This document shows positions 1 through 64,000 of a stretch of 64,000 nucleotides of DNA, in pieces. Below the pieces are notes generated by a model. The model worked only from the letters and a program-made list of their open reading frames with translations, was not told the origin of the DNA and did no database searches. Position numbers and translations under genes: made by a program. This DNA is from Erigeron canadensis. Lineage: Eukaryota > Streptophyta > Magnoliopsida > Asterales > Asteraceae. Numbering within the stretch: the first letter of the stretch is position 1; each line of letters opens with the position of its first letter. The DNA lies in assembly GCF_010389155.1 (NCBI RefSeq), contig NC_057761.1, forward strand, positions 15,378,501-15,442,500, given 5' to 3'.

Positions 1-1
1 G

Positions 2-2164
2 ATATTTGAACAAGAAAGCTTGCTACCAACAATTAATGATCCAAGTAATTCAAGTGCTTCCTCAAGGACATCTACCTTAGCTTCAAAATTTAAGAAATAT
101 CCAACTCCAACAAGTGAAGAGCTAGATATTCTTTTCGAAGAATTCTACAACTCAAAACCGATTCAAGAAAAGGAACCTCAAGTCATCAATGAACCAATTC
201 CGAACAATGACCCCATTCAAACAAATGAATCAATTCCTGACAACAATCATGAATCATCTTTAAATTCTATAGAGCAAGAAGAATCATCTTCAAGTGATAT
301 TTATTCTCAAAAGAATGTTCAAGAACAACCTTCTCAAATCACCCAAACAACAAATCCATCAAATACTCCAAATGTGTATGTACCACTGGATTTTGATCAT
401 CCAAATTTTGAGGAAAGAGTTATTCCAAGCTATGATTCCATTGCTAAACAGAACTCTGGATTTAATGATGGTAATTTTGACATTCATCAACAAGATCCTC
501 TTCCTCATGACAACAAGTGGTCATGTATGCGTAAAGATCATCCTACAGAACAGATCATCGAAGATCCACAAGCTGGTGTTTCTACCCGTACTACAGTCAA
601 TGAGTGTCTTGTTGCACTTTCACTGAGTAACATTGAACCCAAAACTGTCTCTGAAGCTCTTTGTGATCCAGAATGGGTTAAAGCAATGCAAGATGAATTA
701 GCTCAATTTGAAAGACTAAAGGTATGGAGATTGGTTCCAAATCCAAGGAAAGAAGAACCAATTCGCACCAAGTGGATTTTCAAGAACAAGAAGGATGAAA
801 ATGGAGTTGTAGTAAGGAACAAAGCTAGATTGGTTGCAAAGGGTTACTGCCAACAACCTGGTGTGGATTTTGACGAAACTTTCGCTCCTGTTGCAAGAAT
901 GGAGGCCATTCGTATATTCTTAGCTTATGCCGCATTCAGAAACTTCACAGTGTTTCAAATGGATGTGAAGACAGCATTCTTGAATGGAGAACTCAAAGAA
1001 GAAGTTTACGTGGAGCAACCTGAAGGTTTTGTTGATCCTAAGAAGCCAAACCATGTCTACAGGTTAGACAAGGCCCTCTATGGTTTGAAGCAGGCACCCC
1101 GAGCATGGTATGATTCCTTATCTACTTTCTTACTCAAAGGAGGCTTTACCAAAGGTACTATTGACCCTACCCTGTTTATTTGTAAGCAAGGTAAACATGT
1201 TTTACTTGCCCAAATATATGTTGATGACATTATTTTTGGGTCAACCAGTCAAACTTTTTGTCGAAATTTTTCATCTCTAATGGTCAATCATTTTGAAATG
1301 AGCATGATTGGGGAAATGAATTACTTTTTAGGTCTACAAATCAAACAATTACCAACTGGTATTTGTATATCACAAGGTAAGTACATAAAAGATATGTTGA
1401 AAAAGTTTGAAATGACTAATTGTACTTCAATTTCAACCCCAATGGCTGCTCGTACAAATATTAATGCTGATAAAAATGGGAAACCATTTGACCAAAAGAG
1501 GTATAGAAGCATGATTGGTTCGTTGTTGTATCTTACAGCATCTCGCCCAGATATAATGTTTGCAACATGTATGTGTGCTAGGTATCAAGCCGCTCCGACT
1601 GATTTACATTACCAAGCTGTGAAACGAATTTTTCGTTATCTGAAGGGTACACCCAATCTTGGTCTCTGGTATCCAAGGGATACTGGATTCAATTTAACTG
1701 TCTATTCAGATGCAGATCATGCAGGTTGTAAGCTTGATCGCAAGAGCATATCTGGTACTTTACAATTCTTAGGGGATAAGATTGTAAGTTGGTCATCCAA
1801 AAAGCAAAATTGCGTATCACTGTCAACAGCAGAGGCTGAATATGTAGCTGCTGCTAGTTGTTGTGCTCAAGTGTTATGGATGAAAACACAACTTACCAAC
1901 TATGGTCTGAAATATGATCGTGTCCCTGTCTATTTTGATTCACAAAGTGCCATTGCAATTGCTGTCAACTCAGTCAATCACTCACGCTCAAAGCACATTG
2001 ATGTGAGATATCATTTTCTCAAAGATCATGTTGAGAAAGGTGACATCGAACTCTACTTCGTGGGAACTGACTACCAACTCGCTGATTGGTTCACAAAACC
2101 ACTGGATGAAAAGAGGTTTAATTTCTTAATCTCTAAACTTGGTATGCTAAATCTTGATCCTTAA
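2..2164 (+). CDS. Copia pol 3' part: reverse transcriptase and RNase H, open
   Basis: The reading frame is open from the window edge to a TAA at 2162-2164, about 720 codons, with no stop or frameshift. The N-terminal 200 residues are a low-complexity Ser/Asn/Pro/Glu linker typical of the tail of copia integrase. The RVT_2 reverse transcriptase follows, with the TAFLNG and [12 protein letters not shown] blocks and the catalytic YVDD at 1217-1228. The RNase H part has [24 protein letters not shown] and KHIDVRYH, covering the usual acidic residues, and ends with [10 protein letters not shown]. Gag, protease and integrase must lie upstream, outside the window. It is a retroelement polyprotein, not a host gene. 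Family assignment is very secure; current activity is unknown. Confidence 0.95.
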
Positions 2165-2304
2165 TTATCTTTACCATGGAAGGAATTCTTGATTCATTTT
2201 TCAAAAAAAAAAAAAAATTTGAAAAAACCAAAAATCAAATACAAAAATATAAAATTTTGAAAAATAACAAAAAGATTTTCTTAAATTTTCTTTTTACTTC
2301 AAAG

Positions 2305-2505
2305 TGGCTTGCATATATTCTGTATGCAACCCGTTCTTCATTAAACTATTTATTTTAAAAGTGGTTTACATATACTCTGTATGTAACCCGTGTTTAAATG
2401 ATGTATTTATTACTTCGTGGCTTATGCACATTCAGTGTATAACCCGTGCTTATTTGTGTTATTTAGTTTATAAAATAGTTTGCATATACTCTATATCCAA
2501 CCTGG
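2305..2505 (+). repeat. Four spaced copies of a dyad word in A (GCATATA..TGTATGC)
   Basis: Four copies of a roughly 29-bp unit begin at 2305, 2361, 2417 and 2476, a period of 56-59 bp. Each reads GTGGnTTGCATATA, a short spacer, then TGTATGCAACCCG with changes, so TTGCATA and TATGCAA form a dyad. The units lie 140 bp after the pol stop, in the same relative position as the dyad arrays in elements D and E, but with an unrelated word. Function unknown. Confidence 0.7.
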
Positions 2506-2551
2506 TTTTAAAATAAAATTTTTTATGTTTCAAAATTGAAAATTAATTCAT

Positions 2552-2767
2552 GTTGTTATACATATAAATTGATATAAGATAACATGGAATTGAACGCCTT
2601 TGTGTACTTCCAAGCAGTCTTATATGAATGTATATGTGTAATACAAGATGTTGATTACAATTTTGTTACACCTGTGTCAAAAACTCTCAATTGTTGATAT
2701 GAGAAGCAAAGGATTGAAAGCCTTTGTGTACTCCTGAGTTGTCTCATCTTGAACAATTGATTGAGTT
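2552..2767 (+). other. Two stem-loops with the shared loop (element A)
   Basis: Stem-loop 1 spans about 2561-2636: the left arm starting CATATAAATTGATATAAGA pairs with the right arm ending TCTTATATGAATGTATATG over close to 30 positions with few mismatches. Stem-loop 2 spans 2682-2767: the left arm AACTCTCAATTGTTGATATG pairs with the right arm that ends CAATTGATTGAGTT. The loops are almost the same, TTGAACGCCTTTGTGTAC and TTGAAAGCCTTTGTGTAC, while the stems are unrelated to one another. The same loop recurs in E and D. Such changing but still paired stems argue for a selected RNA or DNA structure. Role unknown. Confidence 0.75.
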
Positions 2768-5150
2768 CACTTTTCATAAAACCTGTTTTGATTTCACACA
2801 AATCATTTTTGCTCCACCTTTTCTATGGAAATCTGTTTGATCTATCGTTGCATAGATTAAGGGGGAGTTTGTGATTTCAAAAAACTCTGTGAAAATTATT
2901 TGTGCAATTTATGGAGTTTGTGTGTGACAATGTGTTTTTAAAACATTTTTTTTTTCACATATAATGATTTTTTTTCAAAAACATTTAATTCAAAGGAAGT
3001 TCGGTGTTTAGTTTGCACAAGAGCGACTAGGTTTTTCTCAAAATTCTACTCCATGAATTTCATCATTGCCGATGAGTTCTAACCCCAAAGTATTCATTTT
3101 TTTTTCATTAGAAAGTAAGGGTATTTTGAGAGATGATGAATTCGTGCAACTACGTTGGAGGGAGTAAAGTCGAAAAGTGAGAGGTTATGGTGATAATGTT
3201 GTGAGAAAAGGGTTAAAAGAATTGATACCCTTCCCTAAAATTCTCAAATCGCCGGGTAAAACACATTTCTATCGGATGTCATTTGTTGATATCTCGGTAT
3301 TGAAGAAGCCTTCATGGACCCAATGAAGCGATGCACATCTTTACCTAACCACTCAAGTGTTTCTTAACAAATGCTTGTTTTATTTCTCACGCAGGTTTTC
3401 TCATTTCTATTGACTCTTCATTTGGAAGACGTTGATATTGAAAAAGGGTGACACTCTGCTCCAGTCCCCGACTTCATTTGATCACTTTGTGTCTAGAGCT
3501 CTCGTGATTGATCATTAATTTGATGTTATTCATTCTTTAGGACACATTTACGTCATATCTTTGTGATATACATGCTTATCTTTGTGATATAGCCGGAACA
3601 TTTGTAGTAATATCTTAAATGATATTTCACGATGATCAAATGGAAATCCTACCATTGCTAACATCATTTTCAGCTTTGAATGTAGGTCTCATAATTGCAT
3701 TTGTGTAATTATTGAGTTAACAAGAAGTCTATTGTGACCTTGGATTTTTTTCCTAAAAGTCTTTAAGGATAGTAGAACATGGTTATCGAACGCTTAGGTG
3801 ACACTGACCATGGTTTACATTCTTTGAAGCATTCTTGAGGTTGAAAAGCCAAAAGACCGAACTATGTTAGAGGTTTGCTCTGTGCTTTTCTCAATGATAC
3901 ATAGGAAATTCGATAAATGAAAATACATTTCCTTCGGTCATTTCATTAATCCTTTCGATTTTTGAATGCAAACGGATCATTCTTATCCGGTTTCTTTTCT
4001 CATCACCAAAACACAGAAAACATCAACACCATGATACAATGTTTATCCCAAACAACTTCAATCTTACATTTTAGTCATCCATAGGAACAATTGGGTTGGT
4101 TTATATGGATAAATTGATGTTTTGTTGGTTGATAATTCTCCTTGAGCATAATGTCTAGATTTTAGTCATAATTATTTCTTTTGAACAATCGATTCAATCA
4201 ATGTTTGCATAATGACATTGGTTCTCAACTTTGTCATTATGAGGGGGAGAAAATAGTATGATTGATTATTGATTAGGAGAAGAAATTATAATGATTAATA
4301 AGGACAAGGAGAAAAGTTTGTGTTTGGTTGTTTCAATTGCTTTCAAAGATACTATCATTCAGCTTCTTGTTAAAAGTTTTCAATTTTATTTGGAGTTCTT
4401 TTCTCTCAGATTTCATTTGTGATCATTCTTCTTCAAAGTTTGTTTGATTTCATTCCAAACTGCAAAGGTTCCAAATTCAACTTGAAGACTATTCATCTCG
4501 AAAGAAAAGGATATACATTCAAGATTTAACGAAGAGACTGTGATTACTCATGAATTGAGGGGGAGCATGATTAATTCGTAAGAGACTTGTCAAAACCTCA
4601 TTCAAATATTTACTCTCAAAAGTGCCTTTAAATGATGTGACAAAGATCAAAGCTTCAAAGGACAAAAGATTGAAGATTCGAGACAAAGAAGATAAGCTTC
4701 AAAAAGAGTCTTCATCAAATTAAAGATCTTCAAGTCATATAACAACACTTTACCAAAAGCTACATTGTACATATCAAGGGGGATAGTACATATCTCTGAA
4801 AAATCATTCCAAGATTTCAAAGAAAAGACTTCAAGATTCGAAAATTGAAGAATTTAAGACAAGTTCATACCTTCCGCACCTCAAAAGACAACTCTGATTC
4901 ATGATTCAACAATTTTCAAAGATTCAAAACATACACACACTCATCACTCTCTGTTCTATAAAAACACTGATAATCAACAGATGATCTAACTTCAAGAAGT
5001 CCAAGACCAAGACTGAATCAAGTTCTCCAAAGACAATGAGAAAGCATTGAAGACTTGTTTCCACACACCAATTGTCTTCATCACCAGGCTCATCAAATTC
5101 ATTCCTACAAGACAAAACAACACGTACTTCAGATCTTACAATATATCACT
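2768..5150 (+). other. Non-coding 3' region of element A with repeated G5 tracts
   Basis: No convincing ORF is seen in this 2.4-kb stretch, and no trace of the aORF found in D, E and F. It holds polypurine-like tracts at 2859-2868, 4241-4250, 4557-4566 and about 4776-4783, all variants of AAGGGGGAG, before the terminal tract at 5151. Repeated G5 tracts after pol are also seen in D and E. The rest is AT-rich sequence without recognisable features. Confidence 0.6.
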
Positions 5151-5160
5151 AAGGGGGAGA
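5151..5160 (+). promoter_or_regulatory. Polypurine tract of element A
   Basis: AAGGGGGAGA ends one base before the LTR start TGTTAGAAATCC at 5162, the normal position of the primer for plus-strand DNA synthesis. D has the equivalent tract before its 3' LTR. Confidence 0.9.
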
Positions 5161-5161
5161 A

Positions 5162-5484
5162 TGTTAGAAATCCAAAAATAGTGATACATTGTAATTTAAG
5201 TTATGGACTTACTTGTAGTTAAGTCATGAGTTGATGATTTCTAAGGTTGAGGGGCTAATAGTGAGAATTAGCATAGTTGATGTGTTTAGACTATAAATAG
5301 CCCTCAATCCCTTAGAAATCATAACAATAAGCATAACTCTTGACATATATTCCATACCATTACACCTGAATAACACACACTTAATCTCAATTCTCTCTCA
5401 ACACACACACAAACACCAAGAACACACACACTAACCAAACGCCATTGTTGATGTGAATTCGAGTGATAAAATCGTGTTGTTACA
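5162..5484 (+). repeat. 3' LTR of element A (323 bp)
   Basis: Begins TGTTAGAAATCC and ends GTTGTTACA. It holds a TATA box CTATAAATAG at 5291-5300. It aligns along its whole length with the LTR of element B at 10831-11151 in reverse orientation, with scattered substitutions (roughly 88-90% by eye), so both belong to one family. The ends are set by the polypurine tract on the left and by the abrupt start of reversed B coding sequence on the right. Confidence 0.9.
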
Positions 5485-8400
5485 TATGCCACAACCAAGA
5501 ATTCTTCGAAGTAGCTTTTGAAACAAGACAGATATTATCAGTTGGTTGGTTATCATCAAGATTAACTGTGAAAATATTATCTTCACGATCTCCGCATAGG
5601 ATATCAATTCCATCTAGAGTTTGGACTTTGCACAGAGATTGTCGAAAAAGAACTTGAAGGTTGTTGTCACAGAACTGTCCAACACTGAACAAGTTATGAC
5701 TCAGACCTTCAACATAATGAACTTTCTTAATGACAATTCCGTTTCTTTCTATATCTCCATAACCTAGAATTGGAGCGAAATTGTTGTTTCCGAAACGAAC
5801 AGTTCCCATGAATCTTTCAACAAAATTCTTGAGCAATGATTTATTGCCAGTCATGTGTTTTGAACGCCCGGAATCGAGTATCCATACACAGATGGTTATT
5901 TCCTGCAATCAAAATTTAACCGACTTTAGGTACCCACTTAAAGACGGATCCTTTGTGGTTAGTTAATACAGGCAGGGGGTATAACTTAGGAGATGCATAC
6001 AAACATGCTTTCGAATCAACATACTTGTTAACAAGCACATTATCAACAAGCACATTTGGATTAAACAAACAAATATTAACACACGAATCAAAAGTAACAT
6101 GCCTACCACCATTCAAACCATACAAATAAAATCGAGAATTAACATTGTTTACACCATCACAAGGCATTGCCTTGGCATCATTAACATTTGTTTTCAAAGA
6201 TGACTTAAAAGATAAATTGTTTGAAACATCAGAAACAAGCTTCATCTTACTACCCGCTTTTCTCCTTTGTCTTTTCTTCTTTTTCTCAACTTTAGTGATC
6301 TTAGGTACTAATGACTTAGCTACCCATTTAGACTCACTAATCAAGCTCTTTCCACTTGTTGGATTGGCACTAAGAAGATTAGAATGAGAGTTTTGAAGCA
6401 CTTATATCTTTTTAGACTCTTTTGAAGGTGCAGAAACTTCTTGTTTCTTAGGTTTATCGTGAGAAAACCAGCCATATCTATCCCTATATCTAGTTGCACC
6501 ATTTGTAGTATCCCTAGTTAGCAAGACAGAGCTAGTCCTAGACACTTTAGAAATTGAACTAGAATGAGAGCTAGACGAAGAAACATTTAAATTGATCACC
6601 AGAAGTTTCACTTTGTTGTATTTGATTTTGGGAATGGTCTCAACTTGTTTGGTTTTAACATGCTTTTCCGGGGTAGGACACTTTGTTTTTAACTTATTGA
6701 TTCTTGGTTTGGTGACAGTCTTTGGTTCAGTCTTGATGAGTTTGGAAATAACCCGTTTCTTTGAATAATATGAAGTTGGAGCTTTGAAAAACGATTTTGG
6801 AGATTCCTCTTTTGATTTAACTTTGATTTTAGTAGATTCAATCTTTTTCTCAGTTTCAGAATCAAAAACATATTCTCCCTCCATGAATTTATCAAAATCA
6901 TTTTTGGTGAATGGTGAAACTGGAGAGATTTTTGAAAAATCAAGAGTCTTGTTTTCCAACTTCACACTATTGGTAATCTCAGGAATGAAATCAACATGAA
7001 CTGACACATCTTTGGTTTCACAAGAAAATTGAGTAGAAGTATCAACACCTATACTAGCACAAAGCTTAGGGTGAACAACTAACTCTTCAGGAAACTCACA
7101 AGTGAAAAACCTAAAGTAGTACCATATCAAAACTAAACTATGCGCAAGTTCGTCATAAGATAAATCAGATTGCACATAATCATCAGCTATTACAGTAGCA
7201 GCATTTTGACATGAACACTCAAGAGAATCAGTCAAGGTTTGGGTGGAGGAAACAGTAGATGAAACACAAGTAGTCTGAGTGGAATGGTCTACTAAAAGAC
7301 TGAAATCAGTTTGAGTAGAAACATTAACACAAACTTTCTTGATATCAACAACAACTGATTCATTCTTTGAATTCGGTTTTTGAGACTGTAGATTATTAAT
7401 AAATTTTTGTTAAGATTCCACCTTTTGTTGTAAACCTTCTATTTGTTTTTCCAAAAATGTGGATGGAACATACAATTTAGTTGGTTTAGGTGGGGAAACG
7501 ACAGATTCTTGGTTTTGAAAATTAGATGCAATCTCTTCTAATTCAAAAATTGATGACTTTTTCGTTTCGTAAGAAGTATTGATGGCATCATAATTAATCA
7601 AAAATTTATTGTTTTGAATTTTCTCAACTTCATCAGTCTCAAATTCGTCATCCAATGGACGAATGAATTGTTGAACCATACCAAGTCTTAAAAACTTTTC
7701 ATCATACAAGGGTTCGATCTTGTCTTTGGCTTTTTGCAATGGAGTGATATTCTCAAATCCCAACCCAAAAAGAAGTTCTGATCTATCAATCTTTGACTTA
7801 TTGAAATAGGCAGTGAAATCCAAAAGAGGGTTTTGTTCAACTTTGTACAACTTTTCTTGATAGAAAAGTATATTCTTTTTATGTTCCTCAATTTGTCTTT
7901 CAAGATTTTCAATCTTAATGCCTTTTAAAAAACAGTTATGATTTAAATCAGAAACTTTTCTTTCAAGTTCAATTGTTTTTGGTGTAGCTTCTTGAAGCTT
8001 CTTATTCAGAATATCAACATCCATTTGTTTCGCATTTGCACGAAGCCATTCATTGGTCTTTTGAACTTCAAGATCTTGATTGGCTTTTTCAAGATGAAGA
8101 ATGGTCTTTTCTAAATTATGACACTTTTCCAATAACTTAGAGTCAGGAGACGCATTCATTTCACATTCTTTAACCAACATTTGTTCTTTATAATTTTGAA
8201 ATTCTTGTTTCATAGCATCATACTCAAAAAGTAGTTTAGAATTTTCTTCAAGAAGTTTTGTGTACTCCCTTTTTGAAAATAAAATGCTATTTTTCAATTT
8301 CTTGTTTTTGTTGGCTAAAGAAGTGTAATGATTCGTCAAGTTTGATAAGGCAATTCTATAAGACTCTTTATCCTTAATTGATGAAAAAGTAGAGTCGAGA

Positions 8401-9710
8401 TTTACCTCATCATCGGGATATTCCTCGTCAGTGTTGTCAGTCTCCATCACTTTGTCTTTGTTCAACCTTGCCATGAAACATATATTGGCAAACAGATCTT
8501 CCTCTTCATCATTAGTCAGTAAAAGTCACTTGTCATCTTCAGCAATCAAGGCTTGACCGGCTTCAACTTGCTTTGCCAGGAGCATCTTCTGCTTGTAGTA
8601 TTCATAATTCTTCTTGCGAGGCAGCTTGCAATTCACAGCAAAATGACCAGGAATTCCACAGTTGTAACACTTTTTGTCAGATGTCTTTTCTTTATCCACG
8701 ATTTATTTCTCAGTTTCTGTTTTCTTGTCTCTTTTCTTGAAACCAGTTGTTTCACCTTGTTCAAAACTCTTGTGATGATATTGTTCCTTCTTTGGAAATG
8801 CACTTGTTGATGAAGTTCAAAGATTGTTGTTAGTTGGCCTCGCTTTGAAATATTTTTTCTTGAAATGCTTAGTCACAGCGGCAAGAGCTTGGTAGAATTC
8901 ATCAGGAACACCATCTCTTGTTGCCAAGTAATCTTCACCCTCCTCATCAGACGAAGAAACAACGGTCATTTGTCTTTTAAGAGCCTTAGAAACCTTTCGT
9001 TTAACAACCAATGCCAAAGGATCAGTAGATACAACTTCTGGCATTTTGTTGAGTGAATATTTGCTTAGAACTCGTGGCTCATTCAACTTGAAAGATTCAT
9101 AAAGAGTATAAATGGTGAATTTGGTCAGATCTTGATGTTGTTTGATTTGAGTCCCATAATCTTCCCATTCGGGACCAAGTGCTTTGATAAATTTGATGTT
9201 CAGCTCAATCTCATCTTTCTTGACTTTGTTCTTTCTCAGTTCATTGATCACATTGCAAAATCTGTAGTAGACGGACTCAAGAGATTCATTTGGTGATTTC
9301 TGAAAATTGTCAAACTCAGTTAAGACATTTGTCAGTCGAATTGTTGAGGTTACATCAGAACCTTCCATTTGTCTAGCAACTTCATCCCAAATCTCCTTTG
9401 CTGTGTCATAAGAATCAACTGAGCCATAAATCTCATCAGGAAGTGCTTGATACAAGCATGATCTAGCTCTGTTGTCAGCAGCAGTACGATCTCTTTGTTC
9501 GGCATTCAAAAGATCAGGAGTCAAAATAGCACCGGTAGTAGGATGACGATGCATAGCAAGTCCATTGATGATTGAGTCTTTAAGCATGTGACCATTAGTC
9601 TGACGTTCCACATAATCCATGAACCTTTTCTTCCAAAGTCCATAATTACCACGATAAAGAACTGGTGGTCTTGTATCAGTGCCCAGAGACAATGCTTCAC
9701 GAGTAGTCAT
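5485..9710 (-). pseudogene. Gag-protease of element B with stops, truncated by A
   Basis: Gag starts at 9710 (MTTREALSLG) with the copia UBN2 capsid region: LYRGNYGLWKKRF near residue 20 and GSDVTSTIRL further on, open to 8817. A CCHC zinc knuckle (CYNCGIPGHF...) lies near 8650-8690 between in-frame stops. Then come a long coiled-coil-rich part (8474-7410), a basic Ser/Lys-rich part (7235-6402 and 6401-5916) and the aspartic protease with DSG in WILDSGRSKHMTGN near 5860. The frame breaks off at SWLWHM, inside the pre-integrase domain. Stops between 9710 and 6402 are in one frame; a frameshift lies near 5910. Gag would package RNA and the protease would process the polyprotein, but this copy cannot make either product whole. 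Confidence 0.85.
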
Positions 9711-10817
9711 TTGAAATTGATTTGAATTGAGAATTGAATTGATTTTTGAAGAAAATATGAAACTATGAAACGATCTAAATTGAAATGAAATGAAACGATC
9801 TGTATTGAAATGAAATGAGACGATCTGAATTGAAACGATCTAAATGTATGAATGAAACGATCTAACTTGAAACGATCTAAATTGAAATGGGAGTAATACA
9901 ATTTAAAATTGAAACGATCTGTAGAATTTGAAGAAAAATTTTAAGTATTCTGAAATGATTTGGGCAGAGTTTTGGTATGAATTTAAATGAAATGAATTGA
10001 GCAAAACCAATCATGAAGATCGGTTACCTAAGAATATTATGATTCCCAAACACAACTCTTCACGAATTACTTAAACCAGATAATGTTCAAGTAAAACTTG
10101 AAACGATTTAAAAGAGATCGTTCTGGTCTCAAAGAAAACTGAAACGATCTAAAAGAGATCGTTTTGGTTTCTTTTCAGGATTTCTCAACAACTTGATTAA
10201 TTTCAAGAAATTGAATTGACCAGAACCAATCCAAAGGATCAGTTAGCCACAATCAACTCTTCTCACCACAACCACACTTGTCAAAACGATCAAATTTGAA
10301 TCGTTTTACAAGCCACACGACTGAAATGTATGTACTAAGGAAAGAAAAACTAAAACGATCTAAATGAGATCGTTTAGCTTCACACAGTCGTCTTCAACCT
10401 CTGAGAATGAACAACTCCATTGACGATTTTTAAAACTTCAATATCTTTTGATTTTCTGAGAATTGGAACATGAAACCACTTGCAAACAGTTTGTTTTCAC
10501 CTCAGCAACGATCCAATTAACACAATTTAGCTTATAACACAACATAATTAAATCCCAAATTTTAGCGCCAAAAACTCAAAATCTGAACTTTTGATCCAGA
10601 TCGAATTAGAACACGAAACTTGAGAGGATTATGTTATTAACTATGAGAAATCGATCGGTGAACAAACATTTGTGATTTTATGTGATTTGAGAGGTTATTA
10701 TTGAATTTTCAGTGAGAGAAAAAAACGAATAGAAACAGGATGAAAACAGAATTAAAGGTGAATGTGTGATGATTTGTGATTGAATTCAGTTATGGATCGA
10801 GATCAGAATGATGTTTT
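9711..10817 (-). repeat. Leader of element B with ACGATCT/AGATCGT dyad array
   Basis: This is the untranslated leader between primer site and gag. Half-sites GAAACGATCT crowd at 9770-9930, and fuller dyads such as AACGATCTAAAAGAGATCGTT occur in part or whole near 10100-10125, 10141-10165, 10289-10312 and 10353-10375. The same word is found in E but not in D or F. The rest is AT-rich and has no convincing ORF. Confidence 0.75.
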
Positions 10818-10828
10818 CTCTGATACCA
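10818..10828 (-). promoter_or_regulatory. Primer-binding site of element B (initiator Met tRNA)
   Basis: On the minus strand TGGTATCAGAG follows two bases after the LTR end. This matches the 3' end of plant initiator methionine tRNA, the usual primer of copia minus-strand synthesis. Confidence 0.9.
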
Positions 10829-10830
10829 CA

Positions 10831-11151
10831 TGTATCAACATGATTTTATCATTTGAATTCACAACAACAATGGCGTTTGGTTAGTGTGTGTGTTCTTGGT
10901 GTTTGTGTGTGTTTTTAGAGAGAATTTGGATCAAGAGTGTGTTATTCAGGTGTAGTGGTATGAGAATTGTTCAAAAGTTTAGCCAGAGTTATGATTTCTA
11001 AGGAATTGAGGGCTATTTATAGTCTAAACTAACCACCTATGCTAATTATCACAATTAGCCCCTCAACCTTAGAAATCATCAACTCATGATTTAACAACAA
11101 GTAAGTCCATAATTTAAATTACAATGTATCACTATTTTTGGATTTCTAACA
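10831..11151 (-). repeat. 5' LTR of element B (321 bp)
   Basis: On the minus strand it starts TGTTAGAAATCC at 11151 and ends GTTGATACA at 10831. A TATA box (ACTATAAATAGCC) lies at about 11011-11024. It is the same family as the LTR at 5162-5484 but in the opposite orientation. Confidence 0.9.
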
Positions 11152-11504
11152 TGTATTCTCTCCAGAATGAAGTTCAAATTGAAAATGGCCTTGTCTACGA
11201 AGTTCTGGAGATTTAACTTTGCTTTAGTCCTTGATGAAGATGGATCATGTGGTTGCACAAAGATAATAGATCTCCACATGTCAAATAAATATGATTCAGC
11301 AAGATCAACATCTACTGTGAGAGCATGAGTAAGAGGATGATTGTGGAAGATTGCTGAAATGATTGGAAAGCCGGGTGCATTGAAAGGATCATTCAGATAT
11401 CTATTATTTCTCATATTGATGGAATTTCCGGCTTTGAGAATTTCCTCAATCGATTCATTAATGGCAATCTCTTCATCATGTCTAACCTCTTCTTGATGAT
11501 CCAT
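11152..11504 (-). pseudogene. N-terminal fragment of the aORF of element E
   Basis: Starts with ATG at 11504 (MDHQEEVRHD) and is open for about 117 codons until it meets the LTR of B. The stretch FPIISAIFHNHPLTHALT followed by ESYLFDMWRS matches FPIITEILNHHPLNIALT and EKYVFDLWES in D (about 21440-21330). In D and F this is the start of a protein of about 1,340-1,450 residues encoded after pol. The family is not recognised from memory beyond being a copia-associated additional ORF. Loss of the rest is due to the B insertion, not to decay within the visible part. Confidence 0.75.
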
Positions 11505-11590
11505 TATTTTTTATAATTTTCTGTTTTTAAGACATAAAACTTTTAATACACACAAAAATAATATTTGAATAGCAAATAACAAGGTTCACA

Positions 11591-11890
11591 CAAACAATTT
11601 ATATAAGATACAAGGAGGTTCACAAAGGCGATCAACTCAGTGTATCCTTTATAAACCATTTGTTATGAGAAAATAAACAAAGAATAGTTAAATACATATT
11701 TTCCATATATAAGTTTACAAAGAAGTTCACAAAGGCGATCAATTCTTTGTACTCTTATATACTTTGATATGTATATAACTTTAAAAATAAGATATAATCA
11801 TATAAGTATGATATATTTGAGAATAATAAGGAAGTACACAAAGGCGTTCGATTCCTCGTATTCCAAAATATATGACAATTATATGATTAT
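11591..11890 (-). other. Three stem-loops with the shared loop (element E)
   Basis: Three hairpins follow each other at about 11591-11665, 11692-11775 and 11794-11890. On the plus strand their loops read TTCACAAAGGCGATCAACT, TTCACAAAGGCGATCAATT and GTACACAAAGGCGTTCGATT, the reverse complements of the loop in A. Their stems differ: TTTATATAAGATACA with TGTATCCTTTATAAA; TATATAAGTTTACAAAGAA with TTCTTTGTACTCTTATATA; and a 39-bp arm starting ATAATCATATAAG paired with one ending ATATGATTAT. They end about 90 bp before the aORF start codon, so in an aORF transcript they would lie in the 5' leader. Role unknown. Confidence 0.8.
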
Positions 11891-11949
11891 ACAAAACAGT
11901 TTGTCACACCACACAAGAATAAAAGTAAAATAAAACTTTGAAAGGAAAA

Positions 11950-12665
11950 AAAATATAGATCGTGTTAAAAGGAAATGATCTAAATTTAGATCGTTCTGAG
12001 TAAAACTCAGTTAAAAGGAAATGAAACGATCTAAATTTAGATCGTTTTGAAAGATTTAAAGAAAAATAATGAAGTATGGAAAACTGAAGATGAAACGATC
12101 TAATAGAGATTGTGTTAAACCTTTATTTGAGAAAAAGTTTAAGTATGGGAAAAAGGAAGTAAAACGATCTAAAAGAGATCGTTTTAAGTTTCTCATATGA
12201 AAGAAAAAAAATGTTAAGTATGGGAAAGAAAAAGTAAAACGATCTAAAAGAGATCGTTTTAGGTTTTAAAAAAACTTTTTGAAGTGAAGAAAAATGAAAC
12301 GATCTAATTTAGATCGTTTTGGAAAAATTTTGAGAAAAATTTCGCTTCTTCTTTAAAGATTTTCTAACACTTAAAAATATAAAGTGAAATCAAATTCATG
12401 ATCTCTCCTTACACTTAAAAGTATAAGATTTGAGCGAACCGAATTCATAAGAATTCAGTTACCCATCAATCGAATTCCAAACTTTCTTTCAAACCACACA
12501 GCGTTCAGACCCAAGAACGATCCAAATTAGATCGTTTTGGTCTTAGTCTCAAGGGATTAACAAAGAAATAACATGAAGTGAACAAAAAAGGTGAATGGTA
12601 AACTTATTTTACTTCCAAGTCGTTTAGAAATCAAAACGATCTAAATTTAGATCGTTTTAGAATCA
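11950..12665 (-). repeat. ACGATCT/AGATCGT dyad array before the aORF of E
   Basis: About eight copies of a dyad built from AACGATCT, a short A/T spacer and AGATCGTT occur, for instance near 12030-12050, 12163-12186, 12237-12262, 12296-12321, 12514-12540 and 12635-12660. The same word fills the gag leader of this element (15400-15840). Both non-coding regions of E thus share one word. Confidence 0.8.
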
Positions 12666-13766
12666 AACAACTCTAAAATAAAATATCTTTGCCAAACACT
12701 TTTTCAGTTAGCCAAACATACATCTAAATTCACATTCAATGGATCAAACTGCAAATTGAGCATGGCATAACATTCATCGCTAGCCAAACTAACATTATCA
12801 TTACACAACTTATCTAAACTGAAATGCATCAAACCTTTTAAACACACACTCTGATCATGTTTTTTTTTAAGAACAGGGGGGAAGGGTTTTTGAATTTTCA
12901 AAAACTTCAAATAAAGCATTTAAACATGTTGTAATCATTTACACATATCCTAAACATGTTTCTAATTCACACTATCAACACAGAAGTACTAACAGAAATG
13001 AGAAATTCAAGAAAAATTGAAAAATGAAATCTACATTCAATTCGAGATAGTACTTGTGGATGTGATTGAAATTTTATGATGTTATGGAAAGAAATGATCA
13101 CAGAACGATTTGGAACAAAACCCTTAACTTCTTTTGATGATCAGCAACAAAAAGTTTTATGAAGATTTTTGGTGAGAGTGTTAGTGAGTTTACGGGTAAA
13201 TGTGAATAGATAAGAAAGAAAAAATGATTTTTCCCTCCTTAAAGAGAAAAAAAAGGAAAATGGGTCGGGTCAGGCTGACTGGATCGGGTTTGGTTATCTG
13301 GGTCGGGTAAGGATTTGATTGGTATTGGGCTTAATTGTTTTTGTGCTTTTTCATATAACAGAATTCTTAAAACAATAATAAACAAAACAAAACAAACAAA
13401 ATTATCTTTATGAGTTTTAAATTTTCTATTTTTATATTTTGTTTTTCTAAAATAATAATGAGTTTCTAATCAAATAGTACAAATACACAAACTCCCCCTC
13501 GCTTCATGAATTATCCTTTCTCTCTCCCTCAAACATTGCACGATATAAAAATATTGCACGTAAGCATAGCATCAATGTTTGACAGATAATGAATGAAATG
13601 AGAGAGATGGAGGATTTTTACAAAACATGCGGAGGCAAGTTAGCGTATTGGTAATGAGCACTTATTTGAGATGTTTTCTTTGAACAGAAACTCATTCCAG
13701 AATCATGTGTTGAATATCTTCCAAAGTGGAAATACGTAACACAGACCTTTATTACCTACAAAAAAA
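12666..13766 (-). other. Post-pol-like region of E with a G5 tract
   Basis: Non-coding. On the minus strand a tract GCGAGGGGGAGTTTGTG lies near 13485-13505, and close by are sequences (CAAACATTGATG, GCAATGTTTGAGGG) that also follow pol in D near 29770-29815. A GGGTCGGG-rich patch at 13262-13310 has a counterpart in D near 29375-29400. The deletion that removed pol therefore joined gag to post-pol sequence somewhere around 13650-13750. A 71-codon ORF at 12704-12919 shows no recognisable similarity. Confidence 0.55.
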
Positions 13767-15288
13767 TTAAGTTGTTTTTGGTACCCACTGTTGAATGGGT
13801 CCTTTTGGGTTAGAAAAATTGGTCATGGTATTGTTTGAAGATTTGGGATTCTGTTTCTTTGGAGTTTTGACAATGAACCAACCATACTGATCCCTATAAC
13901 TAGTTATACCCTTAGATGTTTCTTTTGTGAGGAAAACTTGATTAGTTTTTGACATCTTGGATATTGAACTATGTTTAGAGATAGTTTTAAGAGCAGAGGT
14001 TCTAGAAACAGATGAAACATGAACCTCAATGGTGTTCTTACCTTTGACAGCTGGTGCAAGCTAACTTTTGGGTGAGTAAAATGAAGTTGGAGCAATCTTA
14101 GATTTAGATTCCTTCTTTGGTTCAACTTTAGGCTTTTTGAAAGAAAGTTGTTTAACTTCTTTTTCAATTTTTGATTGACTTTTTGATTGAGAACCAGTTT
14201 TGGTAGTCATCTTTTCAATCAATGCTTTTGCTTTAGCCTTAAGATTTTCAAGAATCTCAATTTTATGCTCTAAAGTCACTTTACTTTGGTCATTAGGTGT
14301 GATCACAGGGGTTTCAAAAGAAAGTACCTTTCTGACAGAAGCAAGACGTTTAGTCTTCAAAGCTTGAATTTTCTCTTCAATCTTGGAAAATGATGATAAC
14401 ATTGTTGTGGACATATCTTGAATTTCTTGAGAAGAGATGCTATCATCCTACAGTACTTTATTAGAATTCTCACTCCCATTGGATGGAGTGAAGCAATCAT
14501 CAGAATTATGATTAGTTATCATATGGGTAGGGGTGGTCTCACTAACCTTTGGGGAATAATTTTGAGTTTTCAGATGTTCAATGACCTTTTGTTGAGACTC
14601 AACTTTTTGTTTTAGGGTTTCAATTTCTTTTTCCAATATGGTGGTTGGAATATAATTTATCAATCTTTGATTTATTGTAATAAGCAGTGAAATCCAAAAA
14701 AGGATTTTGTTCTATTTTGTAGATTTTCTCTTGGTAGAACAAAATGTTTGCTTTCAAATCCTCAACTTGTTTTTGAAGAGTTTCAATTTCAACTCCTTTG
14801 AGAAAACAAGAACTGTTTAAGTCAGAAATCTGTCTTTCATGTTTTTAACAATTTGGTCTCATATCTTTCATTTTGTTTGTGAGAAACTCAACATCTGCTT
14901 GTCTTGCATTTGCTCTTATCCATTCATTGGTTTTCTCAAGCTGTAAGGTCTCAATGGTTTACTTGTGTGAATGGACAGTCTTTTCAAGGTCTTGACATTT
15001 ATTGGTTAAATGTGCATTGGGTGAAACAACTTGAGAACTGTTACTTGACAAATGCATTTCTTTCAAAGAGTCATAGTTAACTTTGAGAGCATCATGAGCT
15101 ATTGAGAGTTGAGAAAAATCTTCGTTAAGTTTATCAAACTCTTGTTTAGCTATGTTCAAATTTGTTTTCAAAGTAAGATTTTGCTTTGTCAAAGTATCAG
15201 CAGTTGTTTGAAGAGAAAAGTAGTCAGTTTGAGTAAAAACTTGTACCTCTCTAGATGAAATGTCTGAATTGATGTTGATTGTTGTCAT
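13767..15288 (-). pseudogene. Reduced gag-like ORF of element E, coiled-coil part only
   Basis: Starts MTTININSDISSREVQVFTQ at 15288. The N-terminal MTT start resembles gag of B but the UBN2 capsid and zinc knuckle are missing; it goes straight to heptad-rich helical sequence (TKQNLTLKTNLNIAKQEFDK). Later parts (14663-14448, 14414-14061 and 13955-13767) match the region of B before the protease: ITSYRDQYGWF here against ATRYRDRYGWF in B, and QWVPKTT against KWVPKVG. One frameshift lies between 14959 and 14663, and stops lie near 14445 and 14058. Without capsid it cannot form particles alone, so E would have relied on proteins from related elements. Confidence 0.7.
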
Positions 15289-15379
15289 TTGAAATGATTG
15301 AATTACAACTTGAAAAACTTGATTTAGAAAATGAAACTAGAAATTTAAATCATTTTAGATTTTTGGAAAAAAATTTCTA

Positions 15380-15840
15380 AGTATTTAAAAAATGAAACTA
15401 GAACGATCTAAATTAGATCGTTTTAGAATCTTAAAAAATTTTCTAAGTGATGAAGAAGAAAGAAGAAAGAAAAAAATGAAATGTTCTAAAAGGAATCGTT
15501 TTGAGGAATTGTAAAAAAGAGTTAGAACGATCTAAATTTAGATCGTTTTAACAATTTTGGGTGAAAAATTTCTAAATATGAAAACTTTGAAAATTTGGGC
15601 AAAGTAACACAATGATTTGGAAGTTTTTGAGCAAAACCAATCTCAAGGAGATCAGTTACCCAAGGAAGTGTGTGATTCCCAATCACAACAACTTCAGAAT
15701 CACGATCCACACACCACACAATTCACACAAAATTACACAAGCTAGAACGATCTAAATTAGATCGTTTTAACTTCAAAATGGCCTAAAAACTAGAACGATC
15801 TAAAAGAGATCGTTTTAGTTCCTCCAACAGAGATCGTTTT
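15380..15840 (-). repeat. ACGATCT/AGATCGT dyads in the gag leader of E
   Basis: Dyads GAACGATCTAAATTAGATCG (15401-15425), and similar ones near 15525-15550, 15744-15770 and 15796-15815, plus half-sites, sit in the leader between primer site and gag-like ORF. From here to 16280 the rest of the leader is AT-rich with no supported gene. Confidence 0.75.
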
Positions 15841-16280
15841 GGTATACCTGCACATACAAACATAACAGACACAATAGTCGGTTTTTGATACAAAATTGAT
15901 CAATTCTCACTCAATTTTGAGAATTAGGATTTGATCCAAACATCAAAATGCTCAGAAAATGATCGCGCACAACCCTAAAAACAATTCCATATCTCAAATC
16001 AACTTAAGTGTGAAAATCAAATTTTGATCAAATTTTCTAAAGATTTGATTTTTAATCAAAACTTTGAATTTGATTTTGAAACTTAACAGGATGTTTTGAA
16101 ATATGATTTGGAATGTATTTGTGAACAAAAACTTGAAAATTGAACAGAAATTGAATGTCAGTTGTTGAAGAACAGAAATGGCGGCAAAAATTTCTTTGAA
16201 CACGAAGAAGAAGAAATTGAATAAAAAATTCAACGAATCTGTATTGAATTTGTTCTGGATCGTCAACAGATTGTTGTTCT

Positions 16281-16292
16281 GCTCTGATACCA
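16281..16292 (-). promoter_or_regulatory. Primer-binding site of element E
   Basis: TGGTATCAGAGC on the minus strand, complementary to the 3' end of initiator Met tRNA, two bases after the LTR end. Confidence 0.92.
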
Positions 16293-16294
16293 CA

Positions 16295-16573
16295 TGTAAT
16301 ATAGCAGAAATCGTTCGTGTTCGGGTGCGGAAGTAAGGTGTATAACAATGGTGGAAGTGTGTGTGTTAGTGTGTGTATTGAGAGAGACGACCTGAGTGTG
16401 TGGAAAGCTTGGGAAATATTTTTATCAAAATGTGACTAAAGGTTACAAAGGTTAAGGCTTGAGGGGTATTTATACTCTAAGTAAATACATAAGCTCTCCC
16501 TCAACCTTATATTACATATACAAAATAACAAAGATAAGGAAATACAACTAAGCACTATTTTGAATTTCTAACA
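16295..16573 (-). repeat. 5' LTR of element E (279 bp)
   Basis: On the minus strand it runs from TGTTAGAAATTC at 16573 to GCTATATTACA at 16295. A TATA box GTATAAATAC lies at about 16466-16475. Only the first dozen bases resemble the LTR of B, so E is a different subfamily despite sharing the dyad word. Confidence 0.88.
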
Positions 16574-16851
16574 TAAGTATATTGTGTTATCTAAATTTCA
16601 ATAAATATATTTTGGTAAGTATAATTTAAAAAAAAATATTGTAATGTGTCTCTTACTCTACTTTCATATACGGTTTATACACCATTGGGAATGTTGGCTT
16701 CCTTAACGGAGAAAAAGTAACACCGTTATCGCAGGGCCAAAAAGTGTCAAGTTTAGGGGTCTTTTTTAGTAATTTTTCACTTTAAGGACGAAAAGTGCAA
16801 AACATAACAAGTTCAGGGACGAAAAATATAATTTTCTTGGAATAAAATAAT
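16574..16851. other. Spacer between elements E and D, fragment of an older repeat
   Basis: 280 bp with no ORF. It includes AAGTGTCAAGTTTAGGGGTC and TTCAGGGACGAAAAAT, phrases common in plant repeat termini. Before D inserted it was continuous with the sequence right of 41355, probably part of the gypsy-like LTR there. Confidence 0.4.
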
Positions 16852-16856
16852 GTATG

Positions 16857-17132
16857 TGCAATGTATGTAATTGAGCTTAGCTATGTGTTTTAGTGTGTGT
16901 TAATGGAGTTCGTGTGTGTGTAAGTGTTTGCAATATGCCAAGAGAGAAAGTGTGTGAGTTGAAAGATTGGATTGCATGAAATGTGTTAAGGTTACAATAT
17001 TAAGCTATGGAGGGGGCTTTATATACTTCTATACAATTTACACTAGTCCCCCTTCCATACTTATGAGAAATACAAACAAACACAAAGTATTATAAACATA
17101 CAAATCAACTACTAGAAGTTATATTTCTAACA
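16857..17132 (-). repeat. 3' LTR of element D
   Basis: 276 bp, starting TGTTAGAAATATAAC on the minus strand at 17132 and ending CATTGCA at 16857; TATA-like TATATAAAGCC near 17015-17030. It is preceded by GTATG, the target duplication. Confidence 0.93.
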
Positions 17133-17144
17133 ATCTCCCCCTTA
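17133..17144 (-). promoter_or_regulatory. Polypurine tract of element D
   Basis: TAAGGGGGAGAT on the minus strand directly abuts the 3' LTR start, the standard plus-strand primer position. Confidence 0.9.
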
Positions 17145-17183
17145 GTAGTGATTTGTCAAAATGTATCCGAGAGTCAACAGTCT

Positions 17184-20100
17184 TTATGCTCGAGTATTTG
17201 GTCTGTTTTCGTTTGGATGCCAGAACCAGTTGTCACCTTCAGGTTTATCTTCGGGGACCACCATGTTTGCTTCATAGTCTCTAGGAGGAATGTTATGTGG
17301 TCCCAAAACATTACTAGGTTCATACTTGATCCAGCATCCTCCCCTTTTTCTATCAACATACTTGGACTTCTTAACATTCTTTTCTTCCCTTATCATTTTA
17401 ATACTCTCTCTGAAACCCAGTCTCTTATCAATCTTGCTAATTACCTTATCAAGTAGAGCTTTCTTTTGATCAGACTCTTCATCTTCAGACAAGCATAACA
17501 GCACATTCTTACAAAAATCCAGGGTTCCATCAGAGTAAGAAACAAGGTCGCACATTTTAACAAAGATCTTTTTCTTTCCGCTGTTAAGAAATATTACTCC
17601 AAGTGTTGGTTTCTTGATAACATGACCAATATTCAGCCTTTCTATATCTTCTGTGTAAAGACTTTGATCTGGATACGGAACATTAATCTTCCTCTTAACC
17701 AACTCAAACCCAATCTAAAAATCTTCCAATGATGCATGTTGAATAACGTTGGACATGTATCTCTTCACGGCATCAAAGGCAATAAGATCTTCACGATACC
17801 TTTGAATAGCATTCACATAGTGGTTGTAGAGGAAAATTATGTCATCAACCGGCAAAAGTTTGAAGTGAGCTTCATTGAATCTATATATCAAGCCGTTTTC
17901 TCTCTTGACATGAAAACAAGGTATAGAGATGTGAGTCTTTCTAATCAAGATCACTCTGATCAGCACCACAATCCTGAACTTTCTCTGATCTTCAAGGATA
18001 TTTGGATTGTAGCTATCAGCAAGTTTAAGGAGAGATCTGTATTCTTCAACTTGTTTTGGATTCTTAAACTTGTGCATAGCGGCAAATTCTGGTCTTCCTA
18101 CTTTGACAACCTTAGTAGCTCCGCAGAAGATCGAAAATGCTCTTTCCTCCAAAAATCTTGACTTGATTGCAGCTTGTTTTGGCTTAATGCAAAGTGCAAC
18201 CATTCTTGCTTGATCTCTGAGAAAGTACCCCCTATTCACAAAGTTCCATTGTTCTTCAATTAGTTCTGCAGGGAAGTAGTCTGGAAATGGTTCTTCTTCA
18301 GATATGATAGCTTCTCTTAAAACTTGTTTAAAGGTTAACTTCTTAAGATCTTGAGAGACAGCTTCAGGAGTTTTTCTTAGCTCATCAAACCCTTCAAAAT
18401 CATTGAAAGAATATTGCTTCGGAGTTGACACAGATGGAATTGTTGACTCTTCAGTTGCATTTCTGCCTGAAGGACCAATTGTAAAATAGTCAAGATCATC
18501 GAATTTTTCAAACACTGGTTCATCAGTAGATCTTTGAGTCTCTACAAATTTCGGAACACTCAACACAATGTTGTCTTTGATTGCTTCTGCGTCTGCCTCT
18601 CCTTCAGCAAATTCAATTAAAGCCTCATCTACTATATCTTCATCAAGAATCTCTTCTTCCTCTTCTCCTTCAATCTCTCCCATTCCAAACACGTCTTCTA
18701 ATCTTTTCCTTATTTCAACCCTATACTCAGCATTCTCAACTTCTTCAATATTCAAACCAAGTTATGTCCACATTTCATTAGATTTAGCTCTACATTTAGC
18801 TAATCTTTCCAATTCAGCCCGATCTTCAATTCCTTCTTCTTGTCCACCTTCATTCCTTCCCCCCATCTCTACATCAACACTGGTTTCTTCAACTCTCGCC
18901 GAAGTATCATCAACATTAGCTTGACCATCTCCTTAGGTTTCCCCCTCGGGGTGATCATCTGAATCAGGATCATCCCGTCTCGTAGAAACCGAGGCCGGTC
19001 GGCAAGACTCTAGAGCAATTAATCTTAGTTCGAAAGCAGCAAGTTTGGCATCATATTCAGCCTTCTGAGTTTGTACTTGATCTTTCAAAGCTTGGACTTG
19101 TCGTGCATGCTTAAATTCTCTATCCCTCAACTCCAAAGCATTCAATACTCCCCTATCAATCATGTTAATGCAATCACCTTCAGACCTCAAGATTTGTAAT
19201 AAATGATTGCATGTGTTGTCTTTTTTTTGTTGGTTAGAAGTTGATGAAGTTTGTTGGGGTGTTTGTGTTGTTTGAAGTTGTTTTTCTAAAGATGGTGGAA
19301 CCAACCTGGAGGTTGTTGGCACACTTGTGGTGTGACCTAAACTAGCTGAAGCTGTTTCAGGATTTCCTGCAGATCCTTGGGGTAAACCCTCACTAGCAGT
19401 TTCAGATTCATTGGCTTCACAACCAAAATCAAGTTGTGTCCTAGACTGTGATAAATCACTGTCCGGGACTTGTTGTTGGGTAACACCATTCACAACACCG
19501 AGGTCACTGAGAATGCCCATTAATACAGTCTCAGGTTGATCCTGAGAAACAGCAGTGTCACCTTGGCGTTCATACTGTCTCTCAATCTCGGTTTGAGAAC
19601 TGTTACCTGCGGCTAAAGCTGGCATGATGTTAGCTAAGGCAGGACTTACAAGCTGTCCTAGAGGGTCACACAAAGTGGGTCCCTCTCTGCTTGTTCCGGC
19701 ATTAGTACTAAACTGAGCATGCAGGTCCGTGTCCCTAGGAGATCTAGACTCAAGTGTACGAACTGAAGGCGAGAGGTGGGGCTGGTCCTCTCTTATTTCA
19801 ATACTCTCATCCTCCAAATGAGGAGAGTGTGGTGAGCATGGTTGTTCCCCGTGTATTTGTGAGACTAACTCCTGTTGTGAGGAGTCAGAATGGTTAGGAG
19901 AGTTTTCTACATGCAAGAGTAGGGAGCTCTCGACTTCTACCCTAGGGTTGTCATCCCGGATAGACTCATTTGTTTCATTTGTTGGAGGGCAAACGTTTTC
20001 TTTACGCCCTTGTCCTAGCCCAAACCACTCAACCTCTCCAGTATTTTCAATTCCTCCCTCATTCCCTCATTGTTCCTCCGGCACAACTTCATCTCCAGTG

Positions 20101-21517
20101 CCTTGATCCTCAGTATGTACATCCGATATCACACTTGCAATGGTTTGTGTGATATGAACATCATCAAAATCCATCGAGGTACCAAAAGATTGATCAATAT
20201 TAACTGTACCCGACTCCTCTCCTTACAAACTAAAAGATGAAGCAAAATGTCTCTTATTGTGCTTCATCTTGGTGATTTTTAACACACCAGATTTGGATTT
20301 AATCCTTCGAGCTTGCATCTTTAATCTTCTCCCAGGAATTGGAGGAGGAATATTTGATGTTGGTTCAAGAATTGTTGACAATTGCGGTGGAGAAAGAATT
20401 GGTGGAATTGGAGAAGAAATAGAAGGAAGTGGTGTAGAAGGTGTTGTTGGAATTGATGGTGTAGATTGTGATGGTGGTGGTGGTGTTGTTTGAGAAGATG
20501 TGATATTGGGTGTGATGGGAGATTCAAATGACACTCTTTTTGTTTTTCTCCTTTGTTGCTCAACAGTCCCCTTTCCTTTGTCCCCCCCCCCTTTTTTTTT
20601 CCTTTTGTAATCCTAGGACCCTCACTTGGCGACCTATGCATAGTTGGGGTAGGAGTCTGTCGGCTTTCAGACCCCGTAACTGTGTCTAACCACTCTCTAT
20701 AACTCCTAAGATGGGGACGGTTAGCCGGTACAAGATTAAGCAAAAATGGAGGAATAGGAAATGGTTTAGCAACATCACTCCCTGTACCTCTTAGATTTGA
20801 CTTATACATCGCAATGACACATTTGAAGTTGTCATCTAAATTGGGAATAATATCGGTGGAATCAAGAACATCTTCAATTATTAGAGTGAAAAATCTGATG
20901 TATGGAATGTACTTTCTTTCTTGCCCATCTTTAGCCTTCACTACTTGAGCCATTTTCTCCCAGATGATCTTTGCATAATCACACTCCATATTGTGAGTGA
21001 CTGCATAGTATAATGACAAAGAATGTTTTGTCATAGCATCAATTCCTTTCTGAGAAGGCATCAAGCATGTATTCAGTACATTGTACATTGTGTGCCACAA
21101 TGTAGCCACATTCATCCTTTTAAAATCTCTCAATGAAGACAACTCTCCTTCATATCCCAGTGCTTGAATTGCATTCAACATTTCTTCTACTGAAGGTAGT
21201 TTTACATATACTTCATATTCAGGGAATCCCAATATAGCTCTGAATTGTTCCAAGTTGAACTTGTACAAGTAAAATTTTCCTTATGATTCCAGAGTATATT
21301 GAAAGAAGTCTTCTGATTTCTTTCTCTTATCAGCGTTGATGTACTCAATAGATTCCCACAAATCGAAAACATATTTCTCTGGAACTATAGCACCATTAGT
21401 GAGAGCTATGTTCAATGGATGATGATTAAGAATCTCAGTGATGATTGGGAATTTGGATGCAAATGGTATATGTAAAGCTTGATTAGCTTGCATCTTCATT
21501 GAGGTGTGCTTCTTCAA
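17184..21517 (-). pseudogene. aORF of element D: large protein of unknown function, decayed
   Basis: About 4.3 kb of coding sequence lies between pol and the 3' LTR. The N-terminal domain (21517-20600) holds FPIITEILNHHPLNIAL, EKYVFDLWES, FRAILGFPEYEVYV and a helical stretch to REWLDTVTGS; the same blocks, more diverged, occur in E and F (there LRQILGFPQ). Then come a Pro-rich tract, a Gln/Ser-rich linker (19916-18933), an acidic stretch (GEIEGEEEEEILDED) and a C-terminal domain to 17184 (VIFLNSGKKKIFVKMCD), weakly matching the C-terminus in F. One frameshift lies at a C10/T10 run near 20581-20602, with in-frame stops near 21280, 20220, 18930, 18758 and 17714. No catalytic motif is recognised. 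SIRE elements often carry an extra ORF here, sometimes called env-like, but no signal peptide or convincing membrane segment was seen. Confidence 0.75.
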
Positions 21518-21676
21518 ACATTGTCATCTTTTTATGATTTTTAAGAAAAGCCTGAAATAAAACCAAATTGACCAACATTGACCAGAAAACAACTTTAGAC
21601 ACCACTCAAAGAAATATACACATTAGAACAACTTGGACACATTATTTTCACAAACACAATGTTTCGTACATATATT

Positions 21677-21692
21677 AAGTATGAGACAACAA
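21677..21692 (+). repeat. Target-site duplication of the LINE, left copy
   Basis: AAGTATGAGACAACAA is repeated exactly at 27601-27616. A 16-bp duplication is typical of L1-type target-primed insertion. The duplicated sequence is one arm of a stem-loop of element D. Confidence 0.93.
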
Positions 21693-21693
21693 T

Positions 21694-21756
21694 GTTGGTC
21701 GGATGGTTTGACATCTTGTGCTTTATGAGGTCGAGAGTTCGAGCCTCTCTCACCCC
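21694..21756 (+). promoter_or_regulatory. tRNA-like head at the 5' end of the LINE
   Basis: A D-arm-like GTC-GGATGGTTT-GAC (698-712 of this kilobase, i.e. 21698-21712) and a T-arm GAGAG-TTCGAGC-CTCTC (21733-21749) with a five-pair stem and seven-base loop starting TTC are spaced like the A and B boxes of an RNA polymerase III promoter. The acceptor stem is not closed, so it is not a tRNA gene. It may be an internal pol III-type promoter or a captured SINE head. Confidence 0.55.
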
Positions 21757-22201
21757 ATTCTTATTTTCTAAGGGAGTTTTGGTGGAATTTAGAAAACCCT
21801 AATTCTCTCTCACCTATGGCGATTCTGTTCTTCTTCTTTTTTCCCTGATTTCGATCTTAATTGCCTTGTAGATATGTCCCTCTCACAATCTGCGTTTCCT
21901 TTTGGTTATGTGGATTGTTGAAGTGCAGGTCTGGGGTGGTTTAATTTCGTTTTTAGAGTTTTATTTTCTTCTTTTCGTCTGCTCTTCTCCTAGTTTCGAC
22001 TCTTGTTAATTAGGGAGGTTTTGATCGCGGCTAACGAGATTAGTTCAGCTATATCTATTGAATCTTCTTAATTGATTTAGACTTCGTTGCTGTGGAGCAG
22101 GGTTTGGTGTTAGGGTTTTTTGTTTCTTTGGTTGCTGTTCTTCACGTAGTATACCAGAATTGTTTTCTTTCGCTTCTTGTGTCTGCATGGTTTAACGAGT
22201 T

Positions 22202-23734
22202 ATGGAGGGATCGAATACTGCTGCTAGAGGCTTTGTCCCTAGTGGTGGATTAGCAAGTAAAGTTAAGAGAATTGATGGTAAAACGATGGCTCCGGTGAGA
22301 GGTATCCTGAAAAACCCTAACCCTAAAAAAGGGTCGGGATCCAAGGATGCTAAGAAAGATGACGTAGCTGTGGATGGTAGTGGTCATAGTGGGGACAATA
22401 AGGGTGTGACTGGTGGTAAGACCAGTCAGGCTACTTCGGTGCCTTTGGCGAAAACCAATAATGATAGTGTGGGCAATAATGAAGAGGTTGATGAATATGG
22501 TTTTGTTAAGGGTATGCCAAGAACAGCTGATGACAAATTAGTACATCAACTAGGTCATGAGGAGGTTTCAAATAAAGATGCTAAGGATGGTCATGCAATG
22601 GGGGATCATAGCAAGAAAATGGATGAACTAGTGAGTTCTGAGGTGGATGCTGTTAGTGATTCTAATCAAGGTGCATTTGTTGATGCTAATAAGGGTCAAT
22701 CTTATGCAGCGAAACTTAAGGTTGGCTCGACTAAACAAGTGGTAAATTTTAGGAAAATTGTGAGTATGGTTACACATGAAGATGTTGATGTGGTGTTGCC
22801 AAAAGAATCGGTCCGAATCGTACAAGATAAGTTTGCTAACACCATTGTAGGTTATTTTCTTGGTACAAGGCTTGCATATCCAATTCTAGAATACTTTGTT
22901 AAATCAATTTGGGCTAAATTTGGGTTACAAAAGGTAATGATGAATGCAGAGGGATTTTTCTTTTTTAAGTTCTCGGATAAGCAAGGGGTACAAAATGTTC
23001 TTGATGGAGGACCATGGGTGATTCGAAATATGCCTTTATTTTTAAAGACCTGGTCTCCTTCAGCGAAATTGAAGAAAGAGGAAATAAAGGAGATAGCAGT
23101 GTGGATTAAGATTCATAACGTTCCAATTGCAGCTTATTCGGAAGATGGCCTTAGTATGCTTGCTTCCAAATTAGGTAATCCTAAATTGCTAGACTCTTAT
23201 ACGACTTCTATGTGTACTGGATCATGGGGATGGAGTAGTTATGCTAGAGAACTAATAGAAATTTTAGCTGATAATGAATTTAAAGAGTTATCCATAGCTA
23301 TTCCTAATTTGGAAAGAGAAGGTTATACAAAGCAAACCATGAAGGTCGAATATGAGTGGAGACCACCTAGATGTGCTCATTGTTGTATCTTTGGTCACCA
23401 AAATAATGAATGTCCTGATCAGGTCCGTAATGTTAAGCAAAAAGCCAAGGTGGATGAGGATGGATTTATTGAGGTGACGAATCGGAAAAAAGGGCAAAAT
23501 AAGGGGGGAATTAATCTGAATAAGCAAAAACCAAGATTTGAGTATCGTCCTATAAACAAACAGAAACCTGTAGTGGATAAACCGAGTACATCAGGAGCAG
23601 GGGGGACGGAGAAATTGGTCAGCTTTTTGAACCTGGGGATGGCAAAACTCAAACACAAGATGTTTCTAGAAAACGAGAAAGTAGCTCAGGCTGAGGGGGC
23701 AAGCACTCCCGGTAATGCAGGTTTAAATGGGTAG
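22202..23734 (+). CDS. LINE ORF1: DUF4283 / CCHC zinc-knuckle RNA-binding protein
   Basis: Open for 510 codons from ATG at 22202 to TAG at 23732-23734. The first 180 residues are Lys/Gly/Asp-rich and unstructured. Residues about 205-330 form the DUF4283 domain (VGYFLGTRLAYPILEYFV, GGPWVIRNMPLFLKTWSP, VWIKIHNVP). A CCHC knuckle CAHCCIFGHQNNEC follows near residue 398, and the C-terminus is basic. In plant L1 elements this protein binds the element RNA and acts as chaperone in the ribonucleoprotein. The overlap ATGGGTAG with ORF2 is the usual tight junction. It is the least damaged ORF of the LINE. Confidence 0.92.
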   Translation: MEGSNTAARGFVPSGGLASKVKRIDGKTMAPVRGILKNPNPKKGSGSKDAKKDDVAVDGSGHSGDNKGVTGGKTSQATSVPLAKTNNDSVGNNEEVDEYGFVKGMPRTADDKLVHQLGHEEVSNKDAKDGHAMGDHSKKMDELVSSEVDAVSDSNQGAFVDANKGQSYAAKLKVGSTKQVVNFRKIVSMVTHEDVDVVLPKESVRIVQDKFANTIVGYFLGTRLAYPILEYFVKSIWAKFGLQKVMMNAEGFFFFKFSDKQGVQNVLDGGPWVIRNMPLFLKTWSPSAKLKKEEIKEIAVWIKIHNVPIAAYSEDGLSMLASKLGNPKLLDSYTTSMCTGSWGWSSYARELIEILADNEFKELSIAIPNLEREGYTKQTMKVEYEWRPPRCAHCCIFGHQNNECPDQVRNVKQKAKVDEDGFIEVTNRKKGQNKGGINLNKQKPRFEYRPINKQKPVVDKPSTSGAGGTEKLVSFLNLGMAKLKHKMFLENEKVAQAEGASTPGNAGLNG

Positions 23735-26700
23735 TTTACCTTCCTGGAATATTAGGGGGCTGAACCGCTCGCTAAAACAAAAGGAGGTTCGCCAGGTAGT
23801 GTTAGATAATTATCTTAATGTTTGCGCCATTATTGAGTCCCATGTTGATGTCTCTAAGCTGTTTAATGTATGCAAAAAGATATGTCGTTCTTGGGATTGG
23901 ACCTCTAATGGTTCTTTATGCTCTAAAGGGACGAGAATCATTATTGGCTGGAATGTTGAGGTTGTTGATGTCATGGTTATTTCACAAACTGATCAGGTAA
24001 TTCATGTACAAGTTATCTTTAAGGAGGATAAAAAGTCTCTTTTTTGCTCGTTTGTGTATACTGATAATAATTATAGGAAAAGAAGAGATTTGTGGCAGAA
24101 TTTGTGTGTGCATAAAGCTTTTGTTCATCAAAATCCTTGGGTTCTTATGGGGGATTTTAATTCTACGCTTAATTTGGAAGATTGTCTTTATGGCTCTTCC
24201 ACTATAAGTACTAGTATGAGGGATTTCAAGGATTGTGTTGAACAGCTAGAAGTATTTGATGTGAATAACACTGGATTACACTATACTTGGAGTCAGAAGC
24301 CTAAAAACGGAAGTGGGATATTTAAAAAGATTCATCAGGTAATGGGAAATATGAGTTTTATTGATGAATTTCCTGCGGCTTGTGCATTATTTCAACCGTA
24401 TAGAGTTTCGGACCATTCCCCTTGCATTTTGAAACTTCCCTAAGTTACAAGAAGCCGTCCTAAGCCGTTTAAATTTGCCAATTTACTTGTTCTTAAACCG
24501 GGTTTTCATGAAGCTATTAAATGAGGCTGGAACCTACAGGTGGATGGGCATCATATGTTTCAGGTTGTCAAGAGATTGAAAGCTACAAAGTCTCATCTGC
24601 GAAGCTTATTACAAAAGCAAGGAAATTTTCATGTCAAAGTAGCTAACCTACGAAGCAAACTAGATGATATCCAGGTTGCTATTGACATTGATCCGACTAA
24701 TACTTCATTGTTAGAATAGGAACTGGTGTGTCTAAGGGATTTTAAAAAAGCTCAGTTAGATGAAGAAAGGTTTCTCAAACAAAAATCAAAAGTGGAATGG
24801 CTAGGAGTTGGTGATTCTAACTCGGCTTTCTTCCATAATTCTGTCAAAAGTAAAAACCATCGAAGTCGGATTGAAATAGTTCGAGATAGTAATGGGATAT
24901 TGCATGAAGGTGGGGCTGCTCGCAAAGCTTTTGTAATTCATTACGAAAATTTTTTGGGTAAGGCAGGTCATATGCCTCGTTTTCCTTCTCCTGATCTATT
25001 TACTAATAAATTGTCGAATAGTAAAGCTACTTTAATGATAAGACCTATTACGAATGATGAGATTAGAAAGGCAATGTTTTCTATTGGTGAAGATAAAGCA
25101 CCTGGACCGGATGGATACACATCGGCATTTTTTAAAGGTGCGTGGGAGGTGGTTGGTAATGATATTTGTCTTGCATTACAAGAGTTTTTTAGGAATGGAA
25201 AGCTGCTTCAACAGGTAAACCATACTTTCATTGCTTTAATCCCTAAAGTCGCTACTCCTGCTTGTGTCACGGATTTTAGGCCAATTTCTTGCTGTAATAC
25301 TCTTTATAAATGTATAAGTAAGATATTGACTGACAGAATGAAGGATGGACTACATGATCTTGTTAGCATTAATCAATCTGCATTTGTTCCTGGTCGTAGG
25401 ATCTCTGATAATATCCTACTAACTCAGGAACTTATGCATAATTATCATTGTCAGGTAGGTCCACCTAGATGTGCTTTTAAGATAGACATTCAGAAAGCGT
25501 ATGACACGGTTGATTGGAGGTTTTTGGAGTCTGTCTTGCATGGATTTGGTTTTCACAGGAGAATGGTTAAGTGGTTAATGGTTTGTGTTTCTTCTGCTTC
25601 ATTTTTGCTAGCTATTAATGGTAAAATCTATGGTTATTTTAAAGGGCAGCGAGGACTCAGACAGGGAGATCCATTGTCTCCATATCTGTTTACTATTGTT
25701 ATGGAAGTTCTGACGTTAATCCTTCAGCATTCGACTAACAATATGGCTAGCTTCAGATTCCATAATAAATGTGAGAAGGAAAGAATTATTAATTTGTGTT
25801 TTGCAGATGATCTATTTCTATTTGCTAAAGGGGATGTGAATTCAGCTACTACTGTTATGAACGCAATTAATGATTTCAAAGACATGTCAGGATTAGTTCC
25901 CAGTATGCCTAAAAGCAAGGCTTTTTTTCTGTAATGTGGCGGACCATGTTAAACAAGCTATACTTACAATTATGCCATTTGAAGAAGAGTCACTTCCGGT
26001 TCGATATCTTGGAGTTCCCCTTATCTCAACAAGACTTCTTCATAAAGATTGTGCTATGCTAATTGAAAAGATGGAGATTCGTATTTCCAATTGGAAGAAT
26101 AAATCTTTATCTTTTGCAGGTCGTTTACAGTTGATAAGGTCAGTTCTTGCTTCGTTCCATGTTTATTGGGCGTCGGTATTTATTTTACCAGCAAGTATCA
26201 TTAAAGAGCTAGAAAAGAAGATGCGAGCATTTTATGGTGCCAAGGTCCAATGGTAAAAGGCAAAGCTAAAGTCTCTTGGAAATCGATATGCTTACCCAAG
26301 AATGAAGGTGGATTAGATATTAAGAGAATTGATGAGGTGAATAAGGCGCTGATGGTATTTCATATTTGGAGTATTTTAACCGACAGGGATTCGTTGTGGG
26401 TTAAATGGATTCATTCAAACAGATTGAAAGGAAGGAGCTTTTGGGATGTCAATCAGCCTATAAATTGTTCTTGGGGATGGAGGAAAATATTACAGCTTAG
26501 GGAGGCTATTCGGCCATATATATGGTCAAAGATTGGAGATGGAATAAACACTTCTGCTTGGTTCGATAGGTGGTCTAATGAGTGTCCATTAAGTCGGCAT
26601 GTGTCACCAAGACAGATTAAACAAGCAGGCTTTCAATTAACTTCAAAAGTGGCTGACCTTATTCATGAAGGTAATTGGAATTGGCCAACAGCGTGGCTGG

Positions 26701-27399
26701 ACCTTTTCCCAGTGTTAATAAATGTATCCCCGTTTAATTTACATGATAATCGTAATGATGAACTTGTATGGAAAGATTTGGATGATACTGAACACTTGTA
26801 CTCTTCAAAGGTGGTATGGAACTCGGTGCGCACAAAGGGGGATGAAGTTGCATGGGCTAAAGCGATTTGGTTCACGCATTGCATCCCCCGACATGCTTTT
26901 TTTGATTTGGGTTATTGCAAGGCAAAAGTTGAAAAAGCAAGACAAGATCATTCAATGGAGAACAAGCTATAACTTGTATTGCTGCTCGTTATGCAAGGGC
27001 GGCCCTGACTCTCATTCTCATTTGTTTTTTGAATGCCCTTTTTCAAAACAAGTTTGGACAAGAATAAAAGTTATGGCTGAGGTTCCTCACATGTCGAATT
27101 CTTGGAGTGATATTTTAAAGTGGCTTACTTTGAAGTCAGCTTCAAGATCAGCGAAAAATGTTATTGGTAGATTATTAGTTGCAGCTACAGCATACTTTAT
27201 CTGGCAAGAACGAAATAGTAGGCTCTTTACTTCTCACGCAAGGTCTCCGGACAAGATTGTGGAACTCATAGTATCAACTATTCGGTTTAAACTGGTGACG
27301 CTCAAGTTTAAAAATACAGTTGTTGTAGATCGTTTGCTGCAAGCTTGGAATATACCACGAGACATTGTGGTCAAGCGCTTGCAGGATGATAATTTTTGA
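23727..27399 (+). pseudogene. LINE ORF2: endonuclease-reverse transcriptase, broken
   Basis: Starts with ATG at 23727. The AP-endonuclease-like domain (to 24440) has WNIRGLN, IIESHV, MGDFN and SDHSP, so its catalytic residues are largely present. In-frame stops follow at 24441, about 24522 and about 24717. The reverse transcriptase (24726-25934) has DKAPGPDGY, FRPIS, GLRQGDPLSPYLF and the catalytic FADD near 25799-25810. Frameshifts near 25932, 26252 and 26900 split the rest, which ends with the zf-RVT region (CCSLCKGGPDSHSHLFFECP). No RNase H domain is seen. It nicks target DNA and copies RNA in place in intact elements; this copy cannot. Confidence 0.9.
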
Positions 27400-27600
27400 T
27401 ATACAACATTAGTTTTTATTTGTATTTACTAATGGTTGGTCATTTGGATAGCTAAGTTAATTGTTTGCTTTCTGCTTGTTTCATATATGCATGGCATGTC
27501 GTGCATATAAACTAGTATGGTATTCCAACCATACTACTTGATTTGTAATGTTTTTTTGGTGATGGAATGCAATTTACAGGGGTATACCCATTAACCAAAA

Positions 27601-27616
27601 AAGTATGAGACAACAA
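27601..27616 (+). repeat. Target-site duplication of the LINE, right copy
   Basis: Exact copy of 21677-21692. Confidence 0.93.
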
Positions 27617-27783
27617 CTGTAGTACACAAAGGCGTTCAATACCTTGTTTCTCGCCCTAATATATATAAGAAAAAATTACAATTTATAGAATCACATAAGT
27701 ATTGAAAGATAAGATAACAAAGGTTACACAAAGGCATTCAATACCTTGCTTCTTACCCTAATACTCATAAAAACTATAAATTG
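27617..27783 (-). other. Stem-loops with the shared loop in D, one split by the LINE
   Basis: The loop reads GTACACAAAGGCGTTCAATA at 27620-27641 and TTACACAAAGGCATTCAATA at 27724-27743. Stem-loop 2 spans 27679-27783: the left arm starting CAATTTATAG pairs with the right arm ending CTATAAATTG over about 40 positions. Stem-loop 1 has lost its left arm to the LINE: TATATTAAGTATGAGACAA is at 21671-21689 and its partner TTGTTTCTCGCCCTAATATA at 27645-27664. Rejoined across the insertion the arms pair well. Loop identical to A and E, stems unrelated. Confidence 0.75.
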
Positions 27784-28930
27784 ACCCACATATAACACAA
27801 TCACATTTATCAAGACATAATAAAGTTGACAAAGACAAGAATTTTTAGACAAGAAAGAAAAAATTGACAAATTTATGTGTTTGCCGAGCATACTGCTCGG
27901 CAGATAGCATAAGAAAAATTTTGCCCAGTAACATTACAAGTATGGAAAATGGTTTTGGAACAGATTTTGGGCAACTTGTAAGATTTGCCGAGCAAAAACT
28001 TCGGCAGACAGAAGATATGCATTCCAGTGTGAATGTAAATGAAGTTTATGATATGCCAAGCTAATACCTCGGTGTATAGAACAAATAGATTGGACTTCAC
28101 TTTGAATATATGAAAAATCCTTTGATTACACAACAAGAATGTTGCCAATTGATAAAGATCATTTCAAGGAAAAAAATTGCTTTCAAGTCATTTTGGATAG
28201 ACTTTAACTGTTTGTCGAGCAAAATGCTCTGCAAATAATATAATTTGAAAAATATGACTTAGAAACTTTTTCAAGGAAATTGTGGTTTGCCGAGCTCATT
28301 GCTCTGCAAATGGTTCAAAGAACTTAGAAAAATTTTCATGTAAAATGTATTGTTTGACGAGTTTAGAGCTCTGCAAACAGCTTTATTCAAGAAAAACATG
28401 AGAAAATTATTTCAAGAAAATTACATGAAAAAATTCAAGTACAAAGTTCTGCAAATAAGGTATTTTTGAACAAGATTTATATTGAGTTGCCGAGCAAAAT
28501 GCTCTGCAAATGAGAACTTTGGAAAAAATTTCATGAAAAACTGGAAGTAGTCGAGTTCAAAGCTCTGCACACATTTGAAATCCTTAGAATGGGTTTTGAG
28601 AAATCAATGGTTTGTCGAGCAAAAACCTCGGCAAATGGCAATCATGATCATGTTATTTATCCCTTGTGAAAGTTTGAGGGTCAGGTTAAACACTTTTGAA
28701 GTATGTTGAGTAAAGAGCTCTGCATATAGTTGAAAAACACTTGAAAGAGATTTATGAAAACACTTGAAAGAGATTTATGAAAACACTTGTTTGCCGAGCA
28801 AACATCTCGGCATCCTTTATTAAAGATGGATATTTACAAGCCCAGAAATTATGAAGGTATGAAGATGACCGTTGACACTTGTTAAGTATGTCGAGCTAAA
28901 ACTTCGGCACTTAGAAAAAATTCAAACCAT
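27784..28930 (-). repeat. GCCGAGC/GCTCGGC dyad array before the aORF of D
   Basis: About twelve units such as TTTGCCGAGCATACTGCTCGG (in part), TTTGCCGAG..CTCTGCAAA or GCCGAGCAAAAACTTCGGC occur near 27884, 27982, 28048, 28212, 28288, 28350, 28490, 28548, 28613, 28700, 28788 and 28883, spaced 60-160 bp. Arms are sometimes changed on one side only (CTCGGC to CTCTGC). The same word fills the gag leader of D. No ORF. Confidence 0.8.
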
Positions 28931-29894
28931 TTTCCAGAATTTACACAAACCTTCAAAACCCAACCCATAAATTTTAATCTAATGAGAAAGTTAACAGATT
29001 AAAAGGATAAACAACACTTATAAAGCCTAAACATGCATCTAAGTTCATCAAACAATACAACAAAACATCACAGAAATCCTAACAAACATGGTCAATTCAT
29101 ATTGACATTTAATCAAACAGTTGGTATTCAAATAAGAAACAAGAATTTCTACCTTTAAGACACGATGATCTGTTGATGAAAAGAAATTAAATGGACTTAG
29201 GAACACTCTGAAATCACAACCCACTTAGGAAACAACCCAAAATAAAGATACAAAAGTATGATCTTTTGATGAAGTGATAGGCTTTTTTAAAGAGACAAAC
29301 AAACAAAATGATTTAAATTTGAAAGGAAATAAATGAGCCCCGCCCATTTCTTTTTCCTTTTAATCATCATGTTCGGGTCATGGGCGTGGGTTGACCCGCG
29401 TGTCTACCCAGATTGTGTCTAATGGGCTTTCAAAAACTTGTGGGCTTGGCAAAACAAATTTGGGCTTAAGATCTTTTTGGGTATTTAACAACAAAAAAAT
29501 TGGGCCTTTTAAAAAAAACTCTTTAAAAAAAATTTATAAAATAAAATGAAAACATAACAACAATAAATTGGGCCTTCTAATTTTGTATTTGGTTTTTCAA
29601 TTTTAGAACAAACACACAAATAGAAGTAAAATTTATACACAACATAATCAAATAATAAAAACACAAATATTTACATGCATTTGCATACTCCCCCTCGAAT
29701 TAAGCATATAAGAGAAAAATAAATTTACAAACTCCCCCTAAAATCATGCATTCTACCCTTTTTCTCCCCCTCAAACATTGCATGTAATAACAAGCAAAAC
29801 ACATCAATGTTTGAAACAGAAAATGAACATAGAATACATAGCATGAAAGCAATTAAGTTTGTAAATCAAGCATTCCAAGTTTGGTTTTTAGAAA
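28931..29894 (-). other. Post-pol region of D with three G5 tracts
   Basis: Non-coding, AT-rich. On the minus strand polypurine-like tracts occur near 29765 (GAGGGGGAGAAAAAG), 29735 (TTAGGGGGAGTTTG) and 29690 (CGAGGGGGAGTATG). They may be internal (central) polypurine tracts. A GGGTTGACCCGCG patch lies near 29390. Confidence 0.6.
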
Positions 29895-31654
29895 ATTGAA
29901 CCTTACTTCATCCAGTGGTTTAGTGAAAAGGTTTGGCAACTGGTAGTCAGTGGGGACAAAATAGAGTTCGATGTTACCTTTCTCAACATGATCTTTAATA
30001 AAATGGTACCGAACATCTATATGCTTGGTTTTAGTATGGTGAACTGGATTGCTGGATATAGCAATGGTACTCTTAGAGTCACAGTAGATAGGAATTCTCT
30101 AAAACTGAAATCCATAGTCAGTTAATTGTGTCTTCATCCAAAGAACTTGTGAACAACAGCTAGCTGCAGCAACATATTCAGCTTCTATAGTAGATGTTGA
30201 TACACATATCTGCTTATTTGAAGACCAACTAACCAACCTATCCCGTAAAAACTGTACACTTCCCGAAGTGCTCTTTCTATCCAACTTACAACCTGCATGG
30301 TCAGCATCCGAGTATGCAACTAATTGAAAGCCGGTATCCTTTGGATACCACAAACCAAGGTTCACAGTGCCTTTAAGGTAACGGAAAATCCATTTTACAG
30401 CCTGAAAATGATTTTCTTTGGGATTGGCCTGTTACCTTGCACACATATATTTGGAAAACATAATATCCGGGCGACTGGCAGTCAGATACATGAGTGACCC
30501 TATCATACTGCGATATTTCTTTTTATCAAAAGATTTACCATTTATATCCGCATGAACTTTTGTCCGAGTCTCCATGGGTGTTCCAATTAGTTGACAATTT
30601 ATCATATCAAACTTTTTCAACATGTCAAGGATATATTTATTTTGACAAATAAATGTGCCATTGGACAACTGTTTGACTTAAAGACCAAGGAAAAAGTTTA
30701 ATTCACCCATCATACTCATTTCAAATTTGTTAATCATCAATGTAGAAAAATTCTTGCAGTACTTAGGGTTAGTCGACCCAAAAATTATATCATCAACAAA
30801 AATCTGGATTAAAATGATGTTGAACCCAGATTTCAATTGAACAAGGTAGTATCAATTGAACCTTTGTTGAACCTGGATTTCTAGAGAAAAGCAGTGAGAG
30901 CGTCATACCATGCACAAGGAGCTTGTTTCAAACCGTGCAAGGCCTTATCTAACCTGTAGACATAATCCGGATGTGCAGAGTTCACAAAACCTTTTGATTG
31001 ATCAACATAGACCTTTTCTTTGAGAACTCCGTTCAAAAATGTTGTTTTGACATCCATTTGATATACCATAAAGTTCTTGTAAGCAGCATAGGCAAGAAAC
31101 ATACGTATTGCTTCAATTCGTGCAACTGGGGCAAACGTCTCATCATAATCTATGCCATCTTATTTATAATATCCCTTTGCAACCAAACGTGCTTTTTTTC
31201 GTTCAACAACTCCATTTTCATCCTTTTTGTTCTTGAAGATCCACTTGGTTATAATTGGTTCTTTGTTCTTGTTAGGATTCAGAACCAATCTCCACACTTG
31301 AAGTCTTTCAAATTGATTGACTTCTTCCTGCATTGCTTTCACCCAATCTGGACTACCGAGTGCTTCATTCATTGTTTTTGGCTCAACTATACTCAGGAAA
31401 TTCACAAACAAACATTCATTCACGGATGCAGATCTTGTCTGTATTCCTGAATCTGGATTGCCAATTATCTGAGAAATCAGATGAGATCTAGTCCATTTGG
31501 TTGAATGAGGAAGAGGTTCTCGTGGATCATTTAATTCTTCAGTATCAATGAACGTTGGAGTATGTTGTGTTGTTACTTGCTCAAATGAAGTTGCAAGTGG
31601 TTCAACAAAGTCTTCAGAGTTATAAACTTCAAGATACGTAGCAGGATTTGTCAC
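29895..31654 (-). pseudogene. Reverse transcriptase and RNase H of element D, decayed
   Basis: RVT_2 begins near 31654 with the linker, then [31 protein letters not shown], a stop near 31158, [10 protein letters not shown] and [12 protein letters not shown] (31102-30881), a small rearrangement near 30840-30880, FVDDIIFGS near 30790-30765 (first residue Phe instead of the usual Tyr), and [10 protein letters not shown]. RNase H has YSDADHAG (30320), TIEAEYVAA, then a stop near 30097, KHIDVRYHF and FTKPLDE (about 29920). Several stops and frameshifts make it inactive. Ordinary copia pol. Confidence 0.9.
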
Positions 31655-31900
31655 TTGAGAAATATGAGTATTTGGACCTTGTAACTCAGAAGTGGCAGTA
31701 TGAAGATGAGATTCAGATGATGGAGAAGATATATCTGAATTGAGTGATGGTCATAACTCATTGTCTCCATTCGGTGCTGAAGAAGTATTCATAGTACTGG
31801 AAACTGTATTTGTATCTAAACCGGGTTCAGACACTCTTAGATGATCATAGTAGAATTCTTCAAACAAAATATCCAAATTCTCTGTGGTCGGAGTACTGAA

Positions 31901-32959
31901 TCAAAATTTGACATTTGAAGCGGTTATTGTTGTTGTGGAAGCTTGTGGTCGATTAAGTTCGGGTCTTGAACTGTTTTGTTCAAGAACCATTCCAGAGAGT
32001 TCATCAAATCGAACATTCATACTCTCAACTATCTTCTTCGTCCGACGATTGTATACACGATATGCAATTGATTCTCTTGAGTAACCAATAAAGTATGCCT
32101 CATCACCTTTCGATTCAAATTTTCCCAAATTGTCTCGATCATTAAGAACATAACAAGCACATCCAAAAATGTGTAACAAGTTCACATTGGGTTTCCTCTT
32201 ATTGATCACCTCATATGGAGTTTTGTCAAATCTCTTGTTGATAATGGACCTATTCTGAGTAAAACAAGCAGTAGCTACAACTTCAGCCCAAAGATTTGGA
32301 GGCAACTTTGAATAGGCAAGCATTGTTCTAGCTGCTTCCACAAGAGTGCGATTTTGCCGTTCAACTACTCCATTTTGTTGAGGTGTTCTTGTGGCTGAAA
32401 ATTGATGAGTAATGCCTAGCTATTTAAAGAAAGAATCAATCGTTGAATTCTTGAATTCTGTGCCATTGTCGGAACGAACAATTCGAACTGAGGATAGAAG
32501 ATTGACTTGGGTTTGTTTGATGAAATCAATGACTTCTTTTGGTGCATCACTTTTGGCATGAAGAACGAAAACCCAAGTGTAACGAGAAAAATCATCAACA
32601 ATCACAAGAATATATCTCTTTCCATGAATGCTTTTAACTTTCATTGGTTCACACAAATCCATATGCAAAAGATGCAAAGCACCTTCGGTACTCAAATGTT
32701 TCTTTGGTTTGTGAGATGCCTTCATCATCTTACCAATAGCACAAACCGAACAAACATGTTCACATTCGTACTTGTAGTCAGGAAGACCTTCAACAAGCTG
32801 TTTGTCCACTAAAGCATTGATAGTTTGAAAGTTAAGGTGAGACAAACGATGATGGCATAACCAAGAATTTTGTGCAGAGGCTTTTGAGAGAAGGCAAATG
32901 TCAGAATCTAGATTTGGAACATTATTCAGATCAATGGTGAACAAGTTATTGTCCTGATG
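31901..32959 (-). pseudogene. Integrase of element D with pre-integrase domain, decayed
   Basis: Starts after insertion 1 with FTIDLNNVPNLDSDICLLSK; the HHCC zinc domain reads HHRLSHLNFQ...CSVCAIGKM. Catalytic core residues appear in LLHMDLCEP, VRSDNGTEF and, in another frame, the VVERQN segment near 32345; the C-terminal part (32341-31901) has LWAEVVATACFTQNR and HIFGCACYVL. One stop/frameshift falls near 32420-32341. The family enzyme joins element DNA to the host chromosome. Confidence 0.88.
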
Positions 32960-34587
32960 TGCAAAATCGAGCTTTAAATTTATAAACTAAAACTACCCAA
33001 AAACTCACTACTACGCACTCACGGGCAGTGGACCCGATCGTTTGGAATATAGTTGAGAGGTAAGTCTGAGTTCGTTCTCAGGACTGTGAAATGATAAGTT
33101 GCTTGTAAAATGGGTTGGAAAACAGGTGTTGCTTCGAAATTCCTTTTGACAATTAAATAAATTGGTTTGCAAAATGATTGCATAAATTTAAAAGAACAGT
33201 TCAGACAGTATAATTAAAAGTCATCCACCTTGACTTCCCTCGACTTCAAATGTGATTGTATTTAACTAAGGACAAATTCATTAGAATTTAAAGATAGTCG
33301 CGACAAGGTTAAGCTACTCACGTGGTACCACCAACCGTGAATAAATTATCGAATCACCTAACGACTAGTCGAATTACCCAAGCCGGTGCCACCAAAACCG
33401 AGACAATTCTTCTAACAATCAGTTTTATTGACTATCAAATCATCAATTGAACCAATGTGACAATAACGTGGTACCACCAACCGATATCAATCACGTTGAC
33501 AAAATTAATCTTTTCTTAAAACGATATTCACTACCATACCATGAACTAGTGATAATTACTTATAGACAAGTAACCGTTTTAAAATCACATACACATTCAA
33601 CTGGTACCACCAATGAAGAATCATATGCAACCAATATCGAAATTAATTAATGAAAAGAATTAATATTATCAAGATCACAGAACAACGATAATTAAATAAA
33701 CCCTTTTGAATTAAAAATATTGCAATCACATTATCCGTCTAGTTTCATCAAGGTGGATGATTAAACAGTTAGCCACTCATGATCAATTCACAATAATGAA
33801 TAAAATAGAAGAGAAACATGATGTACCAATTGTTCGAGAAAATAAAATGCAAGACAATAAGTAGATACGATCTAGATGGGTGCCCGTGAATCATCAACGA
33901 ATCCGCCTAAGAAATAATCTTGATTGGAGGAAGAAGAACCCTTGTAGAACAGCTCCTAGAAAGATTTTTTGATGGTGATTTTCGACCTAGGGTTTTTCTA
34001 TTTATACTCCTCCAAAATCTGATGTAGAAACAAGGCAGGTCTGATTCCCCCGTGCACCCACTGCGGCGCAGTGGGGTTAAGACTTCCCTCACTGCGGCGC
34101 AGTGAGGTGTTGGTCGACCTTGACTTCGGTTGACTGCGGCGCAGTGGTTCGTGTGATCACCACTGCAGCGCAGTATGAATCCACGGCTTCTTTTCTTCTT
34201 AAACAAACTGCGGCGCAGTCCTTCTGTTGCCATCCCCACTGCGGCGCAGTGGGGCAAATCCCAATAAACTCTATGGATCTGGGCTACGGCGCAGTGGGCT
34301 AGTGCACCCCCACTGCGGCGCAGTCAAGAGCTTGTACAGAAACAACTTATTTCGGTCTCGATTACTTGCTAAGCTCTGTCGTCTCGTCCACTCAAATCAA
34401 CTCTCATCAATCTAACGTACTCCCTGGCCAATAATCACCCGAAAATGTACCAAGTGGACGCGTAACCTGTTTAGAGCCTGTAAACACTAACAAACACCAT
34501 AAACGCGCCAAATGCATACAAAAACAACTTAAAAGATATAGTAAAATGGCCAATAACGATGTGGGTAATGGGTATAAATTAGTCACG
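32960..34587. mobile_element. Non-coding insertion 1 in the pol of D (about 1.6 kb)
   Basis: Breaks D between the protease (34583) and pre-integrase domain (32944). It has no ORF of its own. Its ends resemble those of insertion 2: one end has TTTAAATTTATAAAC, a phrase ACGGGCAGTGGACCCGATCG and ATATAGTTGA; the other ends GGGTATAAATTAGTCACGTC. It carries four copies of TGGTACCACCAA (33323, 33383, 33469, 33602) and eight copies of the dyad ACTGCGGCGCAGT (34060-34324). Class unknown: possibly a non-autonomous LTR-less element or LTR derivative. Exact boundaries are uncertain by a few bases. Confidence 0.6.
34060..34324. repeat. ACTGCGGCGCAGT dyad array in insertion 1
   Basis: Eight copies start at 34060, 34091, 34133, 34162 (CTGCAGCG), 34207, 34238, 34284 (partial) and 34312. 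Flanks sometimes extend the pairing, for example CCCC...GGGG at 34238 and CTC...GAG at 34091. It is strikingly GC-rich against its surroundings. Confidence 0.85.
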
Positions 34588-34920
34588 TCATGTCCCTTGT
34601 TCTAGTGAGAATATCTACCCCTTCCGCGGTTTTAACTTTGCAGTCGTATCTTTTGAAAAGCACTTGAAGATCATTGTCGCAGAATTGTCTAACACTAAAA
34701 AGATTGTGACCTAATCCTTCAACATAGGAAACTCTCTTGATAGTAATTGCATTCTTGACAATATCCCCATAACCAAGAATAGGGGCAATATGATCACTTC
34801 CAAATCTGACCGTTCCCATAAACTTCTCAACAAAATTAGTGAGTAATGACTTGTTTCCAGTCATGTGACGAGAACATCCCGAGTCAACATACCATACACA
34901 AATCAGATATTCCTACAAAG
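34583..34920 (-). pseudogene. Aspartic protease segment of element D
   Basis: On the minus strand ICVWYVDSGCSRHMTGNKSL carries the DSG active site near 34880, followed by FMGTVRFGSDHIAPILGYGD and GLGHNLFSVRQFCDNDL, as in element B. It is cut off at RTRDMT by insertion 1. Confidence 0.85.
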
Positions 34921-35581
34921 ACAAGTTATGAAGTTAGGGTGGACATATACTGGGTCCTTGCCAATGAGAGAGAGATAAAATGCAAACACACATATACATA
35001 AACAACACAAACAAGAGCACACAAACACGAATTTATTCAAAGATAACAAACAAGCACACATAATTGTTCAAAGTTGTCATACAAATTAGAAACACAAACA
35101 GATTAAACACAAGTTTTGATACAAGTGGGAGTAGTTCTAAATGTATTTGCACTATCTATTGATTTTGATCTACGAACAATCCATACTTGTTTGATTTGAT
35201 TTGAAATGCCATCAAGCTTGATTTTTGTAGAAGCATGTAAAATTCTATCTTTAGGAATCCATTTACTGCTACTAGTTAAGCACACGTCACCTGAAACTTG
35301 AACATTCTTTAAATTAGAAAAAAACAAATTGTCTTTAAGTTCTTCCCAGGTTTCTTCTTGATGGTTTCATTACTTATTTTACCTTTCTTAATATTATTAG
35401 GTAACAACCAACCATACTGATCTTTATATTTAGTAATTCATGAGGTTGTGTCACTAACTACCTTCAAAGTGGACTTAGAGGTCGTCTGAGACTTCCTCGG
35501 AACACTAGATGTTGTTTGAGTCTTTGGTTGTGTGTTGCCTAATAAGTCATTTTGCACCTTCTTTGAAGTCTGATGTGTATT
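34921..35581 (-). pseudogene. Gag C-terminal linker of element D
   Basis: Remnant of the basic linker before the protease, with a QYGWLLPN block near 35410 matching YGWF in B and E, and ORF 35327-35103 ending in a stop. Several stops. It is separated from the rest of gag by insertion 2. Confidence 0.6.
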
Positions 35582-37043
35582 TTCTAGTCTTAAATTTATG
35601 AACACAAAATACCTAGCTACTGACTGCTACACACTTGCGGGTAGTGAACCCGTTCGTATGCAATATAGTTGACTTGGTAAACCGAGGTCAAACACAAGGA
35701 CTTAATAAGCAATTATTACAATAAAATGATTCGGATTTAAAAGGGGGGTTTTGTGACCGAATTGTCATGTTGCAAAGTTAGTGAAGAAAGTCAGTAATCC
35801 CGTAGGATTAATCGCAAAGAGTATTTGATTGATGGAATCTTAACACAGATTTAAAAATGAACACCTACTTGGATCAGCTCACATGCCAATCATCGGGTCT
35901 AAATATTACTTGCATTTGTTGAACGACTCAAAAAGTAGACAAGATGAACTCCCGTTATACTTGAAACTTTAACTGCTCAAAACATAATTATTGCTCCCGC
36001 ACTTAATTTCTACTCTAAACAGTTAAGCATTAAATTCCTGAGTTGATTTTATAATTTAATCTTTTGAAAGTTTTCTCCCGAACTGCTTATTCGCCTAATA
36101 AGATCCCTCTATCATAGGCGTTTACACATTCAAAACGAATTTAATTGTCTTTAATCTTTATCGTTCTCCCGAACTCCAACGATTTTAGGTTAATTATAGA
36201 CCGATTAACCATTTCATAAATCAATTGACAATGACATAGATTTCTCCCGAACTTCTAATTACAATTATCAATCAATTAATATAAAAGTTGAAAACAATAT
36301 TTAAATCCAAATAAATGTGGGTTTTCGATTAAACATATAAACCTTGTTCAACATTCACAAGCAACATCAATTCGACCCTATGACATGCTTACTACCCAAG
36401 CGGGTGCTAAAGATTTAGCTACTCATATTAAAAACACAAGAACAAACAAATAGAGAAGAAATCATATTATACCAAATGAATGAAGATAATCCGGTAGCAA
36501 TGATGATTACAATCCAAAGCTGAAAATATGTGAAACCCTAATCACTTGTTTGCTCCAAAGTATAAGAAAACTAATAAAATTGTGTTAACAAATCGTCCAA
36601 AGTGCAGAACCCTAACTGAATCCATATACCAAATACGCGTGTAACTGCCGTTACTGGACTAACTGGCCGTTACACTTACACTTAACCACTAACGGACATT
36701 ACCCCAGTAACGGCCGTTACACTCCAGTTAATTTCTAACGGCCGTTAGTTCTCTAACTTCCAGTTACAGGAGAAACCACAAACCACCTCTATAACGGTCG
36801 TTACTAAAGTAACGGCAGTTACAACTTCCAGATTTCGTTTTCTTCATCTTTCGCTTGATTTCACCCGAATCCTTCTCCCGTTTCTTCCATAACTCATCAA
36901 AATCGACCAATTCATTCGTCTAATCAATTTCCAACCTGAAAACACTCAACACACCTTTAAAGCATCGAAAGTTGGATATAAAACTATCAAAATGACGAAT
37001 AATTGGTTCTAAAATCGCATGGGAAATGGTATAAAATATGACA
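35582..37043. mobile_element. Non-coding insertion 2 in the gag of D (about 1.46 kb)
   Basis: Related to insertion 1 in its ends: TCTTAAATTTATGAACAC, then CTTGCGGGTAGTGAACCCG and ATATAGTTGA near one end, and ATGGTATAAAATATGACAC at the other. The interior differs in words: five copies around CTCCCGAACT (about 35949, 35993, 36075, 36165, 36243) and seven copies of a TAACGGCCGTTA-type dyad (36641-36822). No ORF. Same architecture as insertion 1 with different words. Confidence 0.6.
36641..36822. repeat. TAACGGCCGTTA dyad array in insertion 2
   Basis: Seven near-copies at about 36641, 36661, 36689, 36707, 36737, 36791 and 36809; the best is GTAACGGCCGTTAC at 36707-36720, a perfect palindrome. 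Others carry one or two changes (CTGCCG, CGGTCG, CGGCAG). Confidence 0.8.
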
Positions 37044-37063
37044 CATCAAAGTCTTGTGAGGTT

Positions 37064-40000
37064 TCACTTCTTTGGTGACTTAGTTTCAGTTTTAATTTTA
37101 GTAGGTTTTGAGTCACCAGTGGTCTTGACTGCATGAAAAGCTTTTGTGACTTTTGGTCTTGTCTTCTTACCTTGTTGGGTATGTGCTGAAGAGTATGATT
37201 TTGGATTCTTCATCTCAGCAAATTCAGGTTTGTTTTCCTTTTTGTCAAAGCTTTTTTCAAACTCAGGATTAAATTTATGATTTCCATTCATAAAATCATT
37301 GAACAGCTGAGATTCTGTTTCCAATTTCAAACTCGATTCAGATACATTTGTCAGACATGAACTTTGCTTAAATGATTGTGATGCTTTTTCTTTGTCCAAA
37401 AGTGATCGAAGTTTCAATTTTGTCAAAGTTAGTTCCACTTTGACTTTATTTAGTTCCTCAACCACTTTTATTCGTTGATCCTTTTCCTTTTCAAACTTTT
37501 TGATTGCATCATTAAATTCATTAAAATAAGTTTGAGTGTCTTCTGAAAACTTAGGAATTGATGTATCAAAATAAATATCAGTTGGATCAATAGAAACATC
37601 ATCATATTTATCTTGAGCACAGTCAGTTTGAACAGAAACATTCACAACTTCAAGATTAGTTTGTACATATGCATTCAAAATTTCACAGATAGAACAAGTA
37701 GACTGATTTGAAGTTTTAATGTTTTCAGAATTGGTTTGCTCAGGTTCATTCATGATTTCACATACAGAGCACCCTGGTTGGTCACAAATTAAGTTATTTG
37801 TCTTGGATGGGTTTCTTTTGTTATCACATTGATTTTGAGCCTTCAGATTTTCTATGAGTGCATGTTTTTCATCAAGAGACTTTTTCAAATCATCAATTTC
37901 TTTTTCCAAAACACTTTGTGGTATATAAGGTATGACAATTTCAGGTTTTGGAAATGAAGTTGAATCATCCAAAGGTTTTTCCCTAAAACACTCAAGTATT
38001 TCAGGAACCTCTACCTCATGATTATCTTTATTGCTTTGACACACAGGGCAAGTTAAAAAATCAAATGACTCATCAATTAATTCATAAATGAAGTAAACAT
38101 TTGCACCCTTCTTTAGAAAATCATCTGCCTCAACATCACCATGACTTGGTCTCACAAACTGATCAGTCATCCCACTTTTCATATGAGATTCTTTATACAG
38201 TGAAGGAATCTCTTTTTGTGCTTTGAGCAAATGTTCTGGATTGACATAACCTAACCCTCAGTTGAATTGAGTTTTTGAATTTCTTGGCCTATTCAAATAG
38301 ATTTGTTGATAAGTTCGATTTATCTTGTACAACTTTTCTTGATAAAAATCTATTTCAGTTTTGAGTTCCTCGTTTTTCTTTTCAAGTTGTTGATAAAGAG
38401 AATCTTCTATACAGCAAACATATTTTAGGTTAGAAATTTGATCTTCCATTTCTTTCAACCCAGGGGTAGACTCATTCAATTTGACATTTAATGACTCTAT
38501 GTCCTCAACCAAAGCAGTTGCCCGAAGCATCTCATTTGTCTTCTCGACTTCCAATTGTTTCATGATCTTGTTTAATTCAAGAACTTTGGTTTCAAGTTCT
38601 TGTTTCTCAAGATGAAGCTTGGAGTTTGGAGTAAAAGTGACTGTAGCCATTTCAGATTTCAAATTGTCAAATTCTTTTTGGAGAAGATCAAACTCAACTT
38701 GAAAATTGAGTAAAATTTGGTCTTTTTCTTTTAAATCATTGTTTATTTTTGAAATCTCTTTGTTTTTCTTTTTACCTTCTTGAATAGCTGCTTCACTTTT
38801 ATCCATGTAAAAACTTAAAAGTTTCTTGGGAATTGTGATTACCTCATCAACCTCTTCAGTAGAATCTGCAGCTTCATCATCTAGTTCCTTTGACTTCTTG
38901 ATCTTTGTCATTAAGCACACATTTGCTGCCAGTTCATCAGTCTCATCATCAGTGAGATGAAGCCATTTGTCATCTTCAGCTAGAAGTGCAATACCACTTT
39001 CTTCTTGCTTTGCCAACATGAGCTTGTACTTGTAGTACTCTGAATTCTTCTGTCGAGGTTTGGTACACTCTGTGGCAATATGACCAGGAATCCCACAATT
39101 ATAGCATTTTCTCTCCCCATTCTTCTTCTCCAAGACTTTCCTTTCAAACTTTTTCTCACTCTCAAACTTCTTTTCTCCAACTGGTTCCTTGTAGGTCTCA
39201 AACTTAGGAATACTTGAATTCTTGGCATATGATGAAACCGAGGAAGACCGAAGTTGATTGTTGGTAGGTTTCTTCTTGAAAAATTTCTTCTTGAAAGCTT
39301 TTGTGAAGTAAGCTAACTCTTTATACATCTCAAGATCCCTTTCATCTAGTTCAGGATCACTTACATCACTCACCTCCGAATCAGTTTCAAGTTCAATTCT
39401 GCTATTCCTTGAACCTCTTGAAGACTTCTTTTCAACAATAAGAGCCAGTGGATCAGATTGAACAGTTTCCTCTTTCATCTTTTGAGTCTTTAGAACTTGA
39501 TCAGTATTAGTTTTTCAAACAAAGTGTGAATAGTCAAGTTTCCAAAGTCTGCTTGTTGATTCAGCTGAGTCCCATACACTTGCCACTTTTCTTCAAGATT
39601 TTTGATGAACTTGATGTTCAACTCCATGTTTGTTCTTTTGACATCAATTTTTCTCAGTTCATTGATGATATTGCAAAATCTGATGTAGACATCATTGAGA
39701 GGTTCTCCTTTTTAATGTCTCATACATGTTTAAAACAGTTGACAATCTTATGGTGTTAGAAACATCAGAACCTTCCATTTGTTTTTCAACTTCATCCCAA
39801 ATATTCTTTCCAGTTTCATATGAGTTCACATTGCAATATATATCATCTGGAAGTGCTTGATAGAGATAAGCAATGGACATTTGATCAGCTTCAACACGAT
39901 TTTTCTACTCAGCATTCCAGCTTTCTTCTGGAAGAGGTTCATTGTTCACAGGGTTTTTTGGAATTTCAGAACCATCTTTCAAAGACTTTCTGATGTTCTT

Positions 40001-40120
40001 TGCATTCTTTTGTCGATCAATCCAATTCAGAAATCTTTTCTTCCATAGAGGGTAAGATCCTCTAAACAACACTGTAGGTCTTCCATCTGAACCTAGAGCC
40101 AAAGCCTCTCTTGAAGACAT
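37064..40120 (-). pseudogene. Gag of element D
   Basis: Starts MSSREALALGSDGRPTVLFR at 40120. The UBN2 capsid region spans about 40120-39500 with stops near 39903 and a frameshift near 39700 (LYQALPDDIYCNVNSYETG, GSDVSNTIRL). From 39478 to 38258 the frame is open for 406 codons and contains the CCHC knuckle CYNCGIPGHIATEC near 39110-39070 and then long heptad coiled coils. From 38230 to 37064 another 388 codons are open, with Cys-rich CPVCQSN/CSVCEIM/CSICEIL pieces and a Lys-rich tail. The coiled-coil extension makes this gag much longer than in small copia elements, as expected for SIRE-type. Insertion 2 follows directly. Confidence 0.88.
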
Positions 40121-41060
40121 TGTGAAAATTTTAGAAATTAAAAAAAAATGAAATTTTTGAAATTGGATTTCTAAAGAATGCCGAGCTCAGACTTCGGCAA
40201 ATAGAACAAGATGTTCTTGACAAAATATGTTTTGATAAGAATGCCGATCAAATATCTCGGTATACAAACTAAGTATTTTGATTAATGTCAATTTTAACTA
40301 ATTACCAAGATTATACTTCGGCAACTAGTACAATCACTAACACAGATCACCAATACTCAACCAAAGTATTCAACTTCATGTGTTTGTCGAGATGATATCT
40401 CTGCAAAATGAACAAGTTGTTCCAACACTTAACCAAGAAATCAAATAGGTATAAACTCAATTATTTGCCGAGTTAATAACTCTGCAAATAAAACAATTTC
40501 TCCACTCTTTGTTTTATCTTCTGTATACGTACACTTGCCGAGCAAGGAGCTCTGCAAAGAGAACAAAACTAAATCAACAACCTCTGCAAATACTAGAGAT
40601 CACAAAGCGACAAAATAGTCGATTTGCAATCGTCTTCTTCGTCCAGCAACCCTTTAAATGTCGAGCACACTGAAAATCTCCATTTCCTTCTTCAATTCTG
40701 AGAATTAAAGCTCTAAATTTGGACCAAATTGTTCAGAAAAAAAGTGCGAACAAATCCTCAAACAAATTAATCTCTAAAATCAACCAGAATTCAAAGCCAC
40801 TGATCTATGTTTTTGCCGAGCATAGATGAAATCGAACTTTCTGATGGAATTGAACTCTAATTTTGATACAGAAATGATTATAATCAAAATCCTAGACGAT
40901 CGGCGAACAAACTTTGAAGAAAAACACAGAGAATTATGTTGTAATCAACTGCAAAGTTATCTCGGCAAATGGATATTAGTATGAACAGCTCAAAAACATC
41001 AAAATTAAGAACAAATTCAACTTCAATTTTGATTCTGGATCGTTCAGTTTGACTGATTTT
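40121..41060 (-). repeat. Leader of D with GCCGAGC/GCTCGGC dyads
   Basis: Untranslated leader. Dyads occur near 40181 (GCCGAGCTCAGACTTCGGCA), 40241, 40303, 40383, 40465 (TTGCCGAGTTAATAACTCTG), 40532 and half-sites to 40990. The same word recurs before the aORF at 27880-28910. Confidence 0.8.
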
Positions 41061-41072
41061 GCTCTGATACCA
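41061..41072 (-). promoter_or_regulatory. Primer-binding site of element D
   Basis: TGGTATCAGAGC on the minus strand, two bases inside the 5' LTR; initiator Met tRNA type. Confidence 0.93.
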
Positions 41073-41074
41073 AA

Positions 41075-41350
41075 TGTAATGTATGTAATTGAGCTTAGCT
41101 ATGTGTTTTAGTGTGTGTTAATAGAGTTCGTGTGTGTGTAAGTGTGTGCAATATGCCGAGAGAGAAAGTGTGTGAGTTGAAAGATTGGATTGCATGAAAT
41201 GTGTTAAGGGTACAATATTAAGCTATGGAGGGGGCTTTATATACTTCTATACAATTTACACTAGTCCCCTTTCCATACTTATGAGAAATACAAACAAATA
41301 CAAAATATTATAAACATACAAATCAACTACTAGAAATTATATTTCTAACA
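41075..41350 (-). repeat. 5' LTR of element D
   Basis: 276 bp, TGTTAGAAATATAAT at 41350 to CATTACA at 41075. Pairs with 16857-17132. It is followed by the target duplication GTATG at 41351-41355. Confidence 0.93.
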
Positions 41351-41453
41351 GTATGAAGGAGAGAAAAAAATGAATAGTTGACTTTTGAGCAAATATAAAG
41401 GATATTATGAAACGACACGACTCGATTAAGTAAAATTAAGAACTTTTCTTTTT

Positions 41454-41576
41454 GTGCGGTGCATGAAGATTCTGTGCGGTGCATAGAGATTCCGTGCGGT
41501 GCATAAATCAAACAAATTTTGATCAGAAGTTTTCACTTCCAGAAATATGCGGTGCATGGAAATTCTGTACGGTGCA
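41454..41576. repeat. Five copies of a TGCGGTGCA word
   Basis: Copies at 41454, 41474, 41494, 41548 and 41566 (the last with TACGGTGCA), linked by GAAGATTCTG-like spacers with a 20-bp period in the first three. TGC and GCA form a minimal dyad. No function known. Confidence 0.75.
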
Positions 41577-43006
41577 TAAATAGACCTGACAGTACCAAAG
41601 CCACATTTTGACACTTAAATCAACTTGCAACTCATCCAACTCAAATCCAAACCTCATTAGACCATAATTCAGAGTTTATCTTATATAATACACCATTACA
41701 AACATAGTTTGACATCCAAAAACAATTCACATTTACAATCGCCATCAAATGGGTCATTTGCCCAAGTTGACATTTGATCAAAACAACCATACAAGCTTTT
41801 GCAAACCCAAAAGACTCACATATGACCAAATTTATTGAAATGTCAAAAACATGATTACCAAAACATCCAAGTGTCAAGAGCCATGATGAGAAGGGATATC
41901 TAAGTATCGACCAAAAACACCATTCTTTTAAAATTGGCAATACCTTTAAGTCCTTCAAAAGCAATCTTTTTCTAATCAACTTTCAATCAACAACAGGTTA
42001 GTTCCTTCTTCTGGAACCGCCTATAAGAAAAGTGCAACAACTAAAATGTAAGCAAAGACATAGTGAATATACTTGCATACATTTATCTACACGAAGGATG
42101 GCAACGCACAAAGGAATATTACATGTAGTCTATGTCATCGTCGTGCCATAGCTACATGCTCACCTTTGCAGTTTAATGCCATACATGGATCCATATAAGC
42201 AAAACAACACAATCAATATCACATATTGGGGTTCTTAGGCCACATTCACAAGAGGTTCTTAGGCCTCGTATACAAGGGATTCTTAGGCCCCGTTAATCAC
42301 ATATCAAGAGGTTCTTAGGCCTCATTACACATAATGCCACAAGGGCTTTAACGCCAAATCGATTTCCATACATGAAATGCATCATCATATGAAAATAAAC
42401 CCAACGTATACATAAAGGCATGCAAATATACTCACCTCCTCCGCGACTTGAACAATAACTCGATATAATGTCAATGCACAAATACAAGCTTCAACCTATA
42501 GTCACATTATAATATGCACATAAGCTTACATTCACAATCTAGACTAACTCAACTTAGTCATTCATATCATTCACTAGCCTTCCTAATACAAACCTATCTT
42601 ATTTGTCATTGAGTTGCTTTCTCATTCAATAATTTCACTACATAGCTCAATCTACCATTTTCATCATCATGAAATCAACTAGTGAAAATCAACATTTCTC
42701 ACAATTCAAAATTAACAAGTTAACACATTTATTTCTTAGTCAAACTTATGATACAACTCAATGACAAATTAGGTTATACAAGAATTTGAGAGTAATTTAT
42801 ATAAAACTCAATTTCTAGCAAAAAAAAAACCCAAATTGAAAATTCTCATGAACCTTAATTCTCAAGAACAAGCAAAAACTAGGTTATAAAGATTATCACC
42901 TCAAGGAATTAGACTTTGAATCACAATTTCTTCTTTCCCCCTTTTCTCCCTTAAATTTGGCCACCACCACCACCATACACAAACCCTAACTTTTCTATTT
43001 TGATGA

Positions 43007-43027
43007 TTAAAGATGATTATGATTATG

Positions 43028-43080
<53 letters not shown>
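43007..43080. repeat. (ATT)n microsatellite
   Basis: About 20 repeats of ATT with GATTAT units at the left edge. Confidence 0.95.
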
Positions 43081-43460
43081 CCCTTGATTAAAATGAAACT
43101 AAACTTTGATTTGAAAGAAACAAGAAGAAGAAGGTCTGAGAAGCTTGGAATGGGATAATGGAATGTGAGTAATGTTTTAGGAGATGGCTGACACACTATG
43201 GGGTTGCCACGCCCCAATTCAAATTTTTGTGGTAAAATACCCACTATCCGCTAAAGTTTCAATTAAATTAACCTCATATCCAAAAATAAAAAACTAGAAA
43301 ATTTAATTTAATGTAAAAAGTATAAAAATGGGTTAATTTCTTTACCTTAAAAACTTTGGAATGTTACATAATATAGTTATTTTAGGTAGATATAGAATAG
43401 ATTGGTGGGACATTTGAAAAAATAAGTGTTGAAACTTAAAATGTTGGGCAATGGTTATTT

Positions 43461-43494
<34 letters not shown>

Positions 43495-43496
<2 letters not shown>

Positions 43497-44496
43497 AGAA
43501 AGATCAAATAAAAAGGTGTCTTAAGGAGAGAAGGGAGAGAAGGTCTTATGAACCAATCAGAACGTGACATGTGGATTTAAAAAAAAATGCGGTGGCATTT
43601 TTGTAAATAAATCAAACTTTTGACAGCCTGGTTCTGGGTCAGCTTGGGTCTGGGTCAGCTTCGGTTATGATCAGCTTGGTCTGTCAGCTTGGTCAGCCTG
43701 GAATCTGGGTCAGCTTGGGATCTACATTTGTGTAGATTATGTATAGTTTTGTGTCAAGCTGACCCAACCCAAGCTAACCAAGCTGACCCAACCTGACCCA
43801 GACCCCAAGCTGACCCAACCCAACCCCAAGCTGACCCAACCCGACCCCAAGCTGACCCAAAACCCATAATCTACATTTGTGTAGATTGTGTCAAGCTGAC
43901 CCAACCCAAGCTAACCAAGCTGACCCAACCTGAACCAGACCCCAAGCTGAGTACCCAACCCAACCCCAAGCTGACCCCAACCTGACCAAAACCCATAATC
44001 TACATTTGTGTAGATTGTGTCAAGCTAACCTAACCCAACCTGACCCCAAGCTGACCCAAAACCTATAATCTACATTTGTGTAGATTGTGTCAAGCTGACC
44101 TAACCCAAGCTAACCAAGCTGACCCAAGCTGACCCATACCCCAAGCTGACCCAACCCAACCCCAAGTTGACCCAACCCCAATCTAACCCAACCTGACCCA
44201 ACCTGACCCCAAGCTGACCAAACTGATCATGCTGACCAACAAAGCTGATCAGATCCCAAGCTGACCCAGACCAAGCTGACCAACCAAGCTAACCCAGAAC
44301 CCAAGCTGACCAAAGCAAGCTGAAGCTCACCTACCAAGCTAACCCAGAACCCAGACTGGCCAAGCTTCAAAAAAGTTTGATTTATTTACCAAAATGCCAC
44401 CGCGCATTTTTTTCCATTTTGACACATGTCGCTGTCTAATTGGCCTATAGGACCTTCTCTCCCTTCTCTCCTTAAGACACCTTCTTCCAGGAACTC

Positions 44497-44500
<4 letters not shown>
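43495..44500. mobile_element. 1-kb foldback element with tandem interior, between TA runs
   Basis: The left end AAGGTGTCTTAAGGAGAGAA and the right end TTCTCTCCTTAAGACACCTT are reverse complements and pairing continues with interruptions over about 130 bp, through GCGGTGGCATTTT and AATAAATCAAACTTTT. The interior (43620-44350) is an array of AAGCTGACCCAACC-like units, inverted near the left end; TCTACATTTGTGTAGATT recurs at 43720, 43868, 43998 and 44069. It is flanked on both sides by (TA)n of 30 bp. No ORF. It lies about 600 bp upstream of the terpene synthase start. Confidence 0.8.
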
Positions 44501-44532
<32 letters not shown>

Positions 44533-45125
44533 GTGTGACTTTATAATATACTAATATAGATATAGATATACGTGTATAAAAAAGCCTATTTTCTAATACG
44601 ATTACCAAATGAGAAAACTTATAATAATTGCATGCACTTATTAATTTCTTTACTTAACGCGAACCCAACCGGAAAAAAACCAAAAATTTGTCGGATTTTT
44701 ACTAATGACGGAATATCATTTAATTTTGCCCAACCTTATATGAAAATCTAGATCCGTCACTAATTATGACACAATAAACATAATGTATCCTAAAACAAGC
44801 CCAAATAGATCTCTCGTTTCAAATAATTGATGTTTTAGGAATGACAAAATAAAACAATACGTAGTATAAGCCTTCCTAACTAAAATCTAGAAGAAAAGTT
44901 AAATTATTATGCATATGTAGCTAAAAGGGTCTTATTTTATTCTTGTCTGGGAGTCTTTTTATCTAGAAAAAGGGTCTCTTACCTCTTTTGTCAATAAATC
45001 TGTACGACTACTCATATCAGATCCTCCCATAAATAGATATATATGTATGACAACAACAATTTGTAAAATCCCAACACACCAGCTGTAATTAGTGCTTCCC
45101 AATTAACATATCGATCACTTTCTTA
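44501..45125 (+). promoter_or_regulatory. Upstream region of the terpene synthase gene
   Basis: AT-rich sequence with a TATA-like CATAAATAGATATATA at 45029-45043, about 90 bp before the ATG at 45126. No other element recognised with confidence; no ORF. Confidence 0.45.
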
Positions 45126-53756
<8,631 letters not shown>

Positions 53757-53808
53757 GTAAATTCATCATATTCATAAGTCATATATATACTATAAATTAT
53801 ATATATAT
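53757..53808 (+). other. Start of intron 5 of the terpene synthase
   Basis: GTAAATTC donor at 53757 after a 139-nt exon, followed by AT-rich sequence and then a MITE copy. No downstream acceptor with coding sequence was recognised. Confidence 0.6.
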
Positions 53809-54187
53809 AAGAACAGTTTTAAAATAAGAATGGTGGGAACATCTTAAAAACATCATTTTGATGCATTAAAAGTCTATAAAACTGACATAGTGCATAACTA
53901 ATTATCATTATTTAAGTGTTTAACAACACATTGATTCATCAAAATCGAAAAAATCACGTTTTTTTTTTGATGCATCATTTTGATGATTATGCATCCAAGA
54001 TGGATGCACAAAACAAAAAACATGATTATTTCGATTTTGACGGATGAATGTGTTGTTAAACACTTAAATAAATATAATTAGTTCTGCACTATGTTAGTTT
54101 TATGGACTTTTAATGCATCAAAATGATGTTTTCAAGGTGTTCTCACCGTTCTTATTTTAAGAGTGTTCTCACCGGAGTGTTACCCTA
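53809..54187. mobile_element. Long-hairpin MITE, copy 2 (after exon 5)
   Basis: Same hairpin as 51636-52028, from GAACAGTTTTAAAATAAG to GAGTGTTACCCTA. The left end lacks the GGGTAACACT terminus, so it is slightly truncated. Confidence 0.85.
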
Positions 54188-55245
54188 TATATATATATAT
54201 ATACTAGTGCTAATACCATGTACGGATTTATTATATATATATATTTTGTAAATGATAGCTTTTTGTATGAAAATAAAAAAAAGTAAAAATATATAATATT
54301 GACATAATCTAGGCAAGTTAATCTTTAAAAAAGAAAAATTAAAAAATTTAAAGTTAATTTAAATGGTTTAGGTATCATATTAAAGGTTTAGTTATCTAGT
54401 GTTATTAAAAAAGGTTTTCATGGTTTAGAAAAGATGTTTTGATAGATTTAAACAATACAAAAAAAAAAAAACTCGATACACAATTATAGATTTAGATTTA
54501 ACTAAATAAATCCATGTTTATTAAACTCTATCTTGTTGCAATGGATATATATGTACTAGTGTTCAGACCCGTCCAATGGATGGGTAGTCTCAAAATATAT
54601 TAATCAAATCTAAAAAATTAGAATATTATATATATATATATTTAAAAAAAACTAAGTAATCCTTTACAAACCATAATCAAAATAATTTTTTTTACAACTT
54701 TAGTTAAATAGAAAATTTATAGTTTGTTATATCAAACTTAAGACAAACACAAACAACAATTAGACTATAATTACGAAATCTAAAGAAGGAAACATGTGAA
54801 ACTTAACTCCATATAAATATTGAATTTAATTAACCCATTTTTCTTTAACTTTTGTTAAAAAAAAAAATATAAAACTAAAGAAGTAAACATCTGAAAATTA
54901 ACTTCATATAAATATTGAATCTAGTTAACCCTTTTTTTTCCAACTTTAGTTAAAAGAGTTTTTTTTTAACATGTGTTGGCTTAGAAGTTTCAAAATGAAT
55001 TAATGTGGTTTTATTTTTTGTTATTAAAGATGAAGTCATGATTAACCTATAATGGATTACAAAACAATAACATAAGATTTCGTTAAATAATTATAATATA
55101 ATGATAATGATTATATATATGAACAAAGTAAATAACTAAAAAAAACTTTTGCTCATAGGGTTTTTTTAATGGTCATAGGTTTTTGTTTGAGTTTAGAATA
55201 TATGAGGGTTTTTTCTAGGTTATATATATATATATATATAGATAT
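54188..55245. other. AT-rich stretch with Helitron-like ends
   Basis: No gene. Two CTAG/hairpin sites (54204, 54556) open an AT-rich segment that resembles 50135-51110, for example ATATTAATCAAATCTAAAAA and GAAAATTAACTTCATATAAA. The two segments are probably copies of one non-autonomous element. Confidence 0.45.
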
Positions 55246-55641
55246 AGGATAACACTCCGGTGAGAACACTTTTAAAATAAAAACGGTGAGAAAAAACTTA
55301 AAAACATCATTTTGATGCATTAAAAGTCCATAAAACTAACATAGTGCATAACTAATTATCATTATTTAAGTGTTTAACAACACATTGATCCTTTAAATTC
55401 GATAAAATCACGTTTTTTGTTTTGTGCATCCATCTTGGATGCATATTATCAAAATGATGCATCCAACAAAAAACGTGATTTTTTTTATTTTGACGGATCC
55501 ATGTGTTGTTAAACACTTAACTAATGATAATTAGTTATGCACTATGTCAGTTTTATGGACTTTTAATGCATCAAAATGTAGTTTTTTAAGTGTTTTCATT
55601 TATTCTCATTTTATGTTGGTTTTCATTTGATTGTCACCCTA
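55246..55641. mobile_element. Long-hairpin MITE, copy 3
   Basis: Starts AGGATAACACTCCGGTGAGA and ends GATTGTCACCCTA between (TA)n runs; the centre is inverted relative to copy 1. Confidence 0.85.
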
Positions 55642-55723
55642 TATATATATATAACCATTTGTTTATTTGTTAAATAAATATTTAAAAGTACCGAGAAAGA
55701 TGTAATGAATCACACGACATGAC

Positions 55724-55876
55724 ATTTATTATAAGGGAAATGTTATTTGTACCACAAATTTTTATAGATCTACCACAATATACAAACTGTATAGCTGACT
55801 ATACAAGTTAACATTGCAAAGTTATGGTACATCTATCAAAAAAATGGTACGAATATCACTTCCCTTATTATAATGT
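55724..55876. mobile_element. 150-bp MITE with about 50-bp inverted ends
   Basis: Left TTATTATAAGGGAAATGTTA with TTTGTACCA pairs with right TGGTACGAATATCACTTCCC TTATTATAATG read in reverse. No coding capacity. Confidence 0.7.
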
Positions 55877-57050
55877 TGTAGAAAAAAATAACTCCCAACT
55901 TACCGGATACTTACCAAAATTTTTCATCAAACATCAATATATATATATATATATATATTTACAAATTTCCATGTAAATTTTTTTCTTATAATCAATATAT
56001 TTCACTAAACGATATTATACTTTTATTATATCATCGATATATACAAATCTAAGAATTAAAAATTATTGAGATAATCACTAACTTAGAATGTAGCTCAAAA
56101 TTAAAGAGTAGATCCTCCTTGCTTTGTACCTGCAATATATTAACCAAAAAAGAAAAAGAGATAAGTACATTCAACAAATACGATAAAAGTTGTAGAAACA
56201 ATTAAGAGAAAAACTAAATTAACAATAAGTGAAAAAAAAAAGAGACAAACAACGGGAAGCCAGAAAGTAAGCTAACATGAGAAAACGAATAGAATAACTT
56301 TTTTTTTTCCATAACTCATTGTGAAAATAAGAAACAGAGAAAAGGATGGAGAGATAGGGTTAGAATGTAGATGAGATTCATGAGAATACATATCGGTCGT
56401 AAGTTAATATATTGATTAAATATTTTCCTTAACTCTTCGTAATATATATTCGATTAGAATTAGAACTAAGTTAATATATTGATTAAATATTTTCCTTAAC
56501 TCTTCCAAATATATATTCGATTAGAATTAGAATAGAATTTGTAATATACTTAATATATTTATAATTATTAAATAAGTATTTAAATATTAGAGAACTAATA
56601 AGGAGGGAGGAGTAGCCTCTAGGAGGAAGATTAGGCTACTAAGTGTACCCCTTTTTAGTTATATTATAGATAAATAATATAGTTTTTGGTCCTAAAATTG
56701 TGGATTTGTGTTTCTGCTTTTATATCCGACTGAGAGAAATCGAAGAGATATATGTATATATATATAGAAAAAAAGCGAGAGAAAATGAAGGGATATATAA
56801 AAAATTAATAAAAATAAAGAATAATTGAGGATTAATTAGGTGGGAGTTTTAAGTTAAAGAAGGGGAATTAGAGGTGTCAAGTGTACTCCTAACCCCCTCT
56901 TTTAGTTATATTATTATAGATATTAAAAATAAATGTTATTGATAACATGTTTTTTTTAAGAATATATAAAGTCCTAAATCATGATTACTTTTTTGGAGAA
57001 GATTTGATAAGCATACATTTTTTTTTTGATCGACACTTTTTTTTTGGTAT
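55877..57050. other. Intergenic AT-rich DNA
   Basis: No supported gene. It contains a 64-bp unit repeated in tandem with a 67-bp period (56401-56464 and 56468-56531) and two copies of a TTTTAGTTATATTATAGATA phrase (near 56652 and 56901) that look like ends of small mobile elements. Confidence 0.6.
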
Positions 57051-57060
57051 TATAATGAGT

Positions 57061-57275
57061 AACTAACTCCACTTAGATGGGTTAGGCAAGGGTATTTTCT
57101 AAATCCACTATGTGGGCCCGGAGGTGAGTTTTTCCCAAGATCTCGGGTTTGAGTCTTAGGTTTCTCATCTCAAGGTATTTTCCATGAGGAGGGGGTTGAA
57201 GATCCAGCGATTTATTGGTTAAAATTGTCTCCAGCACGTCTGAATCGAAACTAACTTTACAAAAAAAAAAGAATA
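57061..57275 (+). mobile_element. tRNA-derived SINE
   Basis: 215 bp flanked by the 10-bp duplication TATAATGAGT at 57051-57060 and 57276-57285. It has an A-box-like TTAGATGGGTTAGGC near 57072-57086, a B-box-like GGGTTTGAGTCTTA near 57145-57158, and an A10 tail at 57261-57270. These are the marks of a polymerase III-transcribed SINE moved by L1-type machinery. Confidence 0.75.
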
Positions 57276-57358
57276 TATAATGAGTGATAAAAGATATAAT
57301 TAGAAAATAATTAGGATTTAAATTTGATTTAATTAAGAATATTAAAATGGACACTTTT

Positions 57359-58065
57359 TGATGGTCCTCGAATGCACTACTTGTGTTTTAATTAACTAAC
57401 TTGTAATATAAATACTAAATAACAAGAATGAAGATGAGATGAAAAGAACTTTGTTTAGTTATATGTATTTCAAACTAAACGATGAAAACATGGATGGTTG
57501 TTTTACAACAACAATAAACAATAAACAGAAAAACTATGTTAAGTTTTTGGACACACAAAAACTTAACAAATTACTTAGAGAATAATGTAAAACTGTGGAA
57601 CACACCAACCAGTTCTATGGCTAGGTCAAGTGATTCCTTTTATAGGCCAGTTCTATGGCTAGGTCAAGTGATTCCTTTTATAGGCAGATAAGGAATCACA
57701 TGACTACTCTAGTAGATGTTGACACATGAAGGTTGTCAACTATCTATTGGTGGATCGTTCAGATCTGCAGAGGTCTCTTTCCTTCATCTTGTTTGTTTCC
57801 AAAAGCGGTAAGAAAGAGAAACTCCATTGCACCGAAGTAGTACAAGGTCACATGTCTTTATCTTGATCTTTCAACACGTGTCCTTGGGACCATTCTTCTA
57901 CTCTTCAAATTCCCACTCATATTTGACTTACAAATACTGGATGGTGAGTCATTGAACATATCCTTTAGACTTTGAAGATGGATTGTGCTTGCAAATATCT
58001 GAGCTCGCTGATAGCTCGCTGAATGAGCCACTCGCTGAGTCCCTCAGCGAATCCCTGATCCAACA
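57359..58065 (-). repeat. 3' LTR of element F (about 0.7 kb)
   Basis: Starts TGTTGGATCAGGG on the minus strand at 58065, just after the polypurine tract. Close to the start is the hairpin TCGCTGAG-TCC-CTCAGCGA (58032-58050) and further CTCGCTGA copies. The end near 57359 is uncertain. Confidence 0.65.
57609..57684 (-). repeat. Perfect tandem duplication of 38 bp with TATA box in LTR of F
   Basis: 57609-57646 and 57647-57684 are identical. On the minus strand each begins CCTATAAAAGGAATCAC, so the core promoter TATA box is present twice. Confidence 0.9.
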
Positions 58066-58076
58066 ATCTCCCCTTA
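58066..58076 (-). promoter_or_regulatory. Polypurine tract of element F
   Basis: TAAGGGGAGAT on the minus strand directly before the LTR. Confidence 0.85.
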
Positions 58077-58211
58077 TTCACTGAGGAGACTTAGCTGAAT
58101 AGAAGTTTTGCAATAACAGATTTTTGACAAGACATCTTTGGTGTAATGCTGATTTTATATATATATGACAAACATGTTACAAGATATCAACATTACAATT
58201 TTATAAGCAAA

Positions 58212-60908
58212 CTATTCCCACATGCATTCTTCCTTTGCCTTGATTAATTCAGCATCATTTTGTCTTTCAGGCTTCAGCAGTTCTCTATCAATCAGCTTCA
58301 CAAACTCTTGATTGTTAGAGGATTTGATGCAGTATTTTCTAATCTTCACCAGAAATGCCGAGGAAGCAATGCCAATTTCGTTTGTTCGAAAGAACAGTTC
58401 ATGACCATGAACATTGCAGAAACACAATCCTCCCAGTTTTTCATCATACTCTCCATCAACAAAAAGAGTTCTTGATGGCATTTTCAAGTTTAGAAGTGGC
58501 TCTTCTTCAATGTTTGCTTTCGGGACAGCTCTGAGGATAGAAGGGAGTTGAGATACTGTATGACCAGCAGCTGTCCTTTTGGTGCCACTTCTTGGTTGCT
58601 GAGGAGGATAAGGATGTCTGGCAGAGCTGAGCAATGAATCTTTTACTTTGTACTTTCGTTCTTTGCTTCTAATGTCTTTGATCTGCTCTCCAGCCATCTT
58701 GAGTAGAGGATCATATTGTCGTGTCTTCTTATCTGTGATCAGCTTAAAGATCTCGATCCACTCAGTTGGCCCAAGTGTTGAAGGTTTGACATTTTTCAGA
58801 TTGAACAACTTGGGCATTCCTCTTCTTTGAATACATAAATTCATGCCTTGTTGAGTGAGAGTAGGAGTTACCTTGAGAATTTCTTCTTCTCTTTGCCTGA
58901 TTTCTCTTGTTTTGAGATAAGCTGCCTGACTCTCCTCCAACGTTTTAGCTTTCTTGGCAAAGAATTGCTCCTTATTCCTCTTGAGAGCAGCCAAACCCAA
59001 TTTTCTCGTCTCTTCATCAGCGCCTTGTAATTCCTCATTTACAATCTGCTCACTGATGAACTTAGCTGACAGCTCTTCTTCTTTCGTTTTGCTTAGTCTT
59101 TCATGTTGAGCTACAACTTCTTCTGGAGACAGATCATTGGAGGCAGTTGTTGATTTTGGAAAGGCTCCAAACATCAATTTTTCTTGTTGACGAGGTTTGA
59201 GTGGCTTACTTTGAGAAACCATGATTGCTTTACCTTTTTCAGCAAATCTCTTTTCAAGAGCAGCATGGAACTCAGGAGTTGGTTTGAATGAAGATACATT
59301 GATTGGCCTCGCTGACTCAACTTCAGCAGGCTTTGAAACAACTTTAGTTAGGCCAGCTGGCACCTCCTCAGCTGTCTTCTTACCACCTTCTTCATTTGTT
59401 CTTTCCCCCTCAACATCAACCTTCTCAGCTTCATCATTTTTCCTTTCCTTTGTTTGCTCCCCCTCAACATTTGCTTCAGTCTCAATACTTTGGGAACCAA
59501 GGGGAGCATTTTCAGCATTTTCAGCCTGAATATTGTCAGTTGGGACCTCCCCAGCTGTTTTCTCCCCCTTGGAAGCAGCGGGGGTATCAGCGGCTTCCAT
59601 TTTTGTTTTGAGGAGGCCCAACATCTCATGCATCATACTTTTCGATTCACCAACTTCTGTTTCTAGTTTGGACGTTCGATCATCAGAAGTGGCAGCAGAG
59701 AAAGATTGTGATTTTAGAGAAGAGATTTCTTGGGTGAGAGTGGTTAGAAAATTATCTTGATGCTTGGAAAGAGTAGAAACATTGTGATTTAGTTGATTCA
59801 GATGGGCTGTGAATAGAATGTTTGATTGAGAAAGTTGATGAAGTGAAGAAACAAGACCAGGAACTTCAGTGGCCAAGTTAGACTTTAGGAACTCATCCTT
59901 TAACTTTTCAAGAGAAGCTGGGATAGAGTTTGAGGTGCTAACCCGTTTCATGTTGGCTTCAAGTAAAGTTTGATTTTGACGAAGAAGGCGCTCATGAGTT
60001 AGCTCGCTCGCACGATGAGCCTTCTTGATTCCAAATATGTTGTCCTTAAGTTCAGCTAGCTCATCTTGCAAGATATCATTTCCAGCGACCAACTCCCCAA
60101 ATTTCGCCCAAGCCCCTAGGTTTAGCTCAACTACCTTGTCAACCAACCATGCATATAAGTATCCATGTCTATTTCCCTGACTTTGGCATACTTGCACCCT
60201 TCTTAAAATTTCTTGCAGCTGGTATGTTTCCACATAGTCCAAACCAGGCAAGTTGATAGCAATGAAGGCAGTAGTCGCTTCTTGTGGAGAAGGCAGTTTC
60301 AAATTCTTCAGCGACACTGGGTGTTTGCTACAAGGAAGGCCAAAGAAATCAGGATGATGTAGTGGTGGCACTTCCATTATTATTTCATCATCCACCTCCT
60401 TAGCTTCAACATATACTGCAGGCTTCATTTTCACAATTTTGCACATCATTACTCTCTTTTGAAGCTCAGCATCATCTAATTTGAGTTCAAACTCTCCAAA
60501 GTGACCATCAAGTTCAAATTCAGCAGTGGGCTTTGGAGAGAATCTTGGAGGAGGTGGCATGTCAACTAAAGACTCTGGGACATCATCAAACTGTTTAGGA
60601 GAAGAGATAAGCACATATCCCAAGTCTTCATCCAAAAACCCACTCACAACATCTTCCTCACTTTCTTCAGCAGCAGCGAGTGTGATTTCAGCTTCATCAT
60701 TTAATGGGTCGAACTCGCTGCAAGCTTCTTCATCAGTAAGATTACCAAAAATATATGTCTCGGTCCCTGCAAAAGCAGTTTCCAAGACAGAAGTAGATTG
60801 AGGGTTAAGGGAACCTGGTGCCTCAACCTCAGTGTGTTGTTCCACCAAGGTATCATCGGCCGTAGAGGGTGTTGACTCTAGCATCACCTGTGATCTGGCT
60901 GCTGTCAA
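58212..60908 (-). CDS. aORF of element F, C-terminal 898 codons
   Basis: Open from about 60960 to the stop at 58212; the MTAARSQVML at 60908 is only the first Met, since the frame is open further upstream and continues aORF part 1 after a single frameshift. The acidic N-terminal third (DEEVVSGFLDEDLG-like) is followed by a helical region, a coiled coil (LHQLSQSNILFTAHLNQLNH), a Glu/Lys-rich linker and a C-terminal domain (LGGLCFCNVHGHELFFRTNE) that weakly matches the C-terminus in D. It ends 136 bp before the polypurine tract. No enzymatic motif is recognised. It may act with the element RNA or particle; this is a guess. Confidence 0.7.
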   Translation of the reverse strand: MTAARSQVMLESTPSTADDTLVEQHTEVEAPGSLNPQSTSVLETAFAGTETYIFGNLTDEEACSEFDPLNDEAEITLAAAEESEEDVVSGFLDEDLGYVLISSPKQFDDVPESLVDMPPPPRFSPKPTAEFELDGHFGEFELKLDDAELQKRVMMCKIVKMKPAVYVEAKEVDDEIIMEVPPLHHPDFFGLPCSKHPVSLKNLKLPSPQEATTAFIAINLPGLDYVETYQLQEILRRVQVCQSQGNRHGYLYAWLVDKVVELNLGAWAKFGELVAGNDILQDELAELKDNIFGIKKAHRASELTHERLLRQNQTLLEANMKRVSTSNSIPASLEKLKDEFLKSNLATEVPGLVSSLHQLSQSNILFTAHLNQLNHNVSTLSKHQDNFLTTLTQEISSLKSQSFSAATSDDRTSKLETEVGESKSMMHEMLGLLKTKMEAADTPAASKGEKTAGEVPTDNIQAENAENAPLGSQSIETEANVEGEQTKERKNDEAEKVDVEGERTNEEGGKKTAEEVPAGLTKVVSKPAEVESARPINVSSFKPTPEFHAALEKRFAEKGKAIMVSQSKPLKPRQQEKLMFGAFPKSTTASNDLSPEEVVAQHERLSKTKEEELSAKFISEQIVNEELQGADEETRKLGLAALKRNKEQFFAKKAKTLEESQAAYLKTREIRQREEEILKVTPTLTQQGMNLCIQRRGMPKLFNLKNVKPSTLGPTEWIEIFKLITDKKTRQYDPLLKMAGEQIKDIRSKERKYKVKDSLLSSARHPYPPQQPRSGTKRTAAGHTVSQLPSILRAVPKANIEEEPLLNLKMPSRTLFVDGEYDEKLGGLCFCNVHGHELFFRTNEIGIASSAFLVKIRKYCIKSSNNQEFVKLIDRELLKPERQNDAELIKAKEECMWE

Positions 60909-60964
60909 CGACTCAGAGGGTATTTGAAAAGAAGAGGGAATATTTATTTGGGGTGGATTTGGAC

Positions 60965-62281
60965 TTAGACCTCTAGTAGGTTGGGGTGACCCAATAGACC
61001 AACCTCTCCTACAGAAATTTGAGGTGGTTGCTTGCTGTTCCCATTTAACTCGTCAACAGCCTGTTGGGAGGCTGCTGATGGGGTGGCTTGGGTACTAATG
61101 TCCTTGGGCGTAGAGGACTTCTTAACCTTTGGTTTGCCCTTTGAATCACTCCGCTTTCGTTTTGGGACATCAGTGGAGGGTGAAGATTGTAGATTTTTTG
61201 TTGGGGACGCTGCCTTAGGAATATTTTTGGTCTTTTTAGAGGCTTTGGAGGTCGCTGGGGGGTTTATCAGCGAACCAGCCTCAGAAGGCATTTCGGCGTC
61301 CACAGCGACCGTATCAGCCACTTCATCAGAAAGAAGTGCTACCTCCCAGTCGCTGTCTTTAGGGTATAGAGAAGAATTGAGAGAGAAGAGTACCTCTTTC
61401 ATATGTGTAGTGAGGCGAGCAACCAAAGGTTCAGCAGGTTGCTTGTAGATATTGTTTCCAACCCTTGCAATTGGAATTGTTGAAGCGTCTGGCAGCGAGT
61501 AGGCATCACCGAGAGCTTCCTTGAAGATAACTGAGAATAGCCTAACAAAAGGTACAGTATGTGACCTATTGTTCATGGAGATCTTGTTCTTCATGTCATT
61601 GAAGATCAGCAGCCCAAAGTCAACAAACCTCCCTTCTGCAAGCGCATGAATCATGGGCATAGAAGTAGTGGATGCCTGATTATATGACCCAGAATTTCCA
61701 CCCATACATTGAATTACATGGGTGAAAAGAACTCTCCAGATCCCAGGAAGATTTTGCTTAAGAGGATTGCTGGGGATCGTGGAAGGAGGGTTCTTCAGAT
61801 TATAGTTGTACCCAATCGATGGCAGCCATGCTTTCCATTCACTTTCAGTAGCAGGCTCCACAAAACCATTTTCATTTGTTTCTTGAGGAAACCCAAGAAT
61901 TTGGCGAAGGGACGCAGGAGTGATAGTGACAGTTTTCGTCCCTTCTCTAACCGTACCCACAATCGACTGGGTGGACTCATCATAGTTGCATGTCCACCAG
62001 AATTCACGAAGAAGATGAACGTATATCTTCTCTGGATCTGCCATTATACAAAGGCTGGCAGGGGAAGCATGGATGAAATCCAACATAGGCTTATATCCTT
62101 TAGTACCTTTTGGTACGTCAGACGAGCCGAGATGGTTGTTCGGCTTAACAACCATCTCCGAAGCAGAGAAAGAGATTTTAGAAGATTTTACAATGTTGGA
62201 GGATGGAGAGAAAGAAGTGGAGTTTAGATAAGATTTCCGAGTGGCGGCGGAAGCAGATGGAGTTTCAGAAGATGAAGCCAT
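60965..62281 (-). CDS. aORF of element F, N-terminal 438 codons
   Basis: The most likely start is the ATG at 62281 (MASSSETPSASAATRKS); the frame is open upstream to 62476 but without ATG and across a TATA box. The domain spans residues about 60-330: IYVHLLREFWWTCNYD, LRQILGFPQE, GIWRVLFTHVIQCMGGNSGS, GRFVDFGLLIFNDMKN and PFVRLFSVIFKEALGD, corresponding to FDLWES, FRAILGFPEY, TLWHTMYNVLNTCL and PYIRFFTLIIEDVL in D. The tail is Ser/Lys-rich (KRKRSDSKGKPKVKKSS), possibly nuclear. It ends at 60965; the next frame opens at once, so one base change by insertion or deletion near 60985 split the ORF. Confidence 0.75.
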   Translation of the reverse strand: MASSSETPSASAATRKSYLNSTSFSPSSNIVKSSKISFSASEMVVKPNNHLGSSDVPKGTKGYKPMLDFIHASPASLCIMADPEKIYVHLLREFWWTCNYDESTQSIVGTVREGTKTVTITPASLRQILGFPQETNENGFVEPATESEWKAWLPSIGYNYNLKNPPSTIPSNPLKQNLPGIWRVLFTHVIQCMGGNSGSYNQASTTSMPMIHALAEGRFVDFGLLIFNDMKNKISMNNRSHTVPFVRLFSVIFKEALGDAYSLPDASTIPIARVGNNIYKQPAEPLVARLTTHMKEVLFSLNSSLYPKDSDWEVALLSDEVADTVAVDAEMPSEAGSLINPPATSKASKKTKNIPKAASPTKNLQSSPSTDVPKRKRSDSKGKPKVKKSSTPKDISTQATPSAASQQAVDELNGNSKQPPQISVGEVGLLGHPNLLEV

Positions 62282-62439
62282 TTTCACTTTTAGTAAAGAG
62301 ATGAGTGGATACAAGGAACGGAGTATGTAAAGATTAAGATTTAGAAAAGATGAATAATTTTTTGAGAGATTCTGAAAGTTTGGAAAGAAGATGAATAGTT
62401 GAAAGAAAGCGTGAAAATGAAAGTATGAGTATAAGATTG

Positions 62440-62448
62440 TATATATAG
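62440..62448 (-). promoter_or_regulatory. Candidate internal promoter of the aORF of F
   Basis: TATATATAC on the minus strand, about 160 bp before the ATG at 62281, followed by a pyrimidine-rich leader with CTTTCTTTCAAC. This resembles a normal plant gene start and lies inside the retroelement, downstream of pol. Confidence 0.5.
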
Positions 62449-62476
62449 GGTGTGGTGAAGAAATGTGATTGGTCAA

Positions 62477-63068
62477 AAATGAAAAGCAAAAGAGACTTTT
62501 TCTCTCTCCTCATTTTCAACATCTACAGTTGCTTAACAACTGTAACCCTATATATATTTATATATAAAACCCTTTGTGAGTAACGTTTTAAAAATTTATT
62601 TACAAAATACTTGAGTATGCGCCGTATGCGTCTGACAGAAACAGACCAACAGAGGCATAGTCACAGTCTCAAGTGGACAGATGACGTATTTTGAGTAAAA
62701 CAAGTGGGTAACTTTTTGTAAACGTGTATAATATGTGGCACAAAAGACTGCCACGTCACCAACATAGTTACATCCGAAATAGTGAGTTTCAGATCCAGTC
62801 CTATGTTTTATTTAATATGTTTTATTTTATCTAAATAGAACATGTCTCAGCGAACTTATCGATAAGGACATATTTATATTAGATATCAGCGAGCATATGA
62901 CACACATATGGCCGCTGAGACACACATATCAGCGAGCATATGACCAATAACCGTTTGCTATTGGACTAGATGGAAACTTTTGGCTTTCCATTGCCTTTAT
63001 TTTGCTTTTTGCAAGTAAGACAAACTTAAGCTTGTTGACTCCAATCAAGCTTACACATGACATGTAAG
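62477..63068 (-). other. Post-pol region of F with CAGCGAG words
   Basis: Non-coding. TCAGCGAACTTATCG, ATATCAGCGAGCATATGAC (62886 and 62926) and related words lie at 62845-62945. The shared stem-loops of A, D and E were not found here. Confidence 0.55.
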
Positions 63069-63998
63069 TTAGATAGCAGAGTCACCATTCAACATCCCCA
63101 ACCTGCTGACAAGATCTTTAAATCTCTTTTCATCTAAGGGTTTTGTGAATATGTCAGCGAGTTGATCATCAGTGGGGATGAAATAAATTTCAACATCCCC
63201 TTTCATGACGTGGTCACGTATGAAATGATACCTAATGTCTATGTGTTTGGTTTTGGAATGTTGAACAGGATTATGTGTGATAGCAATCGCACTTGTGTTG
63301 TTACACATAATGGGAATCTTAGTGTAGTCTAAGTCATAGTCAGCGAGTTGGTGTTTCATCCAGAGGACTTGTGCACAACAACTCGCTGCCGACACATATT
63401 CAGCTTCAGCAGTGGAGATGGACACTGTATGCTGTTTCTTACTAGACCAACTAGTTAACCTCCCCCCCTAACAGTTGACATCCTCCACTGGTACTCTTAT
63501 GATCTAACATGCAGCCAGCATAGTCAGAATCAGAGTAAGCAACAAGGTCGAATTTGGACTCCTTGGGATACCAAAGACCTAGGGTCATGGTACCCTTCAG
63601 GTATTTGAAGATTCGCTTAACAGCAAGAAGATGAGATTCTTTAGGAGATGCTTGATATCTTGCACATAAGCAAGTAGCAAACATGATATCAGGACGACTC
63701 GCTGTAAGATACATTAGCAAGCCAATCATCCCACGATAGTGAGTGGGGTTCACATGCTTACCATCAGAATCAGCATGGAGATTATTGGGAGGAGACATGG
63801 GAGTTGGCTTTGGAGAAATATCAGACATATCAAACTTAGCCAACATGTCTCGAATGTACTTTTCCTGGTTGATAAAAATACCATCAGCGAGCTGACGTAT
63901 TTGCAATCCAAGAAAGAAAGTTAATTCTCCCATCATACTCATTTCAAAATGAGATGACATAAGGGAGCTAAACTTTTTGCATAGTTTAGTGCTTGAGG
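63069..63998 (-). pseudogene. Reverse transcriptase 3' part and RNase H of element F
   Basis: The frame enters from the right window edge with FSSLMSSHFEMSMMGELTFF, then [19 protein letters not shown] and YSDSDYAGC, to a stop at 63451. RNase H continues from 63425: [37 protein letters not shown] and [10 protein letters not shown], ending at 63069. A run of seven C near 63461-63468 marks the frameshift between the parts. The catalytic YVDD lies beyond the window. Otherwise well preserved. Confidence 0.9.
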
Positions 63999-64000
63999 AT

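Follow-up and report, generated by a model that had tools for sequence, protein, structure and literature searches.

In LTR elements, the known packaging signals are located mostly near the 5′ end. Iron-responsive elements are hairpins read by a protein, in which a fixed loop or tip is combined with a freely covarying stem and which are sometimes found in tandem, and the hairpin array described here resembles them in its fixed tip, covarying stem and tandem copies. The same kind of element and the same region as ours were described in Sireviruses, where, according to the sections compared, palindromic linker motifs accompanied by many AGGGGGAG tracts lie upstream of an env-like gene and the RM boxes are short perfect palindromes differing between elements (Bousios et al. 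2010, PMC2829016). The array departs from these boxes in its fixed folded tip, its long stems with paired changes and its RNA bias, and it is not mentioned in the parts of PMC2829016 compared. The same parts present ENV expression in plant elements as unproven. Two further systems offer analogies of working. In the parts compared, the MPMV and MER11 CTEs (PMC11379458) are structured 3′ RNAs by which unspliced genomic RNA leaves the nucleus without a viral adaptor; that work is non-plant, and the plant array is likened to it by analogy only, with no sequence relation claimed. The dimerisation and packaging signals of BARE (PMC3735527) and Ty1 (PMC5454406), as far as the sections compared describe them, are stem-loops marking genomic RNA, those of Ty1 being at the 5′ end, whereas the array lies 3′ of pol and in tandem.

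No Rfam family reached its gathering score on either strand of the window, that is, the whole 64,000-nt stretch of Erigeron canadensis DNA analysed here. The open-licence literature on Sirevirus hairpins, linkers, packaging, covariation and transport elements contained nothing that we recognised as the array, and a text search for a 10-mer returned, among the matches listed, titles concerned with other subjects. These searches suggest that the array is an RNA family not described in the literature searched. In IMG/VR, 11 stretches matching a 16-mer were found, none scoring above 22.6 bits under our model, and were taken as chance; no relatives of the RT of element A were found there.

A preliminary description of the window had reported seven stem-loops, two in element A, three in E and two in D. 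All of them are present where it placed them: an 18-mer motif occurs at 7 places, always in element sense, against a chance expectation of 0.04 at up to 3 mismatches. The hairpins are as follows.
2567-2629, + strand: hairpin A1, 18-mer at 2590-2607, model score 76.8 bits (model span; the fold continues further outward)
2692-2753, + strand: hairpin A2, 18-mer at 2714-2731, model score 73.2 bits
11812-11874, - strand: hairpin E1, 18-mer at 11834-11851, model score 65.3 bits
11703-11765, - strand: hairpin E2, 18-mer at 11725-11742, model score 72.4 bits, UCGC/GUGA mini-stem
11597-11657, - strand: hairpin E3, 18-mer at 11618-11635, model score 68.4 bits, UCGC/GUGA mini-stem
27703-27763, - strand: hairpin D1, 18-mer at 27724-27741, model score 62.6 bits
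27599-27661, - strand: hairpin D2, 18-mer at 27622-27639, model score 66.5 bits, 3′ arm split by a LINE

Judged from their sequences, the host elements are Sirevirus-like (SIRE) Ty1/copia retrotransposons that carry the array in the linker. Multiple AGGGGGAG tracts occur in the linkers (4 in A, 4 in D and 1 in E, which is incomplete). The terminal tract is followed by AT/TG in D (AGGGGGAGATTG) and by AA/TG in A, the 3′ end of E being outside the window, and an inverted repeat surrounds the terminal tract and LTR start in A and D, both of which fold accordingly. When the 5′ LTR junctions were compared with CA/ATTGG-TATCAGAGC, TATCAGAGC was found in D and E, preceded by the five bases TTTGG and TGTGG. 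The surrounding features are listed below.
2-2164, + strand: 3′ part of element A pol, an open frame running 720 codons in from the window edge, stop present
2297-2510, + strand: four palindromic repeat boxes upstream of the A hairpins
5152-5159, + strand: terminal AGGGGGAG tract of A, preceding the LTR copy 5162-5490, with flanking inverted repeat
11094-11510, - strand: E aORF frame, N-terminal part, interrupted by an LTR at about 11151
11521-11523, - strand: putative splice acceptor CAG ahead of the ATG of the E aORF
11973-12656, - strand: E palindromic boxes (AACGATC..GATCGTT), upstream of the E hairpins
17184-21527, - strand: D aORF region, several broken frames, first ATG at 21527
21552-21554, - strand: putative splice acceptor CAG ahead of the ATG of the D aORF
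21677-27616, + strand: LINE inserted in D2, with its 16-bp target duplication at either end (21677-21692, 27601-27616), RT domain at 24720-25934
27878-28910, - strand: D palindromic boxes (TGCCGAG..CTCGGCA and variants), upstream of the D hairpins

The location first assigned to the hairpins, between pol and the aORF, holds in full for D only. Upstream of the E hairpins no reading frame for pol was observed, and the E aORF residues after about 111 fall inside the interrupting LTR. No aORF was detected in the linker of A, its longest stop-free stretch being 82 codons, and its tblastn search at E <= 1 gave a single match, to the LTR-derived tail of the broken aORF of E; in the linkers of two A-type copies likewise no aORF was found. 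A piece of the D aORF had no homologue in the protein collection searched.

Folding was compared with controls in which the flanks were shuffled at ±40 or ±25 nt and the 18-mer was kept fixed. Six of the 7 hairpins folded better than their flank shuffles, with z at ±40 nt of -6.1 (A1), -3.0 (A2), -6.1 (E1), -6.9 (E2), -4.4 (E3) and -3.0 (D1); the exception was the LINE-split D2 (z +0.9 with the LINE in place), whose empty site, with the LINE removed, also folds (-28.0 kcal/mol). With ±25-nt flanks, A2 (18/300 shuffles as good), D1 (43/300) and D2 (226/300) were not significant alone. Other linker stretches are also structured, the repeat boxes of E giving folding z-scores equal to or stronger than those of the hairpins, and in D, its LINE flank being left out, none of the 8 best folding windows was a hairpin window.

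The loop had been described as invariant, and a constant tip does recur, but this 'loop' is itself folded, UU-G-A-[ACGC]-CUUU-[GUGU]-A-C, the brackets marking a 4-bp mini-stem. Its fixed parts are the UU bulge, a G-C pair, an A.A mismatch, the mini-stem (ACGC/GUGU or UCGC/GUGA) and CUUU. Processing by host small-RNA machinery, for which the hairpins might serve as substrates or decoys, would need no fixed tip with a compensated mini-stem, and although maize Sirevirus palindromes attract small RNAs (PMC10760457, on Bousios 2016, in the part compared), we consider such a role highly improbable. We give hardly any credence to a kissing-loop dimerisation signal, as tandem hairpins in full-length RNA might otherwise provide: no complement of the 18-mer of at least 10 bases occurs elsewhere in the window, and a loop-loop form of the dimerisation put forward in the preliminary description loses support, as the apical CUUU lacks self-complementarity and the 3′-side GUAC is lost in E2 and E3, which are of the UCGC/GUGA type.

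The stems had been taken as unrelated in sequence yet paired. Their pairing stood, the true arrangement of arms ranking best among 5040 at both 30 and 40 nt, but the inner stems proved to be homologous, copies being 54-81% identical pairwise over 65 columns. The covariation that had been proposed as a check is present, with double changes at 9 of 20 stem pairs, a level reached in 0 of 500 shuffles. Clustering at 85% identity gave 26 clusters, of which 5 were removed before alignment: three chance matches (L037 minus 1133, window + 39291 and, in reversed coordinates, window minus 21576), one copy that is truncated (L017 + 1801) and one fourth hairpin that has diverged (L030 minus 2539). Across 21 divergent copies, a given stem pair was A-U in 12, G-C in 5, U-A in 3 and C-G in 1, with no exceptions.

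Wobble pairs bear on the molecule concerned. G-U exceeded A-C pairs by 31:6 (p 0.02 after composition correction) and, in a larger set from which D2 was left out owing to its LINE, by 88:23 (p 0.006, composition-corrected), which favours RNA of element sense. The corrected p-values are modest. A raw test (38:7, p 3e-6) was set aside because composition already accounts for 68% G-U in shuffled arms. In A, D and E, the hairpins lie next to palindromic boxes, for which a regulatory role is assumed in the part of PMC2829016 compared, and the hairpins could similarly bind protein or control transcription as DNA. We regard such a DNA-level signal as improbable, since G-U pairs are kept and A-C pairs are not, the tip G.U is constant (21/21 aligned rows and 100/100 among the matches listed), and the sense fold is more stable than the antisense one in 7/7 window hairpins and 23/26 clusters.

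In the 426-Mb host genome, the one species from which all array evidence comes, the degenerate core was found at 1758 exact places and its reversed control at 1. The array was present in 27 of 32 element copies chosen by pol; the remaining 5 gave no alignment to the A linker across the array. Arms were better kept between copies than spacers (0.83 against 0.72 and 0.85 against 0.83, the 'A-type' set of this comparison also including D-type copies), and the conservation of the motif itself was left unused because copies had been picked by it. Copies are tandem and share their inner stem sequence, as a functionless by-product of decayed palindromes, MITE-like or derived by tandem duplication, would have it. 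We assign this next to no probability, as it is contradicted by the better-kept arms, the paired changes, the arm-swap test, the G-U excess and the genome counts; rather than tracing to a single MITE-like palindrome, the motif recurs in very many elements. That the hairpin shape is kept by selection on RNA structure while the stem letters change, as first proposed, is supported by the arm swaps, the paired changes, the excess of G-U over A-C and the genome-wide counts with their controls.

Of the cis-acting RNA signal originally suggested, the RNA structure is thus supported, but the presence of hairpins in A-type elements, where no aORF was detected, makes a role in aORF translation less likely. 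More broadly, the hairpins might control the downstream aORF, the env-like gene, through splice acceptor regulation, internal ribosome entry or an enhancer element. The D and E arrays lie upstream of the CAG, with about 115-155 nt between their ends and the ATG of the aORF, the CAG is kept in 9/9 sequences shown, and 13 of 40 overlapping loci have an aORF directly downstream. We nevertheless find this control rather unlikely: hairpins are well formed in A-type elements, at 21 of the 40 loci pol lies upstream and nothing matches the aORF, and the related, aORF-bearing element F lacks the array, which is not universal.

Packaging or another function of the full-length RNA, or a protein binding site, may be the role of the hairpins. 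The fixed tip would be read by a protein, several copies would provide avidity, and the array would mark unspliced full-length RNA. In aORF-bearing elements, the spliced aORF message would lose the array upstream of the CAG and genomic RNA would retain it. Because the array would be lost on aORF splicing, yet is also kept where no aORF was found, namely in A-type elements, the likeliest job of a cis-acting tag of unspliced full-length Sirevirus RNA appears to be nuclear export or Gag packaging, a reading whose chances we judge about even. Against it stand element F, the 5′-end location usual for packaging signals of LTR elements, the equally structured other linker stretches, and a home-made acceptor scoring in which the best-scoring AG of D was inside the D2 5′ arm and not at the CAG. 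More tentatively, an undescribed plant Sirevirus RNA family could be proposed, in which a fixed-tip tandem array just upstream of the acceptor of the env-like gene, confined to full-length RNA and kept also without that gene, would act as an identity tag of unspliced RNA, as a CTE counterpart or a packaging signal 3′ of pol. A covariation-backed, fixed-tip RNA element in the linker makes it directly testable how Sirevirus RNA is shared out among translation, expression of the env-like gene and packaging, and an export element would bear on the movement of intron-containing RNA in plant cells. Most arrays consist of two or three tandem hairpins per element, and the well over a thousand core places in one genome constitute natural variants.

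Seven tandem hairpins lie in the linkers (the stretches 3' of pol) of three copia-type, Sirevirus-like elements, two in A, three in E and two in D, and in D and E they precede the env-like frame (aORF). Allowing up to 3 mismatches, the window contains their tip motif, the 18-mer TTGAACGCCTTTGTGTAC, at seven places, against 0.04 in shuffles, and all seven copies were in element sense. Predicted fold energies are listed below together with z-scores, for which the 18-mer was held constant and the flanks were shuffled.

Table. Hairpins of elements A, E and D: fold energy at ±40 nt; flank-shuffle z-score.
A1: -32.1 kcal/mol; -6.1
A2: -26.4 kcal/mol; -3.0
E1: -29.6 kcal/mol; -6.1
E2: -31.0 kcal/mol; -6.9
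E3: -28.3 kcal/mol; -4.4
D1: -24.5 kcal/mol; -3.0
D2: -13.5 kcal/mol; +0.9

At ±25 nt, A2, D1 and D2 did not reach significance individually in the flank shuffles, and other linker stretches were as structured as the hairpins. D2 fails the shuffle test because a LINE (21677-27616, including both 16-bp copies of its target duplication, 21677-21692 and 27601-27616) occupies its 3' arm. The empty site, joined across the LINE, gave -28.0 kcal/mol with the stem running on outward, so that all seven stem-loops of the preliminary description are predicted to fold when the LINE is left out.

In element sense, the predicted structure runs from the stem through a UU bulge, one G-C pair and an A.A mismatch to an ACGC/GUGU mini-stem and a CUUU apex; in E2 and E3 the mini-stem is UCGC/GUGA, the A-U pair being turned into U-A. 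The motif does recur, as its first naming as an invariant loop implied, but the supposed loop would itself be a folded tip with a mini-stem. Pairwise identity of the copies ranged from 54 to 81% over 65 columns, indicating common ancestry; the stems had been called unrelated, which does not hold generally and may apply at most to the outer stems. A possible diverged fourth hairpin, with a tip of the GAACGC-TTAG-GTGAC type, occurs in the linker of A (3776-3813) and at two further loci of this genome (L030, minus strand, 2539; L115, 713); the window model scored below 11.8 bits there.

When arms were swapped between copies, the true pairing outranked all other arrangements (5040 in total) at 30 and 40 nt, and 2, 4 and 25 arrangements (itself included) matched it at 25, 20 and 15 nt, respectively; with the LINE retained, it again came first at 30 and 40 nt, with 4 of 5040 at 25 nt. 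On a MAFFT alignment of the window copies, a hand-written structure of 20 pairs was 86.9% paired versus 77.8% in 500 shuffles, with both-sided changes in 9 pairs versus 3.6. None of the shuffles reached the paired fraction, the doubly changed pairs or the covariation score, and 15 reached the number of pair types. RNAalifold, unaided, returned much the same structure (16 pairs, 7 with double changes); the covariation proposed earlier is present in these copies.

A divergent set, taken at up to 4 substitutions from the window and from genomic loci L012-L111, many of them overlapping, yielded 243 instances (176 distinct) in 26 clusters at 85% identity, 5 of which were left out of the alignment (three as chance hits, one as truncated and one as a diverged fourth hairpin). 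In the 21 copies kept, 77.8% of cells were paired versus 70.6% in shuffles, 38 cells were doubly changed versus 15.0, and the covariation score was.261 versus.141 (0/500 in each case); pairs with double changes numbered 11 versus 7.9 (14/500), with no excess of pair types (21 versus 21.4; 326/500). Slid structures scored.075-.133, against.261 unslid. Below the UU bulge, the second pair was A-U in 12 copies, G-C in 5, U-A in 3 and C-G in 1. Just 64% of the outer helix was paired, the alignment being, as judged by eye, partly out of register between families, and unaided RNAalifold recovered only the 9 innermost pairs. Arm swaps among 20 copies gave a z of -8.0 at 40 nt (0/100000), the own arm being the single best partner in just 10 of 20 rows at 40 nt, 9 at 30 and 3 at 20.

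For the strand test, arms were aligned scoring G-U and A-C equally, with the 18-mer excluded. The G-U:A-C ratio was 31:6 in the window, where p was 0.02 because shuffled arms already give 68% G-U, and 88:23 in 20 divergent genome copies (p 0.006). The raw p of the window comparison, which ignores composition, was set aside. The sense fold was more stable than the antisense one in 7/7 window hairpins and 23/26 clusters.

Across the genome (426,212,758 bases, 356 contigs), the 18-mer matched 4057 places at up to 3 mismatches, against 302 for the reversed pattern as control, and the core TTGANNGCCTTTGTNNAC matched 1758 places exactly, against 1. Variants were read from 100 listed matches per search, which are those coming first on a single contig, the pattern fixing all remaining letters; since these copies are related, they are not 100 independent events. 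With the outer mini-stem pair freed, only A..T (78) and T..A (22) occurred, and the following pair was C-G in 87, U-G in 4 and unpaired in 9. Freeing the inner two pairs gave 1535 places versus 21 in the control; among those listed, the G.U pair was constant and the innermost C-G appeared as U-G in 7 and was disrupted in 2.

Copies were also chosen independently of the motif, by matches to the C-terminal 150 residues of pol from A; since the best 150 out of 7591 candidates were the ones scored, these are close relatives of A. On contig C1 below 16.4 Mb, 12 of 15 such copies (A included) had the motif downstream among the matches listed, and the hairpin model R1 found a hairpin in one of the remaining three (L114) and none in L115 and L116. 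Fourteen of 17 more copies, picked across contigs, carried the motif, giving 27/32 overall. The five loci without an array of hairpins (L115, L116, L121, L131, L133) did not align with the linker of A over the hairpin stretch; L115 matches the fourth-hairpin variant.

Element D is complete, and its LTRs (41075-41350 and 16857-17132) share 96.7% identity. A and D each contain four AGGGGGAG tracts, with an inverted repeat around the terminal one; the AT/TG site was found in D, and TATCAGAGC in D and E. These features match Sirevirus marks (PMC2829016), only in part for TATCAGAGC, whose five preceding bases are not those given there. In each of A, D and E, palindromic boxes precede the hairpins, placed like the repeat motifs upstream of ENV in that paper; there, boxes lie in LTRs and before ENV, whereas those of E and D lie in the 5' leader and linker. 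Box sequence differs per element (A, 2297-2510; E, 11973-12656 and 15396-15838; D, 27878-28910 and 40179-41154), and E and D each have their own box in both leader and linker. Another palindrome, ACTGCGGCGCAGT, is repeated at 34040-34330 inside an insertion in D.

In all three comparisons of the A, D and E linkers, the best match was the hairpin stretch; identity between A and D was 71% in RT-RH and 51% in the preceding part. In the related element F (58212-62281; 60-67% identical to A), hairpin matches did not exceed 13.8 bits. F lacks the array and carries a long aORF, for which Pfam Transposase_32 scored 30 bits, below the cut-off of 45.

Scored over 1.5 kb on each side, 40 overlapping loci had pol without aORF (21), aORF without pol (13), neither (6) or both (0). 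A's linker and two A-type copies gave no aORF match except to the LTR-derived tail of the E query, and in those two copies stop-free stretches of more than 200 codons were confined to the flanks. A CAG stood shortly before the aORF start in 9/9 aORF-bearing sequences shown, including D and E; by a home-made splice score it ranked, as an acceptor, in the top 0.2% (D) and 2.7% (E) of window AGs, and 2/99 and 3/76 within the respective linkers. In D (21527-21339), the aORF start (ATGACAATG) is out of step with the frame that follows, and the N-terminal part resembles the aORF of E (43% over 63 residues). The latter is interrupted by an LTR (10827-11151), which with a same-family LTR in opposite orientation (5162-5490; 89.6% identical) flanks an antisense gag-bearing fragment.

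The analysis establishes a predicted fold, paired changes, a strand bias, abundance and position; splicing, a reading protein and the task are inferences. Combining a constant tip with a free stem typifies hairpins read by proteins, iron-responsive elements among them. By analogy, a candidate protein would read the tip, and tandem copies could raise avidity. In aORF-bearing elements the array would fall within the intron of a putative spliced aORF message, and would thereby mark full-length RNA. A-type elements keep the array without an aORF, and its task is therefore probably tied to genomic RNA; in the one species analysed, nuclear export or Gag packaging would fit best.

Elsewhere in the window, two large inverted repeats, MITE-like or foldback, were found at 53810-54169 and 55291-55595 (arms of 167 and 140 nt, 89% and 87%), and the reading frames at 52517-53553 bear a resemblance to parts of a plant terpene synthase gene.
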